From Dyella sp. A6 (GTDB lineage: Bacteria; Pseudomonadota; Gammaproteobacteria; Xanthomonadales; Rhodanobacteraceae): 64,000 nucleotides of DNA. Made by a program: the position numbers and the translations under genes. Below are positions 1 to 64,000 of this stretch, piece by piece. The stretch spans positions 2,728,001 to 2,792,000 of the forward strand of contig NZ_CP132911.1 in assembly GCF_036320485.1 (NCBI RefSeq), written 5' to 3'. The number at the start of each line of letters is the position of its first letter. The first letter of the stretch is position 1. Below the pieces are notes generated by a model. It had not been told where the DNA came from and made no database searches. It worked only from the letters and a program-made list of their open reading frames with translations.

Positions 1-515
1 GCCAGCGCGCGGCTGATGATCACCGGCACACCGGAAGATCCATTCTCGAGCTTGGCATCGCTGACGAACTCATCCGGCTTGAACCAGCGCCCGGCCGACA
101 GCTTGAGACCCAGGGTACGACCCAGCGACTCGCTGCCGAGATACTGGGTTACCGGAATGCTTGGCGCTTTCGTGTCATCGCGCAGGCGAACACCGCTGAA
201 ACTCATAGAGTGGCCGAACAGGGTCTGGTTGACGATGGCCGTGTCGGACACCCCTGGTAGGGCACGCAATGCGGCCAAATCGGTGCGTGTCTGCGCCATC
301 ACCGCCTCCGGCGAGCCACGCATGACACTGCGGACACCCACTTCGACCAGATGCGCTTCGTCGACACCGGTGGGCCGCTGCATGCGCTCTAGCCGGGCGC
401 CGATCAGGAACAGCGCGTTGCATACCACCGCGCAGGAAAAGGCGATCTCCAGCACCAGCAGGCCCACCGCGATCCGATGGCGTCCAAGGGCATGGAGAAT
501 GTGGCGAAAATGCAT
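1..515 (-). CDS. MacB-like ABC transporter permease, type B, 3' end missing
   Basis: Only about 171 N-terminal residues are inside the window; the gene continues past base 1. The start ATG at 515 gives MHFRHILHALGRHRIAVGLL followed by one hydrophobic segment and a periplasmic core that begins like the other type-B permeases of this operon (VVCNALFLIGARLERMQRPTGV resembles the genes at 1907 and 4740). MacB/FtsX-family permeases have one N-terminal membrane helix, a large periplasmic domain and three C-terminal helices; only the first part is visible. It starts 10 bases after the preceding type-A gene, so the two are almost certainly translated together. It is the sixth permease of the operon and the B partner of the third A/B pair. 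Confidence 0.85.
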   Translation of the reverse strand, partial: MHFRHILHALGRHRIAVGLLVLEIAFSCAVVCNALFLIGARLERMQRPTGVDEAHLVEVGVRSVMRGSPEAVMAQTRTDLAALRALPGVSDTAIVNQTLFGHSMSFSGVRLRDDTKAPSIPVTQYLGSESLGRTLGLKLSAGRWFKPDEFVSDAKLENGSSGVPVIISRAL

Positions 516-525
516 CACAGGTGTC

Positions 526-1818
526 CTAGTTCGACTTGAGCGCGGCGGCCGGTGCCACATGCATGGCCTTCCATGCCGGCAACAGGCCCGCCAGCAGGCT
601 GCTCAGCAAGGCCAGCACAAAGGTGGTCAGCAACATGCCGAGGTCCATGTGGATGAAGGCCGCATAGTCGGTAGGCTGATGGCGAACCAGCAGCACCCCC
701 AGGCCCGCCAGTGCCAGGCCGACCACGCCACCTGCCAGGCCGACGATTCCGGCCTCGACCAGGCATTGCATGAAGATCGCCTTGCGCGACGCGCCCAGCG
801 CCCGGCGCACGCCAAGCTCGCCACTGCGGCGTAGGAATTTCGCCAGCAGCAGGCCCACCGTGTTGAGCAGACAGATCCCCAGGAACCCGAGTGCCAGCCA
901 CATCTGCAGACGTACGTCCGACGGCACCACGCCCTTGGCGTCCAGCCATTGCATCACGTCCTGCAGCGATACCTGCCCGCGGTGCGTGAAGCGTCCGGCC
1001 TGTTGCTGCTGGGCAATGTAGTTGTGCAGGTACTGCCGATAGGCAGCCACCTTCGACGGGGTATCCAGCTCCACCCAGTACTGCAGCCACAGGCATGGGG
1101 CGTTCATGGCATGTACGTCGGCACCACTGCCCCAGCAGTTCGTATTGCCGCTGGTCGGCAGATGCAGGTCCAGCGCCGTGGTGATGGGCACGAATACCTG
1201 TTCGCTGTCGCCGAACTTGCCGTTGCTCAGGTCGTAGAAGCGCGGGTTCATGTTCCAGTCGCCCAGCACCCCGATCACGCGCAGCGACTGATCCCCCACA
1301 TTAAGCGTCTTGCCGACACTGTCGCGGCCGCCGAACAACTGCTCGTTCAAGGCTGCCGAAATCACCGCGACGCGTTCGCGTGCGGTGTCGTCCGCGCGGC
1401 TCCAGCCATGCCCATAACGCAACGGCACGTCGAACATGGGGAAGAAATCCGCACTGGTATAGCGCGCCTCAACACTCAGAGGATCGCCCTGCGCTGTTGA
1501 CACCACCATCGACCCCGCGGACATCATCGCCTGCCGGTCGCCACGCGCATCCCCCATCAGCGCAGTGGCATCGCGGCGGGTCAGGTTGTCCGGCACCTTG
1601 TCGCCCGGCTTGAAGTTGGCATCGGGAAACACGTTCATCCGCACGCGGAAAAGCTGTGCGCTTTTCTGCGGAATCGGATCGCCCGACAGCACGTGCATGA
1701 CCGTCAGTGTGGTCATGCTGGTGCCGATGCCCAACGCGATCGTCAGCACCATCAGCGCCGTCAGCACCTTGTTGCGTTTCAGGCTGCGCAACGCCAGGTT
1801 GAAGTAATAAGCCAGCAC
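526..1818 (-). CDS. MacB-like ABC transporter permease, type A (third pair)
   Basis: Inner-membrane permease of the FtsX/MacB class, about 430 residues. The start is GTG at 1818 (VLAYYFNLALRSLKRNKVLT), chosen because a GGAGAG motif sits just upstream and because its siblings begin MLAYY or MFGYY; an in-frame TTG at 1983 would add unrelated sequence. One N-terminal helix (about 18-40), a MacB-like periplasmic core, then three C-terminal helices containing FLRRSGELGVRRALGAS, the cytoplasmic coupling motif of the family. The C-terminus ALKSN matches the other type-A copies. Two cysteines in the periplasmic domain (SGNTNC and APCLW) are conserved in all three A genes. The N-terminal helix, coupling helix and tail are intact, so it looks functional. 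The substrate cannot be told from sequence. Confidence 0.88.
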   Translation of the reverse strand: MLAYYFNLALRSLKRNKVLTALMVLTIALGIGTSMTTLTVMHVLSGDPIPQKSAQLFRVRMNVFPDANFKPGDKVPDNLTRRDATALMGDARGDRQAMMSAGSMVVSTAQGDPLSVEARYTSADFFPMFDVPLRYGHGWSRADDTARERVAVISAALNEQLFGGRDSVGKTLNVGDQSLRVIGVLGDWNMNPRFYDLSNGKFGDSEQVFVPITTALDLHLPTSGNTNCWGSGADVHAMNAPCLWLQYWVELDTPSKVAAYRQYLHNYIAQQQQAGRFTHRGQVSLQDVMQWLDAKGVVPSDVRLQMWLALGFLGICLLNTVGLLLAKFLRRSGELGVRRALGASRKAIFMQCLVEAGIVGLAGGVVGLALAGLGVLLVRHQPTDYAAFIHMDLGMLLTTFVLALLSSLLAGLLPAWKAMHVAPAAALKSN

Positions 1819-1906
1819 TTGATGTCCCTTGCTCTCCTGGAACCCGTACAGCACACGGTTCCGTTGTCGATCCAGGCCCTGGCGGCATCCCTCGCCGCCA
1901 GAACAT

Positions 1907-3160
1907 TCACGCCGACCGCGTCGCCACCACCGGCGGCACGTTGGATGCGCGTCGCGCCGGTGCGAATACCGCGCACTGTCCAAGCAGCAGCACCACCACG
2001 ACGCCGGCCAGCACGTAGGGCACCGGCAACCGGTTCATCTCGTAGTACTTCATCAGCAGCAGGTTGAGGATGATCGCCATGCCCACGCCGGCCACGGCGC
2101 CGCCGCCCGCGATCAGCAGGTTTTCCCACTGGAAGTAATGCAGGATGTCGGACTTGCGCGCACCCAGCGCACGGCGCACGCCGATCTGGCGATGCCGCTG
2201 GCCGACCCAGAAACTGGTCAGGCCTACGATGCCCGCGGCGGTGACGCCGAGCAGGATCAGGCAGATCACGCCCATCAGGATCGCCATACCCACGTCGGCG
2301 CGGTAGGCGTGCGCGCGGATGTCCGCGAACGATTTGACGCTGTCGTCGTCCAGCACACGCATCGGGTCGGCCTTGTACAGCGCCGGCGCCACCTCGCGCA
2401 TCGCCGCCTGTATCCGTCCCGGCTTGGCGCGCACCGCGTAGAGGGCGAAATTGCCATCCAGGCGGGCTGGCTCGATCACCGCATTCCAGACAGAAGCATT
2501 GGACCCGCTCCCCGTGGAGGGTGACTGCAGGCGTGCCACTTCCCCGACGATGGTGCTCGGCGTATTGCTTCCGTCCAGATAGATCGCCTTGCCGATCGCG
2601 TTGCCCTTGGGGAACACCTGGTCTGCCAGGGCCTTGGTCACGATGATGATGTTCGGCTCGGAAGTGTTGCGAAAACCCTTGTTGGCGACGTCGCCCGCAT
2701 TGAAGTCGCGGCCGGCGATCAGGTGCAGGCCCATCGTCGTCACGAAGTTCTGGTCGCCGAAGAAGTAGGTGGTACGCGCCTTGATGGTTTGCAGCGTCGC
2801 ACCCGGCTGCAGCGCCACCGCGCCGTTCCAGCTCGAATTGAGCAGGGGCATCGAGTTGACCGGCGACACCGAGGCCACGTCGGGCAACGAACGCAATGTG
2901 ACCAGATCCTCGCGAAGCAGTGAATCCAGTTTCTGGATGCTGGCCGGGTCATCGCCGGTAGGCGCACCCACCCACTGGTTGGTCACCAGGAACAGGTCCT
3001 GTTCCTTCAGGCCGGTGGGGCGGTCCACGCGCTGGATGCGCTGGCCGATGATGAATACCGCGTTGCAGACGATCGCCAAAGTCAACGCGATCTGCAGTGC
3101 GATCAGCACCACGCCGGCCTTGTGCTTGCGCAGCGCCGCGATCATGGGATGGATGGTCAT
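1907..3160 (-). CDS. MacB-like ABC transporter permease, type B (second pair)
   Basis: 417-residue permease beginning MTIHPMIAALRKHKAGVVLI. An N-terminal helix (about 15-38) precedes a MacB-type periplasmic domain; three C-terminal helices carry the coupling motif FWVGQRHRQIGVRRALGARK. The B type differs from the A type by the WVGQR(H/R)(R/K)QIG sequence at this place (A has FLRRSGE(I/L)G) and by a short C-terminus ending VVATRSA. It follows the type-A gene at 3288-4610 after about 127 bases that contain a small palindromic repeat, and precedes the type-A gene at 526-1818. Like its relatives it should work with the single ATPase encoded upstream at 8760-9485. Confidence 0.88.
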   Translation of the reverse strand: MTIHPMIAALRKHKAGVVLIALQIALTLAIVCNAVFIIGQRIQRVDRPTGLKEQDLFLVTNQWVGAPTGDDPASIQKLDSLLREDLVTLRSLPDVASVSPVNSMPLLNSSWNGAVALQPGATLQTIKARTTYFFGDQNFVTTMGLHLIAGRDFNAGDVANKGFRNTSEPNIIIVTKALADQVFPKGNAIGKAIYLDGSNTPSTIVGEVARLQSPSTGSGSNASVWNAVIEPARLDGNFALYAVRAKPGRIQAAMREVAPALYKADPMRVLDDDSVKSFADIRAHAYRADVGMAILMGVICLILLGVTAAGIVGLTSFWVGQRHRQIGVRRALGARKSDILHYFQWENLLIAGGGAVAGVGMAIILNLLLMKYYEMNRLPVPYVLAGVVVVLLLGQCAVFAPARRASNVPPVVATRSA

Positions 3161-3183
3161 GCCCGAGTCCTCTTTCGCCTGTC

Positions 3184-3203
3184 GTTCCGGCGAATGCCGG
3201 AAC
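3184..3203. repeat. Short palindromic (REP-like) element between permease genes
   Basis: GTTCCGGC, a 4-base loop GAAT, then GCCGGAAC: a perfect 8-bp stem in the gap between two permease genes. It resembles the palindromic repeats scattered through many proteobacterial genomes. It could form an RNA hairpin that stabilises or attenuates the long efflux transcript; this role is inferred. Confidence 0.5.
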
Positions 3204-3287
3204 CCCGTGCCATGGTGTGTTGATGCCGAAGCCGCCGGATCGCCGTGCAGACAGGCGTGACGACCAGGCGTGCCGTGCGGGAATGCA

Positions 3288-4610
3288 TCAGTTGCTTTTC
3301 AGCTGCCACGCAGGCTGGACCCGCGAGGCGCGATAGGTGGGATACAACCCCGCCAGCAGGGTCGCCACGACCGCCACCAGCAGGGTCAACAGCAGCAGCG
3401 ACACGTTCAGCCGGGCCAGTGCGGCGATGTCCTTCGGCAGCACCCAGCTCACGCTGGCCACACCCAGTCCGGTCAGCAGCAGACCGAGCACGCCGCCGGA
3501 CAGCCCGACGATGCCCGCCTCGGTCAGGAATTGCGCATACACCGCCGCCCTCGGCGCGCCCAATGCGCGACGCACGCCGATCTCGCCGCTGCGGCGCAGG
3601 AACTTGGCCAGCAGCAGGCCGGCCGTGTTCACCAGGCAAACGATCAGCAACCCCAGCGCCACCAGCAGCGACACCTTGGTATCGCTGGGCACCACATGCT
3701 GGTAACTCAGCCACTGGGGCAGGTCGCGCAATTCGGTCTTGGGCGGCCAGGCAAAGCGCCCCGACTGTTGCTGCTGGCGCATGTAGTTCTTCAGGTAATC
3801 GCGATAGCTGCGCACCGCACCGGCGCTGTCCAGTTCGGCCATGTAGGCGATCCACACACAACTGGAATGCTGCAGGCCGACGAAGCCGGCTTCCTTCGGT
3901 ATCGCGTCGCAGTTCGTGTTGCCGTTGTTGGAAAGTCCCATGTCGATGGCGGTCTGGAACGGCATGAACAGGTCTTCCGCGTCGGTATGGAAGCCGCCGG
4001 AATTCACCAGGTCGTAGAAGCGTGGCTGCGGATTCCAGTGATTGGCCACACCCACCACGCGGTAATCCTTGCCTTCGACATCGATCGTCTTGCCCACGCT
4101 GTTGGCACCGCCGAACAACTTCCGGTTGAGCTTGCTGCTGATCACCACCACATGGGCGCGTTCATGGTCTTCCTGCGCGGTCCAGCCACTGCCGTACAGG
4201 AACGGCACGTCCAGCATCGGGAAGAATTCGCTGTAGACCGCATGCCCGCTGACATGGACCGGATGCTTGGCCGCGTCGGCCGGCACCACCGAGGGCGAAA
4301 TCTGATACATCGCCGACTGGTACTTCGCACGGTGATCGCGCATCAGTGCCACCGCGTCGGTGTAGTCCAGCGCATCGGGCAGATGATCGTAGCCACCCTT
4401 CTTGCGGGTCTCCGGCCCCCAGATGTCGAGCTGCGGTACGAACAGCTTCGACGACTTCCACGGTATCGGGTCGCCCGATACCGCACGGAACACCGACCAG
4501 GTGGTCATCGACGCGGCCACGCCGAAGCCGATGGCGAGCACCATCAGCACGGTGAGGCCGGGGCTGCGCTTGAGGCTGCGCAGGGCCAGATCCAGGTAAT
4601 AGCCAAACAT
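3288..4610 (-). CDS. MacB-like ABC transporter permease, type A (second pair)
   Basis: 440-residue permease starting MFGYYLDLALRSLKRSPGLT. Membrane helix at about 18-40, periplasmic core to about 310, then three helices with FLRRSGEIGVRRALGAPR between the first two. The C-terminus is VQPAWQLKSN, identical to the first type-A copy at 5992-7305, which shows recent common ancestry within the operon. The paired periplasmic cysteines are present (NGNTNC and SSCVW). About 129 bases separate it from the preceding type-B gene, more than the 10 bases seen inside pairs. Together these points suggest that each A/B pair is a unit that has been duplicated. Confidence 0.88.
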   Translation of the reverse strand: MFGYYLDLALRSLKRSPGLTVLMVLAIGFGVAASMTTWSVFRAVSGDPIPWKSSKLFVPQLDIWGPETRKKGGYDHLPDALDYTDAVALMRDHRAKYQSAMYQISPSVVPADAAKHPVHVSGHAVYSEFFPMLDVPFLYGSGWTAQEDHERAHVVVISSKLNRKLFGGANSVGKTIDVEGKDYRVVGVANHWNPQPRFYDLVNSGGFHTDAEDLFMPFQTAIDMGLSNNGNTNCDAIPKEAGFVGLQHSSCVWIAYMAELDSAGAVRSYRDYLKNYMRQQQQSGRFAWPPKTELRDLPQWLSYQHVVPSDTKVSLLVALGLLIVCLVNTAGLLLAKFLRRSGEIGVRRALGAPRAAVYAQFLTEAGIVGLSGGVLGLLLTGLGVASVSWVLPKDIAALARLNVSLLLLTLLVAVVATLLAGLYPTYRASRVQPAWQLKSN

Positions 4611-4739
4611 GTTTCACGCCCCCGTTGGCGAACACGATCTCGTTGCATTCGATGGACCAGCGGTCACACGGCCAAAGCTGTCCATCACGTTGTCCCGTTA
4701 CGCAAACCGCCTACTGCTGTTGCTTGCCGCCTGCCTGCG

Positions 4740-5981
4740 CTAGGCCGTACGTGTCGCCTCGATCGGTGACACGCGCGACGCGCGCAGCGCCGGCGCCAGT
4801 ACCGCACCCTGCCCCAGCAGCAACAGCACCAGCACGCCGACACCGATGTAGGCCAGCGACATGTGGTCCATCGCGAAGTGGGTGACCATCCAGAGGTTGA
4901 AGGCCAGCGCCAGCACGGTGCCCAGTGCCACACCGGCCAGGCTGATCATGAAATTCTCGGTGAGGAAATAGCCGAGGATGTCGTTGCGGGTCGCGCCCAG
5001 TGCGCGGCGCACGCCGATCTGCTTGCGCCGCTGGCCAACCCAGAAGCTGGTCAGGCCGACGATGCCCGCGGCGGTGATCGCCAGCAGCACGATGCTGATC
5101 ACGCTCATCAGGATCACCATGCCGCGATCGCTGTCGAACACCTTGTGACGGATCGTGGCGTAGTCCTGGATGCTGTCCTTGAGGTCGAGGAGACGCATGC
5201 GGCTCTGCGCATACAGGGCCTTGGGCGCCTCGCGCATGGCGGTGGCAAGCTGGCCCGGTTTGGCACGCACGATGTAGAAGATGCCGCGCGAGTCGTCGGC
5301 GCGCAGCGGCCAGATCAGCGACTGCCCGGCATGCGCCTGGCTCCATTGATCCACGCCTTGCCGATGCAGTGTGTCGACGATGCCGATGATGGTGCTCGGC
5401 GTCGTACCCATTGCATAGAAACTCTTGCCCAATGCGTCGCCACCCGGAAACAAGCGGTCGGCCAGCGCCTTGCTCACGATCACCGTCGGTGGCGTGATGC
5501 TTTGCTGGGTACCCATCACCATCACATCGTCAGAGCGGAAATTGCGCCCCGCGATCAGTTTCAGGCCCAGCGTGTCAATGAAATGCGTGTCGCCGGTATA
5601 GATCGCCGCATCGGTCGTCGGCTTGGTCTGGTCGGGCGTCATCGTGACGAAATTGTCCCAACCACCGCCCTGCAAGGGATAACCGCTGGAAGGCGTGGCA
5701 TCACGCACGGCGGGCAGCTGACGCAGCGCCAGCAGGTCGGCACGCACCTGCGCATCCACCTGCGTCGTCGATTGTGCGGTGTCGGCCCACCGGTTGGCGA
5801 TGACGAATACGTCTGCCTCGTCCACGCCACTTGGCTGGGACACGATCGCCAACCGCTGATGGATAATGAACAGCGCGTTGCAGACGATCGCCAGAGTCAA
5901 CGCGATCTGCAGCGCGATCAGCAGGGTGCCCGCCTTGTGCCGGCGCAGTGCGACGAGGATGGGTTTGATCTCGAGACTCAT
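4740..5981 (-). CDS. MacB-like ABC transporter permease, type B (first pair)
   Basis: 413 residues, starting MSLEIKPILVALRRHKAGTLL. It has the single N-terminal helix, a MacB-like periplasmic domain and three C-terminal helices with FWVGQRRKQIGVRRALGATR. It starts only 10 bases after the stop of the type-A gene at 5992-7305, so translation is probably coupled. Its sequence is close to the type-B gene at 1907-3160 (shared IALQIALTLAIVCNA around the first helix). It probably forms a heteromeric permease with its type-A partner; MacB itself is a homodimer, so a heterodimer here is inference from the constant pairing. Confidence 0.88.
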   Translation of the reverse strand: MSLEIKPILVALRRHKAGTLLIALQIALTLAIVCNALFIIHQRLAIVSQPSGVDEADVFVIANRWADTAQSTTQVDAQVRADLLALRQLPAVRDATPSSGYPLQGGGWDNFVTMTPDQTKPTTDAAIYTGDTHFIDTLGLKLIAGRNFRSDDVMVMGTQQSITPPTVIVSKALADRLFPGGDALGKSFYAMGTTPSTIIGIVDTLHRQGVDQWSQAHAGQSLIWPLRADDSRGIFYIVRAKPGQLATAMREAPKALYAQSRMRLLDLKDSIQDYATIRHKVFDSDRGMVILMSVISIVLLAITAAGIVGLTSFWVGQRRKQIGVRRALGATRNDILGYFLTENFMISLAGVALGTVLALAFNLWMVTHFAMDHMSLAYIGVGVLVLLLLGQGAVLAPALRASRVSPIEATRTA

Positions 5982-5991
5982 CGTTGTCGCC

Positions 5992-7305
5992 TCAGTTCGA
6001 CTTCAACTGCCAGGCCGGCTGCACATGGGCCGCGCGCCAGGCCGGATAGAACGCCGCCAGCACGGTCGCGATGATCGCCACCAGCAGGGTCAGCCCCACC
6101 AGCGAGAGATCGAGGTGTGCCAGCCGGGCGATCTGCGGCGGAAACAGGATTCCCACACTGGACACGCCGGCCGCCGTGAACAGCAGCCCCAGCACGCCAC
6201 CGGCCAACCCCACCGTGCCCGCCTCGATCAGGTACTGCGTGTAGATCTCCTGCCGTGTGGCGCCCAGCGCACGGCGCACACCGATTTCGCCCGAACGGCG
6301 CAGGAACTTGGCCAGCAGCAGGCCAATGGTGTTGACCAGGCAGATCACGAAGAAGCCCAGCGACACCACCAGCGAGATGCGGCTTTCCGGTGGCACCACC
6401 TGTTCGTAGTCCATCCACTGCACCACGTCACGCAGGCGTACGTTGGGCGCCCAGTTGAAGCGGCCCGCACGCTGCTGCTCGGCGGCGTAATTGGTGAGAA
6501 AACGGCGATAGCTGGCGACTTCGGCCGGGGTATCCAGTTCCACCCACGGCGTTATCCACGCGCAATTGCTTTGCAGATAGCTCTGCCAGTTAGTGAAGCT
6601 GAGCGAACCACGACAGGTGTTGCGACCATCGGGATGCATGTGCAGATCGATCGCACGGTTGAACACCATGTAGATGTCCGGCTCGTCGGCAAAACCCTGC
6701 GTACTGAACAGGTCGTAGAAACGCGGCTTCGGATTCCAGTGATGGGTTACCCCCACGACGCGGTAACCATGCCCGCCAAGATTGATCATGCGACCCACGC
6801 TGTCGGCGCCACCGAACAGTTTCTGATTGAGCGTGTCGCTGATGACCACGTCGGCCGCACGCGCATGGTCGTCCTGCGCACTCCAGCCACTGCCGTATCG
6901 GAACGGCACCTCGAACATGGTGAAGAAGTCGCTGGTGACGGCGTAACCGTTGGCATTCAACGGCAGCTCGCGGCTGCCGCCCGGCATCACCCTCATTCCC
7001 ACCATGTAGAAAACGGTCTGCCGTTTCGCCGCGTGTGCATGCATCAGCGCCGTCGCATCCACATAGTCCAGCGCTTCCGCCGGTTCGTTGTGGGGCAGGT
7101 TCTGCTGCGGCCCCCAGCTGTCGATCTGCGGAGTGAACAGCTGTGCCGACTTGTCGGGGATCGGGTTGCCGGACACCGCGCGGAACACCGACCAGGTGAT
7201 CATCGATGCGGCCACGCCGAAGCCGATCGCCATCACCATCAAGGCTGTCAGCATCGGGTTGCGGCGCAGGCTGCGCAGGCCGAGTTCGAGGTAATAGGCC
7301 AGCAT
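5992..7305 (-). CDS. MacB-like ABC transporter permease, type A (first pair)
   Basis: 437 residues, starting MLAYYLELGLRSLRRNPMLT. N-terminal helix about 18-40, periplasmic MacB-like core, three C-terminal helices with FLRRSGEIGVRRALGATR, and the tail VQPAWQLKSN. The paired cysteines of the A type are present (RNTCRGS and SNCAW), about 25 residues apart, and could form a periplasmic disulfide. It is the first permease after the outer-membrane channel gene, 62 bases downstream. No ATPase domain is fused, unlike classical MacB, so it depends on the separate ATPase at 8760-9485. Confidence 0.88.
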   Translation of the reverse strand: MLAYYLELGLRSLRRNPMLTALMVMAIGFGVAASMITWSVFRAVSGNPIPDKSAQLFTPQIDSWGPQQNLPHNEPAEALDYVDATALMHAHAAKRQTVFYMVGMRVMPGGSRELPLNANGYAVTSDFFTMFEVPFRYGSGWSAQDDHARAADVVISDTLNQKLFGGADSVGRMINLGGHGYRVVGVTHHWNPKPRFYDLFSTQGFADEPDIYMVFNRAIDLHMHPDGRNTCRGSLSFTNWQSYLQSNCAWITPWVELDTPAEVASYRRFLTNYAAEQQRAGRFNWAPNVRLRDVVQWMDYEQVVPPESRISLVVSLGFFVICLVNTIGLLLAKFLRRSGEIGVRRALGATRQEIYTQYLIEAGTVGLAGGVLGLLFTAAGVSSVGILFPPQIARLAHLDLSLVGLTLLVAIIATVLAAFYPAWRAAHVQPAWQLKSN

Positions 7306-7367
7306 GGCTCATGCCCTCCGTTGATGGCGTGTCGCCGTGGCGTCGATGCGATGCATGCGTGCACGGT

Positions 7368-8714
7368 TCATTGCAGCAACCGGTTGATCGCCTGCAGATC
7401 GGCCACGCTTATGGTGCCGGCGGCCTGCTTCAGCAGCAGTTTGTTGAGGATGAACTGGTGGCGCACCACCGTGTATTCGCTCTGCACGTTGGCCAGCGTC
7501 TCGATCGCGAACACCACGTTGGTCAGCGACTGCGTGCCGATCGAATAGCCCGCGCGCATTGAGGCCAGCGACTGCTTCGCTGCCGCGACAGATTCGCGTG
7601 CGCTGTCGACCTGGTCGATGCCGTCCACCACCAGGTTGAAGTAATTGCTGGCATCGCGTTCGGCCAGGCGGCGCTCGCTTTCCAGCGTGCCCTGGTCGGC
7701 GTCGCGCTGGTAGATGGCCTGCTTGACCCGGGCATGGGTCAGGCCACCGCTGAACAGCGGAATGCTCAGGGTCAGGCCCACCGTGGTGGTGGCCGGACCA
7801 TAGGTCCCGCTGCCCGGCATGGTGTTCGTCCACTGGCCGAATTTGTTGTAGCCCACGCCCGCGGTCAGGGTCGGCAGGTGCCCGGCACGCGCGGCGAACA
7901 CCCGGTGCTGGTCGGCGCGCACCGTGTAGCGCGCAGCCAGCAGGGTCGGGTTGGTCTGCATCGCGGCATCCACCCAGGCCTTCGCGTTGTCCGGCTTGGG
8001 CGGCTGCATCGGCAGATCGTCGCGCAGCTTCTTCAGCGTGCCGACCGGCTCGCCGGTGATCTGCTGCAGCGCCTTGCGCGCGTCCTTCAGGCTGTCCTGG
8101 GCGCTGATCCGCTGCGCCTTGATGTACAGGTAGTAGGCCTTCGACTGCGCCACGTCCGCCGCCATCGACAGACCGTTCTTGAAGCGCGTGCGGGTCTGGT
8201 CGAACTCCTGCTTGTAGGCGTCCTCGTAGTTGCGGTAGATCTCGACCGTGTCCTGCGCCACCAGCACGTTGAAATAGGCCCTGGCCACGCGCACGTAGAG
8301 GTTCTGCAACGCCGCGCGGTAGGTCTGTTCCTGGGCATCGCTGGCCGCGTGCGCCGCCCGCAGGTCGGCGATCGCGGCCAGGTCGATGATCGGCTGGCTG
8401 AGCGTGCCGGTCAGGCTGCGCTCCCGCGTGTGTCCGCCGCCGCTGGTGCTGACGATGTTGCCGCTGCTGTCGGTCGTCTGATTGGTTCCACCGCTGTGGA
8501 TCTGGTCGAACTCCAGCCCGGCGGACAACTGCGGCAGCAGCGCGGCACGCGCGGCCGGCACGTCTTCGGCCACCAGCAGCCGCTGGGCATCGGCGGTGGC
8601 CAGCACCGGGTCGTTGGACACCGCCTGACGGTAGGCGTCCATCAGGTCCTCGCCGTGCCCCGCGAACGGGACCACGGCAAGCACGAGCAGCACGGGCAAC
8701 AGCTTCATACGCAT
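7368..8714 (-). CDS. TolC-family outer membrane efflux channel protein
   Basis: 448-residue outer-membrane factor. A signal peptide (MRMKLLPVLLVLAVVPFAGHG) is followed by DLMDAYRQAVSNDPVLATADAQ, the usual first repeat of TolC, and by two internally homologous halves rich in alpha-helical heptads (the second from about residue 230). A glycine/serine/threonine-rich loop at about 75-95 fits an extracellular strand loop. The protein should form the trimeric channel that completes the adaptor/ATPase/permease pump. It lies 45 bases after the ATPase gene and 62 bases before the first permease gene. Substrate specificity is not set by this component. Confidence 0.9.
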   Translation of the reverse strand: MRMKLLPVLLVLAVVPFAGHGEDLMDAYRQAVSNDPVLATADAQRLLVAEDVPAARAALLPQLSAGLEFDQIHSGGTNQTTDSSGNIVSTSGGGHTRERSLTGTLSQPIIDLAAIADLRAAHAASDAQEQTYRAALQNLYVRVARAYFNVLVAQDTVEIYRNYEDAYKQEFDQTRTRFKNGLSMAADVAQSKAYYLYIKAQRISAQDSLKDARKALQQITGEPVGTLKKLRDDLPMQPPKPDNAKAWVDAAMQTNPTLLAARYTVRADQHRVFAARAGHLPTLTAGVGYNKFGQWTNTMPGSGTYGPATTTVGLTLSIPLFSGGLTHARVKQAIYQRDADQGTLESERRLAERDASNYFNLVVDGIDQVDSARESVAAAKQSLASMRAGYSIGTQSLTNVVFAIETLANVQSEYTVVRHQFILNKLLLKQAAGTISVADLQAINRLLQ

Positions 8715-8759
8715 GGACGGGACTCGCAGGTAACGGACACGTGGACGGTCATGGGTGGC

Positions 8760-9485
8760 TCAGGCCTCGGTCACGCCACTGCGCGCCGCCATCACGCTGC
8801 TGTGGAAGCGCGGATCTTCAGCAAGGTCGACCACCTGGCCATCGATGATGTGCACGTTGCGCTGGGCGCGCGCGGCCAGTTCCGGGTCGTGGGTGACCAT
8901 CACGATGGTGGCGCCCTCGCGATGGATTTCTTCCAGCAGCTCCATCACGCCGCGCGCCATCTGGGTGTCCAGGTTGCCGGTCGGTTCGTCGGCCAGCAGC
9001 AGACGCGGCGAGCCGGCCAGCGCACGGGCGATCGCCACGCGCTGTTGCTGGCCGCCGGACAGTTCGGCCGGGTAGTGCTTGTGGCGCGAAGCCAGGCCCA
9101 CGCGTTCCAGCGCGTCCATGATGCGCTGCTTGCGCTCGGCCGACTTCATGCCGCGGTAGCGCAGCGGCACTTCCACGTTGTCGTACACGTTCAGGTCGGG
9201 AATCAGGTTGAACGCCTGGAAGATGAAGCCGATCTTCTCGTTGCGGATCTTCGAGCGGGCGTTGTCGTTGAGCTGGCTCACCTCGATGCCGTCGAGGTGG
9301 TATTCGCCACCGGTGAAGGTTTCGAGCAGGCCGGCGATGGTCAGGAAGGTGGTCTTGCCCGAACCGGAGGGGCCGGTGACGGCGACGAACTCGCCTTCCT
9401 TCACGTCGATGTTGAAATCGCGCAGCGCATAGGTTTCCACCACTTCGGTGCGGTAGACCTTGGACAGGTGGGTCATCTTCAGCAT
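8760..9485 (-). CDS. ABC transporter ATP-binding protein, MacB/LolD class
   Basis: 241-residue cytoplasmic ATPase. Walker A GPSGSGKT at 38-45, Q-loop around 90, signature [15 protein letters not shown] from 142, Walker [13 protein letters not shown] from 163 and the switch histidine in VMVTHD (about 199) are all intact. The signature and overall length are those of the LolD/MacB/FtsE class, which drives mechanotransmission permeases and does not form a transmembrane path itself. It is the only ATPase in the operon and must serve all six permeases downstream. About 140 bases separate it from the adaptor gene; the rest of the operon follows closely. Confidence 0.93.
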
Positions 9486-9627
9486 GGTTCACGTTCCTCG
9501 TGGCGGTGGATGGAAAGTTCAACAACGTTGCCGGAAGCCTTCCGGGCGAAACGGTCCGGTTCGAACAGGTGCGGCCATGGCCGACCGGCACCTGCCCTAT
9601 GCGCTCGGGCGCGGGTGTGGGTCACGT

Positions 9628-10899
9628 TCAGTGACTGATCACCACGCGGTCGGCGCTCTTGAAGTTGTCGGTGCCGGAGATCACGACCTGGTCGCCGACC
9701 TTCAGGCCCTGCAGGATCTCGACCTTGTCGATGCTGGTGGCGCCGATGCGGATCGGGGTCTTGACCGCGATGCCGTCATGCACCACGTAGGCGTAGCTGC
9801 CGCCGGACTCGTCCACGAAGGAGCCACGCTGCACGGTCAGCACGTTGTCGCGGTGATCGAGCACGATGCGCACCGACAGGCGCTGGTTCTGGCGCAGTTC
9901 CTTCGGCGTGGCACCGTCGAAGCGCACCCGCGCAGCCACTTCGCCGTTGACCACTTCGGGCGAAATCGCACTGACCTTGCCCTTCCAGGTGCTGCCGTTG
10001 CCGCTGATCTCGCTGAGCATGCCGATACCCAGCGAACGGGCGAAGCTTTCCGGCACCTGCACCTGCACTTCCAGCGCGCTCAGGTCGATCACGCTGAGCA
10101 GCTTGGCGTCCTTCGCCACGGTCGCGACCGGTGCGATGAACAGCTGGCCGACCTGGCCTTCCACCGGCGACTTCACGTTGAGGTCGTCCACTTCGCGCTG
10201 CAGGTTGTCCACCACCAGCTTCTGGTTCTGCCAGGCCAGCTTCTTGGCCTGGATGTTGAAGTTCAGGCTGTCGTTGTTCATGCCCAGATCGGCCCTGGCA
10301 TGCGACAGCGCGATGCGCGCCTTTTCCAAGGCGTCCTTGGACTGGTCGACTTCCACGCCGGTGGCGGCACCGGCGGCGAACGCCTTCTGTTCGCGGTCGA
10401 GGTTGGTGGCGGCGCTCTTGGCGTCGATCTGCGCGTTGTCGAACGCCTTCTGCAGGTCGCCACGCTTGGTCCGCGCATCCACCTGCGCCTGCAGCCAGTC
10501 CACCTTCAGGCCGGCAGCCTTGGACTGCGCCTGCGCCAGCTGGTTGAGCAGTTCGGGGCTGTCGATCACGGCCAGCACCTGACCCTTCTTCACGCTGTCG
10601 CCGGCGCGCACCTTCATCGTCACCGAACCGCCGTAGGTGGCATACAGCGTGGGACTGTTGGCCGCCACCACCTGACCTTCGGCGGCGATGTCGTTGATGA
10701 ACGGACCGCGCTCGACCGTGGCGAAGGCCAATCGCGAGGCGCTGACCGACGATTGCGCGGAGAACAGGCGCAGGATGCCCGGCATGGTCAGCCCCAGCAC
10801 CACCAGCACGGCGACACCGATGCCGATCAGCATGAAGCGGCGCTTGCGGTTGGGTTTGATTTCGACCATGCGGTCTTGAGCGGAGGTGTCGCGGATCAT
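9628..10899 (-). CDS. Periplasmic adaptor (HlyD/MacA family membrane fusion protein)
   Basis: 423 residues. A short cytoplasmic N-terminus (IKPNRKRR) and one helix (about 23-45) anchor it in the inner membrane. Then come a barrel-sandwich half (GQVVAANSPTLYATYGGSV), a long alpha-helical hairpin rich in K, Q, A and D (about 115-245), the second lipoyl half (VKSPVEGQVGQL) and beta-barrel/membrane-proximal domains. This is the adaptor that joins the permeases to the TolC-like channel. It is the first gene of the operon, with a sigma-54 promoter about 43-58 bases upstream of the ATG at 10899. An internal ATG ten codons in (MVEIKPNRK) is an alternative start but lacks a clear ribosome-binding site. 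Confidence 0.9.
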   Translation of the reverse strand: MIRDTSAQDRMVEIKPNRKRRFMLIGIGVAVLVVLGLTMPGILRLFSAQSSVSASRLAFATVERGPFINDIAAEGQVVAANSPTLYATYGGSVTMKVRAGDSVKKGQVLAVIDSPELLNQLAQAQSKAAGLKVDWLQAQVDARTKRGDLQKAFDNAQIDAKSAATNLDREQKAFAAGAATGVEVDQSKDALEKARIALSHARADLGMNNDSLNFNIQAKKLAWQNQKLVVDNLQREVDDLNVKSPVEGQVGQLFIAPVATVAKDAKLLSVIDLSALEVQVQVPESFARSLGIGMLSEISGNGSTWKGKVSAISPEVVNGEVAARVRFDGATPKELRQNQRLSVRIVLDHRDNVLTVQRGSFVDESGGSYAYVVHDGIAVKTPIRIGATSIDKVEILQGLKVGDQVVISGTDNFKSADRVVISH

Positions 10900-10941
10900 G
10901 ACGCAGTCCCGGCCGCATACCGTGCGGCCCCTCCCCAGTTC

Positions 10942-10957
10942 AGCAAGCGCCGTGCCA
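10942..10957 (-). promoter_or_regulatory. Sigma-54 (RpoN) -24/-12 promoter of the efflux operon
   Basis: Read on the minus strand the sequence is TGGCACGGCGCTTGCT, a full match to the consensus TGGCACG-N4-TTGCW. The -12 GC lies about 43 bases upstream of the adaptor ATG, placing the transcript start near 10931. Such promoters need an enhancer-binding activator of the NtrC type; none is encoded in this window, but a perfect palindrome lies about 100 bp upstream (11022-11039), the usual distance for an activator site. Confidence 0.8.
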
Positions 10958-11021
10958 GCGCCTCCGCAACCCGCGAATCACTTTCACATCAATCAGTTGG
11001 AAGCCTAGTCCTGCGGAACGA

Positions 11022-11039
11022 AAGTGTCCGCGGACACTT
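11022..11039. promoter_or_regulatory. 18-bp perfect palindrome, probable activator binding site
   Basis: AAGTGTCCGCGGACACTT is a perfect inverted repeat centred about 100 bp upstream of the predicted sigma-54 transcript start. Further CGGACA half-sites begin at 11043, 11064 and 11083, in the same orientation as the right arm (11031). An array of half-sites near helical spacing upstream of a -24/-12 promoter is what is expected for an NtrC-type response regulator. The identity of the regulator is unknown. Confidence 0.6.
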
Positions 11040-11110
11040 GGCCGGACAGTCGAGCGTTCGCCCCGGACAGGTCCCGGCGCGGCGGACAGTGCGCCTGCGT
11101 CGGCGCTGCT

Positions 11111-11689
11111 TCAACCGCTGACGTGTCGTGGCATCGCCACCGCCTCAGCCCTGGCGATGCGCTGTGCCACCTCATGTCCAAGCCGGGACACCGCCACGCT
11201 GCGGTCCAGCCCGAACACCGTCAGGCCGGCCAAGAGGTAGCCGTGGAAACGGGCCAGACAGGCACCGCGCGGACGGAAGTCCTGCGGCATGCCGGGTTGC
11301 GGTGCCGACACGCGTTCGCCCGCGGCCAGCAGTGCGTCCCAAGCGAGGTAATCGGTATCCGGCAACAGATACAGCCGTGCCTGCACGCGGCCCGAGTGGT
11401 CCACGCATTCCAGCCATTCGCGTGGCCCGTCGGTGTCCACCACGCCGGCAACTGCCAGCCGATGCGGACGCAGCAGAAACGCCAGTTCACGCCGCTCGGC
11501 CAGCCAGCCCGTCGGGCATGCCGGCAACGCCGCGTCCATGGCCGGGCCCGGCAGATACAGCACGTGGCCGAGTCGCATCAGGTGTTGCGCCAGCATGCCG
11601 CCGGGCATGCGCAGCCAGCGCCGCTCGGCGTGTCCGCCGTGGAAAGGGCGCCCCCATGCGGCGGGGTGCGCAGCCAGCCAACCGAACAT
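11111..11689 (-). CDS. Uncharacterised protein encoded downstream of hemP
   Basis: 192 residues, beginning MFGWLAAHPAAWGRPFHGGH. The ATG at 11689 is preceded by a strong GGAGG at a 5-base distance; an in-frame start at 11728 is less likely. There is no signal peptide and no clear membrane helix; the protein is rich in H, R, W and L, with several histidines in the first 45 residues. I do not recognise the family. It follows hemP by about 90 bases on the same strand, so it is probably co-expressed with it under Fur. A role in haem handling is possible from context only. Its 3' end lies about 20 bases from the CGGACA half-site array of the efflux operon. Confidence 0.7.
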   Translation of the reverse strand: MFGWLAAHPAAWGRPFHGGHAERRWLRMPGGMLAQHLMRLGHVLYLPGPAMDAALPACPTGWLAERRELAFLLRPHRLAVAGVVDTDGPREWLECVDHSGRVQARLYLLPDTDYLAWDALLAAGERVSAPQPGMPQDFRPRGACLARFHGYLLAGLTVFGLDRSVAVSRLGHEVAQRIARAEAVAMPRHVSG

Positions 11690-11779
11690 CGCAACCTCCA
11701 GGGTTACCGAAAGGCCCGGCGGCGGCATGGGCAGGGATGGGACAGATGCACGGCCAGGCGACAGCGTCGCCCGGCCGGG

Positions 11780-12004
11780 TTACTTGGTCAGGATCAGCTT
11801 GTCGTTGCGGGTCAGGCGCAGGTGGTACTCGCTGCCCTGGTGCTGGATCACCAGTTCGCGTCCGCCCGCCAGCAGGGCCTGGCTGGACATGCGCCGCACC
11901 GGCGCGTCTGGTGTGGCGGCGGTTTTCTTCAGCGACAGCAGACGGAACGGACGCGGCAAGGCGACCGGCTCGGCGGGAAAGCCCAGGGTGGTGGACACGG
12001 ACAT
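11780..12004 (-). CDS. hemP: Hemin uptake protein HemP
   Basis: 74 residues. The C-terminal half (SSQALLAGGRELVIQHQGSEYHLRLTRNDKLILTK) carries the HemP pattern, with R-E-L-x-I-x-H followed by Y-x-L-R-x-T and a final LILTK. HemP/HmuP proteins are small cytoplasmic factors linked to haem-uptake operons; in beta-proteobacteria HmuP is needed for activation of the haem receptor gene. The start ATG at 12004 has CGGAG seven bases upstream; a TTG six codons earlier is rejected because that ribosome-binding site would lie inside the coding region. A Fur-type site lies 37-55 bases upstream of the start. No haem receptor is in the window. Confidence 0.9.
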   Translation of the reverse strand: MSVSTTLGFPAEPVALPRPFRLLSLKKTAATPDAPVRRMSSQALLAGGRELVIQHQGSEYHLRLTRNDKLILTK

Positions 12005-12040
12005 GGCGGAACTCCGAATCAATCAGATGTCGGATTAGAT

Positions 12041-12059
12041 GATAATGATTCGCATTTAT
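12041..12059. promoter_or_regulatory. Fur box upstream of hemP
   Basis: On the plus strand GATAATGATTCGCATTTAT matches the 19-base Fur consensus GATAATGATAATCATTATC at 13 positions, including the whole first nine. It sits in an A+T-rich stretch just before hemP, where the promoter is expected, so iron-dependent repression is likely. Confidence 0.7.
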
Positions 12060-12087
12060 TCGTCAACCCTGCCGCCATTGCCGCTGT

Positions 12088-13056
12088 TCAGCCCACCGCC
12101 TGCTCGATGCGCTGGCGCATCGCCGCGTCCAGTCGCGGCAGCACATCGAGCGCTGCGAGATTGTGTTCGAGCTGCTCGCGCCGGCTGGCGCCCAGCATCA
12201 CCGTGGACACATGCGGGTTGAGCAGGCACCAGGCGATCGACAGCTGCGCCAGGCTCACCCCGAGCTCGTCGGCCAGCGGCTGCAGGCGGCGTACCTTGCT
12301 CAGGCGCTCGCCGCCGTTGCCCAGTATCTCGTCGCGCAACCACTCGTAACCAGTCTGCGCCAGCCGCGAATCGTCGGGCACGCCGTTGTTGTATTTGCCG
12401 GTGAGCAGGCCCGAGGCCAGCGGCGACCAGATCGTGGTACCCATGCCATAGCTTTCGTACAACGGCGCGTATTCGCGCTCCACCCGCTCACGGTGCAGCA
12501 GGTTGTACTGCGGCTGTTCCATCGTCGGCGCGATCATGTGGTTCTGCCGCGCCACCCGGTGCGCCTCGGCGATCAGCTCGGCCGGCCACTCGCTGGTGCC
12601 CCAGTACAGCACCTTGCCCTGGCGCACCAGCATGTCCATTGCTGCCACGGTTTCCTCCACCGGCGTATCCGGGTCGGGACGGTGACAGAAGTACAGGTCC
12701 AGGTGCTCCACATGCAGGCGCTGCAATGCCTGGTGGCAGGCTTCCATCACATGCTTGCGCGACAGCCCGCGCTGGGTCGGCTTCGGCTGCGCCACCGCCC
12801 CGAAGAACACCTTGCTCGACACACAGTAGCTGTCGCGCGGAAAGCGCAGGTCGGCCAGCACGTCGCCCATCAGCCGCTCGGCCTCACCGTGGTTGTACAC
12901 CTCGGCGTTGTCGAAGAAATTGACGCCATGGTCGTAGGCCAGCGCCAGCAGGTCGCGCGCCTGCGAGCGGCCCACCTGCCGCCCGAACGTGACCCAGGCG
13001 CCAAACGACAGCGCGGACAATTGAAGGCCGGAACGACCCAGGCGGCGATAAAGCAT
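12088..13056 (-). CDS. Aldo/keto reductase (potassium-channel beta-subunit-like class)
   Basis: 322-residue cytosolic NADPH-dependent oxidoreductase with the (beta/alpha)8 fold. The catalytic tetrad is visible: Asp49 and Tyr54 (DNAEVY), Lys82 (SSKVF) and His125 (FCHRPD). The sequence FGAWVTFG near the N-terminus and the pattern SPLASGLLTGKYN with the C-terminal STVMLGASRREQLEHNLAAL are typical of the Kv-beta/YghZ branch (AKR6/14), whose members reduce aldehydes such as methylglyoxal or glyceraldehyde 3-phosphate. GGAGAT precedes the ATG at 13056. It is divergent from the fucosidase gene, with 181 bases between them. The physiological substrate is unknown. Confidence 0.88.
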   Translation of the reverse strand: MLYRRLGRSGLQLSALSFGAWVTFGRQVGRSQARDLLALAYDHGVNFFDNAEVYNHGEAERLMGDVLADLRFPRDSYCVSSKVFFGAVAQPKPTQRGLSRKHVMEACHQALQRLHVEHLDLYFCHRPDPDTPVEETVAAMDMLVRQGKVLYWGTSEWPAELIAEAHRVARQNHMIAPTMEQPQYNLLHRERVEREYAPLYESYGMGTTIWSPLASGLLTGKYNNGVPDDSRLAQTGYEWLRDEILGNGGERLSKVRRLQPLADELGVSLAQLSIAWCLLNPHVSTVMLGASRREQLEHNLAALDVLPRLDAAMRQRIEQAVG

Positions 13057-13142
13057 CGGACCATCTCCTTAGCAGCACGGTGACCGCTGAGCATGCCGCG
13101 CTTGTGCGCAGGCGTCCACGACGGGGCATCGCCGCCAGACTA

Positions 13143-13158
13143 TTTAGATCGATACAAA
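13143..13158. promoter_or_regulatory. Operator-like site upstream of the GH29 fucosidase
   Basis: TTTAGATCGATACAAA differs at two of 16 positions from the perfect palindrome found before the TonB receptor (TTTAGATCGATCTAAA). It lies about 80-95 bases upstream of the fucosidase ATG. An even-length palindrome with a central CG is typical of LacI-family operators. The shared site implies common control of two loci about 27 kb apart. Confidence 0.55.
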
Positions 13159-13237
13159 CTAATCTATAGTCGGACCGTCATCCACCCCCAGCTGTGTAAA
13201 CCCAGCCCGCCGCCGCGGCGGCCCACCGGAGGTACGC

Positions 13238-14722
13238 ATGGATCGTCGCCGCTTTCTGATCGCCAGCTCCACCGCCGCAGTGCTCGGCACCGGCACCGCA
13301 CGATGGTCGGACGCCACGACCGCCCAGACGACAGGAACGCCACTGTCCACGCGCCCCGAGCCCACGCCGCAGCAGTTGCGCTGGCAGCGCGAGGAACTGG
13401 CGATGTTCGTGCATTTCACCGTCAACACCTTCACCGGCAGGGAATGGGGCGACGGCACCGAGTCGCCCGCGATCTTCAACCCGCGCCATCTCGACGCGCG
13501 GCAGTGGGCACGCACCGCCAGGGAAACCGGCTTCCGCAGCATGATCCTCACCACCAAGCACCATGACGGCTTCTGCCTGTGGCCCACCGCGACCACCCGC
13601 CACTCGGTGGCCAGCAGCCCGTGGAAAAACGGCAAGGGCGACGTAGTGCGCGAGTTTGTCGATGCCTGCCATGCCGAAGGGCTGGGCGTCGGCTTCTACC
13701 TTTCGCCATGGGACCGCAACGCCAAGAGCTACGGCAGCGGCAAGGCCTATAACGACTTCTACGTGGCGCAGCTCACCGAGCTGCTGACCCACTACGGCCC
13801 GGTCGTGGAAGTGTGGTTCGACGGCGCCAACGGCGAAGGCCCGTCCGGCCCGCACCAGGCCTACGACTGGCCGCGCATCCACGCCACCGTGCGCCGGCTG
13901 CAGCCCAACGCCGTGATCTTCTCCGACGCCGGACCTGACGTGCGCTGGATCGGCAACGAAAAAGGCGCTGCCGGCCTCACCTGCTGGTCCACCGTGGACC
14001 CGGCGCGGGTGCCCTACGCCGGCTTCGACCGCCCTTGGGTCGGCGACCTGCTGGGGCACGGCGACCCCTACGGTTCGGCCTGGCGACCCGGCGAAGCCGA
14101 CGTGTCGATCCGGCCCGGCTGGTTCTGGCATGCCGACGAAAACGACAAAGTGCGCAGCCCCGACAACCTGATCGAGCTGTACATGCAGTCGGTCGGTCGC
14201 AACAGCAAGCTGCTGCTCAGCGTGCCGCCCGATCGCGACGGCCTGTTCTACCCCACCGACGTGGCCGCCCTGCACGGCTTCGCCGCCCAACGCCGAACCA
14301 TGTTTGCCCACGACCTGCTGCACGGCGCCCGCGTCATCGCCAGCAGCAGCGCCACCGGCCATCGCGCCGCCAACGTGCTCGACGACAACCCGGACAGCTA
14401 CTGGACGCCACGCCAGAACGAGCGCGCTGCGACGCTCGACATCGAACTGCCGGCCGAGATCACGTTCGACACCCTCGACCTGCGCGAAGCGATCGCCCAC
14501 GGCCAGACCATCGCCAACTACCGCGTCGACCGCTGGCACCACGGCACCTGGAAACCCATGGCCTGGGGCACCACCATCGGCCACCGCAAACTCGAACGCT
14601 TCGACCCCGTCCGCACCCGCAAGCTGCGCATCGCCCTGGAGTACGGCTTCGGCGCGCCAAAGCTGGCGAAGGTCGCGGCATACCTCGGGCCGAAGCACAC
14701 CTACGGGCCGGGGCATGCGTGA
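13238..14722 (+). CDS. Secreted alpha-L-fucosidase, family GH29
   Basis: 494 residues. The N-terminus MDRRRFLIASSTAAVLGTG has a twin-arginine-like motif and a hydrophobic stretch, suggesting Tat export. The GH29 barrel spans about 45-350: MFVHFTVNTFTGREWGDG, TTKHHDGFCLW (105-115) and VEVWFDGANGEG, in which Asp195 is the expected nucleophile. A C-terminal beta-sandwich (about 365-485) with HRAANVLDDNPDSYWTP is an F5/8 type C (CBM32-like) module, common in alpha-1,3/1,4-fucosidases. GH29 enzymes release fucose from glycans. The upstream operator resembles those of the TonB receptor/GH92 locus, so it may act on N-glycan core or Lewis-type fucose. It ends 50 bases before a convergent acetyltransferase gene. 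Confidence 0.92.
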   Translation: MDRRRFLIASSTAAVLGTGTARWSDATTAQTTGTPLSTRPEPTPQQLRWQREELAMFVHFTVNTFTGREWGDGTESPAIFNPRHLDARQWARTARETGFRSMILTTKHHDGFCLWPTATTRHSVASSPWKNGKGDVVREFVDACHAEGLGVGFYLSPWDRNAKSYGSGKAYNDFYVAQLTELLTHYGPVVEVWFDGANGEGPSGPHQAYDWPRIHATVRRLQPNAVIFSDAGPDVRWIGNEKGAAGLTCWSTVDPARVPYAGFDRPWVGDLLGHGDPYGSAWRPGEADVSIRPGWFWHADENDKVRSPDNLIELYMQSVGRNSKLLLSVPPDRDGLFYPTDVAALHGFAAQRRTMFAHDLLHGARVIASSSATGHRAANVLDDNPDSYWTPRQNERAATLDIELPAEITFDTLDLREAIAHGQTIANYRVDRWHHGTWKPMAWGTTIGHRKLERFDPVRTRKLRIALEYGFGAPKLAKVAAYLGPKHTYGPGHA

Positions 14723-14772
14723 CGATTACGGCGACGCGTGGAGACCCCGGCTTGCAGCATGCATCCGGCAAT

Positions 14773-15219
14773 TCAAAGCGCAAAGTTGTAGTGGTAGAAG
14801 AAGTCGTCCTGCTTCCAGCCCAGCGACTCGTACAACGTCTGCGCCTGCACGTTCGCGCGCGCAGTAGAAAGGCTCAGGCTGACTGCGCCGTGGGCGCGAG
14901 CGACCTTCATGGCCTCGGCAACCAATGCCGTCGCCACGCCCTCGCGGCGCGCCTCGGGAGCAACGAACAGGTCACCCAGTATGAACGTGCGACCGGCGTC
15001 GGCAGACGAGAAACTTGGGAAAAGCTGAGTGAAACCGACCAGCTGCCGGGACAGCCCGGCCACCAGAATCAGCGACTCCTGACGCTGGAGACGCTCCCGC
15101 AGAAATGCATGCGCAAGATCCACATCTGCATTCTTCCTGCAAAACTGCCGATAGCTATCGAACATAGGCGCAAGTTGCTCCAGATCTTCGATCGTGGCTT
15201 GGCGAACGAGTACGGACAT
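14773..15219 (-). CDS. GNAT-family N-acetyltransferase
   Basis: About 148 residues. MSVLVRQATIEDLEQLAPMF opens the fold, LGDLFVAPEARREGVATALVAEA is the acetyl-CoA-binding A motif (Q/RxxGxG/A variant REGVAT) and ARANVQAQTLYESLGW is the typical B motif. The ATG at 15219 is chosen because AGGAGAAG lies just upstream; an ATG seven codons earlier would put that site inside the gene. GNAT proteins move acetyl from acetyl-CoA to an amine; the acceptor cannot be predicted. It stands alone, convergent with the fucosidase gene. Confidence 0.85.
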   Translation of the reverse strand: MSVLVRQATIEDLEQLAPMFDSYRQFCRKNADVDLAHAFLRERLQRQESLILVAGLSRQLVGFTQLFPSFSSADAGRTFILGDLFVAPEARREGVATALVAEAMKVARAHGAVSLSLSTARANVQAQTLYESLGWKQDDFFYHYNFAL

Positions 15220-15377
15220 AACCGCTTCTTCTCCTGGCATCGGTCGAAAGCCTTCGTCAAAGGCTATGGATCATCTGCAACCCGTCGCAGCCATTCGGCA
15301 GCGGAAGTGCAGCGATGGACAGGCGGGGCAAGGTTGGCGGACGCTTACCCTCATAGCAAGACTCTGTCGAACATGGG

Positions 15378-16301
15378 TCAATCGACATTCGACTTCCTGC
15401 CTGGACGCAACCAGAGGTTAAAACCAAGCAACACAAGTACCAGCAAAAAAATGCCCAGGAAAATATCACCCAAGAAGGCAATACCTTTGCGATAACGTTT
15501 ACCATGATCAAGGCGAAAAACGTCATCATTGAAGTTCAGTGCCGACACCTCAGGATGACCAACCTCGTAGGCAATCGGAACCTCCTTATTTGTGCGTGCA
15601 TAAATGACACGCGGATCATTTGAATGGTCGGCCAACTCTGCGTAGCCATGTATTGGCTTCGATACAACGCTTACCCCAGTTGATGGCGTGAATACATATT
15701 CAACATTGATGCCGCAAGACCTCCTTCCGCATATTCCACTATAGATATGGACAACATCAGCCGTGGTACGTGCGCCATTGTGTTGAATCTTAGCCTCGAT
15801 GCGTGCTTCGTTATGACCTGAAATCGAGAAGCCAAAAAAAAGCACCGCAAGGACGACACCAAAGAATGTGGCGGCAAATAAAAAGACAGATTTGCTGTTA
15901 CCTGAATCAACTCCCGCACTCACGCGCCTACCTAGAACCACCAACCCCATCAGCGCGATAAATATGAGCACCACCGAAGTAAGGTTGCTGTGAAGAAGAA
16001 TATCGGATGCTGACGACGGATCGAGAAGCATAGGAACAACCAAGATCAAGAGCGAAAACAGACTCCCGATGAGCACCCCATGCTTGTTAAGGGTCGTTTC
16101 CTTCGGTTCAATCCGGCATGTAACTCCATCACGCAATTGATTGCGTGACTCTTCGGAGAGATTATCAGCATAGATCACCAAGGGACTGGGCGATTTTTGC
16201 GAGGTCTTTACATACGCCTTGCCACAAGAGGGGCATTGCCAATCTGGAGCCTGATCCGTCACTTTTCTTTGATAACCACAAGCCTGACATTCGGTATCCA
16301 T
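15378..16301 (-). CDS. Zinc-ribbon multi-pass membrane protein of unknown function
   Basis: 307 residues, starting MDTECQACGYQRKVTD with a GGGGGTGGT ribosome-binding site. The N-terminus holds a zinc ribbon (CQACG and CPSCGKAY). Hydrophobic segments follow at about 75-95, 102-125 and 138-162, then a soluble region with a CGRRSCG pair (about 185-240), and a last helix near the C-terminus (GIAFLGDIFLGIFLLVLVLLGFN). The soluble part (GARTTADVVHIYSG, NVEYVFTP) recalls DUF3592-type domains; this is tentative. Codon use and base composition are clearly richer in A+T than the neighbours, which suggests recent transfer. No function can be assigned. Confidence 0.75.
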   Translation of the reverse strand: MDTECQACGYQRKVTDQAPDWQCPSCGKAYVKTSQKSPSPLVIYADNLSEESRNQLRDGVTCRIEPKETTLNKHGVLIGSLFSLLILVVPMLLDPSSASDILLHSNLTSVVLIFIALMGLVVLGRRVSAGVDSGNSKSVFLFAATFFGVVLAVLFFGFSISGHNEARIEAKIQHNGARTTADVVHIYSGICGRRSCGINVEYVFTPSTGVSVVSKPIHGYAELADHSNDPRVIYARTNKEVPIAYEVGHPEVSALNFNDDVFRLDHGKRYRKGIAFLGDIFLGIFLLVLVLLGFNLWLRPGRKSNVD

Positions 16302-16493
16302 ACCACCCCCTGTACGAGTTAATCCAAAAATACTGCCATGTACACTTTGAAAAAGTTCTCGCGCTAGATCTGCCGAGACATGCATCCACGATGGCGTGAT
16401 CGCTGTCAGCCGCAGCTTGTCCAAACCGCATGCCGCTCTGAACGATAGAAGGCAGGCATTAGAATGATGTTTCGAGGCACCGCAGACCGAGCT

Positions 16494-16649
16494 TATTGGT
16501 TCCGTCTAAGCATATCGTCGTCAGCCTGCACCATGCGTTCATGCTCGCCCTTGCAGGGAAGTCCGCGCCCCACATCCACGATACAGTCCGTTGCCGTAGG
16601 CCTTGCAGGCTCCCAACGCAGTCACGGCTGGATGGTCGAAGCAGTTCAT
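16494..16649 (-). pseudogene. Frameshifted remnant of a small zinc-finger (B-box-like) protein gene
   Basis: From the ATG at 16649, which keeps a perfect AGGGAGG ribosome-binding site, the frame reads MNCFDHPAVTALGACKAYGN, then GLYRGCGA. Intact relatives that I recall read C-x2-C-G-K-G-L-C-x2-C here. Shifting one base restores the family pattern VGRGLPCKGEHERMVQADDD up to a TAA at 16494. Two expected cysteines are tyrosines, and the membrane part usual in this family is absent. It is therefore read as a frameshifted, truncated fossil in the A+T-rich patch. The family assignment is from memory of similar proteins. Confidence 0.5.
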
Positions 16650-16797
16650 GACGCCCTCCCTGAAGATTCCAGAGCATTCTTGACCAACAGTCGCTGGTTT
16701 GCACGCGGGAGGCGGATTCGGCACGGGACCACGGCCAACATTGGCTACTGACTAATGATGTAACACCCACTCACTCAGACGCATGTTCTGGCCTCGC

Positions 16798-17706
16798 TCA
16801 CGCCTCCGTCCCGGCACCGCCTCCGACATAATTCTTCAACGCCGCAAAAAGATGGTCGTACACCGCGCGCACGCGGTGGCTGGTGCGCAGGTCTTCGTGC
16901 ATGACCAGCCAGGTGTCGAGTTCGAGTTCGAAGGCGTCGGGCAGCAGGCGTTCCAGTTGGCGGTCGCGTCGGGCGATAGCGCACTGGCAGACGCCGATGC
17001 CGAAACCGGCGCGCAGTGCGGCCAGTTGGGTCAGATCGCTGTCAGTGCGCAGCGCGAAGTGTTCGCGTCCGAACGGCAGGCGGTGGCGGATCGCCCGCAG
17101 GGCAGGCGTCTCGTGGTCGAAGCCGATGATCGCGTGCTGCGCCAGCTCGCCTACTTTTTGTGGCCGGCCGTGCGCCTTGAGGTAGCGACGGTGCGCGTAT
17201 AGCCCAAGCGGAATGCTGCCTACCCGCCGGGCCACCAGTGCGCCCTGGGTGGGGCGCACCATGCGCACGGCGATGTCGGCGTCCTTGCGCAGCAGATCCT
17301 CGACCCGGTTCGACGGCGACAACTCGATCACGATGCCGGGATAGCGCTTGCGCAGCGTCACCAGCATCGGCGGCAGCACCTCGGCACCAACCACGTCGCT
17401 GCAGCTGATCCGCACCACGCCGCGCACGTCTTGCCGGCTGCCCGACGCGGCACGGCGCAACGCCGCCGAGGCAGCATCCATCGACTGCGCGTGCGCGGCC
17501 AGCTCGTCGCCGAGCTCGGTCAGCGCCAGACCGCGCGGCGAGCGGGTGAACAGTGCCACGCCCAGCGCCACCTCCAGTTGGCGGATGTGCCGCCCCACGC
17601 TGGGCTGGGTCATGCCCAGCATGCGCGCGGCCGCCGACAGGCTGCCTTCGCGCGCCACCGCGAGGAAGGATCGGTAAAGCTCCCAGCCCGGTTCGGTCAT
17701 GGCCAT
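16798..17706 (-). CDS. LysR-family transcriptional regulator
   Basis: About 302 residues. The N-terminal winged helix-turn-helix (FLAVAREGSLSAAARMLGMTQPSVGRHIRQLE, about 13-45) is typical LysR; the C-terminal part is a periplasmic-binding-like effector domain (about 95-295). The start is MAMTEPG at 17706 or the ATG two codons later; longer upstream sequence in frame is arginine-rich and non-homologous. It is divergent from the epimerase-like gene at 17799 with only 92 bases between them, the classic arrangement for a LysR protein controlling its neighbour. Effector unknown. Confidence 0.88.
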   Translation of the reverse strand: MAMTEPGWELYRSFLAVAREGSLSAAARMLGMTQPSVGRHIRQLEVALGVALFTRSPRGLALTELGDELAAHAQSMDAASAALRRAASGSRQDVRGVVRISCSDVVGAEVLPPMLVTLRKRYPGIVIELSPSNRVEDLLRKDADIAVRMVRPTQGALVARRVGSIPLGLYAHRRYLKAHGRPQKVGELAQHAIIGFDHETPALRAIRHRLPFGREHFALRTDSDLTQLAALRAGFGIGVCQCAIARRDRQLERLLPDAFELELDTWLVMHEDLRTSHRVRAVYDHLFAALKNYVGGGAGTEA

Positions 17707-17798
17707 GCATTTATGTATAGCAGATGTTTGATGTTGGGCAATTTTCCTTTGACCTGGACGAGCCCATGCTGGGGTCGCCTTCAACCACGGAGAACGCG

Positions 17799-18794
17799 AT
17801 GAACACGACACGCAAGGTGCTGGTACTGGGCGCCACCGGCGGCTTCGGCGGTGAGACCGCCGCCGCGCTGTTGCGTCGCGGCTGGCAGGTACGCGCACTG
17901 GTCCGCGATGCCACACGGCCGGGGCTGTCGCCGGACATCGAATGGATCGACGGCGACGCCATGCGCGCCGACGACGTGCTGGCGGCAGCACGCGGCGTGG
18001 CGGTGATCGTGCATGCGGTCAATCCGCCGGGCTATCGCCACTGGTCGACGCGGGTGCTGCCGATGATCGACCACACCATTGCTGCCGCCCGTGCCAACGG
18101 TGCGCGCATCGTGCTGCCCGGCACCGTCTACAACTACGGCCCCGATGCGCTGCCGCTGCTGCACGAGGATTCGCCGCAGCATCCACTGACCCGCAAGGGT
18201 GCGATCCGGGTGGAACTGGAGCGCCGGCTGGAACGCGCGGCCAATGAGGGTGTGCGCACGGTGATTCTGCGCTGCGGCGACTTCTTCGGCACGCGCACGG
18301 CAAGCAGCTGGTTTGCGGCGCTGGTGAAGCCGGGCCGCCCGGTGCGCGCAATGCTGTACCCGGGCCGTCGCGACCTACGCCACGCCTGGGCCTACCTGCC
18401 CGACGTCGCCGAGACCGTGGTGCGCCTGCTGGAACGCGAGTCCGCGCTGGCGGTGTTCGAGCGCGTCCACTTCGGCGGCCACTGGATCGACGGCAACGCG
18501 CTGGCCAACGCCATCCGTGCCGCGGCCAGCCAGCCGCGGCTGCGCGTGCGCGCGTTTCCATGGTGGCTGGCTACGCTGGCTGCGCCCTTCGTCACCCTGC
18601 TGCGCGAACTGCGCGAGATGCGCTACCTGTGGCAACGACCGCTGCAGTTGGACAACCGCAAGCTGGTCGCACTGCTCGGCGCCGAACCGCACACCAGGCT
18701 GGCGCAGGCGGTGGAGACCACGCTGCGCGGCATGCACTGCCTGCCGGCAGCCGATACTGCGAAACGGCCCGCACCCCTGCCTTCGCCTCGCTGA
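17799..18794 (+). CDS. NAD(P)-dependent epimerase/dehydratase-like (extended SDR) protein
   Basis: 331 residues. The Rossmann glycine motif GATGGFGG sits at about 10-17 (VLVLGATGGFGG); ARGVAVIVHAVNPPGYRHW and GTVYNYGPDA follow the layout of atypical SDRs. The usual active-site YxxxK is not obvious; NYGPD occupies the place of the tyrosine. The protein is likely cytosolic and binds NAD(P)H. The ATG at 17799 has CGGAG seven bases upstream. It is divergent from a LysR regulator that probably controls it, and ends about 23 bases before the convergent end of a second LysR gene. Substrate unknown. Confidence 0.82.
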   Translation: MNTTRKVLVLGATGGFGGETAAALLRRGWQVRALVRDATRPGLSPDIEWIDGDAMRADDVLAAARGVAVIVHAVNPPGYRHWSTRVLPMIDHTIAAARANGARIVLPGTVYNYGPDALPLLHEDSPQHPLTRKGAIRVELERRLERAANEGVRTVILRCGDFFGTRTASSWFAALVKPGRPVRAMLYPGRRDLRHAWAYLPDVAETVVRLLERESALAVFERVHFGGHWIDGNALANAIRAAASQPRLRVRAFPWWLATLAAPFVTLLRELREMRYLWQRPLQLDNRKLVALLGAEPHTRLAQAVETTLRGMHCLPAADTAKRPAPLPSPR

Positions 18795-18817
18795 CCCGAC
18801 ACCTGCGCCAACGCGAC

Positions 18818-19714
18818 TCAGTGCGTACGAATGAAATCGACGAAGGCGCGCAGCGGTGCCGGCAGCTGGCGACGGCCGGGGTAATAGAGGAACGGGCCGC
18901 TGAAGGGTTGCCACCACGGTTCCAGCACCGGCTCCAGTTGCCCGCTTTCCAGGTGCGGTTTCAGCCAGTCCTCGAACAGATGGATGATGCCCAGACCGGC
19001 CAGCGCGGCATCGACCTTGAGATCCGCGCCCGCACCCAGGCGCACCAGCAGCGGACCGGTGGGGTCGACGCGGACCACCTCGCCGTCGCGCTCGAATTCC
19101 CATGTCGGCATCACGCCGCTGGCGAACTGGCCGCGCAGGCAGGCGTGTTCCAGCAGGTCGCGCGGATGCTGCGGACGCCCCCGCGCGTCGAGATAGGCCG
19201 GCGCCGCCGCAGTGGCCATGCGCTGCACGCGCGGACCGATCGGTACCGCGATCATGTCCTGCTCCAGCCGCTCGTCGTAGCGGATGCCGGCATCGCAACC
19301 GATGGCCAGCAGGTCGACGAAGCTTTCCTCGATCACGACCTCCAGGCGGATGTCGGGGTAGGTCTTGAGGAACGGAACGATGATCGGCGGCAGCACCAGC
19401 CGTGCCGCGCTGGCCGGCACATTCAGCCGCAGCGTGCCGACCGGGCGGTCGCGATAGTGGTTGACCACGTCGAGCGCGGCCTCGACCTCACCCAATGCCG
19501 GGGCCAGTCGTTCGGCCAGACGCGCACCGGCTTCCGTGGGGCTGACGCTGCGCGTGGTGCGATGAAGCAGGCGCACGCCCAGTCGTGTTTCCAGCCGACG
19601 CACCGCCTCGCTGAGGCTGGATGCCGAGCTGCCGCTGGCGCGCGCGCCCTCGCGGAAGCCGCCCGCGCGCACCACCGCCATGAAGGCAAAAAGATCCTGC
19701 AGGTCAGCTGCCAT
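18818..19714 (-). CDS. LysR-family transcriptional regulator
   Basis: 298 residues. The helix-turn-helix lies at about 8-60 (FMAVVRAGGFREGARASGSSASSLSEAVRRLE), followed by LGVRLLHRTTRSVSPTEAG, the typical linker of the CrgA/DsdC-like branch. The substrate-binding domain spans about 92-290. It is transcribed divergently from the pyridoxal reductase-like gene at 19821, with 106 bases between, and probably regulates it. It is a separate gene from the LysR at 16798; the two are not close copies. Confidence 0.88.
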   Translation of the reverse strand: MAADLQDLFAFMAVVRAGGFREGARASGSSASSLSEAVRRLETRLGVRLLHRTTRSVSPTEAGARLAERLAPALGEVEAALDVVNHYRDRPVGTLRLNVPASAARLVLPPIIVPFLKTYPDIRLEVVIEESFVDLLAIGCDAGIRYDERLEQDMIAVPIGPRVQRMATAAAPAYLDARGRPQHPRDLLEHACLRGQFASGVMPTWEFERDGEVVRVDPTGPLLVRLGAGADLKVDAALAGLGIIHLFEDWLKPHLESGQLEPVLEPWWQPFSGPFLYYPGRRQLPAPLRAFVDFIRTH

Positions 19715-19820
19715 TGTTCGATATCCCGCACAGGCCGTGCCGATTTGATCGGATTATCGTAACGCCGGTGCCTGCCTATGCTGTGTGCCATCCACGACAC
19801 AACACCCACGGAGACCTTCC

Positions 19821-20699
19821 ATGACCGATATCAAGCAGGCCGGCCAGTTCCGGCTGGGCCACCGCGACGTAGCCCGCATGGGCTACGGCGCCATGCAGCT
19901 GGCCGGCCCCGGTGTGTTCGGACCGCCGAAGGACCATGCCACCGCGCTTGCCGTACTGCGCGAGGCGATCGAGGCCGGCGTCGACCATATCGACACCAGC
20001 GACTTCTACGGCCCGCACGTCACCAACAAGCTGATCCGCGAGGCACTGCATCCCTACGCCGACAACCTGTCGATCGTGACCAAGGTCGGCGCGGTGCGTG
20101 GCGCGGATGCCTCCTGGCTGCCGGCGCAACAACCCGACCAGTTGGTGAGCGCGGTGCACGACAACCTGCGCCATCTCGGTGCCGACGTGCTCGACGTGGT
20201 GAACCTGCGTGTGATGGGCGACGTGCACGCGCCCAGCGAGGGTTCCATCGAGGCGCAGTTCAGCACGCTGGCCGAACTGCAGCAGCGCGGCCTGATACGC
20301 CATCTGGGCCTGAGCAATGTCACGCCGGCACAGGTCGAGCAGGCGCAGCGCATTGGCGAAGTCGTCTGCGTGCAGAACCACTACAACCTGGTACATCGCG
20401 CGGACGACGCCTTCATCGACGCACTGGGCCGGCAAGGTATCGCCTACGTGCCGTTCTTCCCGCTGGGCGGCTTCACGCCGCTGCAGTCCAACGCCCTGTC
20501 GGCCGTGGCCGCGCGTCTCGGCGCCACGCCAATGCAGGTGGCACTGGCCTGGCTGCTGGCGCGTGCGCCGAACATCCTGCTGATTCCCGGCACATCGTCG
20601 CCTGCCCACCTGCGCGAGAACCTGGCTGCCGCAGCACTGACCCTGCAGGCGGAAGCGCTGGCCGAACTGGATGCCATCGGCCGAACGCAACCGGTCTGA
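19821..20699 (+). CDS. pdxI: Aldo/keto reductase, PdxI (YdbC)-like pyridoxal reductase
   Basis: 292 residues. The protein closely follows the Escherichia coli YdbC/PdxI sequence as I know it: GYGAMQLAGPGVFGPP, DTSDFYGPHVTNKLIREAL, VLDVVNLRVMGD, AYVPFFPLGGFTPLQSN and ILLIPGTSSPAHLRENLAA. PdxI reduces pyridoxal to pyridoxine with NADPH. Catalytic Asp and Tyr (DTSDFY) and Lys (VTKVG) are present; the usual tetrad histidine is replaced by Asn (VVNLR), a feature of this subgroup. CGGAG precedes the ATG at 19821; an in-frame start twelve codons upstream is not supported. A divergent LysR gene probably controls it. Confidence 0.88.
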   Translation: MTDIKQAGQFRLGHRDVARMGYGAMQLAGPGVFGPPKDHATALAVLREAIEAGVDHIDTSDFYGPHVTNKLIREALHPYADNLSIVTKVGAVRGADASWLPAQQPDQLVSAVHDNLRHLGADVLDVVNLRVMGDVHAPSEGSIEAQFSTLAELQQRGLIRHLGLSNVTPAQVEQAQRIGEVVCVQNHYNLVHRADDAFIDALGRQGIAYVPFFPLGGFTPLQSNALSAVAARLGATPMQVALAWLLARAPNILLIPGTSSPAHLRENLAAAALTLQAEALAELDAIGRTQPV

Positions 20700-20754
20700 G
20701 CCACACGACAACGCGCACGCGGCGCTTGAGACACCGGACCACCCGCTTTTGTTC

Positions 20755-20870
20755 GTCATGCCTGCGCAGGCAGGCATCCAGTGCCTTCAGGTTCAATCGC
20801 TCGAAGGCGCTGGATGACCAGCCCTGCGGCTGTTGCAAGGCACATCCAGCTTTCGCAGTCGGCATTCCGC
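20755..20870. repeat. Intergenic repeat with a TGCCTGCGCAGGCA palindrome
   Basis: Between pdxI and pgpA. A 14-bp perfect palindrome (20759-20772) is followed by GGCATCCAGTGCCTT and, about 50 bases on, by its echo CGCTGGATGACC. Such TCATGCCTGCGCAGGCAGG elements are dispersed repeats in Xanthomonadales, related in style to the element at 3184. It probably acts as a transcript-end or stability hairpin between the two convergent genes. Confidence 0.45.
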
Positions 20871-20906
20871 GCGGCTCAGTCACTGAGCCGCCACCGACCA
20901 TCGCGT

Positions 20907-21407
20907 TCAGTGCAGCGGCACCAGCGCGCAGGCCAGCACGACCGCCGCGAACACGCCGGCGATCACGTCGTCGACCATCACCCCAAGGCCGCCTTTCAGG
21001 TGCCGGTCGAACCAGCGGATCGGCCACGGCTTCCACACGTCGAACAGGCGGAACAGCGCGAAACCGGCCAGCACCGCCCACCACGGTGCCAGCAGCGCCG
21101 GCAGCAGTGCCAGCCACTGGCCGACGAACTCGTCCCAGACCAGGCTGCGGTGATCGTCCACGCCCAGCGCACGACCGGCGCGCTCGCAGGCCCACACGCC
21201 CAGCACGAAGGCCAGCACCAGCACCAGCAGATACCAGGGCAAGGACAGGTGGCGCAGCAGCAGCCAGGGCAGGATCGCCGCCAGCGAACCGAAGGTGCCC
21301 TGCGCCCTGGGTGCCAGGCCGGAACCGAAGCCGCAGGCGATCCAGCCGGATACCGAGGCGGTGAGCCGGCGACGCTGTTCGGCGGTGAGTACTTTGCGAT
21401 CGGTCAT
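20907..21407 (-). CDS. pgpA: Phosphatidylglycerophosphatase A
   Basis: 166-residue inner-membrane enzyme that removes phosphate from phosphatidylglycerophosphate to make phosphatidylglycerol. Family features are ASVSGWIACGFGSGLAPRAQGTFGSLAA at 17-44, DEFVGQWLAL, LFRLFDVWKPWPIRWFDRHLKGGLGVMVDDVIAG, and hydrophobic segments at about 40-75 and at the C-terminus. Its ATG overlaps the thiL stop in an ATGA, so the two are translationally coupled, the usual thiL-pgpA order. Confidence 0.93.
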   Translation of the reverse strand: MTDRKVLTAEQRRRLTASVSGWIACGFGSGLAPRAQGTFGSLAAILPWLLLRHLSLPWYLLVLVLAFVLGVWACERAGRALGVDDHRSLVWDEFVGQWLALLPALLAPWWAVLAGFALFRLFDVWKPWPIRWFDRHLKGGLGVMVDDVIAGVFAAVVLACALVPLH

Positions 21408-22384
21408 GCGCCGAAATGATCCCAGCCACGCGAGGCCAACGCCAGCCATGCGCCGTCTTCGCCGCGCACGCGCACCTCGCTGCCTTCGACGATGCAACCG
21501 ATGCGGGTAGCGCCGCAGCCCAGTGCGTCCAGCTCGGCACGCACCGCGTCGACCTGGTCCATCGGCAGGGTGAAACACAGCTCGTAATCGTCGCCGCCGG
21601 CAAGCGCGAAGTCGCGTGCGGCCAAGTCGCCGAACACCTCGACCAGTGCCGGCGAACGCGGCAGCAGCGCCGCATCCAGTTCCGCCCCCACGCCGCTGCA
21701 TTCGCAAATGTGGCCGAGATCCGCCAGCAGGCCGTCGGACACGTCGATGCAGGCCCGCGCGCGACCGCGCAACGCCAGCCCGGCCGCCAGCCGCGGCGTC
21801 GGCCGGCGCATGCGCGACAGCAGGTGAGCGATGGCCGGATCGGCGCTGTCGCCGCGGTCCTCGCGCATTACCTGCAGGCCGGCCGCCCCATCGCCCAGCG
21901 TGCCGGTGACCATCACCGCATCGCCCGGCCTGGCACCCGAGCGCAGCAGCGCCTGCCCCGGCGGCACGAAGCCGTGCACGGCCACGCTGATGCTCAGCGG
22001 ACCGCCGGTGGTGTCGCCGCCGACCAGGGCCAGTTGCTGCGGCTTCGCCAGTGCGGCGAAGCCTTCGGCGAAACCGTCGACGAAAGCGGCACGCGCCGCC
22101 GCCTCGATACCTACCGGCAGGGTGAGCGCCAGCAGCGCCCACGCCGGAGCGGCACCCATCGCGGCAAGATCGGACAGGTTCACTGCCAGCACTTTCCAGC
22201 CGATGTCGGCCGGCGCGGTACCCGGCAGGAAGTGCACGCCCTCGACCATGGTGTCGATCGCCACGGCCAGCTGCATGCCGGCCGGTACCGCCAGCAACGC
22301 GGCATCGTCGCCGATGCCGAGGGGAACATCGTCACGTTCCTGCGCGGTGCGCTCGCGGATGCGGTCGATCAGTCGGAATTCCAT
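21404..22384 (-). CDS. thiL: Thiamine-monophosphate kinase
   Basis: 326 residues. The enzyme phosphorylates thiamine monophosphate to the diphosphate cofactor. It belongs to the PurM/ThiL ATP-binding fold: GIGDDAALLAVPAG, DTMVEGVHFLPG, AVNLSDLAAMGA, LVGGDTTGG, CIDVSDGLLADLGHIC and GGDDYELCFT are all present. It starts at the ATG at 22384 (MEFRLIDRIRERTAQERDDV); in-frame sequence further upstream is not thiL-like. In relatives thiL follows nusB directly; here an acetyltransferase gene and an oppositely oriented gene are inserted between them. Confidence 0.95.
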   Translation of the reverse strand: MEFRLIDRIRERTAQERDDVPLGIGDDAALLAVPAGMQLAVAIDTMVEGVHFLPGTAPADIGWKVLAVNLSDLAAMGAAPAWALLALTLPVGIEAAARAAFVDGFAEGFAALAKPQQLALVGGDTTGGPLSISVAVHGFVPPGQALLRSGARPGDAVMVTGTLGDGAAGLQVMREDRGDSADPAIAHLLSRMRRPTPRLAAGLALRGRARACIDVSDGLLADLGHICECSGVGAELDAALLPRSPALVEVFGDLAARDFALAGGDDYELCFTLPMDQVDAVRAELDALGCGATRIGCIVEGSEVRVRGEDGAWLALASRGWDHFGA

Positions 22385-22516
22385 GGGTCGCGTACAGCCG
22401 TGGGGAGAAAACGGCCAAGCATTCCATGGATGAAGCGCGCAGGCCAGTACACGCTTGCGGCCTATGCAGCAACAGCCGGCCGTGAAACGATGTCTGCCTT
22501 GCCGCAGGAGCCCGCC

Positions 22517-22981
22517 ATGTGCCCTCGTCCGCCCATCCGCATCCGATCGATCCTGGCCGTGGCCCTGCTGTGCCCGGCGACCGTGATGGCGCTGCCGGCC
22601 GCCCATCCGGCACAGGCCGCATTGGCCTCGGTACAAGGCTTTCTCGACGCGATGGCCCGGCATGATCCGGCCGGCATGCGCGCCCATGTGCTGCCGACCG
22701 GCAGCATGGCGCTGATGCGTCACGGCAAGCCGGTGCAACTGAGCCTGGGCGACTTCATCGGCCGACTCAAACCGGACGGCCACCGGGTCGCGGAATACAT
22801 CCGGCACCCACTGGTACGGGTGGATCACGACGTGGCCATCGTGTGGGCACCCTACCGTTTCCTGCTCGACGGCAAACTGCACCACTGCGGTACCGACGCC
22901 TTCAGCATGGTGCGGGTGGACGGACACTGGCTGATCGCCTCGGTGGCCGATACCAGCCGGGCGACATGCGCGGGCGGCTGA
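22517..22981 (+). CDS. Secreted NTF2-like (SnoaL/DUF4440-type) protein
   Basis: 154 residues. A signal peptide (RSILAVALLCPATVMALPAAHPAQA) precedes a compact domain ALASVQGFLDAMARHDPAGMRAHVL, HDVAIVWAPYRFLLDGKLHHCGTDAFSMVRVDGHWLIASVADT, which has the layout of the NTF2-like fold used by many small enzymes and binding proteins. GCAGGAG lies upstream of the ATG at 22517. It reads opposite to all its neighbours and interrupts the nusB-thiL order, so it looks inserted. Specific function unknown. Confidence 0.75.
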   Translation: MCPRPPIRIRSILAVALLCPATVMALPAAHPAQAALASVQGFLDAMARHDPAGMRAHVLPTGSMALMRHGKPVQLSLGDFIGRLKPDGHRVAEYIRHPLVRVDHDVAIVWAPYRFLLDGKLHHCGTDAFSMVRVDGHWLIASVADTSRATCAGG

Positions 22982-23023
22982 ACCGTCCCACGCACAGGGC
23001 CTCATCACGTCAATCAGCGGGGT

Positions 23024-23581
23024 TCAAACAGCGTCGCGCACGAACACGTGGATCTGCACGTCGAGGTAGGCCACCTCGCGCACGAAGCGGAAGCCGACGC
23101 CTGTAGCCAGCCGGACCGAGGCGGCGTTGTCCGGCTCGATGATGCAGGCGGCGCGATGCGGGCCGAAATGCTGCTGCCCCCAGGCCAGCACCGCGTCCAG
23201 CGCTTCGCGCGCGTAGCCCTTGCCATGGACGTCGCTGGCCAGCACCCAGCCCATCTCCGGCATGCCTTCCAGCGGCGGTTCGATCGCGCGCTTGAAATCG
23301 GCATAGCCGATTTCGCCGATCGGGCGTCCGCTGGCTTTGTCCTCGATGGCCCAGAAGCCGTAGCCGAGCAGCGCCCACATGCCGGGATAGCGCAGAAGGC
23401 GCATCCACGACTCCTGCGGCGTCGAGGGCTTGCCGCCGATGTAACGGACCACGTCCGCGTCGGCCCAGATCGCGGCAAACGCTTCGAAATCGTCGGCGCG
23501 ATGGCCGCGTAGACGCAGCCGCGCGGTTTCCAGCACCGGCACCAGGCCGGCGGCTGCGGACACCACGCGGGTACCCGGCAT
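23024..23581 (-). CDS. GNAT acetyltransferase, RimJ/RimL-like
   Basis: 185 residues. ETARLRLRGHRADDFEAFAAIWADADVVRYIGGKP is the typical N-terminus of the RimJ/RimL group; MGWVLASDVHGKGYAREAL is the acetyl-CoA loop and NAASVRLATGVGFR the last motif. Members acetylate protein N-termini or small amines; this one has no assigned substrate. Its ATG shares a base with the nusB stop (TGATG), so it is coupled to nusB, although relatives usually carry thiL at this place. Confidence 0.88.
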   Translation of the reverse strand: MPGTRVVSAAAGLVPVLETARLRLRGHRADDFEAFAAIWADADVVRYIGGKPSTPQESWMRLLRYPGMWALLGYGFWAIEDKASGRPIGEIGYADFKRAIEPPLEGMPEMGWVLASDVHGKGYAREALDAVLAWGQQHFGPHRAACIIEPDNAASVRLATGVGFRFVREVAYLDVQIHVFVRDAV

Positions 23582-24027
23582 CAGCCTTTCTTCTCGGCCG
23601 TGCGCAGTTCGATCGCCAGCTTGTCCAGCACGCCGTTGACGTAGCTGTGGCCGTGGTCGGCACCAAAACGCTTGGTGACCTCGATCGCCTCGTTAAGGAT
23701 CACCCGGTACGGCACGTCGGGGCGGAATTCCAGCTCGTAGGCACCGAGACGCAGCGCAGCGCGCTCGATCGGATCGACCTGCTCCACCTCGCGGTCCAGG
23801 TGCGGACGCAGCCGGGCGTCCAGCGCGTCGACGTGGTCGGCCACGCCGCGCAACAGGTTCTCGAAGTAATCGAGATCGGCCACTTCCATGTCCTGCTCGT
23901 GGCGGAACTGCTCGATCACGGCGTTCATGGAACTGCCGCTCATCTGCCACGCATACAGTGCCTGCAGCGCGCGGCGACGGGCGCGCGAACGCGCGGCGGC
24001 ATCGATGCCCGAATGCTGCGTGGTCAT
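23581..24027 (-). CDS. nusB: Transcription antitermination factor NusB
   Basis: 148 residues, all-helical. ARSRARRRALQALYAWQMSG is the RNA-binding N-terminus; VDPIERAALRLGAYEL and VPYRVILNEAIEVTKRFGADHGHSYVNGVLDKLA are the family signature. NusB binds boxA RNA with NusE (S10) in rRNA antitermination. Start ATG at 24027 overlaps the ribH stop by one base (TGATG). The ribH-nusB pairing is standard. Confidence 0.95.
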   Translation of the reverse strand: MTTQHSGIDAAARSRARRRALQALYAWQMSGSSMNAVIEQFRHEQDMEVADLDYFENLLRGVADHVDALDARLRPHLDREVEQVDPIERAALRLGAYELEFRPDVPYRVILNEAIEVTKRFGADHGHSYVNGVLDKLAIELRTAEKKG

Positions 24028-24488
24028 CACAGCTGCCCGTACAGGTTGACCATCTCCAGCGCGGCCAGCGCGGCGTCGACGCCCTTGTTGCCGGCCTTGG
24101 TACCCGAACGCTCGATGGCCTGCTCGATGCTGTCGGTGGTGAGCACGCCGAAGGCCACCGGCACGCCGGTGTCCAGCGCGGCCTTGGCCAGGCCCTTGGC
24201 GCACTCGCCGGCCACATAGTCGAAATGCGGGGTGCTGCCGCGGATCACCGCGCCCAGCGCGATCACCGCCGCATAGTGGCCGGAAGCGGCCAGCTTGTGC
24301 GCGGCCAGCGCGATTTCCCAGGCGCCGGGCACGCGCACCAGCTCGATGTCGTCGTCCTTCACGCCATGGCGCACCAGCGCGTCACGCGCACCGGCCACCA
24401 GCGGTTCGACGACGAAGCCGTTGAAGCGACCGGCGACGATGGCGAAGCGGCCCTTGGGCGTGGCGAAATCGCCTTCGATGATTTTCAT
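24027..24488 (-). CDS. ribH: 6,7-dimethyl-8-ribityllumazine synthase
   Basis: 153 residues. The enzyme condenses 5-amino-6-ribitylaminouracil with dihydroxybutanone phosphate, the penultimate step of riboflavin synthesis. The conserved AGRFN (about 19-23), [31 protein letters not shown] and [24 protein letters not shown] are intact. It lies downstream of ldcA, which separates it from ribBA; overlapping stop and start couple it to nusB. Confidence 0.95.
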
Positions 24489-24537
24489 GTCGGATATTTT
24501 CCTAGGATGGGCCGGAAACCCATGTGGGTCGGCCATT

Positions 24538-25476
24538 TTACGGGTTTGTGGGTCCGCCTGCTCGAAGGCCCGGATGCGGATAGCCGGAAAAGGCCAGCGT
24601 GGCGCCACCGGCCGCCGCCTGCAGCCGTGCGGGCGCCCCGAACGGCAGGGTGAGCTGGGTGTGCCCATGCCCATGCGGCAGGCCGCGCACGACCGGCACG
24701 CCGGCCACGCGCTCGATCTGCACGAATGCGGCATCGAGGTCGTAGCCGTTGTCGCGCGGTCCCGGCCGGCAGGCTGAGAAGCCGCCCAGCAGCAAGGCAC
24801 GCTGACGCCCAAGGACGCCTGACAGATGCAGCTGGTACAGCAGGCGTTCGATGCGGAAGGGCGGCTCGCCGACGTCTTCCACGAACAGGATGCCGTCGTC
24901 GATGCGAGGAAAATATGGCGTGCCCAGCAGGCTGCACAGCACCGCTAGGTTGCCGCCCCAGAGCGTGCCCTGCACGTCCAGCCCGTCCGCGCCGGCCTGC
25001 GACCACGCCACGCTGCGCGATGCGGCCCCCAGCGTGCCGCGGAACTCCGTCCAGGTGGTTGCGTCCGCCGGCTCGGCGCCCAGGTCGGCCAGCAACGGAC
25101 CGGCGAAACTGGTCACGCCGCACTTCGCATACAGCGCCAGCTGCAGGGCCGTGAAGTCGCTGTGGCCGACCAGGGCAAGCCCGGAGCCGGCCAGCCGCTC
25201 GCGCAGCGCGTCGTAATGCAGGTGATCGAGCAGACGCGCCGCGCCATAACCGCCGCGCGTGGCCAGGGCGATATCCGGCAGGTCGTCCAGCGTCGCCAGG
25301 GCGTTGATGTCGCCGGCCCGCTCGGCATCGCTGCCGGCAAAACGCAATTCGGTACGTTGCAGCACCTGCTCACCATCCACCGCGAAGCCCGCTTCGCGCA
25401 GGCGGGCGACGCCACGTGTCATCGCGGCGGGATCGGCGGGATAGCCGGAAGGGGCGATCAGGCGGATACGTGGCAT
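24538..25476 (-). CDS. ldcA: LD-carboxypeptidase (muramoyltetrapeptide carboxypeptidase, S66)
   Basis: 312 residues. It cleaves the terminal D-alanine from cytoplasmic muropeptide tetrapeptides during cell-wall recycling. The nucleophile is Ser106 (GHSDFTAL); the S66 family also needs Glu ([19 protein letters not shown]) and His ([14 protein letters not shown]), both visible. [15 protein letters not shown] and [16 protein letters not shown] are further signatures. No signal peptide, in keeping with cytosolic action. It is inserted between ribBA and ribH, which are adjacent in related genomes, and the junction on its ribBA side carries an inverted-repeat element. Confidence 0.92.
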
Positions 25477-25483
25477 GGATGGC

Positions 25484-25624
25484 TAGGATCTAGGATCTAG
25501 GAGTGAGGAGGGTGAACCGTAAGATCGAGGGGCGATGTAGAGAGTAAGCGACAGCGCGGGGAATTGGCATGGCGCCCACGAGGCGGAGCCAGGACCACCT
25601 CTCACTTCTCACTCCTTACTCCTG
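25484..25624. repeat. Purine/pyrimidine-rich inverted-repeat element, copy 1
   Basis: Fills the 151-base gap between ribBA and ldcA. The left arm (25484-25515) has the tandem unit TAGGATC followed by TAGGAGTGAGGAGGGTGAA. The right arm (25597-25624) is CCTCTCACTTCTCACTCCTT followed by ACTCCTG, an imperfect reverse complement. The right arm begins within three bases of the ribBA stop codon. Confidence 0.7.
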
Positions 25625-25627
25625 CCT

Positions 25628-26719
25628 TCAGGCGTGTTCCACCACTTCCAGCCCGAAGCCGCCCAGGCCAACCAGCTTGCGCGGCGTGCCCATCACGCGC
25701 AGCTGATGCACGCCCAGGTCGGCCAGCATCTGCGCGCCCAGGCCAAGCTGGCGCCATTCCTGCTGCTGTGCGTCTTCGGCCGACACCTGTGACGGCTGCC
25801 GCTGCAGGCGGGCAAGCAGGGCATCGGCGGTGTCTTCACCGGACAGCACCAGCAGCACGCCACGGTCCTCGTCGGCGATGCGGCGCAACGCAGCGGTGAC
25901 GGTGAGCCCGAGATCGTCGCGCTGCAGATGCAGCACATCGGACAAGGTGTTGCGCACGTGCACGCGGGTGAGCACCGGCGCGCCGTCGTCCACCGTGCCG
26001 CGGACCAGGGCGAAGTGCAGTCCGCGACGGATCGCGTCGCGATAGGCGATCAGCCGGAACGGGCCAAACTCGGTCTGCACCTCTTCCTCGTGCACCCGCT
26101 CGACCGTCTTCTCGGTTTCCAGCCGGTAGCGGATCAGGTCGGCGATGGTGCCGATCTTCAGGCCATGCCGGGTGGCGAAGGCTTCCAGCTCGGGGCGACG
26201 AGCCATCGAACCATCCTCGTGCAGGATCTCGATCAGCACCGAAGACGGCTCCAGCCCGGCCAGCGCGGCCAGGTCGCAGCCCGCCTCGGTGTGGCCAGCC
26301 CGGGTCAGCACACCGCCCTGCTGCGCCGTGAGCGGAAACACATGACCGGGCTGCGAAAGGTCGTGCGGCTTCGCATCCGACTTCACCGCCACCTGAATGG
26401 TGCGTGCGCGGTCGTGCGCGGAAATGCCAGTGGTGACGCCTTCGGCCGCCTCGATCGAGACAGTGAAGTTGGTGTGGTACGGCGAGGTGTTGTCGCTGAC
26501 CATCGGGCGCAGGCCGAGCTGGCGCGTGCGCTGCTCGGTCAGCGTCAGGCACAGCAGCCCGCGCGCCTCGCGCACCATGAAGTTCACGTCCTCCGGCCGC
26601 ACCATCTGCGCAGCCATCACGATGTCGCCCTCGTTCTCGCGGTCCTCGTCGTCGAGGATCACGACCATGCGGCCGGCGCGGATGTCGTCGAGGATTTCGG
26701 GAATGGTGTTGAAAGGCAT
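25628..26719 (-). CDS. ribBA: Dihydroxybutanone phosphate synthase fused to a degenerate GTP cyclohydrolase II-like domain
   Basis: 363 residues. The N-terminal half (1-205) is an intact RibB domain: DDEDRENEGD (23-32), REARGLLCL, SPYHTNFTVSIEA, and RAGHTEAGCDLA, which binds metal and ribulose 5-phosphate. It makes 3,4-dihydroxy-2-butanone 4-phosphate. The C-terminal half aligns with GTP cyclohydrolase II, but the zinc-binding cysteines are gone: TRVHVRNTLSDVLHLQRDDLG stands where active enzymes have HSEC and RCDCG. This half is therefore unlikely to hydrolyse GTP, and a separate RibA is expected elsewhere. The ATG at 26719 is internal to a longer open frame that includes repeat sequence. Confidence 0.93.
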   Translation of the reverse strand: MPFNTIPEILDDIRAGRMVVILDDEDRENEGDIVMAAQMVRPEDVNFMVREARGLLCLTLTEQRTRQLGLRPMVSDNTSPYHTNFTVSIEAAEGVTTGISAHDRARTIQVAVKSDAKPHDLSQPGHVFPLTAQQGGVLTRAGHTEAGCDLAALAGLEPSSVLIEILHEDGSMARRPELEAFATRHGLKIGTIADLIRYRLETEKTVERVHEEEVQTEFGPFRLIAYRDAIRRGLHFALVRGTVDDGAPVLTRVHVRNTLSDVLHLQRDDLGLTVTAALRRIADEDRGVLLVLSGEDTADALLARLQRQPSQVSAEDAQQQEWRQLGLGAQMLADLGVHQLRVMGTPRKLVGLGGFGLEVVEHA

Positions 26720-26742
26720 GGGGCGGAACCTTGGAGATTGGG

Positions 26743-26859
26743 ATTGAGCGAGGAGCGAGGAGCGAGAAGTGAGGAACGAGAAGTGAGAAGTGAGAGAAGC
26801 CATCGGGTGTGACGCGCACTTGCTTCCTCTCACTTCTCACTCCTCTCCACTCACTCCTT
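26743..26859. repeat. Purine/pyrimidine-rich inverted-repeat element, copy 2
   Basis: Lies in the 144-base gap between ribE and ribBA. The left arm (26743-26799) is a run of units such as GAGCGAGGAGCGAGAAGTGAG; the right arm (26824-26859) has CCTCTCACTTCTCACTCCTC, ending four bases before the ribE stop. The arms can fold into a long imperfect hairpin. It is the clearest of the four copies. Confidence 0.75.
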
Positions 26860-26863
26860 GCCT

Positions 26864-27505
26864 TCAGGCAAAACCGTGCTGTTTGAGAAAGTCGACGTCG
26901 ATGCCGGACGCCTGCCCGCCACCGATCAGCCGCTCGACGTAGCGCGCGATCACATCGACTTCGATGTTCACCGCATCGCCCGCGCGACGCGCATGGAATG
27001 CCGTGTGTTCCACCGTGTGCGGAATCAGGTTCACGCCAAAGCGCGTGCTGTTGACTTCGTTCACGGTCAGGCTGGTGCCGTCGATGCAGATCGAACCCTT
27101 GGCGGCGATGTAGCGCGCCAGCGTGGCCGGCACCTCGAAGGTCCAGCGCTGCGAACGGCCGTCCGGCGTCACCGACACCACCCTGCCCAGGCCGTCGACA
27201 TGGCCGGACACCAGGTGCCCGCCCAGCCGGTCGGCCAGGCGCAGCGCCTTTTCCAGGTTCACCGGGTCGCCCGCCTTGAGCTGGCCGAGCGTGGTCAGCG
27301 ACAGCGTTTCGTTGGAGACATCGGCGCTGAAACCCCGGGCCTCCAGCGTCACCGCGGTCAGGCATACACCGGAGACGGCGATGGAATCGCCCAGTTGTAC
27401 GTCGGCCAGGTCGAGGTCAGCAGTGTCGACGTGCAGGCGCACATCGCCGCCGCGCGGTTCCAGCCGGGCCACGCGACCCACGGTCTGGATGATGCCAGTG
27501 AACAT
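26864..27505 (-). CDS. ribE: Riboflavin synthase alpha chain
   Basis: 213 residues made of two similar beta-barrel halves. It dismutates two molecules of dimethylribityllumazine to riboflavin. MFTGIIQTVGRV opens the N-barrel, GDSIAVSGVCLTAV and LGGHLVSGHVDGLG complete it; the C-barrel repeats these as GSICIDGTSLTVNEV and LIPHTVEHTA. Start ATG at 27505 has GGGAGGTGCGC upstream. It is the first gene after the FMN riboswitch, which should shut it off when FMN is plentiful. The inverted-repeat element follows its stop directly. Confidence 0.96.
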   Translation of the reverse strand: MFTGIIQTVGRVARLEPRGGDVRLHVDTADLDLADVQLGDSIAVSGVCLTAVTLEARGFSADVSNETLSLTTLGQLKAGDPVNLEKALRLADRLGGHLVSGHVDGLGRVVSVTPDGRSQRWTFEVPATLARYIAAKGSICIDGTSLTVNEVNSTRFGVNLIPHTVEHTAFHARRAGDAVNIEVDVIARYVERLIGGGQASGIDVDFLKQHGFA

Positions 27506-27640
27506 CAGCGCACCTCCCGGACGGGGGCGGCCGTGCTGTCTGCGAGACGGGTGATCATGAAACGTTCTCCGCGTAATGACATGCGAGAACGCCCCAAGGC
27601 ATGAGGCCGACGCGCGGCATGGCCGCGCCTCGAACCGTCT

Positions 27641-27800
27641 TCTTTCATCCGGACTGTGAGCCGCCCCGGCAAACCGGGATGACCTGACCGTCGGCTCCGG
27701 CGTTGGACCGGATCTGCTGACCTTCCGATGGCCCGGAAGCGCTCGCGGGCTCGTGCCTTGGCACCTACCGCCGGTGGGGAATTCCACCCCGCCCTGAAGA
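27641..27800 (-). ncRNA. FMN riboswitch (RFN element)
   Basis: Read on the minus strand this leader has the conserved blocks of the RFN aptamer in order: CTTCAGGGCGGGGTGGAATT, CCCCACCGGCGGT, AGCCCGCGAGCG, GGTCAGCAGATCCGGT, CCGGAGCCGACGGT and AGTCCGGATGAAAG. It lies between ribD and ribE, with 135 bases from the aptamer to the ribE ATG for an expression platform. FMN binding should lower expression of ribE, ribBA and the genes beyond; ribD is upstream of it and escapes this copy. Confidence 0.96.
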
Positions 27801-27926
27801 CGTCGTAATTGGTTCTGCCGGCAAGCCGGCCGACAGATTCTAGCACCACCCCTGCGCGGCGCCTGCCCGCGGTTGTCGTCGGTGGCGAAACACTGCGTTG
27901 CGCCAGACCGGGCTGCGCCGCCGCAC

Positions 27927-29036
27927 TTACCCTTCGGCCGGCGGCAGCGGGTGCAGACGCAGCCGCCAGTCGGTCCCGACCTGGCGCTGTTCGATCACGC
28001 CCATGCGCCAGCGCCCGGCCATGGACTCCAGCGGGGGCAGTTCCAGCAGTGGCCGCGCGCGGTCGCCCAGCAGAACCGGTGCGACATAGAGCAGCAGTTC
28101 GTCCACCCAGCCACCGTCCAGCAGCGCTCCACCCAGGCGGGCACCTGCCTCCACATGCAGTTCGTTGACGGCGTAGCCGGCCAGCAGCCCGAGCACCGCC
28201 GCCAGATCCATCCGCCCCTGCCCGTCCAGCGCCACGCCCGCATGGCGCACCCCAGCGGGGGCATCCGCCGGGGCGGAACGGCCCACCGCATGGATGCGCA
28301 GGGTCGGCGCAGTGTCGTCCATCACATGGAAATGCGCCGGCACGCGCAGGTCGCGATCCAGCACCACCCGGCATGGCGGCGTGAATGCCTCGCCTTCAGG
28401 CAGGCGCACGGTAAGTCGCGGGTCATCGGCCAGCACGGTGCCACTGCCCGAGAGGATGGCCGACGCGCGCGCGCGCCAGCGCTGCACGTCCGCCCGCGCC
28501 GGCTCGCCGGTGATCCACTTCGATGCGCCGTTGGCCAGCGCGGTGCGTCCATCCAGGCTCATCGCCAGCTTCAGCCGCACGAATGGGCGACCGCGCTCGA
28601 TGCGACTGAAGAAGCCGGGATTGAGCGCACGCGCCGGCTCGCGCAGCAGACCGGTTTCCACCGTGATGCCCGCGCCACGCAGCCGTGCCAGTCCGGCACC
28701 CTCGGCCTGCGAGGTATCTTCGGCCGCGATCACCACGCGGGCGATGCCGGCGGCGATCAACGCATCCGCACACGGCGGCGTGCGTCCGTGCAGGCCGCAT
28801 GGTTCCAGCGTGACGTAAGCGGTGGCACCACGCGCCTGTTCGCCCGCATCGCGCAGAGCGAACACCTCGGCATGCGGGCCGCCGGCCCGCTGGTGCCAGC
28901 CCTCGCCCACCACGCGGTCACCATGGGCGATCACGCAACCGACGCGCGGATTGGGCTGGGTGGTGTAGAGCCCGCGCTCGGCCAGCGCGAGGGCACGGGC
29001 CATATGGGCGTGATCGATGGCGTCGAAAATTTTCAC
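27927..29036 (-). CDS. ribD: Bifunctional diaminohydroxyphosphoribosylaminopyrimidine deaminase / reductase
   Basis: 369 residues. The N-terminal deaminase has the zinc site PHAEVFAL and EPCGLHGRTPPC; NPRVGCVIA and VVGEGWHQRAGGPHAE are signatures. The C-terminal reductase (from about 150) has RPFVRLKLAMSLDGRTALANGASKWITG and EAGARLGGALLDGGWVDELLLYVAPVLLGD. Together they carry out steps two and three of riboflavin synthesis. The start is GTG at 29036, overlapping the preceding stop as GTGA, which implies coupling; the longer open frame upstream is not homologous. Confidence 0.94.
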   Translation of the reverse strand: MKIFDAIDHAHMARALALAERGLYTTQPNPRVGCVIAHGDRVVGEGWHQRAGGPHAEVFALRDAGEQARGATAYVTLEPCGLHGRTPPCADALIAAGIARVVIAAEDTSQAEGAGLARLRGAGITVETGLLREPARALNPGFFSRIERGRPFVRLKLAMSLDGRTALANGASKWITGEPARADVQRWRARASAILSGSGTVLADDPRLTVRLPEGEAFTPPCRVVLDRDLRVPAHFHVMDDTAPTLRIHAVGRSAPADAPAGVRHAGVALDGQGRMDLAAVLGLLAGYAVNELHVEAGARLGGALLDGGWVDELLLYVAPVLLGDRARPLLELPPLESMAGRWRMGVIEQRQVGTDWRLRLHPLPPAEG

Positions 29037-29356
29037 GCGACCTCGCCCGGCAACACGGACCACATGTCCCGCACCGGCTCCAGTTCCTGGTCCGGAAAGC
29101 GCTCGATGACGGCCTGGCGGGCACGTTCACCCAGTGCGGGATCGATCGCCTCGGCCGCCAGCTGCGCGAAGAACGCCGTGCGCGCCTCGCGCGACGGCCA
29201 ACGCGCGATGGCCACCCAGCAGCCGTCGGCGTCCCTGAACAGGCTGGAACCGCCCGAGCCGGCCGCGAGGCCGAGCGCGGTGATCGCCTGCCAGTTCGCG
29301 ATGAAGTCCTGCTCCAGCCCGGGATGCAAACGCCAGCGATAGATTGCTACGAACAC
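29033..29356 (-). CDS. Small antibiotic-biosynthesis-monooxygenase (ABM)-like protein
   Basis: 107 residues from GTG at 29356, which has GGAGG eight bases upstream. The sequence VFVAIYRWRLHPGLEQDFIANWQAIT, GSGGSSLFRDADGCWVAIARWPSREARTAFF fits the dimeric alpha/beta barrel fold of ABM or NIPSNAP-type proteins. These range from monooxygenases to haem-degrading and stress proteins; no catalytic residue can be assigned. It sits between nrdR (28 bases upstream) and ribD (overlapping), so it is co-transcribed with both. Confidence 0.75.
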   Translation of the reverse strand: MFVAIYRWRLHPGLEQDFIANWQAITALGLAAGSGGSSLFRDADGCWVAIARWPSREARTAFFAQLAAEAIDPALGERARQAVIERFPDQELEPVRDMWSVLPGEVA

Positions 29357-29384
29357 GTCGCATGCCTCCGCGGACGCGTCATGC

Positions 29385-29906
29385 TCAGTCCTTCCGGCCG
29401 CGCCTGGTCGAGCTCTCACCGAGCAGCGACAACTGCAGCTTCTCCAGTTCCGGCAGGTCGCGCTCGAGCTTCTCGATTTCCTCGCGGAACGCCTGCACGT
29501 CTTCGAAGCGGCGATAGACCGAGGCGAAACGCACATAGGCAACCTGGTCGAGCTTGCCCAGCTCGCGCATCACCAACTCGCCGATGTGCCGCGACGGCAC
29601 CTCGCGCTCGCCACTGCGACGCAGGTCATTGATGACCTCGCGCACCGAGTTGTCGACGTCGTGGCTGGCCACCGGCCGCTTCTGCAGCGCACGCTCGAAA
29701 CTGGTGCGCAGCTTGTGCTCGTCGAAAGCTTCGCGCCGTTCGCCACTTTTCACGATCGCCGGCAGCTTCAGCTCCGCCGTTTCATAGGTGTTGAAGCGCT
29801 CGCCGCACTGCGGACATTCGCGACGGCGGCGCACGGTGGCACCGTCGTCGGTCAGACGCGAATCGATCACGCGGGTGTCTTCGTGCTGGCAGAAAGGGCA
29901 ATGCAT
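29385..29906 (-). CDS. nrdR: Transcriptional repressor NrdR
   Basis: 173 residues. An N-terminal zinc ribbon ([17 protein letters not shown] and [12 protein letters not shown]) is followed by an ATP-cone (about 49-139). NrdR senses (d)ATP and represses ribonucleotide reductase genes. The C-terminal tail ([29 protein letters not shown]) is longer than the usual 150-160 residues. It lies between glyA and the riboflavin genes, the usual gammaproteobacterial setting. An inverted-repeat element fills the gap to glyA. Confidence 0.96.
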
Positions 29907-29913
29907 AGGGGAT

Positions 29914-29998
29914 CAGGAGTGAGAGTCGAGAAGTGAGGAGTGAGAGGAAATCCTCAAGCCGGCCTTTCTCTCACTCCTCTTCACTCGCTTCTCGCTCA
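29914..29998. repeat. Purine/pyrimidine-rich inverted-repeat element, copy 3
   Basis: Lies between glyA and nrdR. The left arm (29914-29947) reads AGGAGTGAGAGTCGAGAAGT then GAGGAGTGAGAGG; the right arm (29964-29998) has CTCTCACTCCTCTTCACTCG and includes the glyA stop codon. The whole gap between the two genes is made of the repeat. Confidence 0.75.
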
Positions 29999-31264
29999 AC
30001 CGTAGACCGGGAACTTCTTGCACTGCGCCTCGACCTTGGCGCGCACGGCGGCGATCACCGCCTCGTCGGCCGGTGCGTCGAGCACGTCGCAGATCCAGTT
30101 GGCCAGGTCCACGCAGTCGGCTTCCATGTAGCCACGGGTGGTGACCGCGGGAGTGCCCACGCGCAGGCCGGAGGTGACGAAGGGCTTCTGCGGATCATTC
30201 GGCACGGCGTTCTTGTTGACCGTGATGTGCGCCTTGCCCAGTGCCGCTTCCGCGTCCTTGCCGGTGACGCCCTTGCCGATCATGTCGATCAGCATCAGAT
30301 GGTTCTCGGTGCCGCCGGAAACGATCTTGTAGCCGCGCTCGATGATGGTCCTGGCCATGGCCTTGGCGTTCTTCACCACCTGGTGCTGGTAGGTCTTGAA
30401 CTCCGGCTCCAGCGCTTCCTTGAAGGCCACCGCCTTGGCCGCGATCACGTGCATCAGCGGACCGCCCTGGATACCGGGGAACACGATCGACTGCAGCTTC
30501 TTGGCGATCTCCTCGGCCGCCTCGCCCATGCCCTGGTTGCTGGCGACGATGATGCCGCCACGCGGGCCGCGCAGGGTCTTGTGGGTGGTGGAGGTGACCA
30601 CATGGGCATGCGGCAGCGGGCTGGGGTATTCGCCCGCGGCGACCAGACCGGCGACGTGCGCCATGTCCACGAACAGGTAGGCGCCGACCTTGTCGGCGAT
30701 GGCGCGGAAGCGGGCCCAGTCCATCACCTGCGAGTAGGCGCTGAAGCCAGCCACGATCATCTTCGGCTTGTGCTCCACGGCCAGGCGCTCGACCTCGTCC
30801 ATGTCGACGATGCCGTTGGCGTCCACACCGTACTGCACGGCGTTGAACAGCTTGCCCGAAGCGTTGACCTTGGCGCCGTGGGTCAGGTGGCCGCCGTGGG
30901 CCAGGCTCATGCCCAGAATGGTGTCGCCCGGCTGCAGCAGGGCGAAGTACACCGCCTGGTTGGCCTGCGAGCCGGAATGCGGCTGCACGTTGGCGTAGTC
31001 GGCACCGAACAGCTGCTTCACGCGGTCGATCGCCAGCCGCTCGGCCACGTCGACGTATTCGCAGCCACCGTAGTAGCGCTTGCCCGGGTAGCCCTCGGCG
31101 TACTTGTTGGTGAGCTTGGAGCCCTGAGCCTCCATCACGCGCGGGCTGGCGTAGTTCTCCGAAGCGATCAGCTCGACGTGATCCTCCTGGCGACGGCCTT
31201 CATCGGCCATGGCCTGGGCCAGTTCGGGGTCGTAACCGGCGATCGTGCAGTCCTTCGGGAACAT
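29996..31264 (-). CDS. glyA: Serine hydroxymethyltransferase
   Basis: 422 residues. This PLP enzyme converts serine and tetrahydrofolate to glycine and methylene-tetrahydrofolate. [70 protein letters not shown] and [16 protein letters not shown], with the PLP lysine in TTHKTLRG, are all present. Full length. A -10-like TACAAT lies about 40 bases upstream of the ATG. The stop codon is embedded in the repeat that links to nrdR. Confidence 0.97.
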
Positions 31265-31301
31265 TCGGGGCCTCGGCAGATGGGGTTGGACAAGACCCGA
31301 A

Positions 31302-31307
31302 ATTGTA
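31302..31307 (-). promoter_or_regulatory. -10 element of a probable glyA promoter
   Basis: TACAAT on the minus strand about 38-43 bases before the glyA ATG, inside the 63-base gap after the DUF817 gene. No good -35 hexamer is seen at 17 bases, so this call is tentative. Confidence 0.35.
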
Positions 31308-31327
31308 GCGCCGGCGCCGGGTTGCAG

Positions 31328-32188
31328 CTACTGGCCCGGTTTCCGGCGGTGAATCGCCGAAACCATGACGTAGCTGATCACCATCAGCAGCAGCCAGGAC
31401 CCCAGTTTGGCCAGCGGCACCGGATGCCAGCCCGCGCGCTGCGCCGGGTAGATCCAGGCATGGGTGTAGGTGCCCACGTTTTCGGCCAGCCAGATGAACC
31501 CGGCCACCAGCACAAAACCCAGCAGCAGTGGCATGCGCCGGTGCACACACCGGATGCGGAAGTGCACCCAGGTCGGCCCGAACAGCCAGGCCAGCACCAG
31601 GAACAGCAGCCCGCGCAGGTCCGGCAGCCAGTGGTGACTGAAGAAATTCACGTAGATCGCCACCGCCAATGCGACGCTGGACCCGAACGGCGGGTGCCGG
31701 GTGAAACGGAAGTCGAACAGCCGCCAGGCACGCGCGATATAGCTGCCCACCGAGGCATACATGAAGCCGGTGAACAGTGGCACGCCACCCATGTGCAGGT
31801 ATGACGCCCCCGGGTAACTCCACGCGCCGATCCCGGTCTTGAACCATTCCATGGCCGTACCGACCACGTGGAACAGCACGATCACCCGCGCCTCTTCCAG
31901 GCTTTCCAGCCGGCTGGCCAGCAGGCCAAGCTGGATCGCCACGGCAGACACGGTCAGGAAGTCGTAGCGCGACAGCAGCGCATGGGCCGGATACCAGCGC
32001 CAGCTACCGACCAGCAGCGCTACCATCAACCCGCCAAACAGGCAGGCGGACGCCTGTTTCAGCCCGAAACAGAGAAATTCATAGACGCCGACACCGATGC
32101 GACCGCAACGGCTGGCGCAGCGGGCCAGCGTGGCATCCAGCCGAAACCACCAGCGTGCTGCACCGGCGGGGTGTGGGGTCTTCATCAT
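31328..32188 (-). CDS. DUF817 family multi-pass membrane protein
   Basis: 286 residues with about seven or eight hydrophobic segments. YEFLCFGLKQASACLFGGLM, ARVIVLFHVVGTAMEWFKTGIGAWSYPG, GGVPLFTGFMYASVGSYIARAWRLFDFRFTRHPP and VAIYVNFFSHHWLPDLR are the conserved blocks of the DUF817 (YoaT-like) family. The function of the family is unknown. Start ATG at 32188 has GAGGGCG upstream and is followed by a second ATG; longer in-frame sequence is rejected. It is divergent from ettA and lies just before glyA, but glyA seems to have its own promoter. Confidence 0.88.
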   Translation of the reverse strand: MMKTPHPAGAARWWFRLDATLARCASRCGRIGVGVYEFLCFGLKQASACLFGGLMVALLVGSWRWYPAHALLSRYDFLTVSAVAIQLGLLASRLESLEEARVIVLFHVVGTAMEWFKTGIGAWSYPGASYLHMGGVPLFTGFMYASVGSYIARAWRLFDFRFTRHPPFGSSVALAVAIYVNFFSHHWLPDLRGLLFLVLAWLFGPTWVHFRIRCVHRRMPLLLGFVLVAGFIWLAENVGTYTHAWIYPAQRAGWHPVPLAKLGSWLLLMVISYVMVSAIHRRKPGQ

Positions 32189-32366
32189 GGCTCGCGCCCT
32201 CGGCGCCTGCAAAAGCCACAGCCTCGCCGCCCGCGCGGCGCCTGCCCGGGCGACGCCATGGCGGCACGCGGGCCGATCGGCGATAATCGGAGGCCTTTCC
32301 CCTTTGTTCCTCACTATGCCAGGCCGCGCCTCGACGCGGCCTGCGGACCGCCCTACGGGAGCCAGC

Positions 32367-34019
<1,653 letters not shown>

Positions 34020-34028
<9 letters not shown>

Positions 34029-34091
34029 TCGCCTGACCTCTTCCCTCCGGGGAGGAGGATGGGAGAGATACCAGGCTGGCGATCAGGCCAG
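34020..34091. terminator. Long inverted repeat at the convergent end of ettA and the GH92 gene
   Basis: CTGGCCTGATCGCC (34020-34033, overlapping the ettA stop) is the exact reverse complement of GGCGATCAGGCCAG (34078-34091). The 44-base loop contains a smaller stem (CCTCC/GGAGG around 34045-34055). There is no T-run, so it is a candidate for a factor-dependent or processing hairpin and not a textbook terminator. Confidence 0.5.
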
Positions 34092-34165
34092 CTGCCGGAG
34101 CATCCGGCAAGAACGTGCCTGCACCTGCGACGGCCGTTGGCGCAGCAGGTGCAGGCCGAATCCGA

Positions 34166-36565
34166 TCACGGTTTGCGTGCTGTCATGGATGGCGGCGCGT
34201 CAGCCGGTGCCGCACCCCAGGCCTTGTTCGGCCGCGGCCCCATCGTCAGCACCAGCCTGGCGCCGCCGGCAATGTCGGCCTGGCTGAACCAGGGGCGGTT
34301 CCATGGCTTGCCGTTGAGGGTGGCCGACTGGATGTACTTGTTCCGCGCCGAATTGTTGCGCGCGTCGATCTCCAGAACCCGGCCATGTCCCATGCGCAGA
34401 CGGACCCGGTCGAAGATCGGGCTTCCCAGAATGTAGTCGGGGCTGGACGGATCGACGGGATAGAAGCCCATCGCACTCAGCACATACCACGACGAGGTCG
34501 ATCCCTGATCGTCCATGCCGGGGTAGGCATAGCCGCTGGCATCGCTGCCGTAGAGCTGGACCAGAATGCGGCGTACCAGTGCCTGCGTCTTCCACGGCTC
34601 GCCGCTCCACGCGTACAGGTAGGCCGCCTGCTGGTCGGGCTGGTTGCCCTGTACGTACTCACCGATCAGGCCGGTGCAGTCGCGACAGATGCCCTTGGCG
34701 CGGTACGGCGTCGAGAAGAAAGCGTCGAGCTTGGCATTGAACGCGGCACGCCCGCCCAGCAGGTCGATCAGACCCTGCACGTCCTGCGGCACCAGCCATA
34801 GCGTGGACCAGCCCGAAGCCTCCTTCATCATGAAGTTGTAGTACGGCTCGCCCGGATCGAAGGGCGATATCCACTTGCCGTCGGCAGTGCGTCCGCGCAT
34901 GAAGCCTACCGACGGATCGAACACGTGACGGTAGTTCGCCGCACGGGCGAGAAACATCCGTGCATCGGCCGTCTTGCCAAGCCGCCGTGCCATGTCGGCC
35001 AGCGCGTGGTCGTCCCAGGCGTATTCCAGCGTGGTGGCGACACCGGCCTTGCCGCCGGCATACGGCGGACTGGGATTGCCCGGCGGAACGATGTCGGAGA
35101 TCCAGCCGTTCTTCATGTATTCGGCCAGGTAGGGGCGCGGCCCGTCGGGATCGGTCGCGTTCCTGCGCAGCCACGGATAGACCGAGGCGTAGTCGAACCG
35201 GATGCCTCGCCGCCAGGCACCGTCGTACATCAGCACGGCATGGTCGCCATGAAACGAGGTGTCCATGTAACCGCGCTCACGCGCCCGGTCCAGCTCGGAC
35301 CGCATGATGTCCTGCACCACCTTAGGTTCCAGCAGCATCAGCAGCACGATCTGATTGCGCCCGGTGTCCCAGAACGGCACCGGTCCGTAGTGGTCGTAGC
35401 TGGCAACGTGCGTCTGGCCGTGGGCATCGGTGAACGACTGGCCTTTGCGCGCGACCAGTCGCGGGCTGGCAAAGGAATGGTAGAGCGTTGAGTAGAACAG
35501 CATGCGCTGCTTCGGCGTGCCGCCGCTGACCTGGACACGGCCAAGCAGTTGCGCCCATGCCTTGCGCGCCCGGGCATGTACACGTGCGAAGTCGCCGTGC
35601 GGGTCCTCCTCGCGCAACCGCTGTTCTGCTTCTGCCAGGCTGTGGCCATGGGCGATGCGAACCAGCACCTGCTCGCCTGCATGCGTATCGAACGTGACGT
35701 AAGCACCCGCATAGCTGCCGGACACGCTGCGCCGGCCGGCCTTCACGTCCTTGTCGCCGAGATTCCAGCCGTCCCGCTGCGGTAGCGCGTGGAAGGTACC
35801 GAAGCGAGCAAAAGGACGCGAGAATTCAGCGACGAACCAGGGACCGTCGATCGAGTTCGCGGCATCCTTGCCTGCCGCCATGCCGCGGATGGTGTGGTTG
35901 TCGACCACCTCCACCTGGCCGCCGCGGCGACGCAGGTTGATCACGACATGCGAACGCCGGCTCGCCGGGAAGGTGAACCGCATCAGGCTGGTCCACTGCG
36001 TCGCGGTCAGCTCGACCCGGGTACGGAAGGTGTTCAGATAGACCGAGTAATAGCCGGGCGAGGCTTTCTCTCGCGACTTGTCGTAATACGACTGCGCGTA
36101 GTCCGGAGGCACGGTCCAGTCGCCCACCACCGGCATGATCATCGGCTGGGCGTTGCCGCCATAGGTCGAGCCACCGCCCCCGGTAAAGCCGATCATCGTC
36201 GGACTGCTGTAGTAGTAGGGCGTGGCGACCCCCGTGGGGTAGCTCAGATCGATGTTGACGTTGACCGGTGCCGCCTCGACCGCGCTGTGCGGCAGGATCG
36301 CGCCCGGCGAGGTCATGCCCGAGTAGAGCGGCTCGCCCGGTGGCGGCGCGTTGCCGATCAGCGACTGCCGATCCAGCGGCGCGGTGCCGACCAGCGGATT
36401 GGCCTCGTCCACGGCCTGTGTCGCAACTGATGCCGCCTGGTCGCCCCTGGCATGGACAACGGCCATGCCGGCCAGCATGGTGACGAGAAGTGCGATCGCC
36501 GTGAATCCCTGTCGCACCGAGACCGGCAAGGCGCAGCAGCAAAGACGTACAGCAGATCTAACCAT
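34166..36565 (-). CDS. Secreted GH92-family alpha-mannosidase, divergent signature
   Basis: 799 residues with a hydrophobic N-terminal export signal (FTAIALLVTMLAGMAVVHARG). GH92 enzymes are Ca-dependent inverting alpha-mannosidases acting on N-glycans and yeast mannan. The N-terminal beta-sandwich (DLSYPTGVATPYYYSS, GFTGGGGSTYGGNAQPMIMP) and the barrel (GPVPFWDTGRNQIVLLMLLEP, RGYMDTSFHGDHAVLMYDGAWR) are clear. The likely acid is Glu582 (KEASGWSTLWLVPQD) and the base region is GMDDQGSTSSWYV (Asp685/686). At 636-650 it has EYVQGNQPDQQAAYLY where most members have GNEPxHH, which may alter substrate binding. It follows the TonB receptor by 132 bases. Confidence 0.88.
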   Translation of the reverse strand: MVRSAVRLCCCALPVSVRQGFTAIALLVTMLAGMAVVHARGDQAASVATQAVDEANPLVGTAPLDRQSLIGNAPPPGEPLYSGMTSPGAILPHSAVEAAPVNVNIDLSYPTGVATPYYYSSPTMIGFTGGGGSTYGGNAQPMIMPVVGDWTVPPDYAQSYYDKSREKASPGYYSVYLNTFRTRVELTATQWTSLMRFTFPASRRSHVVINLRRRGGQVEVVDNHTIRGMAAGKDAANSIDGPWFVAEFSRPFARFGTFHALPQRDGWNLGDKDVKAGRRSVSGSYAGAYVTFDTHAGEQVLVRIAHGHSLAEAEQRLREEDPHGDFARVHARARKAWAQLLGRVQVSGGTPKQRMLFYSTLYHSFASPRLVARKGQSFTDAHGQTHVASYDHYGPVPFWDTGRNQIVLLMLLEPKVVQDIMRSELDRARERGYMDTSFHGDHAVLMYDGAWRRGIRFDYASVYPWLRRNATDPDGPRPYLAEYMKNGWISDIVPPGNPSPPYAGGKAGVATTLEYAWDDHALADMARRLGKTADARMFLARAANYRHVFDPSVGFMRGRTADGKWISPFDPGEPYYNFMMKEASGWSTLWLVPQDVQGLIDLLGGRAAFNAKLDAFFSTPYRAKGICRDCTGLIGEYVQGNQPDQQAAYLYAWSGEPWKTQALVRRILVQLYGSDASGYAYPGMDDQGSTSSWYVLSAMGFYPVDPSSPDYILGSPIFDRVRLRMGHGRVLEIDARNNSARNKYIQSATLNGKPWNRPWFSQADIAGGARLVLTMGPRPNKAWGAAPADAPPSMTARKP

Positions 36566-36657
36566 GATGCTTTCCGGAAAGATGAGGGCGCACCCTCGAT
36601 GTGCGGACGCGAACCCGACGCGTGGCAGCAGCGACTAGCGTGCCGGGACAAGGTTGC

Positions 36658-36687
36658 CGGGACGGGGAGATCGCCCTCCCCGTCCCG
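36658..36687. terminator. Strong hairpin between the TonB receptor and the GH92 gene
   Basis: CGGGACGGGGAG (36658-36669) and CTCCCCGTCCCG (36676-36687) form a perfect 12-bp GC stem with a six-base loop, about ten bases after the receptor stop. No T-run follows in the direction of transcription. It may partly terminate, or protect the 3' end of receptor mRNA so that receptor is made in excess over the enzyme. Confidence 0.55.
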
Positions 36688-36697
36688 CGGTCCATGC

Positions 36698-39600
36698 TCA
36701 GTCGCCGGAGCCGAACTTGTAGGTCAGCCCCAGGTAGTACTGACGACCCGCATACTCCAACTGGCTGAGTCGTGCGGTGGTGTCTCCACCCAGGTACGAG
36801 CGTGGCATCGAGCGGGTCAGGTTGATGATCGACGCGGTCACCATCAGGTGCTTGTTGAACTTGTAGTCACCGTTCAGATCCAGCTCGTGATAGGGCCGCG
36901 TGTACACCGGAAGACCCGATGCCAGCCCCTGCATGGTGCGGCCGGTCCAGTTGTTGGTCACGCGCAGCAGCAGACCGTGCTTCTCATAGAACAACGACAC
37001 GTTCGCCGCATATTTGGCACTGCCGATCAGCTCCGACTTGCCGACCTGCGTGTCGCCCAGCGACACGGCGGTCTCGTTGGTCTTGTTCAAGGTGTAGTTG
37101 GCGATATAGCCGAAACCCATGTCGTAGGTGTGCTGCGTGTAGAGCTCCAGCCCCTTCGACGTACCCGAACGACCGTTGGCATTGGTGCTGTACTGCATGA
37201 ACTGCTGCTGCGTGCCGCCGACATCCACGTTGATGTTGTTGACGGTGACAGGCACCACGAAGTTCTTCACCTTCTTCTGGAACAGGTCCAGGCCGACCAC
37301 CGATTCGGGTGCGTAGTACCACTCGCCCGCCAGATCGAACTGGGTGGCGGTGAACGGCTTCAGGTTGATATTGGCGCCACTGCCATACCAGCCCGGCAGC
37401 GAGGCACCGAACTGCTTGCGGTCGTTGTAGTACGCCTGCGTAACGTCGGTCAGGCTGCCAAGCTGGGCCAGGTCGGTGTAGTTGGCACGCGCCATCGCCT
37501 GCGACCCCGCCAGCCGCAACACGACGTTATCGGCCAGGGTCCATGCGATGTTGAAGCTGGGCAGCAGCTTGTTGTACCGCTTGCTGGTCGACGCATTGGT
37601 GAAGGTCTGGACGACCGACTGCTCGCGCGGCAGATACTCGAAGTCACCCGGCGCGCACGCGCCGCCACCGGCATTCACGCCACTGGCGGGACAGATCAGG
37701 ATATTGCCCGCCGCGTCGTGGTAGTACACGGCGTTCAGGGTCGTGATCTCGTCGGCCACGGTGATGTTCTGCTGCGTGCTGACAAAGCGCAGGCCTACGT
37801 TGCCACGCAGCGTGCCGGTATCGAAATTCGCCTGGATGTAGGCGGCGGAAATCTTCTCCTGGATGGCGGACCGGTTTGCGGGGTGGTTATAGAGCACCCG
37901 GGTGTAGGTCGAGTTGAGATAGTTGTAGTAAGCCGGGAAATTGATCGCCGGGAACAGATTGTCGTTGTAGGCCAGCGTGTTGCCATTGAGTGAAGTCGGC
38001 AGCAGGAACCCGGCCGGCAGCTGGCCGGCATTGGGGTCACAGGTCTGGAATTGCTGCGTGGTGCCCTTGCAGTACCAGCGCAACTCGTTGCTCTGCTGCT
38101 CGGCATGGCTGTCGCGGTACTTCACGCCGAACTGCAGCGACTGCAGCCAGTCACTGTTGAAGGCCCATGTGAAGTCGGCCTGCGCGAAGTTCTGCGAGTT
38201 GCTGGTATTGACCATGCCCGAACCGGTCGAACCGAGATCCACCTGCCCTTCCCCGGCCAGCATGTTCTGCAGCACCTGGGGCGAAACCGTGATGGTCGGC
38301 CGGCCGTTGAGTGTCCAGGCCGCACCGGTGCTGCCGTCCACCCACTGGCCATTGACGAAGTTGCGCGGCTTGGCGGCCATGCCCAGTTCGATCGACGGTC
38401 CGCCGGTCGCCCAGGTCCGCCCAACATTGAAGGTGGCGCTGAGATCACCGCCGCCATCCCATTCGCCTTCCAGGTTGATGGTCTGCGATGTGGCCTTTTC
38501 GACGGAATAGTTGCCGTTGAGCCAAGGGATTTCGGTGGAACAGACATCCACCGCCTGCCGCGTCGCGCCAGTCACCGGGTTGGTCAGCGAGTTGCAGCCC
38601 GTACCTGCCGGCGGAAGGACATAGTTCGCGCCGGTGACGACCGTGTTCGAGGGGTCGAAGGTCAAGCCGTTGGGCGCCAGCAATCGGCCCTGCTGGTCGG
38701 CGTAACTGCCGGTGGGCAGCCCCCACTCAGGCACCTCGAGCGTGTTGGTGATCTGGGTCTGCTGCCGTTCGAAGCGGAAGTAGTTGCCGGTCAGCAGCAA
38801 CTGATCGGTGGGCTTGAACTGCATGGTTGCCTGCAGGCCCTTGGTCTTCAGGTCAAGCTGATTCCGGCTGGTGGAGAACTGTTGCGGCATCCAGTAGCCC
38901 GAATAGCTTCTGCCGGACTGGTCGGTGACGCCGCCACCCGGCCACAGCGCGATGTTGGAGGTCACGGCGCTGCTGTAAGGCTGTCCGTTCACGTTGACCG
39001 GCGGCTCGGTACAGGTCGACTGGCTGGTGCAGTTGTTCGCCCACCAGTGCCAGCTCGTCGCATTGGCCGTGTAGTCGATGTCGCGGCGCTTCTGGTAAGA
39101 CCCCGCCAGCAGAACGCCGAACGTCTGGTCCTTGTTCTTCCAGGACCACAACGCCGAAACCTGCGGCGTGATCTTGCCGCTATTGTCCGAGCCCGCCGCG
39201 TTGACCGACACGAAGCCGTCGTTGGCTTTCATCTCCAGCGGGCGACGCGTGCGCAGATCCACATTGCCGCCGATGCCGCCCTCGTCCAGCCGCGCCTGCA
39301 GGCTCTTGTAAAGCTTGATGTCCGAAAACATGTTGGCCGGCAACATCGAATAGTTGAACGAGCGCGTAAGCCCTGCGGAGGTATCGGCCGACGCGACGTA
39401 GTTGCCGTTCAGCTCGGTCAGCGTGAGTTCGGGGGCAAGGCCGCGGATACTGACCGTCTTGCCTTCGCCGGCCTCGCGGGTGATGACGACGCCCGGCACA
39501 TGCGCCAGCGCATCGGCAATGTTCTTGGCCGGAAACTGCGCGATGTTCTGCGCATTGATGACCTCGACGATGGAGTTGGAATAGCGCTTGTCCTGCAGAT

Positions 39601-39880
39601 TCTGGTCGATCGACTGACGATAGCCAGTCACCATGATCGCCTGCAGGTTGGTGGGGTGATTTCGGTCCGTCTTCTTGCCCGCCTTTTTCTTCGTTTTGCC
39701 GGTATCGGCACTGGCGGACTGCGCGGTCGCCGCAGCCGTAGCCGCAAGGGCATGAGTCGCTGGCAATCCGGTGGCAGAGGCCGCTTCGGGCATGCCCAGG
39801 ACACCACCGACGGACAGCGTCGCCAGAACCAGTGCGACGTACAACGGCTTGTGCTTGGAAGCGTGTGGCAGGTAAGTCAT
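36698..39880 (-). CDS. TonB-dependent receptor, Xanthomonas/Caulobacter type (probable glycan transporter)
   Basis: 1060 residues. After a signal region and an A/K-rich linker comes a TonB-box-like stretch (LQAIMVTGYRQSIDQNLQDK) and the plug (FPAKNIADALAHVPGVVITRE, GKTVSIRGLAPELTLTELNG, GGIGGNVDLRTRRPLE). A 22-strand barrel follows to YYLGLTYKFGSGD. The length and plug signature are those of the large subfamily that takes up oligosaccharides in Xanthomonas and Caulobacter. It is energised by TonB/ExbBD encoded elsewhere. The GH92 gene downstream and operators upstream suggest a mannose-rich glycan as substrate. GGAGAG precedes the ATG. Confidence 0.92.
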   Translation of the reverse strand: MTYLPHASKHKPLYVALVLATLSVGGVLGMPEAASATGLPATHALAATAAATAQSASADTGKTKKKAGKKTDRNHPTNLQAIMVTGYRQSIDQNLQDKRYSNSIVEVINAQNIAQFPAKNIADALAHVPGVVITREAGEGKTVSIRGLAPELTLTELNGNYVASADTSAGLTRSFNYSMLPANMFSDIKLYKSLQARLDEGGIGGNVDLRTRRPLEMKANDGFVSVNAAGSDNSGKITPQVSALWSWKNKDQTFGVLLAGSYQKRRDIDYTANATSWHWWANNCTSQSTCTEPPVNVNGQPYSSAVTSNIALWPGGGVTDQSGRSYSGYWMPQQFSTSRNQLDLKTKGLQATMQFKPTDQLLLTGNYFRFERQQTQITNTLEVPEWGLPTGSYADQQGRLLAPNGLTFDPSNTVVTGANYVLPPAGTGCNSLTNPVTGATRQAVDVCSTEIPWLNGNYSVEKATSQTINLEGEWDGGGDLSATFNVGRTWATGGPSIELGMAAKPRNFVNGQWVDGSTGAAWTLNGRPTITVSPQVLQNMLAGEGQVDLGSTGSGMVNTSNSQNFAQADFTWAFNSDWLQSLQFGVKYRDSHAEQQSNELRWYCKGTTQQFQTCDPNAGQLPAGFLLPTSLNGNTLAYNDNLFPAINFPAYYNYLNSTYTRVLYNHPANRSAIQEKISAAYIQANFDTGTLRGNVGLRFVSTQQNITVADEITTLNAVYYHDAAGNILICPASGVNAGGGACAPGDFEYLPREQSVVQTFTNASTSKRYNKLLPSFNIAWTLADNVVLRLAGSQAMARANYTDLAQLGSLTDVTQAYYNDRKQFGASLPGWYGSGANINLKPFTATQFDLAGEWYYAPESVVGLDLFQKKVKNFVVPVTVNNINVDVGGTQQQFMQYSTNANGRSGTSKGLELYTQHTYDMGFGYIANYTLNKTNETAVSLGDTQVGKSELIGSAKYAANVSLFYEKHGLLLRVTNNWTGRTMQGLASGLPVYTRPYHELDLNGDYKFNKHLMVTASIINLTRSMPRSYLGGDTTARLSQLEYAGRQYYLGLTYKFGSGD

Positions 39881-39982
39881 TTCTCGCTCTCCACCTTGTG
39901 TGCGTCCTGACGGAACCGGCCCCGTGATCCCCTTCGAACACGTACAGCCGAGCGCGCGACGCTTGATGTATGGGACTTCTTC

Positions 39983-40018
39983 ACGCCCTGAATTTAGATC
40001 GATCTAAATTTAGGGCGT
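39983..40018. promoter_or_regulatory. Extended palindromic operator before the TonB receptor
   Basis: The core AATTTAGATCGATCTAAATT (39991-40010) is a perfect 20-bp palindrome with central CG, as in LacI-family operators. The symmetry goes on outward (ACGCCCT at 39983 and AGGGCGT at 40012) with a single mismatched pair, giving a 36-base inverted repeat. It lies about 100-135 bases upstream of the receptor ATG, where a repressor would block the promoter. Confidence 0.75.
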
Positions 40019-40183
40019 ACATAACCCGGTGTTTCCGGCTATTTCCGATACCCCGAAACCAGCGCTGTCGTACTGCTTGGCAGAGCGCATCCATCACGCT
40101 CCCCCCGCGTGTTTCAGATCGATCCGGCCGAACAACTTGATCGGGCTGACACGGCCAAGAAAGCCAGTCGTTGCCCATGTGGA

Positions 40184-40199
40184 TTTGGATCGATCTAAA
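40184..40199. promoter_or_regulatory. Second operator copy upstream of the TonB receptor
   Basis: TTTGGATCGATCTAAA differs from the core palindrome at one of 16 positions and is centred 191 bp from the first operator. A weaker partial match, TTTCAGATCGATC, begins at 40112 between them. Two distant operators allow looping repression, or the second could serve pyrF's side; looping is the simpler view. Confidence 0.6.
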
Positions 40200-40380
40200 C
40201 CCCTGACGCAAATTAATACGTCTGTGCGGGGATATGTCACGCTGCAGCGCAAAAAAGCCCGCGGGTGACGTATCGTCATGGCAGCAGCACACCACGACCC
40301 CGAGTCGACCGCCCGCAACAAAGCACGTGAGAAGGCTGCTTGGTTAGACTAGGCAGTCCTTCCCGCCCGAGATCCATGCC

Positions 40381-41199
40381 ATGCGCTTCAACGAGACCTT
40401 GCAACGACGCTGGAGCGAGAATGACACCCTGGTCTGCGTTGGACTGGACCCGGAGCCGGCGAAGTTTCCGGCCCATCTGCGTAATCATCCCGATGCCGTT
40501 TTCGAGTTCTGCCGCGCCATCGTCGACGCGACCGCGGGGATGGCCTGCGCCTTCAAGCCGCAGATCGCGCACTTCGCCGCGCTGCGCGCCGAGGAAACCC
40601 TGGAACGGCTGATCGCACACATCCACGAGCACCACCCCAACGTACCGGTCATTCTGGATGCCAAGCGCGGCGACATTGGCTCCACCGCACAGCATTACGC
40701 CAGCGAGGCCTTCGAGCGTTACCGTGCCGACGCGGTGACGCTCAACCCCTACCTCGGCCACGATTCGATCCAGCCGTTCCTGGAACGTGCCGACAAGGGC
40801 GTGATCCTGCTCTGTCGCACGTCGAACCCGGGCGGTGCCGACTTCCAGGCCCTCGATTGCGGCGGCATGCCGCTGTACCTGCGCGTGGCCGAAACCATTG
40901 CGCGCGACTGGAACGGTCACGGCAACTGTGCCCTGGTGACCGGGGCCACCTGGCCGGAAGAGCTGGGCAAGGTGCGCGCCATCGTCGGCGACATGCCGCT
41001 GCTGGTGCCGGGCATTGGCGCCCAAGGCGGCGACGTTGCCGCGGTGCTCCGCCACGGCCTGACGGCCGCTGGCAGCGGCCTCATGATCAGTTCGTCGCGC
41101 GCGATTCTGTATGCCGGCAAGGACGAGGATTTCGCCGCTGCCGCAGGCCGCGCCGCGCACGAACTGCGCGACACGATCAACCGGCTGCGCCGCGCCTGA
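40381..41199 (+). CDS. pyrF: Orotidine 5'-phosphate decarboxylase (type 2)
   Basis: 272 residues. It catalyses the last step of UMP synthesis. The active-site block [16 protein letters not shown] (about 92-107), with its Lys and Asp, and [21 protein letters not shown] and SSSRAILYA identify the long PyrF class found in many bacteria (about 270 residues, against 235 for the E. coli type). It starts at the ATG at 40381 and ends 41 bases before a strong terminator shared with the convergent secreted-protein gene. Confidence 0.95.
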
Positions 41200-41240
41200 G
41201 CAGCGCCACCAAGCTGCAGTTGCGTTTGACGCCAGACGAA

Positions 41241-41270
41241 CAAGGGCCGCGGATCACTCCGCGGCCCTTG
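41241..41270. terminator. Bidirectional intrinsic terminator
   Basis: CAAGGGCCGCGGA (41241-41253), loop TCAC, TCCGCGGCCCTTG (41258-41270): a perfect 13-bp stem followed by TGTATTTC on the plus strand. It lies between the convergent ends of pyrF and the secreted-protein gene and can serve both. Confidence 0.85.
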
Positions 41271-41292
41271 TGTATTTCATAGCCGATCGGAC

Positions 41293-42399
41293 TTATTGCA
41301 CGATCGGATGTGCGATGTCGCACTGGTTGGTGTCGTTCGACCAGGTGCTCTGCATCGCGTAGCTTCCGTTGCCCATCGACACATTGGCCGACGCGCCCGT
41401 GCCGGAGCTGATCCAGGCACATTCGTCGCCGTCCTCGGCACCGTAGTTGCCGCTCTTGCGGCTCATGTTGGTCCAGCCGCCCGACGGGTTCTGGTCGGTG
41501 ATCGTTTCGGCATATTCATGGCCTTCGACGATCGAGAAGCCATCGTCGAGACCCGCAGCGCCGGCATTGACGAAGTTCTGACCGCAGCTGGCACCGGCGT
41601 CGGTGACGTACGGCATGTTGGTATAGGCCACGTCGCCGTAGCTCGACGAGGTGTAGTAGTGCCAGGCGCAGAAGTTACCCTGGGCGGTATTGAAGCCATC
41701 CGGCGTCGTCCCGGTGGGCGACAGGATCACGTACTGCACGTAGCGGTTGGACGCCGCGGTGGTATTGCCGAAGTGCAATGCTGCATTCACGGCTTCCTGC
41801 GCCAGCTGCGCCTGCGTGGCCGATGCCGGCGAAGGCGCCGAATTGTCGTACCACACACCCGCCAGCACACCATTGGAGGGATAGCCCACATGCGGCGCGC
41901 CCGAAGGGCAGGACGTGGCGCCCTTAGACACCAGCGAACCGTCGCAGTACTGGGTCATGGTGCCCGACCACAGCTCGCCGCCGGTACCCAGACCTTCCAG
42001 CATGGACTGCAGGTAGGGAGCCGCGTTCGAGGGGTCATTCGAGAACACCAGGTTGCCACTGGAGTTGGTCGCCGAGCTGCCCCACTGGCTGCCGTAGAAC
42101 ACGACGTAGACACGGGGCGTACCGCTGGTCACACCGATGCCGTCCACGCCGCCGCCGAAGGCCAGCGTCTTCGCCGAGCTACCACCGCCGGTGGGTTTGG
42201 CTCCATGCGCTGCCCAGGCACGGGCAAGTGCCTGCGCCTCGCGGGTCGGCACGGCACCGTGACGATAGGGATGGCCATATGCGGGTGCATAAGGATTGGT
42301 TTCGGAAATGTTCTGCGAACCGGCCATCGCACCTGCGGACATGCCGAGCACAGCAGAAGCGGCCAGCAGTTGGAGCCAGCGGTTACTGAACGTGGTCAT
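41293..42399 (-). CDS. Secreted cysteine-rich protein with a HEYAE motif, possible metalloprotease-like fold
   Basis: 368 residues. The signal peptide (WLQLLAASAVLGMSAGAMA) is clear; the ATG at 42399 has GGGGAG upstream. After a short propeptide-like region the domain begins at about 80 (LAFGGGVDGIGVTSGTPRVYVVFYGSQWG). Residues 287-310 read GFSIVEGHEYAETITDQNPS, then GGWTN. HEYAE recalls the HExxE zinc sites of some zincins, and D/N-P after it recalls the plant PHI-1/EXORDIUM family, but no full zinc site is proven. Six cysteines (152, 164, 244, 272, 327, 360) could form three disulfides. I recall similar secreted proteins in actinobacteria. Function unknown. Confidence 0.7.
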   Translation of the reverse strand: MTTFSNRWLQLLAASAVLGMSAGAMAGSQNISETNPYAPAYGHPYRHGAVPTREAQALARAWAAHGAKPTGGGSSAKTLAFGGGVDGIGVTSGTPRVYVVFYGSQWGSSATNSSGNLVFSNDPSNAAPYLQSMLEGLGTGGELWSGTMTQYCDGSLVSKGATSCPSGAPHVGYPSNGVLAGVWYDNSAPSPASATQAQLAQEAVNAALHFGNTTAASNRYVQYVILSPTGTTPDGFNTAQGNFCAWHYYTSSSYGDVAYTNMPYVTDAGASCGQNFVNAGAAGLDDGFSIVEGHEYAETITDQNPSGGWTNMSRKSGNYGAEDGDECAWISSGTGASANVSMGNGSYAMQSTWSNDTNQCDIAHPIVQ

Positions 42400-42934
42400 G
42401 CAAAATCTCCCCAAGATAATGAGTCGTAAGCGACTCGGTGATGTGAATGCGCATCACACGGCACACACCCCCCGTGTGCACGCCAGACCGCTGCGGAAAA
42501 AATCGCAACGGCATCGCCCACCCCCTGAAATGGGCCAGTCGACGTTAGCGGGGATAAGGGAGCGCTGCAACGTCATTTTTCATGGGCATATACGCCCGAA
42601 ATCACATTTCACGAATAATCAGACACTTCCCCAACAATCAAATGAAGAAATCGACCCGGCTGCAACTGCCGGCATGCATATCAAGACGGGATTCAGTATT
42701 TTCGCGCAACGAAATGCGTCATTTCCCCGCAAGGTTTCTCTTATTTATCCGTCTTATTAACTAACGGGTCAGGCCAGTATCGCAGCAGCATTGCGCCGCT
42801 GGCTGCACGAGCCGCATTCGGGCCAATTGATTAGGCGCCATCATCCGCACGCACAAGTACCCATGATGTCCGGGCTGAGGCACAGCAAGACAGATTTCAG
42901 TCAGACCCAGTATGGGCGTGCGATGCTCACACGG
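42400..42934. other. Gene-poor interval upstream of the secreted protein, with small hairpins
   Basis: No convincing gene. Close to the secreted-protein start are three small stems: GAGTCG/CGACTC (42421-42436), GTGATG/CATCAC (42438-42457) and GCACAC/GTGTGC (42461-42479). The rest (about 42560-42760) is A+T-richer than average and holds only short frames with no ribosome-binding site. Confidence 0.5.
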
Positions 42935-43321
42935 TCAGCGTGCGTGGATCCAGTAAACATGGAGCTTGTTGATGCGATCGTCCTCGCGCCTGCCTTCACG
43001 CGCTTCAACGATGGTGCCCCACGTCGAACGCATCACCCCGGCCTGCACCCGGTCGATACGCACCTGCTCGCCCGCCGGGATGATGCTGGGCGTGGCGACG
43101 ACCATCACGCCTTCCTGCGAATGAACCAGGCTTCCGGACTTGCCGGCGCTGGCACCCCAGCCGACGTGGATGACACAGTCGACCGGCGAGAACACACCAC
43201 GGTTGTCCAGACTCCAGCCAGCGGTCTTGCTCAACAATGTCTGCAACTGCGGGTCGTTCCAGTTCACATTCGTGCCGGTGGGGTTCGGCGACTTGCTGAA
43301 ATGGGTCATGGGGACATGCAC
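42935..43321 (-). CDS. Small protein of unknown function
   Basis: 128 residues (or 124 from the second ATG, MTHFSKSP). There is no signal peptide or membrane helix. The middle is beta-rich: RGVFSPVDCVIHVGWGASAGKSGSLVHSQEGVMVVATPSIIPAGEQVRIDRVQAGVMRSTWGTIVEA, which looks like a small barrel domain; a PilZ-like fold is possible but unproven. It stands alone, with 535 bases on one side and about 290 on the other. Confidence 0.6.
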   Translation of the reverse strand: MHVPMTHFSKSPNPTGTNVNWNDPQLQTLLSKTAGWSLDNRGVFSPVDCVIHVGWGASAGKSGSLVHSQEGVMVVATPSIIPAGEQVRIDRVQAGVMRSTWGTIVEAREGRREDDRINKLHVYWIHAR

Positions 43322-43608
43322 CTGTCACTGCGTGTCGGGTTCGCCCTGCTTGTACGATGCCTTCCAACAGCAAACGACAAGGCACACCACCCGCTCCGCG
43401 TCATCAAATGATGGCGGGCATCGAACAAGCCATGTTTCGGCGGCATGAGGCATGTGACCATGCCAACTTATCGGCCGGGCACACAGGAACTTGAGACACG
43501 GGTCACAAAACGCGCGATTCTCTCACCCGCCGGAACCGGCACCGCATCGGCAACCGATGTCGGTGCCGATCATCGGCGGCGCCAGCCTGGACCCGTTCCG
43601 CGACGACC

Positions 43609-44145
43609 TCAGTCGTCGCCCAGATCCTGTCCGGGAAACAGCACGTCGGTGAAGCCGAACTTGCTGAAGTCGGTGATACGCGAGGGATAGAGCCGACCGA
43701 TCAGGTGATCGCACTCGTGCTGCACCACGCGCGCATGGAAGCCATCGGCCGTGCGATCGATCGGCATCCCCTTGGGGTCGATGCCCTGATAGCGGATCAG
43801 CGTGTAGCGGTTCACCGCACCACGCAGGCCGGGCACCGACAGGCAACCCTCCCAGCCCTCCTCCATGTCCTGTGAGAGCGGCATGATCATCGGGTTCAAC
43901 AGGATGGTGCGTGGTACCGCAGGCGCATCGGGATAACGCTCGGCATGCTCGAAGCCGAAGATCACCAACTGCAGGTCGATGCCGATCTGCGGCGCCGCCA
44001 GGCCCACGCCACCGGCATTGTGCATGGTGTCGAACATGTCGGCGATCAGCGCGTCCAGTTCCGCGCTGCCGATCATCGCGTCGGGTACCGGCGGGGCTAC
44101 GCGCAACAGCCGCGGGTCGCCCATCTTGAGGATTTCGCGGATCAT
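43609..44145 (-). CDS. def: Peptide deformylase
   Basis: 178 residues. It removes the formyl group from the N-terminal methionine of new proteins. The three metal and active-site motifs are intact: [11 protein letters not shown] (45-55), [11 protein letters not shown] and [17 protein letters not shown]. It is slightly longer at the C-terminus ([19 protein letters not shown]) than the E. coli enzyme. It is not in the usual def-fmt operon, so it may be the second, stand-alone deformylase found in this group. Confidence 0.94.
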
Positions 44146-44238
44146 CGGAACCTCGTCACTCGCCTGTCAGGCCGTCGACTCTAGCCCGAATCATGTCTGC
44201 GCGATGTACTGACGGGTGAATACCCCGGCAAGGCGGCC

Positions 44239-45042
44239 TCAACGGCCGCCAAACACCTTCTTCAGCAGGTCGGTGGTGCGGGCTGCCGGGTTGTCGCGGA
44301 TCGACTTCTCCTGCTCGCCGATGACGGTGAACAGGCCTGCGATGGTCTTGTCGGTGACATAACGGTCCAGGTCCAGCGGATTGGCTCCGCCGTTGTTCGC
44401 GTGGCCGCCGCGCAATGATTCCAGCGAGCCCAGCGCACCGTCCAGGGCACTTCCGCTGCCCGTGGTCAGCGCCTTGTACTTCTCGGTCACGCCGACGCGG
44501 CTGGTGGCTTTTGCCACGATCGGCTCGATACGCGCCACCAGCGCCGGGCCGGCCACGCGGCGGAAGTAATCGGTAGCGGCATGATCACCGCCCTGCAGGA
44601 TGCCGCGTGCATCCTTGAGGGTCATCTTGCGGATCGCATTGCCGAAGATGTCCGCCACCTGCGGCACAGCCTTCTCGGCGGCGCGATTGAGGCTGAGTTC
44701 GAACGCATCCACCTGCGCGCCCATGCCGAACTTGCGAGCAAGCCCGGCAACCTGCTCCAGTTTGCCCGGCAACGGAATGCGTACTTTCGGGTTGTCCCAG
44801 AAACCATTGTTGCGACCCAGGCTCTTGATCGCATGCGTGGTGCCCTTGGCCAGCGCCTCCTTCAGGCCGGCCGTGATGTCGCCGATAGGCAGGTTTGCGC
44901 CCGCCTGTCCGGACGCCGGCACATGCACCGCCTGCTTCGCCTTGTCGAGCCATGCCTTGAACTGGATGCCGCCAGCCGCAGCCGGCAGGGCCACGGCACA
45001 CAACAGCACGGCGGGCCAGAGTGAACGACGGTGCAGACGCAT
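44239..45042 (-). CDS. DUF4197 family exported protein
   Basis: 267 residues with a signal peptide (SLWPAVLLCAVALPAAAGG). GDITAGLKEALAKGTTHAIKSLGRNNGFWDNPKVRIPLPGKLEQVAGLARKFGMG, ELSLNRAAEKAVPQ, IFGNAIRKMTLKDARGILQGGDHAATDYFR and the C-terminal ARTTDLLKKVFG are DUF4197 features. The family is periplasmic or lipoprotein-like and has no known role. AAGGAG precedes the ATG at 45042. Divergent from cstA. Confidence 0.9.
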   Translation of the reverse strand: MRLHRRSLWPAVLLCAVALPAAAGGIQFKAWLDKAKQAVHVPASGQAGANLPIGDITAGLKEALAKGTTHAIKSLGRNNGFWDNPKVRIPLPGKLEQVAGLARKFGMGAQVDAFELSLNRAAEKAVPQVADIFGNAIRKMTLKDARGILQGGDHAATDYFRRVAGPALVARIEPIVAKATSRVGVTEKYKALTTGSGSALDGALGSLESLRGGHANNGGANPLDLDRYVTDKTIAGLFTVIGEQEKSIRDNPAARTTDLLKKVFGGR

Positions 45043-45207
45043 GAGACGGACTCCTTTCGGTCGGATGTCCGGCCAGTGTAAAGCCCCTGCGCCACGCCCG
45101 CCGCGCCTTGTCCGACAGCGGCATTCGACCAATGGCTAAGCCCGACGGCATTGACCCCATACGCCACGCGGCGAGACTCTTGCCGGGTCTTCCAGGGGAG
45201 ATCCCTC

Positions 45208-47295
45208 ATGCAGAGTGCGACCATAAAACCCAGCCCGGCGGGAAAGATCCTGTGGGTTGCCATTTCCATCGTAGGTGCCTGGTGTCTTGGCGTGGTGGCA
45301 CTGCGCCGCGGCGAGTCGATCAATGCGATCTGGCTGGTCGCGGCATCGATGGCGGTGTTCGTCATTGGCTACCGCTTCTACGGCAAGTTCGTCGAGCACC
45401 ACGTGCTGCAGATGGATCCCAGCCGCGCGCCACCCTCGGTGTTGCGCAACGACGGCCTGGACTACGTGCCCACCGACAAGTGGGTCGTGTTCGGCCACCA
45501 CTTCGCCGCGATCGCCGGCGCCGGCCCACTGGTCGGCCCGGTACTGGCGGCGCAGATGGGCTATCTGCCCGGCACCCTCTGGATCCTGTTCGGCGTGGTC
45601 TTCGCCGGCGCGGTGCAGGACTTCATGGTGCTCGGCCTGTCGCTGCGACGCGACGGCCGCTCGCTGGGCAACATGCTGCGCGACGAGCTTGGGCCAGCCC
45701 CCGGTCTGGTCGCAATGTTCGGCGTGCTGGTGCTGATGATGATCGTGCTGGCCGTGCTGGCACTTGTGGTGGTCAAGGCGCTGACGCACAGCCCATGGGG
45801 CACGTTCACCGTCGCCAGCACCATCCCGATCGCGCTGCTGATGGGCGCCTACCTGCGCTGGATTCGCCCCGGCCGCATCATGGAGGTGTCGATCATCGGC
45901 CTGGTGCTGCTGCTGCTCGCCATCTGGTACGGCAAATTCGTGGCCGACTCCGCCACGCTGGGGCCGATGTTCGATTTCGACGCCAAGACCCTGGCCTGGC
46001 TGCTGATCGTCTACGGCTTCTGTGCCTCGGTGTTGCCGGTGTGGCTGCTGCTGGCACCGCGTGACTACCTGTCCACCTTCCTGAAGATCGGCACCATCGC
46101 CCTGCTGGCGCTGGCGATCTTCCTGGCCGCGCCGACCCTGCAGCTGCCAGCGGTGACCCGTTTCGTCGACGGTTCCGGCCCGGTCTTCGCCGGCAACCTG
46201 TTCCCGTTCCTGTTCATCACGATCGCCTGCGGCGCAGTCTCCGGCTGGCACTCGATCATCGCCTCGGGCACCACGCCCAAGCTGCTGGCCAACGAAGGCC
46301 AGGCGCGCCTGGTCGGCTACGGCGGCATGCTGATGGAAGCCTTCGTGGCGATCATGGCGCTGGTGGCTGCCGCCTCGCTGCACCCGGGCGTGTACTTCGC
46401 CATGAACTCGCCCAGCGCGATCATCGGCACCACCGCGGAACACGCGGCCGCCACGATCAGCCAGTGGGGCTTCGTGGTCACGCCACAGGACCTGATCCAG
46501 ACCGCCAAGAACGTGGGTGAACAGAGCATCCTCAGCCGCGCCGGCGGTGCGCCGACGCTGGCGGTAGGCATGGCTCAGCTGCTGCACAACATCATTCCCG
46601 GCGACGGCATGATGGCCTTCTGGTACCACTACGCGATCCTGTTCGAAGCCCTGTTCATCCTGACCACGGTCGATGCCGGCACGCGCGTGGGCCGCTTCAT
46701 GATCCAGGAGATCGCCGGCCTGGTGCACAAGCCACTGCAGGAAACCCGTTCGTGGACCGGCAACCTGCTGGCGACCGGCATCTGCGTCGCGTTGTGGGGC
46801 TACTTCCTGTACCAGGGCGCAGTCGATCCGCTGGGTGGCATCAATACGCTGTGGCCGCTGTTCGGCATTGCCAACCAGATGCTCGCCGCGATCGCACTGA
46901 TGCTGTGCACCGTGGTGGTGGTGAAGCTGAAGCGCCAGCGCTTCATGTGGGTGCCCGGCATTCCGGCCATCTGGCTGATCGTCTGCACGCTGACCGCGGG
47001 CTGGGAAAAGCTCAGCGGCCCGATCAGCTTCACTGCGGCAGCCAACAAATACGCCGCCGCGATGCAGAACAACCAGATGCTGGCCCCGGCCAAGAACGTG
47101 GTCGAGATGCAGCGCATCGTCACCAACAACTATGTGGACATGACGCTGACTGCCATCTTCATGCTGTTGATCGTGGTGATGCTCGGGTTTACCCTGAATG
47201 CGATCTTCAAGGCACTGCGCGCCAGCAAACCGACCGCGCACGAAGAACCCTACGTGGCGCTGGACACGGTGCCAGCCGGTGCCACCGGGCATTGA
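45208..47295 (+). CDS. cstA: Carbon starvation protein CstA family transporter
   Basis: 695 residues with some 16-18 membrane segments. NDGLDYVPTDKWVVFGHHFAAIAGAGPLVGPVLAAQMGYLPG, GVVFAGAVQDFMVLGLSLRRDGRSLG, SGWHSIIASGTTPKLL, FWYHYAILFEALFILTTVDAGTRVGRFMIQE and LWPLFGIANQMLA are the family hallmarks. CstA/BtsT proteins import pyruvate and some peptides. AGGGGAG precedes the ATG at 45208; an in-frame TTG 57 bases earlier is not used. The small partner gene follows 16 bases downstream and a terminator after that, making a two-gene unit. Confidence 0.95.
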   Translation: MQSATIKPSPAGKILWVAISIVGAWCLGVVALRRGESINAIWLVAASMAVFVIGYRFYGKFVEHHVLQMDPSRAPPSVLRNDGLDYVPTDKWVVFGHHFAAIAGAGPLVGPVLAAQMGYLPGTLWILFGVVFAGAVQDFMVLGLSLRRDGRSLGNMLRDELGPAPGLVAMFGVLVLMMIVLAVLALVVVKALTHSPWGTFTVASTIPIALLMGAYLRWIRPGRIMEVSIIGLVLLLLAIWYGKFVADSATLGPMFDFDAKTLAWLLIVYGFCASVLPVWLLLAPRDYLSTFLKIGTIALLALAIFLAAPTLQLPAVTRFVDGSGPVFAGNLFPFLFITIACGAVSGWHSIIASGTTPKLLANEGQARLVGYGGMLMEAFVAIMALVAAASLHPGVYFAMNSPSAIIGTTAEHAAATISQWGFVVTPQDLIQTAKNVGEQSILSRAGGAPTLAVGMAQLLHNIIPGDGMMAFWYHYAILFEALFILTTVDAGTRVGRFMIQEIAGLVHKPLQETRSWTGNLLATGICVALWGYFLYQGAVDPLGGINTLWPLFGIANQMLAAIALMLCTVVVVKLKRQRFMWVPGIPAIWLIVCTLTAGWEKLSGPISFTAAANKYAAAMQNNQMLAPAKNVVEMQRIVTNNYVDMTLTAIFMLLIVVMLGFTLNAIFKALRASKPTAHEEPYVALDTVPAGATGH

Positions 47296-47311
47296 AAGCC
47301 GGGAGGACGTC

Positions 47312-47506
47312 ATGAGCATGAACTTCCAGTCGATACGCAAGTGGGCAGTGCAGACCGCCCGCCTGTGCTGCGGGGTGCCGGACTATGATGTCTACGTGAA
47401 ACACCTGCGCGAACACCACCCCGAGCGCAAGGTTCCCAGCTACAAGGAATTCTTCCGCGAGCGTCAGGAAGCGCGTTACAAGGGAACCGGTGGCCGCTGC
47501 TGCTAG
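47312..47506 (+). CDS. YbdD/YjiX family small protein (CstA partner)
   Basis: 64 residues: ARLCCGVPDYDVYVKHLREHHPERKVPSYKEFFRERQEARYKGTGGRCC. The conserved GVPDYDxYVxHxxxxHP and the terminal RCC are typical of DUF466 (YbdD) proteins, which are encoded next to cstA/btsT and are thought to help the transporter. GGGAGG precedes the ATG at 47312. Confidence 0.93.
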   Translation: MSMNFQSIRKWAVQTARLCCGVPDYDVYVKHLREHHPERKVPSYKEFFRERQEARYKGTGGRCC

Positions 47507-47526
47507 GCGGTGCCACCTGAATACGC

Positions 47527-47559
47527 GATACGGCCATGTCCGGCGGACATGGCCGTATC
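47527..47559 (+). terminator. Intrinsic terminator after cstA-ybdD
   Basis: GATACGGCCATGTCC (47527-47541), loop GGC, GGACATGGCCGTATC (47545-47559): a perfect 15-bp stem starting 21 bases after the stop, followed by CGTTTGG. Short T-run but a very stable stem. Confidence 0.8.
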
Positions 47560-47683
47560 CGTTTGGGGACCGTCAACCGGCAATGGCGGTCACCTGAAAG
47601 CCGCGCCCGGCGCCACGCAGCATGGCATTGGCCAAGCGCGCCCAGCCCGGGGACAATAGGACAACGCTTCCGACAATCCGCCC

Positions 47684-48196
47684 ATGCCCGAATCCAGTAC
47701 CGCCCACGCGGCACACCCGCACCGCGCCGGCCTGCGTGTCATCGCGGTCTACGAGATCATCAAGACGACCTGTCTGGTGCTGATCGCCGCGGCTGCTTTC
47801 CATCTCGACCGCACACAGAATTTCGAGCAGCTGGTGCACTGGCTGAAGCATCTGCCGCTGACCGACAGCAGCGGACTGCGCTGGCGACTGGTATCGGCCC
47901 TGGTCGACTTCGGCCCCAGCCGATTCGTCGCCATCGGCATGGTCTCGCTGGGCTATGCCGTGCTGTTCGGCATCGAGGGTATCGGCCTGTTGATGGGCAA
48001 GTACTGGGCCGAGTGGTTTACCGTCATCGCCACCTCGTCGCTGATCCCGCTGGAGCTCTATGAAGTGCTGATGCACTTCGGCTGGCTGCAGCTGGCCGCC
48101 CTGGTCGGCAACATCGTCATCGTGATCTACCTGGTGCGGGTGGCCGTGCAGACACGCGAGGCCCGCAAGGTGCTGGCGCGCACGCATTCCCACTGA
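47684..48196 (+). CDS. DUF2127 family membrane protein
   Basis: 170 residues with four hydrophobic segments. GLRVIAVYEIIKTTCLVLIAAAAFHL at the start and YWAEWFTVIATSSLIPLELYEVLMHFGWLQLAALVGNIVIVIYLVRVA are typical of DUF2127. Function unknown; the family is widespread in proteobacteria. It starts about 125 bases after the cstA terminator, so it should have its own promoter. No strong ribosome-binding site is seen. Confidence 0.85.
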   Translation: MPESSTAHAAHPHRAGLRVIAVYEIIKTTCLVLIAAAAFHLDRTQNFEQLVHWLKHLPLTDSSGLRWRLVSALVDFGPSRFVAIGMVSLGYAVLFGIEGIGLLMGKYWAEWFTVIATSSLIPLELYEVLMHFGWLQLAALVGNIVIVIYLVRVAVQTREARKVLARTHSH

Positions 48197-48280
48197 ACCG
48201 ATGCCGGAATGTGTCTGGCCCGAAATGGCGCACGCATGCACAATGACGTCCAGACCGTTATCCAGCGACGAGAGACGAAT

Positions 48281-48484
48281 GTGAGCGTGGCATCGCTATT
48301 CTGGGGACTGCTGTTCGGCTGTATCGGGAGCGGCTTCTTCCTCTACGGCAGGAAGCAGCAGAGCCCCGTCCCGCTGGCCTGCGGCATCGCGCTGATCGCC
48401 TTTCCCTATTTCGTCTCCAACACCTTCGCCCTGATCGGCATCGGCGCGGTACTGATGGCGGTACCGTACTTCGTCAGGCTCTGA
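48281..48484 (+). CDS. Small two-helix membrane protein
   Basis: 67 residues from GTG at 48281 (VSVASLFWGLLFGCIGSGFFLYGRKQQ), with a GAGAG upstream. Two hydrophobic segments flank GRKQQSPVP, then a third short one (LIGIGAVLMAVPYFVRL). Similar short proteins recur in proteobacteria without a known role. A longer start (ATG at 48236) is possible but has no ribosome-binding site. Confidence 0.65.
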   Translation: MSVASLFWGLLFGCIGSGFFLYGRKQQSPVPLACGIALIAFPYFVSNTFALIGIGAVLMAVPYFVRL

Positions 48485-48535
48485 CCTGTACTGTGACTAC
48501 GCCCTGGCTGGGCATGGCATGCCCGGACCGGCTAC

Positions 48536-49441
48536 TTACACCTCGTGATGCATGGCTTCCGCGGGCAGTCCGTCGACCGCACGCCGACGCGGTGCCAGTT
48601 CCACCAGGTACATGGCCCCGAGCACCAGCGCGCCACCGGCCAGCATTCGCCAGCTCATGACGTCACTGCCCAGAGCCACGGCGAAGACGGCGGCGAATAC
48701 CGGCTCGGTCGTCATCACGATCGCCGCCCGGGTCGCCGGCAGGTGTGCCTGCGCCCAGGTCTGCACCAGCATCGCACCGGCACCGGCAATCAGCGCCATG
48801 TAGAGCACGCCGAGCCAGATCCCGGTATCCGGCGGCAGTACCGGACCGCCATGCGGCAGCGTCGCCGCTCCGCAGACCAACGCGATCGCGACCATCTGCA
48901 CCGCCGACAGCCCCAGCGCATCTTCCGCCCGCGTCCAGTGCCCCAGCACCACGATGTGCAGGGCATACAGCACCGCCGATGCCAGGGTCAGCCAGACGCC
49001 GGTGCCCACCGACAAGCCGTGCAGCGAGAGCAGACCAAGACCCAGCGTGGCCAGCAGCACGGCGATCCAGATCCGGCCCGGCAACTGCTGGCGCAGCAAC
49101 AGCGTGGCCAGGATCGGGGTGAATACCACATACATGCCGGTCGCGAAGCCGCTGACGCTGGGAGCGATCAGGGCCAGTCCCCAGGTCTGCAGCAGCTGCG
49201 CCACGCCGTAGATCGCGCCCAGCACCAGGCCACGCCCGATGCCCGTCGGCCCCAGCCGCCAGACACGCCGCGGAAACAGCAGCAGCATGGCCAATGCGGC
49301 CACCACGAAACGCACCGCCAGAAAATCGGCCACCGGCATGCGTGCCACGATCTCCTTGATCAGCACGAAGGTGGAACCCCAGGCGGCGGTCATCGCCAGC
49401 AGGCCCAGGGTGGCAAGAGTGCGCAGACGTGAAGTGGTCAT
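48536..49441 (-). CDS. EamA-family (DMT superfamily) exporter
   Basis: 301 residues, ten predicted helices in two EamA repeats. AMTAAWGSTFVLIKEIVARMPVADFLAVRFVVAALAMLLLFPRR opens the first repeat; ALIAGAGAMLVQTWAQAHLPATRAAIVMTTEPVFAAVFAVALG is the second. DMT proteins export amino acids or metabolites; the substrate is not known. The ATG at 49441 abuts the left arm of an inverted-repeat element that fills the gap from the glycosyltransferase gene. Confidence 0.9.
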   Translation of the reverse strand: MTTSRLRTLATLGLLAMTAAWGSTFVLIKEIVARMPVADFLAVRFVVAALAMLLLFPRRVWRLGPTGIGRGLVLGAIYGVAQLLQTWGLALIAPSVSGFATGMYVVFTPILATLLLRQQLPGRIWIAVLLATLGLGLLSLHGLSVGTGVWLTLASAVLYALHIVVLGHWTRAEDALGLSAVQMVAIALVCGAATLPHGGPVLPPDTGIWLGVLYMALIAGAGAMLVQTWAQAHLPATRAAIVMTTEPVFAAVFAVALGSDVMSWRMLAGGALVLGAMYLVELAPRRRAVDGLPAEAMHHEV

Positions 49442-49447
49442 CGGATC

Positions 49448-49560
49448 GAAGCGAGAAGTGAGTCGGGAGAAGTGAAGCGCGAGAGAAAGCTCGCGCCGGA
49501 GAGCGGCTCATAACGGCTGCGGATTTGCTCCACGCCTTCTCTCACTCCTCACGCCTCTTT
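49448..49560. repeat. Purine/pyrimidine-rich inverted-repeat element, copy 4
   Basis: Lies between the glycosyltransferase and EamA genes. The left arm (49448-49488) has GCGAGAAGTGAGTCGGGAGA and GTGAAGCGCGAGAG; the right arm (49536-49560) has CCTTCTCTCACTCCTCACGC. The right arm overlaps the last codons and the stop of the glycosyltransferase gene. Confidence 0.7.
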
Positions 49561-50447
49561 CCGGTCTCCTTGTTCCTGCTCTTTCCCATCCACTGTCCCG
49601 GCACCTTCAGCAGGAAATGCGCCCAGATGCCCAGCCACACGATGGCGGCAGTCAACGGGTTGCGCGCGGACGGGTCGAACTTGCGGAACCAGCGCCACAT
49701 GCCCCGATGCTTGTGGTAGCTGACGAATACGGGGCGGTGCCGGCTGGAACCGCCCTTGCCATGCAGGACGTGCACATCGCCTGCAAGCAGCACGCGCCAA
49801 CCGGCGTCGCGTACGCGATGGCACAGGTCCAGATCCTCACAGTGCAGGAAGTAGTCTTCGTCGAAGCCGCCCACATGATCGAAAACCTCTCGCGGCAGCA
49901 CCATCAAGGCACCCGACACCACCTCGGCATCGACGACGTGATCGGGCATCGCCCCCTCGATGTTCACGCCTTCGCCGCGCCTGCCGAACAGCCACGTCAG
50001 TGCGCGTCTCAGCAAGGGATCGCGCCGGTACGACGCCGGATCGGGCGTACCGGCTGCATCGCACACCACGGCGCCGACCAGGCCGACCTGCGGCGTATCG
50101 GTGCATACCTCGAGCAGCCGTTGCAGGGAACCGTCGTCGAGCATGCAGTCGGGGTTGAGCACCAGCAGCATGTCGCCCGCTGCCTGCGCCACGGCGCGGT
50201 TCACGGCCGGGCCGAAACCCAGGTTGGCGCCGTTGTAGAGCACGCGGAACCGCGGATCGCCGGCATGCTCGCGCGCGATCGCCTGCGGCACGCCATCGGC
50301 CGAGGCATTGTCGATCAGGATCAGTTCGAGCCGCGGCGTGCAGCCCAGCACATGACGCACGCAGTCGCGCAGGCTGTCGCCACTGTCGGCGGACACCACG
50401 ACCACACTGAGCAACCGGGATTTGTCGGGGGAAGCGGAGGTATTCAC
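49542..50447 (-). CDS. Glycosyltransferase family 2 (rhamnosyltransferase-like)
   Basis: About 301 residues from GTG at 50447 (VNTSASPDKSRLLSVVVVSADSGDSL). The GT-A fold is clear: LELILIDNASADG, YNGANLGFGPAVNRA, LLVLNPDCMLDD with the metal-binding aspartate, and VVSGALMVLPREVFDHVGGFDEDYFLHCEDLDLCHRV. The sequence resembles WbbL/rhamnosyltransferase proteins that build cell-surface glycans. Another GTG at 50534 overlaps the stop of the upstream gene (GTGA) and would add 29 residues of low similarity; coupling makes it possible. The last residues (KRREE) are encoded by an inverted-repeat arm. Confidence 0.87.
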   Translation of the reverse strand: MNTSASPDKSRLLSVVVVSADSGDSLRDCVRHVLGCTPRLELILIDNASADGVPQAIAREHAGDPRFRVLYNGANLGFGPAVNRAVAQAAGDMLLVLNPDCMLDDGSLQRLLEVCTDTPQVGLVGAVVCDAAGTPDPASYRRDPLLRRALTWLFGRRGEGVNIEGAMPDHVVDAEVVSGALMVLPREVFDHVGGFDEDYFLHCEDLDLCHRVRDAGWRVLLAGDVHVLHGKGGSSRHRPVFVSYHKHRGMWRWFRKFDPSARNPLTAAIVWLGIWAHFLLKVPGQWMGKSRNKETGKRREE

Positions 50448-50530
50448 CAGGCAAGTATGCGGGAGACGACGATGCCGGTGAATGGCGTAGATGCCAGGCG
50501 ACGCCGGATCATCCTCGCGACCACGGGCGA

Positions 50531-51211
50531 TCACGCATCGTCCTGCCCCAGCACGTAGGGCAACGGCCGTGGCGTGGACGACTCGTCCCGCACCAGCCAG
50601 GGCTGACCGTCATGCCAGCCGCTGAGCTGCCAGCCACGCAGCCGATGCCAGCGCCGGCGCTGGCGGTCCTGCATGGCCACGCCCTGTTCGTTGGGCAACG
50701 ACACCGCCAGCCAGCGACCATCGACGCTGAAGCTGCAGCGCGGTTCCACGCCATCCATGCGGGTGCCGTCGGCCAGGGTCAACGCGTGCCCGCTGTACTG
50801 AAGCGAACCGCCACGCGGGTCCGGGACACCTGTGCGCGGGTCCTGCCAGCTAGGCGGCTCCAGCTCGATGATCATCGCTGGCGGACCGATCGGCGCCATC
50901 GCCAGATCCGGCCATTCCGCCGTCGACGAAGGCAGCGACGGACGCGCACGGTCGCGACCGAGCCAGCCCTCCAGCAGCATCAGCAGCGAGAAGCCGGCCA
51001 GCCCGGCCAGCAGGGTCAGCACCCAGGCCCGGGCATCGCCGCCCAGGCTCAGCAGCACGCGCGCCAGCCAGCCCGGCAGGCCCCAGCGCAGGCCCCGCCT
51101 CAGCAACACGGCATGATCGGCCAGCCAGCTTACCTCGGCCAAAAGCGCGGCGGCGAGCGCCAGCAACAGCGGCAGGCCGAGCCACCAGGGCAGCACGGCC
51201 AGCAACAACAT
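50531..51211 (-). CDS. Membrane protein of unknown function downstream of purL
   Basis: 226 residues. The N-terminal half is hydrophobic (MLLLAVLPWWLGLPLLLALA and TLLAGLAGFSLLMLLEGWLG), with a basic stretch between. The C-terminal half is soluble and beta-rich, with repeats like GVEPRCSFSVDGRWLAVSLP and LRGWQLSGWHDGQPWLVRDE that look like propeller blades. It follows purL by 53 bases and its stop overlaps a possible start of the glycosyltransferase gene. I do not recognise the family. Confidence 0.65.
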   Translation of the reverse strand: MLLLAVLPWWLGLPLLLALAAALLAEVSWLADHAVLLRRGLRWGLPGWLARVLLSLGGDARAWVLTLLAGLAGFSLLMLLEGWLGRDRARPSLPSSTAEWPDLAMAPIGPPAMIIELEPPSWQDPRTGVPDPRGGSLQYSGHALTLADGTRMDGVEPRCSFSVDGRWLAVSLPNEQGVAMQDRQRRRWHRLRGWQLSGWHDGQPWLVRDESSTPRPLPYVLGQDDA

Positions 51212-51264
51212 CCAGGCGGTGGCAGGCCCTGCGTCCTGCCACCGATGAGCAGACGATGGTGGCC

Positions 51265-54200
51265 TCAGCCGCACCACACCCTGGCATTGCGGAACATCCG
51301 CATCCAGGGCGAGTCCTCGCCCCAGCTGTCGGGACACCAGCTCATCTGCGCGCTGCGGAACACACGTTCCGGATGCGGCATCAGGATCGTCACGCGACCG
51401 TCCGCGGCCGTGAAACCGGCCATGCCACCGGGCGAGCCGTTCGGATTGAGCGGGTAGTTCTCGGTGGGCTTGCCGCGATTGTCGACGAAGCGCACCGCAC
51501 TCCCCGACTTGGACGGGCTGCATTCGTGCGGGAAACTCACCCGGCCTTCGCCGTGCGCCACCGCCACCGGAATGCGCGAACCGGCCATGCCCTTGAAGAA
51601 GATGCTGGGCGAATCGAGCACTTCCAGTGTGCACACTCGGGCTTCGTACTGCTCCGACGCGTTGCGCAGGAACTTCGGCCAGTGCTGCGCGCCGGGAATG
51701 ATGTCCTTCAGCTGGCTCAGCATCTGGCAGCCGTTGCACACGCCCAGCGCGAACCTGGTCGGGTCCTCGAAGAACGCGGCGAACTGCGCGCGCAGCGCGT
51801 CGTTGTAGAGGATGGACGTGGCCCAGCCACGACCGGCACCCAGCACGTCGCCGTAGGAAAACCCGCCGCAAGCGGCAAGGCCGCGGAAATCGGCAAGCTT
51901 GATGCGACCGGAAGCAAGGTCGCTCATATGCACGTCCACCGCCTCGAACCCGGCCCGGGTGAACGCGGCGGCCATTTCGACCTGTCCGTTCACGCCCTGC
52001 TCGCGCAGGATCGCTACGCGCGGCTTCGCGGCACCGGCACTGGCGGCCTGGATCAGCGATGCGGCGATATCCTCGGCCGGATCGAAGCTCAGCTTCGGGT
52101 GGATGCCGGGGTCGCTGTCGTCCAGTCGCCACTCCAGCTCGGCATCCGCGCTGAGCGGGTTGTCGCGCCGGCGCTGCATTGCATGGCTGGTCTCGTTCCA
52201 GGCACGGAACAGCGTGCTCCAGTTCCACTTGAACACGGTTTCGTTGCCCAGGAACAACTTGATGCCCAGCTTTTCCTTGGGCCGGCCGATGCGATGGCTC
52301 ATGCCGGCCAGGCTGTACTTCACCAGCAGCGCCTCGAACGCCTCGCGGTTGGCCGCGGCCACCTGCAGCACGGCGCCGAGTTCCTCGTTGAACAATGCGC
52401 GCAGGGTCGCTTCGGCCCAGCCGTCGAGATGGATTTCCAGGCCGCAGTGGCCGGCGAAGGCCATTTCCATCAGGGTGACGATGGCACCGCCATCGGAACG
52501 GTCGTGGTAGGCCAGCAGCAGACCGGCACGGTTGGCCTCCTGCACCAGCTCGAACAGCGCCTTCAGGCGACGCGCATCGTCGAGGTCGGGCGGCACGCCG
52601 CCCTTGCGGTTGAACACCTGGGTCAGCGCCGAACCGCCAAGACGGTCGCGACCCGCACCCAGATCGACCAGCCACAGGTCGGAATCGCCACGATCCATGC
52701 GCAGCTGCGGCGTCAGCGTGCGGCGCACGTCATCCACGCGGGCGAAGCCGGTGATCACCAGCGACACCGGCGATACCGTGCGCTGCGACTGCTCGCCGTC
52801 GTGCCATACGGTCTGCATGGACAACGAGTCCTTGCCCACCGGAATCGAGATATCCAGCGCCGGGCACAGTTCCATGCCCACCGCCTTGACCGCATCGAAC
52901 AACGCGGCGTCCTCGCCGGGGTGATTCACCGCGGCCATCCAGTTGGCCGAGAGACGGATCTCGTCCAGGCTGCCGATCGATGCCGCCGCCATGTTGGTGA
53001 TCGCCTCGCCGACCGCGAGCCGCGCCGCGTCGGCGCTGTTGAGCAGCGCCACCGGCGCCCGCTCGGCCATCGCCATCGCCTCGCCGGCATAGCCGTCGAA
53101 ATCGGCCATGGTCACCGCGCAGTCGGCCACTGGCACCTGCCACGGACCGACCATCGGATCGCGATGGTTGAGGCCGCCCACGGTGCGGTCGCCGATGGTG
53201 ATCAGGAAGTTCTTGCTGCCCACGGTGGGCAGCCGCAGCACACGCAGCAGCGCCTCGTCCATGGCGATGCCGTTGAGGTCCGGCAACAGGTCGACGCGCG
53301 GCTTCACCCGCTGGGTGTCGCGATGCATGCGCGGCGCCTTGCCGAACAGCACATCCATCGGCAGGTCGATCACGGTCAGGTCGCGACGCGGATCGACCAC
53401 CCGCAGCGTGCGCTCAGCGGTGGCGGTGCCGACCACGGCATACGGGCAACGCTCGCGCTTGCAGTAGGCCTCGAACTCGGCCAGATCGGCCTGCGCGATG
53501 CCCAGCACGTAGCGTTCCTGCGACTCGTTGCTCCACACCTGCATCGGCGACAGCGACGGGTCGTCGCAAGGCACCTTCGACAGGTCGATGTCGCCACCCA
53601 CGCCAGCATCGTTGAGCAGTTCGGGAATGGCGTTGGACAGACCACCGGCGCCGACATCGTGGATGCTGACGACGGGGTTCATGTCGCCGCGCGCCCAGCA
53701 GGCGTCGATCACCTGCTGGCAGCGCCGTTCCATCTCGGCGTTGTCGCGCTGCACCGAGGCGAAGTCGAGTTCCGCGCTGGAGGTGCCCGAGGCAACCGAC
53801 GACGCCGCGCCGCCGCCGAGGCCGATCAGCATGGCTGGACCGCCCAGCACGATGACCGCATGGCCGGGCTGCAGCTCACGCTTCTGCACGTGATCGTGAC
53901 GGATGTTGGCGAGCCCGCCGGCAATCATGATCGGCTTGTCGTAACCACGCCGGAAACCGGCCTCGCCAGGAAGCTCGTCCTCGAACGTACGGAAATAGCC
54001 GCCCAGGCAGGGGCGGCCGAATTCGTTGTTGAACGCGGCCGCGCCCAGCGGGCCGTCGCGCATGATCTCGAACGCGCTGGCCATGCGCGGCGGCAGCGGA
54101 CGCTCCACTTCCCACGGCTGCGGATGGCCGGGAATACGCAGGTCCGACACCGAAAAACCGGTGAGCCCCGCCTTCGGCTTGGCACCGCGACCGGTGGCGC

Positions 54201-55140
54201 CCTCGTCGCGGATCTCGCCGCCGGCACCGGTGGCCGCGCCGGGCCATGGCGCGATCGCGGTCGGGTGATTGTGCGTCTCCACCTTGATCGCGTAGTCGAT
54301 CTGTTCCGGATGCGCACGCCAGACGCCGTCGGCATCGGTGAAGAAGCGCCGGCCTTCGCTGCCCGCGATCACCGCCGCGTTGTCCTTGTAGGCGGACAGC
54401 GTGTGGGCAGGCGCATGCTGGTGGGTGTTCTTGATCATCGCGAACAGGCTCTTGTCCTGTTCTTCGCCATCGATCGTCCAGCTCGCGTTGAACACCTTGT
54501 GGCGACAGTGTTCGGAATTGGCCTGGGCGAACATGAAGAGTTCGGCGTCGGTGGGGTCGCGCCCCAGCTCGGCGTAGCGCTCGGCGAGGTAATCGATCTC
54601 GTCGTCGGCCAGCGCCAGGCCCAGCTCGGCATTCGCCTTGGCCAGCGCGGCGCGGGCATCTGCGCCCAGTGCGATGTGCACCAGCGGGCCGGGCGAACCG
54701 GCCAGGAACAGGCCCTGCGCCTGATCCAGCGAGGCAAGCACCGACTGCGTCATCGCGTCGTGGAGTACCGCCATCACCGCGTCGTGTGCGGCGTCACCCG
54801 CTTCCGGCAGACCGGCCAGCTGCCAGGCGATGCCGCGCTCGACGCGACGGATATCGAAACCGGCGCCGTGCAGGATGTCGGTGGCCTTGCTCGACCATGG
54901 CGAGATCGTGCCCAGACGCGGCACCACCCACAGGCTGGCCGGCGCCGGCGGCGCATCGTTCGCTTCCAGCACGGCCAGCAGACGCTGCCGCGCCTCGCCG
55001 TCCGGAGCCTGGGCGGCATCGATGAAATAGACGAACCACGATGCCTGTACACGGGCGCCACGATGCAGGGCATCGAGACGGGCGTTGAGGCGATCGAGGC
55101 GGAACGGCGAAAGGGCGCTCTGCCCGTCGAGTGCGATCAT
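51265..55140 (-). CDS. purL: Phosphoribosylformylglycinamidine synthase
   Basis: 1291 residues, the single-chain large PurL of proteobacteria. It converts FGAR and glutamine to FGAM in purine synthesis. The order is the N-terminal PurS-like part, [20 protein letters not shown], the two PurM-like ATP domains ([56 protein letters not shown]) and a C-terminal glutaminase ([11 protein letters not shown] with its Cys, [17 protein letters not shown]). Start at the ATG at 55140 ([15 protein letters not shown]); seven further in-frame codons upstream are unlikely. Confidence 0.97.
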
Positions 55141-55294
55141 GCGGGGAACGGCGCTAGGCAAGTGGAAACGCGTATTCTACCTGATGCTGCAATACGGCAT
55201 AAGCGGGCGCGACAACCCCGCCCGCGCAGGGCTTCCGGTGGCCGCTGGGCGGCGCCGGCCAAAGCGCCGGCAGCGGCGCCCCGCAGTCCGGCGC

Positions 55295-56068
55295 TCAACC
55301 CTCGCTGTGCTTGCGCACGGCCTGCAGCATCTGCACCGGCGACAGGTAGCCGCCGATCACGGTGCCGTCCTCGGCAATGATCGTGGGCGTACCGTTCACG
55401 CCCAGCTTCAGGCCTAGGTCGAACTGCGACTTCACCGGGTTCACGCAGGTGGCCGGCTTCGGCGCCGCTCCATTGATGGCCGAGGCGAACGCGGCCTTGC
55501 GGTCGGCCGCGCACCACACCGAGACCGTTTCCTGGTAGGCAGGCGTGGGACGACCGCTGGTGCTGGTCACGCCTTCGCGCGGCCAGGCCAGGTACTGCAC
55601 CGCGATGCCTTCCTTGTTGTACTCGGCCATGTGCTGGTCGAGCACGCGGCAATACGGGCAGGTGACGTCAGTGAACACGGTGACGGTGTATTTCGGATGC
55701 GGCGGCGCGAAGATGATGCGCTGCGCGGCTGGCACCTTGGCCAGCTCGGACTTGCGGAACCGGGCCCAGGCCACGTCGCTGAGGCTCTTGTGACGGGCCA
55801 GGTCGACCAGATCGCCATGGAACATGTACTTGCCGTCCTGGCTCACGTAGACGAGCTGGCCGGCGGCGATGACCTGGTAGAAGCCCGGCAGCGGTGACGG
55901 CTCGACCTTGTCGATCACCAGGCCCGGCGCGAACTTTTCCAGCGCCAGGGTCACCGCTTCAGGCGCGGGAGCCGCCGCGGCACCAGCATCGGTATCGGTC
56001 GCGCCGGCCACGCCTGCGCTCAACGCGAATCCACCGACGCACGCGGCCAGCATCCATTTCTTCAGCAT
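55295..56068 (-). CDS. dsbC: Periplasmic thiol:disulfide interchange protein DsbC
   Basis: 257 residues with a signal peptide (MLAACVGGFALSAGVAGA). An N-terminal dimerisation region (about 35-95: VEPSPLPGFYQVIAAGQLVYVSQDGKYMFHGDLVDL) is followed by a thioredoxin domain with FTDVTCPYCRVLDQHMAEY; CPYC is the active site. A second cysteine pair (VWCAADRK and ATCVNP) and the cis-proline block GVNGTPTIIAEDG fit DsbC. It isomerises wrong disulfides in the periplasm. It lies between xerD and purL; the xerD-dsbC order is common. Confidence 0.94.
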   Translation of the reverse strand: MLKKWMLAACVGGFALSAGVAGATDTDAGAAAAPAPEAVTLALEKFAPGLVIDKVEPSPLPGFYQVIAAGQLVYVSQDGKYMFHGDLVDLARHKSLSDVAWARFRKSELAKVPAAQRIIFAPPHPKYTVTVFTDVTCPYCRVLDQHMAEYNKEGIAVQYLAWPREGVTSTSGRPTPAYQETVSVWCAADRKAAFASAINGAAPKPATCVNPVKSQFDLGLKLGVNGTPTIIAEDGTVIGGYLSPVQMLQAVRKHSEG

Positions 56069-56157
56069 TATTCACCTCGATGGCCGCAGACAGGCGGTAT
56101 GGGAGCCCGGATTCTCGCACAGCCCATCCTGCGGGTCGTGAACGGCGGCGCCACGCA

Positions 56158-57078
56158 TCAACCGCGCGGATGATGCCGGGCATGCAGCCGTTTCAGGCCT
56201 TCACGCGCAACCAGGGTATAGATCTGCGTGGTACTGAGCGTGCTGTGTCCGAGCAGCATCTGCAGCGCACGCAGGTCCGCCCCGTGGTTGAGCAGGTGCG
56301 TGGCGAAGGAATGCCGCAGCACATGCGGCGAGATATGCCGGGCCTGGATGCCCACCTGCAGCGCATAGCGTTTCACCAGCACCCAGAACATCTGCCGGGT
56401 CATGCCCGCGCCACGGTTGCTGAGGAACAGGGCCGACGGCTGGCGCCCTTTCGCCAGCACCGGACGGGCGCCGGCCAGATAGGCATCGATGTGCGCCAGC
56501 GCCACCTCGCCCACCGGCACCAGCCGGTCCTTGCCGCCCTTGCCGGTGATCCGCAGCACGCCCTGGCGGGTGTTGAGCGCGGCCAGCGGCAGCTCCACCA
56601 GTTCCGACACGCGCAGGCCGGAGGCATACATCAGCTCCAGCATCGCGCGATCGCGCAGCCCCAGCGTGGTGCCGGCGTCGGGGGCGTCGAGCAGTGCCTC
56701 GATCTCGCGCTCGGCCAGCGCCTTGGGCAGGCTGCGCGGCGTTTTCGGACGCTCGATCAGGACGGTAGGGTCGTCGAAACCCGGCTCGTTGCGCACCCGG
56801 AACGCGTAGTAGCGGCGGAACGCCGACTGCCGTCGCGCCATCGAACGCACCGCCGCCGACGTGCCGGCATGGAAAGCGGACAGGTCCTCGCGTCGCGCGT
56901 CGTCCAGGCAGCGTCCACGCCCCGCCAGCCAGCGCGCCAGCGCTTCCAGGTCCTGCCGGTAGGCTTCCAGCGTGCGATCGGCCAGTCCGTCCTCGGACCA
57001 TACCCGTTCCAAGAACGCCGCTATGCTGGCGGCATCGGCCGGGGCCACTTCGGTAAGATGCGTCTTCTTGTCCTGCAT
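56158..57078 (-). CDS. xerD: Tyrosine recombinase XerD
   Basis: 306 residues. With XerC it resolves chromosome dimers at dif. The N-terminal SAM-like domain (SIAAFLERVWSEDGLADRTLEAYRQDLEALARWL) precedes the catalytic domain with Arg (YASGLRVSELVEL), the Lys in ITGKGGKDRLVP, HxxR (HVLRHSFATHLLNHG), His (LLGHSTLSTTQ) and Tyr (QIYTLV). Start ATG at 57078 (MQDKKTHLTEV); longer in-frame sequence is not homologous. It is divergent from the RDD gene and upstream of dsbC. Confidence 0.96.
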   Translation of the reverse strand: MQDKKTHLTEVAPADAASIAAFLERVWSEDGLADRTLEAYRQDLEALARWLAGRGRCLDDARREDLSAFHAGTSAAVRSMARRQSAFRRYYAFRVRNEPGFDDPTVLIERPKTPRSLPKALAEREIEALLDAPDAGTTLGLRDRAMLELMYASGLRVSELVELPLAALNTRQGVLRITGKGGKDRLVPVGEVALAHIDAYLAGARPVLAKGRQPSALFLSNRGAGMTRQMFWVLVKRYALQVGIQARHISPHVLRHSFATHLLNHGADLRALQMLLGHSTLSTTQIYTLVAREGLKRLHARHHPRG

Positions 57079-57128
57079 GTGCGCGATGCTCGCCCGCCAC
57101 GCGCACCGGACGCAAGCAAGCGAGCCGC

Positions 57129-57623
57129 ATGAACCGCCACGACATGACACCCTGTCCGCTGTGGGTACGCCTGATTGCACTGCTCTACGACCTGCTGGCG
57201 GTCACTGCGCTGGTGATGGTGGTCGGTCTGGTGTGCCAGTTGGCCACGCATGGCCGATTGATCGGCGATGGCCCGCACGGACACGTCGTCTGGTGGTACC
57301 AGCCATTGCAGGGCACCTTGGTGGCCTCGTATTTCCTGGCCTCATGGCGGCGTGGCGGACAGACCCTGGGCATGCGCCCATGGCATACTCGCGTGCGCGC
57401 GCTGGACGGTACGCCACTGCGCTGGCGACAGGCCCTGCTGCGCTTGCTGGTGGCGGCATTGCCGCTGGCCATGCTGGCCGCGGCACCCATGCTGGGCATT
57501 CCCGCCACCCTTTGGCTGATCCTGCTGGCCTGGACGATCTGGTTCACGGTCGCCCTGGTGGATCCGCGTCGTCGCGCCCTGCATGACTTGGCGGCCGGCA
57601 CGATGGTCTCTCGCCACGACTGA
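57129..57623 (+). CDS. RDD family membrane protein
   Basis: 164 residues with three or four hydrophobic helices. LWVRLIALLYDLLAVTALVMVVG (the usual RDD reads RLAAxxxDxLL), GQTLGMRPWHTRVRALDGTPLRWRQALLR and VDPRRRALHDLAAGTMVSR are family features. RDD proteins are of uncertain role; some act as Na/H antiporters. Xanthomonadales usually carry an RDD gene beside xerD, as here. Confidence 0.9.
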   Translation: MNRHDMTPCPLWVRLIALLYDLLAVTALVMVVGLVCQLATHGRLIGDGPHGHVVWWYQPLQGTLVASYFLASWRRGGQTLGMRPWHTRVRALDGTPLRWRQALLRLLVAALPLAMLAAAPMLGIPATLWLILLAWTIWFTVALVDPRRRALHDLAAGTMVSRHD

Positions 57624-57774
57624 GCACGGGCCGCACCACACCTGCATGCACCACGGGGCGCTGCATTCGCCTCAAGTACTTGACAGTACAAGCCGTTACA
57701 TGTTTGTGGCACTGCAGCACGAAGTGCTCCGGCGCGCTAGAATGCAACCTTTGGTCCACCCTGGTACTACCGGC

Positions 57775-59028
57775 ATGCTTTACCAGATCCACGAATGGCA
57801 ACGCGCGTTTCTCGGCCCACTCAGCCAGTTCGCCGAGGCCAGCGCACTCACCCTGGGCGATCCGGCACAGCCATGGGCGCAATGGCCGGGTGCGCAGCGC
57901 ATGGCCGCGGGTTATGAGCTGCTGCACCGACTGGGCAAGGATTACGAGAAGCCGGCCTTCAACATCCACAGTGCGCGCGCCCACGACCAGGAAATCGCGG
58001 TGATCGAGCGGGTGGCACTGGATACGCCGTTCTGCCAACTGAAGCGCTTCAAGCGCTTCAGTGACGACCCCGCCACCATCGAAGCCATGAAGACCGAGCC
58101 GGTGGTGCTGGTGGTGGCGCCGCTGTCCGGACACCACGCCACGCTGCTGCGCGACACCGTGCGCACACTGCTGCGCGATCACAAGGTGTACGTCACCGAC
58201 TGGGTCGACGCACGCATGATTCCGGCGGAGGCCGGTCCATTCGGGCTGGACGATTACGTGGCACTGATCGAGCGCTTCATCCGCCACATCGGCGCCGAGT
58301 CGCTGCACGTGATTTCTGTATGCCAGCCGACCGTGCCGGTATTGGCCGCGGTGTCGTTGATGGCCGCACGCGGAGAGCCCACGCCGCGCAGCCTGACCAT
58401 GATGGGCGGCCCGATCGACCCGCGCCGCAGCCCCACCAGCGTGAACAACCTGGCCACCACGCAACCACTGTCGTGGTTCAAGGGCAACGTGATCCACACC
58501 GTACCGGCCAACTATCCCGGCCACGGCCGCGAGGTATACCCGGGCTTCCTGCAGCATGCCGGGTTTATCGCGATGAACCCCAGCCGTCACCTGCAGTCGC
58601 ACTGGGACTTCTACCAGAACCTGCTGCGCGGCGACCAGGAAGACGCCGAATCGCATCGCAAGTTCTACGACGAATACAACGCCGTGCTCGACATGCCTGC
58701 GGAGTTCTACCTGGACACCATCTCCACCGTGTTCCAGAACTTCCTGCTGCCGCGTGGCCTGTGGAACGTCGATGGCGAGCGGGTGAAGCCGTCGGCGATC
58801 AAGCGCAGCGCCCTGCTTACCATCGAAGGCGAGCTGGACGACATCTCCGGTCCGGGCCAGACCCAGGCCGCACAGGAACTGTGCAGCGGTATTCCGGCGA
58901 AGCGCCGCGCACACAGCGTGATCGAAGGTGCCGGCCATTACGGCATTTTCAGCGGCCGGCGCTGGCGCGAAGTGGTCTACCCGCAGGTGCGCGACTTCAT
59001 CCGCAAGTTCGACGACATTCCGGCCTGA
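57775..59028 (+). CDS. phaZ: Intracellular polyhydroxybutyrate depolymerase
   Basis: 417 residues, no signal peptide. MLYQIHEWQRAFLGPLSQFAEA and DYEKPAFNIHSARAHDQEIAVIERVALDTPFCQLKRFKR are the PhaZ N-terminal region. The alpha/beta-hydrolase nucleophile is a cysteine in VISVCQPTVPVLAA, as in the Cupriavidus PhaZa1 type; the base His is probably in GAGHYGIFSGRRWRE. It breaks down stored PHB granules. Synthesis genes (phaC, phaB) are not in the window. An alternative ATG lies 33 bases upstream; ribosome-binding sites are weak for both. Confidence 0.9.
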   Translation: MLYQIHEWQRAFLGPLSQFAEASALTLGDPAQPWAQWPGAQRMAAGYELLHRLGKDYEKPAFNIHSARAHDQEIAVIERVALDTPFCQLKRFKRFSDDPATIEAMKTEPVVLVVAPLSGHHATLLRDTVRTLLRDHKVYVTDWVDARMIPAEAGPFGLDDYVALIERFIRHIGAESLHVISVCQPTVPVLAAVSLMAARGEPTPRSLTMMGGPIDPRRSPTSVNNLATTQPLSWFKGNVIHTVPANYPGHGREVYPGFLQHAGFIAMNPSRHLQSHWDFYQNLLRGDQEDAESHRKFYDEYNAVLDMPAEFYLDTISTVFQNFLLPRGLWNVDGERVKPSAIKRSALLTIEGELDDISGPGQTQAAQELCSGIPAKRRAHSVIEGAGHYGIFSGRRWREVVYPQVRDFIRKFDDIPA

Positions 59029-59048
59029 CCCGCCCCGCCTGACCCGGC

Positions 59049-60068
59049 TTACGGCGTGACGAAGAACGAGCGGAACGCGGCCAGCGTCCGCTCGACGCCC
59101 TCGTCATCGACATCCAGATGCGTCACCAGCCGCAGCATCGGCAGATAGCCGATGCTGATGCGGATACCCGCCTCGCGCAGATGTGCGTCCAGTGCCTGCA
59201 GACGCTCCGCCGGCACGCTGACGAAAGCCATGTTGGTGTGCTGCCCCAGCGTTTCCACGCCCGGCATGCCATGCAGGCCCTCGGCCAGTCGTGCCGCACG
59301 CGCATGATCGTCAGCCAGGCGGGCCACGTGATGATCCAGCGCATGCAGCGCCGCCGCGGCAAGCATGCCGGCCTGACGCCAGCCGCCACCGGTTACCTTG
59401 CGCCAACGCCGTGCCTTGTCGATCAGCGCCGATGAGCCCACCAGCACCGAGCCCACCGGCGCTCCCAGCCCCTTCGAAAGGCATACCGACACGCTGTCGA
59501 AATAGCGTGCGATCCCGCGCGCCGGCACTCCCGAGGCGACCGCGGCATTGAACAGGCGTGCGCCGTCCAGATGCAGCGCCAGCCCCCGGTCCCGCGCGAA
59601 ATCGTGCGCGGCATGCAGGTAGTTGAGCGGCAACGCACGGCCATGCCAGGTGTTTTCCAGTGCCAGCAGGCGGGTCCGCGCGAAATGCGGATCGACCGGC
59701 TTGATCGCCGCGGCGATCCGGTCCAGCGGCAGCGTGCCGTCGACGTCGTGCGGAATCGGCTGCGGCTGGATCGACCCCAGCACCGCGGCACCACCGCCCT
59801 CGAACTTGTAGGTATGCGCGTCTGCACCGACCAGGTACTCGTCGCCGCGTTCGCAGTGCGACATCAGCGCCAGCAGGTTGGATTGCGTGCCGCTGGGAAC
59901 GAACAGTCCCGCCTCGAAACCGAGGTCGGCAGCCAGCCGCTGCTGCAGGGCATTGACGGTAGGATCCTCGCCGTAGACATCGTCCCCCATTTCGGCCGCC
60001 ACCATCGCCGCACGCATCGCCGGCGTGGGACGGGTCACCGTGTCGCTGCGCAGATCTACCCACTCCAC
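59049..60068 (-). CDS. ltaE: Low-specificity L-threonine aldolase
   Basis: 339 residues. This PLP enzyme cleaves L-threonine or allo-threonine to glycine and acetaldehyde. LRSDTVTRPTPAMRAAMVAAEMGDDVYGEDPTVN is the family opening; LFVPSGTQSN, LENTWHGRALPL, LHLDGARLFNA and VCLSKGLGAPVGS (PLP lysine) follow. Start GTG at 60068 has GAGGTGG five bases upstream; the longer open frame to 60440 belongs to another gene's antisense. Confidence 0.94.
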   Translation of the reverse strand: MEWVDLRSDTVTRPTPAMRAAMVAAEMGDDVYGEDPTVNALQQRLAADLGFEAGLFVPSGTQSNLLALMSHCERGDEYLVGADAHTYKFEGGGAAVLGSIQPQPIPHDVDGTLPLDRIAAAIKPVDPHFARTRLLALENTWHGRALPLNYLHAAHDFARDRGLALHLDGARLFNAAVASGVPARGIARYFDSVSVCLSKGLGAPVGSVLVGSSALIDKARRWRKVTGGGWRQAGMLAAAALHALDHHVARLADDHARAARLAEGLHGMPGVETLGQHTNMAFVSVPAERLQALDAHLREAGIRISIGYLPMLRLVTHLDVDDEGVERTLAAFRSFFVTP

Positions 60069-60142
60069 GGCCCACCTCGCTGTCTCGGCAAAACGCCAGC
60101 TTCGGCGATGCGCGCCGTCGCGGCAAGCCCCACGATGGTGCA

Positions 60143-60586
60143 CTAGACCGTCGCGGGCAGGCCCCAGGGCGGCAGGATCGCGAACAGCCCCTCGCGCTCG
60201 GTGCGGCGCGCCAGCCGCAGCAGCTCGGCATCGCGACTGAACAACATGCGCGCACCGGCGGCAGCTGCCAGTTCGAGGAACTTCTGGTCGTCCGCATCGG
60301 CGCAGCGCGGCAGGCGTACCGGCAACGCCGTCGCCTGTTCGTCCGGCAGACAACGGACCACGGCATCGAATGCCTCGCGGGCACGCACCTGTCGCTCGGC
60401 GTCCAGCGCCAGTCGCGGATAAGCCAGCACGGCCAGCCATTCCGCACGGCAGTCGCCACGCGTCACGGCCTCGAACCGCTGCGCATGCAGAGCCGCCCGC
60501 AATGCGGTGCAGCGCGGGTCGTCGAACACGAACAGGTCCAGGCAGACATTGGTGTCCAGCACCACCCGCGTCACGTCGCAGGCCAT
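60143..60586 (-). CDS. PIN-domain protein (putative ribonuclease), no antitoxin seen
   Basis: 147 residues. The PIN fold is shown by VVLDTNVCLDLFVFDD (first Asp), AEWLAVLAYPRLAL (Glu in the middle) and CADADDQKFLELAAAAGARMLFSRDAELLRL (last acidic pair). These acidic residues bind metal in RNase toxins such as VapC. It resembles the COG1569-type PIN proteins of unknown function. No antitoxin gene lies beside it; it sits 16 bases after lptG and 74 before ltaE. Whether it is a toxin or a housekeeping nuclease cannot be told. Confidence 0.82.
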   Translation of the reverse strand: MACDVTRVVLDTNVCLDLFVFDDPRCTALRAALHAQRFEAVTRGDCRAEWLAVLAYPRLALDAERQVRAREAFDAVVRCLPDEQATALPVRLPRCADADDQKFLELAAAAGARMLFSRDAELLRLARRTEREGLFAILPPWGLPATV

Positions 60587-60602
60587 CGCGATGGGCGCAG
60601 AA

Positions 60603-61700
60603 TCAGACACGCTTGCGGAAATACAGCCAGGCCGCCATGGCCAGCAGCACCGCCGGCAGCAGGTTGGCGAGCATCGGCGGTACGCCATACACGGTGCCGA
60701 AACTGACCATCGCCTTTTGCAGGAAGTACCAGCCGATCGCCAGCAGCATGCCGATGAAGATGCGCTTGCCCAGACCACCGGAGCGCAGCGTGCCGAACGC
60801 GAACGGCATCGCGCACAGCACCAGCACCAGCGTGTTGAAGGGGTAGAACACGCGCGCCCAGAACGCGATGGCGTAGGGACCGGGGTTCTCGCCGTTGCTT
60901 TCCAGGTAACGCATGTTGCGATGCAGGTCGCGCATCGGCAGGTACTGCGGCAGGATCAGCGACTGCTCGAGGATGCGCGGATTGAGGTGCGAGTCCCACA
61001 CCACGCGCGCGGCCTGCGAACTGTGTACGCCCGTGCTGTCCAGCGTGGTCGAACGCACGTTGTTGAGCACCCACTGATTATCTTCGTGTTCGGCCGTATG
61101 GGCCCAGTCGAAACGGCTCAGCTGCCCGTCCGGCGACAGGGTGAACACCCGCACATTGGCCAGCTGCACCTCGTTGTGGTCTTTCCGATGGCGCAGCAGG
61201 CTGGCCTTCGCATTGATGATGCGGTCGCCGTCGCGCGCCCACAGGCCGCTGTCGTTGGTCAGCCCGAGGTTGCCCGACTTCATGCGCACCTGCATTGCCT
61301 GCGCCTGCTGGTCGCCCCACGGCCCCACCGTCTCGCCCATCAGCACCACGGCCACCACCAGCACCGCCACCACGCCGGCGGCCGACAGGCCGATGCGCAT
61401 GCGCGACAGGCTCGCCGCTCGCAGCGCAGTCAGTTCGCCGCTGGAGGCCAGCCCGCCCAGACCGAGCAGGCCACCGATCAGCGCGGCATTGGGAAACATT
61501 TCGTACATGCGACGCGGGATCGTCACCAGGATGTACACCGTGGCGTCGCCAAGCGTGTAGCCGTTCTTGCCCACATGGGCCAGCTGGCGCAGGAACTCGA
61601 ACACGGCATCGAAACAGGTCAGCGCCAGCCACACCACCAGCATGGAGCCGAGCACGCTGATCGCCACCAGCCGGTCAACGCGCTTGATGCGCAGATCCAT
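60603..61700 (-). CDS. lptG: LPS export ABC transporter permease LptG
   Basis: 365 residues. It forms, with LptF and LptB, the inner-membrane engine that pulls lipopolysaccharide out of the membrane. Six helices (three at each end) flank a periplasmic beta-jellyroll (about 115-265). YILVTIPRRMYEMFPNAALIGGLLGLGGLASSGELTALRAASLS is the coupling region. The C-terminus ends in GWYFLQKAM. The ATG overlaps the lptF stop (TGATG), so the pair is coupled. Confidence 0.95.
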   Translation of the reverse strand: MDLRIKRVDRLVAISVLGSMLVVWLALTCFDAVFEFLRQLAHVGKNGYTLGDATVYILVTIPRRMYEMFPNAALIGGLLGLGGLASSGELTALRAASLSRMRIGLSAAGVVAVLVVAVVLMGETVGPWGDQQAQAMQVRMKSGNLGLTNDSGLWARDGDRIINAKASLLRHRKDHNEVQLANVRVFTLSPDGQLSRFDWAHTAEHEDNQWVLNNVRSTTLDSTGVHSSQAARVVWDSHLNPRILEQSLILPQYLPMRDLHRNMRYLESNGENPGPYAIAFWARVFYPFNTLVLVLCAMPFAFGTLRSGGLGKRIFIGMLLAIGWYFLQKAMVSFGTVYGVPPMLANLLPAVLLAMAAWLYFRKRV

Positions 61701-62809
61701 CAAGCAGCGCCCCGGCGCGGCTTGCGTACCGCGTACTGCCGCCGGAACAGCCAGGCACCCAGCAGGAAGGCCAGCGCACTGACCAGCCACAGCGACCCCG
61801 CATGGTGCCAGTGACCCTTGACGATCTGGCCGCGGCACAACGCCAGCAGCAGGTAGTAGACGTAGAAACCCAGCACTGCCAGCAACAGACGGCCAAAGCG
61901 CGGTTCGCGCGGACTCTGTCGGGCCAGCGGTACCGCCAGCATCACCAGCACCAGCGCCATCGCCGGCGCGATCGTGCGCCAGGCGAATTCGGCGCGGGCA
62001 TCGGCGGTGTTGGTGCGCATCAGCCTCAGCGTATCCATGGCATGCTCGGGATCGCTGTTGTCCTCATCGTCCGACTGCACGTTCGACAGCGCGGTGTCAT
62101 TGGTGGCGTATTGCATGCGCCGCCAATTGTCGGCGCCGAGCGGGATCTCGTACTGCCAGCCGTCCTGCAGTTCCAGGTAGCGATCGGTGCCGCTGCTGCC
62201 CTGGTATAGATGCCCCCTGGCACCGGTGATCAGGCGGATCTGGTGCACACCCTGCTTGGTGGTGCGGTCGGTGGCGATGAAGGTGCGGCCGAGCTGGCTG
62301 CCGTCGCGGCTGAGCGTATCCACCAGGATGATGCCGCCCTTGCCCGGCAGGTCGGTGAAGCGGCCTGCATCGAGGCCGGCGGCGATCACCGAACGGTTCG
62401 CCGCGTTCACCACCTGGTTGGACTTTGCCGCCGCCCAGGGCCCCAGCCACAGCGACACCACGCCCACCAGCAGCGCCAGCACGAACGCCAGGATGCCGAT
62501 CGGACGCAGCAGCCCACGCGGCCCCATGCCCGAGGACGACAGCACGTGCATTTCGCTTTCGCGGTACATCCGGCCCAGTGCCAGCAGGATGCCGATGAAG
62601 CCCGCAAACAGCAGCAGGGTGGACAGGCTGTCCAGCATGTTCAGGCCCAGCACCTGGAACATCACGCTGGCCGGAAAGCTGCCGTTGGCCACCTGTTTGA
62701 GGACCTGTGCGAAGGTGGTGCCGGACATGATCGCCAGCAGCACAATGGCGGTAGCGGCCACGGTCTGGCCCAACTCACGCAGGAAATAGCGGTCGAGGAT
62801 GCTCAGCAT
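61700..62809 (-). CDS. lptF: LPS export ABC transporter permease LptF
   Basis: 369 residues. MLSILDRYFLRELGQTVAATAIVLLAIMSGTTFAQVLKQVANG and GFIGILLALGRMYRESEMHVLSSSGMGPRGLLRP are diagnostic. The periplasmic domain (about 125-265) is followed by three helices (RTIAPAMALVLVMLAVPLARQSPREPRFGRLLLAVLGFYVYYLLL). It is the partner of LptG, divergent from pepA with 95 bases between them, the standard order in gammaproteobacteria. Confidence 0.95.
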   Translation of the reverse strand: MLSILDRYFLRELGQTVAATAIVLLAIMSGTTFAQVLKQVANGSFPASVMFQVLGLNMLDSLSTLLLFAGFIGILLALGRMYRESEMHVLSSSGMGPRGLLRPIGILAFVLALLVGVVSLWLGPWAAAKSNQVVNAANRSVIAAGLDAGRFTDLPGKGGIILVDTLSRDGSQLGRTFIATDRTTKQGVHQIRLITGARGHLYQGSSGTDRYLELQDGWQYEIPLGADNWRRMQYATNDTALSNVQSDDEDNSDPEHAMDTLRLMRTNTADARAEFAWRTIAPAMALVLVMLAVPLARQSPREPRFGRLLLAVLGFYVYYLLLALCRGQIVKGHWHHAGSLWLVSALAFLLGAWLFRRQYAVRKPRRGAA

Positions 62810-62813
62810 GCGA

Positions 62814-62819
62814 TAGAAT
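62814..62819 (+). promoter_or_regulatory. -10-like hexamer in the lptF/pepA divergent region
   Basis: TAGAAT on the plus strand, about 86 bases before the pepA ATG and just outside the lptF start. No good -35 hexamer at 17 bases. The region is where both promoters must lie; this call is weak. Confidence 0.3.
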
Positions 62820-62904
62820 AAAGGGCTTCACGTCGCCGCCACGCGGCCGGCAAACCCCAAGTCTAGCCGGTTCCAACCCGCCGGCGCTCTGCAGGACACT
62901 TCCC

Positions 62905-64000
62905 ATGACGCTTCAGTTCAGCCTCGCATCCGCGCACCCCGAAACCGTCGAGACCCCCTGCGTGGTGGTCGGCGTCTACGAGAACGGCCTGCTGACCAGC
63001 GCTGCCGCACGCATCGACAGCGCGGCAGACGGTGCGATCAAGCGACAGGTGGAAAGCGGCGACATCAACGGCAAGGCCGGCAGCACCACTGTGCTGTTCG
63101 CTCCAGCCGGGGTCACCGCGCAGCGCGTGCTGGTGGTCGGTCTGGGCTCCCAGAAGACCTTTGACGCCGCCCGCTTCCAGAAAGTGAACATCGAGGCCGC
63201 GCGTGCGCTGGGCGGGCTGCCGCTGGAAAGCGCCGTGTCCTGGCTTGCCGACATCGACGTCCCCGGTCGCGATGCATCCTGGCGCGTGCGCACCGCGGCG
63301 CTGGCCAGCGACTACGCCGCGTACCGCTACACCGCGACGGTCAAACCGCGCAATCCGGGCAAGCAGCCGCAGTTCGCGTCGCTGGCCTTCGCCGCCGGTG
63401 CCGAGGCTCAGACCGGTCTCGACCAGGCCGTGGCGATCGCCGAGGGCGTGCGCTTCGCCCGCGAACTGGCCAACCTGCCGCCGAACATCTGCAACCCGGT
63501 CTACATCGCCGAACAGGCCAAGGCCTTCGCCGACGCCCACGACAAGGTCGGCTGCCTCGTGCTCGACGAAGTGGAGATGGAAAAGCTCGGCTTCGGCTCG
63601 CTGCTCGCGGTGGGTCGCGGCTCGGCCAACAAGCCCAGGCTGATCGCCCTCGAATACCGCGGCGGTGCCGAGGACGAGAAGCCCTATGCCTTCGTCGGCA
63701 AGGGCGTGACCTTCGATGCCGGCGGCATCAGCCTCAAGCCCGGCCCGGGCATGGACGAGATGAAGTTCGACATGGGCGGCGCGGCCGGCGTGCTGGGCGG
63801 CTTCGTGTCGGCGGTGAAGATGGGACTCCCGCTGAATCTGGTCTGCGTGGTGCCCTCGGTCGAGAACATGCCCGACGGCGACAGCTACCGTCCCGGCGAC
63901 GTGCTGACCAGCCTGTCCGGCCAGACCATCGAAGTGCTCAACACCGACGCGGAAGGCCGCCTGATCCTGTGCGATGCGCTTACCTGGACCGCACAGACCT
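62905..64000 (+). CDS. pepA: Leucyl aminopeptidase (PepA), 3' end missing
   Basis: About 365 of some 490-500 residues are inside the window. The N-terminal macro-like domain (LQFSLASAHPETVETPCVVVGVYENG) leads to ANLPPNICNPVYIAEQAKAFA and the M17 catalytic part: FVGKGVTFDAGGISLKPG with metal-binding Lys and Asp, MKFDMGGAAGVLGG, and NTDAEGRLILCDALT. These are the two-metal site residues. PepA cleaves N-terminal residues from peptides and, in some bacteria, binds DNA as a Xer accessory factor and transcription regulator. AGGA precedes the ATG at 62905. Confidence 0.96.
   Translation, partial: MTLQFSLASAHPETVETPCVVVGVYENGLLTSAAARIDSAADGAIKRQVESGDINGKAGSTTVLFAPAGVTAQRVLVVGLGSQKTFDAARFQKVNIEAARALGGLPLESAVSWLADIDVPGRDASWRVRTAALASDYAAYRYTATVKPRNPGKQPQFASLAFAAGAEAQTGLDQAVAIAEGVRFARELANLPPNICNPVYIAEQAKAFADAHDKVGCLVLDEVEMEKLGFGSLLAVGRGSANKPRLIALEYRGGAEDEKPYAFVGKGVTFDAGGISLKPGPGMDEMKFDMGGAAGVLGGFVSAVKMGLPLNLVCVVPSVENMPDGDSYRPGDVLTSLSGQTIEVLNTDAEGRLILCDALTWTAQT

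Follow-up and report, generated by a model that had tools for sequence, protein, structure and literature searches.

Mannosidase, fucosidase and TonB-receptor genes at separate places on the chromosome of Dyella sp. A6 are linked by a 16-bp palindrome, TTTAGATCGATCTAAA, which is probably the operator of a LacI-family repressor controlling a dispersed, ManR-like regulon for mannoside and N-glycan scavenging. The window analyzed here, a stretch of 64,000 bp (contig NZ_CP132911.1, positions 2,728,001 to 2,792,000), contains the fucosidase locus and a receptor/GH92 locus, whose features are as follows (coordinates within the window).

12088..13056, minus strand: aldo/keto reductase, divergent from the GH29 gene across a common operator-bearing intergenic region (Pfam)
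13143..13158, no strand: predicted operator O1, TTTAGATCGATACAAA, between the GH29 gene and the divergent aldo/keto reductase and upstream of both (motif scan)
13143..13170, plus strand: promoter-like match TTTAGA-16-TATAGT, partly covered by O1 (consensus match only)
13238..14722, plus strand: GH29 alpha-L-fucosidase with an F5/8 type C domain (Pfam; PDB sequences)
34166..36565, minus strand: GH92 alpha-mannosidase (GH92d), following the receptor in the same orientation (Pfam, NCBIfam, PDB sequences)
36698..39880, minus strand: TonB-dependent receptor, TIGR01782 family (Pfam, NCBIfam)
39985..40016, no strand: 32-bp inverted repeat with one mismatch, centred on O2
39993..40008, no strand: predicted operator O2, TTTAGATCGATCTAAA, a perfect palindrome lying 113 bp before the start codon of the receptor
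40184..40199, no strand: predicted operator O3, TTTGGATCGATCTAAA; the start of the receptor is 304 bp away and that of pyrF 182 bp
40381..41199, plus strand: pyrF (orotidine 5'-phosphate decarboxylase), divergent from the receptor (Pfam, NCBIfam)

Scanning the window with up to three mismatches recovered exactly three sites of the TTTAGATCGATCTAAA type, O2 with none, O3 with one and O1 with two mismatches, against a chance expectation of 0.01; none of 100 dinucleotide-preserving shuffles gave three. The positions and mismatch counts claimed in an earlier, sequence-only reading of this DNA were reproduced exactly, and its assignments of the GH29 fucosidase, GH92 mannosidase and TonB receptor agree with Pfam and NCBIfam. 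A search of the receptor region for a sigma-70-like promoter found none. The distal receptor-side site, O3, lies nearer to the divergent pyrF than to the receptor, and one of the 48 distinct genus sites (in G012) is 249 bp from pyrF and about 650 bp from the receptor; pyrF is not regarded as a member of the regulon.

Across the whole genome (3.72 Mb), eight places match the motif within three mismatches, while the reversed-motif control gave none. Further sites precede a GH2-GH125-GH92 operon and another GH92 gene, and two more lie between a divergent GH92 gene and a LacI-family gene. All four GH92 genes encoded in the genome are found at site-bearing loci: one in the window, two preceded by a site either directly or at the head of their operon, and the fourth divergent from the LacI gene with both sites in between. 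The GH2 protein of the three-gene operon carries Mannosidase_ig domains. The predicted members (receptor and GH92; GH29; GH2-GH125-GH92; the stand-alone GH92; and GH92 with the divergent LacI-MFS-PfkB-AGE operon) occupy five separate chromosomal places rather than one contiguous cluster. The dispersed regulon that the sequence-only reading had proposed is supported by the further sites, including those upstream of the LacI gene, and by a contiguous cluster in four relatives described below. Its expectation of additional matches before GH2 and GH125 genes and a LacI gene held, but GH20 and GH18 membership finds no support in this genome. Three-mismatch matches at 1661946, 1792988 and 3250145, along with further matches at 3281838 and 3618280, were dropped, the adjoining genes including no obvious glycosidase (judged by eye, not by Pfam). 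We also considered a near-match, TTTRGATCGTGACAAG, which occurs both before a probable gene cluster for L-fucose catabolism and upstream of a locus with a receptor and GH20. Within one mismatch its only occurrences are at two places in this genome, the 14 other genus genomes having none, and because it is confined to one of 15 genomes we rejected it as a fucose/GH20 extension of the regulon and do not count it as a member.

The LacI-family gene (genome coordinates 2896306-2897355, plus strand) is about 128 kb away and is likely to encode the repressor that the sequence-only reading had left unidentified; its own upstream region carries the site. The protein matches PF00356 at 37.5 bits (cut-off, 27) together with PF13377 and PF00532, that is, a LacI helix-turn-helix followed by a periplasmic-binding-like sugar domain, and its best NCBIfam match, MalI, falls below cut-off. 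The gene heads an operon with an MFS transporter, a fructokinase-like PfkB kinase (best NCBIfam match fructokinase, 203 bits, below the cut-off of 450) and a D-mannose-isomerase-like AGE protein (best NCBIfam match D-mannose isomerase, 242.6 bits, below the cut-off of 600). The closest solved relatives of the AGE protein are labelled N-acyl- or N-acetylglucosamine 2-epimerase, and the MFS protein passes the NCBIfam cut-offs for both glucose/galactose (gluP) and L-fucose (fucP) permeases. From homology, we infer that the operon handles mannose. In the absence of the sugar, the repressor would bind its sites and block transcription, at GH29 by covering the putative -35 element, and it would also occupy its own promoter and that of the divergent GH92 gene. 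Mannose freed from N-glycans or other mannosides would be taken up, isomerized to fructose and phosphorylated; mannose or a close derivative would lift repression, so that the receptor, exo-mannosidases, fucosidase and catabolic enzymes would rise together.

Regulons of this kind are already known, and the present one is a new example. A ManR regulog for Xanthomonadales reportedly exists in RegPrecise. The Shewanella Man pathway, as outlined in PMC2996990, comprises manR, manP, omp-Man, manI and manK, and the 'mannose and mannosides' LacI groups tabulated in PMC4052901 are listed under ManR. Likened by gene kinds to what those sources outline, the Dyella system would agree with them in uniting regulator, sugar permease, TonB-type receptor, isomerase and kinase in one mannoside pathway recognized by comparative genomics, and differs in adding several GH92 genes, GH125, GH2 and GH29 over five chromosomal places. 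The nix N-glycan cluster of Xanthomonas campestris is described as a TonB receptor plus nixD-L (PMC5700972; review, PMC10154615), and according to the review's account a GH29 removes core alpha-1,3-fucose and a GH92 core alpha-1,3-mannose in that organism. On the basis of gene families as given there, the enzyme set is alike (TonB receptor, fucosidase, GH92 and GH2 mannosidases, other glycosidases), but the Dyella genes are dispersed and are contiguous only in some relatives, in keeping with the earlier description of a Xanthomonas-like N-glycan set that is here split. The word LacI is absent from the main text of PMC5700972, so no LacI control of nix is described there.

Motif matches were found in 14 of 15 genus genomes, with no reversed-control match in any of them. 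Nearly all distinct sites (47 of 48) are followed within 600 bp by the start of a gene for a glycosidase, a TonB receptor, LacI, a glycosylasparaginase or an unknown secreted protein, a count that starts from sites, not from receptor or GH92 orthologs, and uses a gene panel partly extended after the sites were inspected. For two of the 48, the gene in question encodes the secreted protein, whose family is unknown. The window-type receptor/GH92 pair with a site, and hence the ManR-type feature of a TonB-type receptor under the same site, occurs in this genome and six genus relatives, whose receptor/GH92 stretches were fetched on account of the motif. In four of these genus genomes (G005, G008, G009 and G013) the pair stands in one cluster with GH125-GH92, and the G009 cluster also holds GH3, a GH2-like gene, another receptor and a second GH29. 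The regulon points to mannose-rich chains or N-glycans as the probable class of substrate for an otherwise generic TonB receptor, and illustrates how a sugar regulon may stay linked by operators where its genes are scattered.

As a whole, the sequence-only reading is partly supported. Gene content makes N-glycans a likely substrate, but mannose and mannosides are the best-supported common theme. It is conceivable, though rather unlikely in our view, that the same repressor and operator serve free mannose, plant mannosides or fungal alpha-mannan, with the fucosidase as an incidental, lineage-specific addition. The core members are indeed mannosidases and a mannose-like route, GH29 carries a strong site in a minority of genus orthologs, and this genome has no glycosylasparaginase match at E 1e-40. 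Glycosylasparaginase is an N-glycan-core enzyme. One relative carries the site 58 bp before that gene, which speaks for N-glycans, although with a site at one of seven orthologs we rejected it as a general member. The joint presence of GH2 (Mannosidase_ig), GH125 and GH92 in one operon also points to N-glycans, as do the second type of GH29 in the G009 cluster, which follows shortly after GH92d, and the resemblance of the relatives' cluster layout to nix as depicted in PMC5700972.

The fucosidase is the weak link of the predicted mannoside/N-glycan regulon and has apparently been recruited more than once. Among functionally named solved proteins, the closest relatives of the window GH29 are alpha-1,3/4-fucosidases (PDB sequence comparison). 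The link is not general in the genus, because a strong site precedes four of the 12 orthologs and a weak one a fifth, whereas seven have none and carry instead a different upstream element of TCATATTTGAA repeats. Seven of the 15 genomes contain the paired TCATATTTGAA pattern (≤3 mismatches), each a single time and always before GH29, and it was rejected as a regulon marker. Co-control of the fucosidase with the receptor/GH92 locus, as first proposed, may hold in the genome at hand, where the site is present, but not for most orthologs, and even here the site is about as near to the reductase: O1 is 80 bp from the GH29 start codon and 87 bp from that of the divergent gene. An operator serving the reductase (12088-13056), with the fucosidase itself free of LacI repression, would also fit the recurrence of the divergent arrangement in G010, G011 and G013, where the site is 106-107 bp from the reductase. 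We regard this as improbable, since in those three other strong-site genomes the site is 41-42 bp from GH29, and the sole promoter-like match in the window's GH29 upstream region faces GH29 with its -35 hexamer inside O1; both genes could, moreover, be controlled. The operators before GH29 differ in position and sequence between the window's lineage and that of G010, G011 and G013. It is possible, with odds we put somewhat below even, that within this one genus the mannose repressor has gained control of the same alpha-1,3/4-type fucosidase gene on more than one occasion, most relatives keeping the fucosidase-only TCATATTTGAA element. If true, such convergent capture would reveal a single substrate as the source of both sugars, plant N-glycans for example, and selection for co-regulation even among unclustered genes. 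The orthologs in any case offer a natural promoter series with the fucosidase gene in or out of the regulon.

Chance palindromes, rejected by the shuffle and reversed controls, or the operator of a different regulator, are a very remote explanation: the genome has six other LacI-family genes, and a scan of all six loci with the first matrix (built without either site of the proposed repressor) found a different-looking palindrome of 16.1 bits upstream of one, slightly above the repressor's weaker site (15.7 bits), but the proposed repressor also has a site of 23.1 bits, the other five loci reach ≤12.0 bits, and the site before this LacI gene is conserved at nearly all related loci. With a matrix built from seven own-genome sites, we examined the best 80 of 313 loci that had been retrieved solely by similarity to the LacI protein. 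All but one of these best 80 of 313 loci (79) have a site no more than 260 bp before LacI; the one locus with no site upstream of LacI was L128. Of 117 family genomes sampled, 41 lack a LacI ortholog at about 61% identity or above. The reversed matrix gave one match at the 80 loci, whereas 163 of their 170 sites are near the beginning of a LacI, GH92 or receptor gene. The central CG of the palindrome is almost invariant in this same set (C8 in 170/170 sites, G9 in 169/170), and a palindromic operator with a central CG upstream of both the targets and the LacI gene itself is the arrangement of a LacI regulon. For a family of bacteria (Rhodanobacter, Dyella, Luteibacter and others), a candidate repressor and operator can be named that would control genes of mannosidases and TonB receptors. 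Gene order is conserved as well: among the best 80 of 313 loci, the same GH92 is divergent from LacI in 72 and a GH2 mannosidase in seven, the remaining locus being a 3.3-kb contig, and of the 71 loci with room for MFS, PfkB and AGE, 68 have all three genes behind LacI.

The three operator copies that the sequence-only reading placed in the window stand at the positions and with the mismatch counts it gave, where 0.01 motif matches are expected by chance, and its names for the genes beside them (GH29 fucosidase, GH92, TonB-dependent receptor) are upheld. A 32-bp inverted repeat (39985 to 40016, one mismatch) is centered on the perfect copy. The window occupies 2728001 to 2792000 of a single-contig genome of 3.72 Mb, across which only eight places match the motif at three or fewer mismatches and none match the reversed motif under the same limit; relaxed palindrome and weight matrix searches bring in a pair of sites in the gap shared by a GH92 gene and a LacI-family gene. 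This genome-wide search, proposed in the same reading, added sites before a GH2-GH125-GH92 operon, a stand-alone GH92 gene and a LacI gene.

Window 39993 to 40008, strong site, perfect, upstream of the receptor
Window 40184 to 40199, site with one mismatch
Window 13143 to 13158, strong site, two mismatches, upstream of GH29
Genome 1624489, strong site before the GH2-GH125-GH92 operon, 65 bp to the first in-frame ATG past the site (L027 10571)
Genome 2417875, strong site 31 bp upstream of the stand-alone GH92
Genome 2896173 and 2896274, strong sites between divergent GH92 and LacI genes

Given this placement, every one of the genome's four GH92 genes adjoins a site or sits downstream of one in a likely operon. 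GH2 distances in our genus table (36 bp in this genome, relatives alike) end at the first residue of the reference piece, not at the start codon. Weaker matches with no visible sugar context nearby were left out of the regulon. Upstream of the helix-turn-helix region of another LacI-family gene (L026 ~10922, genome position near 2910900) lies a different palindrome, TTGATATCGATATCAT, possibly that gene's own operator.

The repressor missing from the sequence-only reading now has a candidate, a LacI-family gene with operators at its own start and sugar genes behind it.

2896306 to 2897355, plus strand, LacI-family protein, 350 aa; best NCBIfam match MalI, under cut-off
After LacI, MFS sugar transporter; passes both the gluP and the L-fucose permease cut-offs
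After the LacI operon start, PfkB kinase; best NCBIfam match fructokinase, under the curated cut-off
In the LacI operon, AGE protein; best NCBIfam match D-mannose isomerase, under the curated cut-off

One operator lies 17 bp upstream of the LacI start codon used, as expected for autoregulation. Solved relatives of the AGE protein are labeled N-acyl- or N-acetylglucosamine 2-epimerase. These protein similarities make a route from mannose through fructose to fructose-6-phosphate plausible.

Of 117 family genomes sampled, 76, the window's own among them, encode a LacI ortholog at about 61% identity or higher; one of these orthologs is split across two contigs. We scanned the best 80 of 313 loci found, fetched by LacI similarity only and independently of the motif, with a matrix built on seven sites from the window's genome; they span Rhodanobacter, Dyella, Luteibacter, Frateuria, Fulvimonas, Oleiagrimonas and other bins. 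Among these best 80 of 313, at least one site lies within 260 bp upstream of LacI in 79 (two sites in 67, one in 11, three in one), and L128 is the sole locus with none in that interval; for 163 of 170 sites, a LacI, GH92 or receptor gene begins no more than 420 bp downstream, and the reversed control gave one match. Across the 80, the divergent neighbor of LacI is this same GH92 in 72 and the GH2 mannosidase in seven, the remaining locus being a 3.3-kb contig, and the MFS, PfkB and AGE genes all lie downstream in 68 of the 71 loci with room.

Neighboring operator pairs less than 200 bp apart in these loci (n = 72, L112 to L191, mostly LacI/GH92 intergenic) are spaced at 89 to 93 bp (42 pairs) or 101 to 106 bp (26 pairs), with one each at 98, 19, 79 and 112 bp. 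The two groups differ by about one helical turn; DNA looping may explain this, or simply the kinship of the loci. Glucokinase-like genes in Dyella loci L150, L153 and L163 (Pfam check on the L163 protein only) also have the operator in front of them, as does the gene for a XylR-type AraC regulator in L127.

Within the genus, the motif matches in 14 of 15 genomes, the one without being a 1.5-Mb assembly (85% complete); the reversed control gave no match in any of the 15. The nearest genes to the 48 distinct sites (each palindrome counted once, genes assigned by tblastn) are LacI or its GH92 (10), GH92c (7), the window-type receptor (6), GH2 (5), a second receptor (5), GH29 (4), a third receptor (4), pyrF (3), an unknown secreted protein (2), a fifth GH92 (1) and a glycosylasparaginase (1). 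The window-type receptor is 304 and 491 bp away from two of the pyrF sites and ~650 bp from the third, in G012; apart from this last one, every site (47 of 48) thus has a gene other than pyrF starting no more than 600 bp downstream. Because the panel was enlarged in part after the sites were viewed (second and third receptors, fifth GH92, glycosylasparaginase, unknown protein), this assignment is a description rather than a blind test. In G009, a gene for a 680-aa, probably secreted protein (L102:5562-7604) has three operator-like sites in front of it, of which two are strong. The protein has no Pfam match, and only its C-terminus resembles Azi28/AziU2 structures.

The view that N-glycan genes here are split but co-controlled finds support in the common sites at separate loci, but the split is not general: GH125 and GH92b adjoin the receptor/GH92 pair in four relatives (G005, G008, G009, G013), with GH2 in the same fetched stretch in G005 and G013. 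The order in G009 is GH3, GH125, GH92, GH2-like, receptor, GH92, GH29 (a different fucosidase), receptor. G002 and G012, whose LacI proteins are 90 to 91% identical to that of the window's genome, share the window's placement of the pair next to pyrF and carry sites at the LacI, receptor, stand-alone GH92 and GH2 loci. A G005 gene with a site 58 bp in front of it has glycosylasparaginases as its nearest solved relatives (E 1e-108), followed by isoaspartyl peptidases and asparaginases (~1e-31). Glycosylasparaginases cut GlcNAc-Asn. Six of seven orthologs lack the site, and the window's genome has no match at E 1e-40. The clusters in relatives resemble the Xanthomonas nix cluster, outlined in PMC5700972 as a TonB receptor and nine hydrolase genes; in X. 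campestris, as summarized in a review (PMC10154615), GH29 removes core alpha-1,3-fucose and a GH92 core alpha-1,3-mannose.

Strong sites predict co-control of the fucosidase for the window's genome (30.0 bits) and G010, G011 and G013 (24.0 bits), 4 of the 12 orthologs found in 15 genus genomes, but not for seven others (G003, G004, G007, G008, G009, G012, G014), which have no site in the 300 bp scanned upstream; G002 has a weak one (13.6 bits). Those seven carry TCATATTTGAA elements instead (L194, L196, L198, L199, L201 to L203); four of these genomes have the element twice, at a distance of 19 bp and with at most one mismatch. With three mismatches allowed, this paired pattern occurs once per genome carrying it among the 15, before GH29 only. 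The GH29 protein tree leaves several forks open and gives the window a long branch; on it, operator presence has to change at least twice, and 48 of 500 label shuffles were as low. Two gains would account for this, as would a gain followed by loss and regain. In the window, the operator overlaps the -35 of the region's only promoter-like match, which fits repression by occlusion, and it is about equally near a divergent aldo/keto reductase gene, whose control is therefore also possible. The closest solved relatives of this GH29 are the F5/8-domain proteins 4zrx and 8ayr, followed by 3ues, 3mo4 and 3uet, named alpha-1,3/4-fucosidases, and then SpGH29 (6orf) and kin.

What the analysis shows directly is the sites, where they lie, which genes they adjoin and how far they are conserved. 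We infer that the LacI protein would bind the scattered operators and repress their genes until breakdown of mannose-rich glycans yields mannose or a close derivative that would free it. Since Shewanella Man genes (manR, manP, an outer-membrane Man receptor, manI and manK; outlined in PMC2996990) and five LacI groups for mannose and mannosides, listed under ManR in PMC4052901, are already described, the regulon counts as a further case of a known scheme. Its interest lies in the candidate repressor, in a regulon kept although its genes are scattered and in a fucosidase gene apparently captured repeatedly.

A separate gene group at 3085000 to 3099000 (L040; glucokinase-like, aldo/keto reductase, amidohydrolase, SDR, FAA hydrolase, enolase-superfamily dehydratase) is likely an L-fucose catabolic cluster. 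It carries the motif TTTGGATCGTGACAAG, similar to one upstream of a receptor-GH20 locus (L039) and absent from all 14 other genus genomes. In the window, 1907 to 7305 holds two tandem copies of a similar-looking membrane-protein gene pair (1907-3160/3288-4610 and 4740-5981/5992-7305), by eye probably ABC permeases, with an HlyD-type gene nearby (9628-10899).
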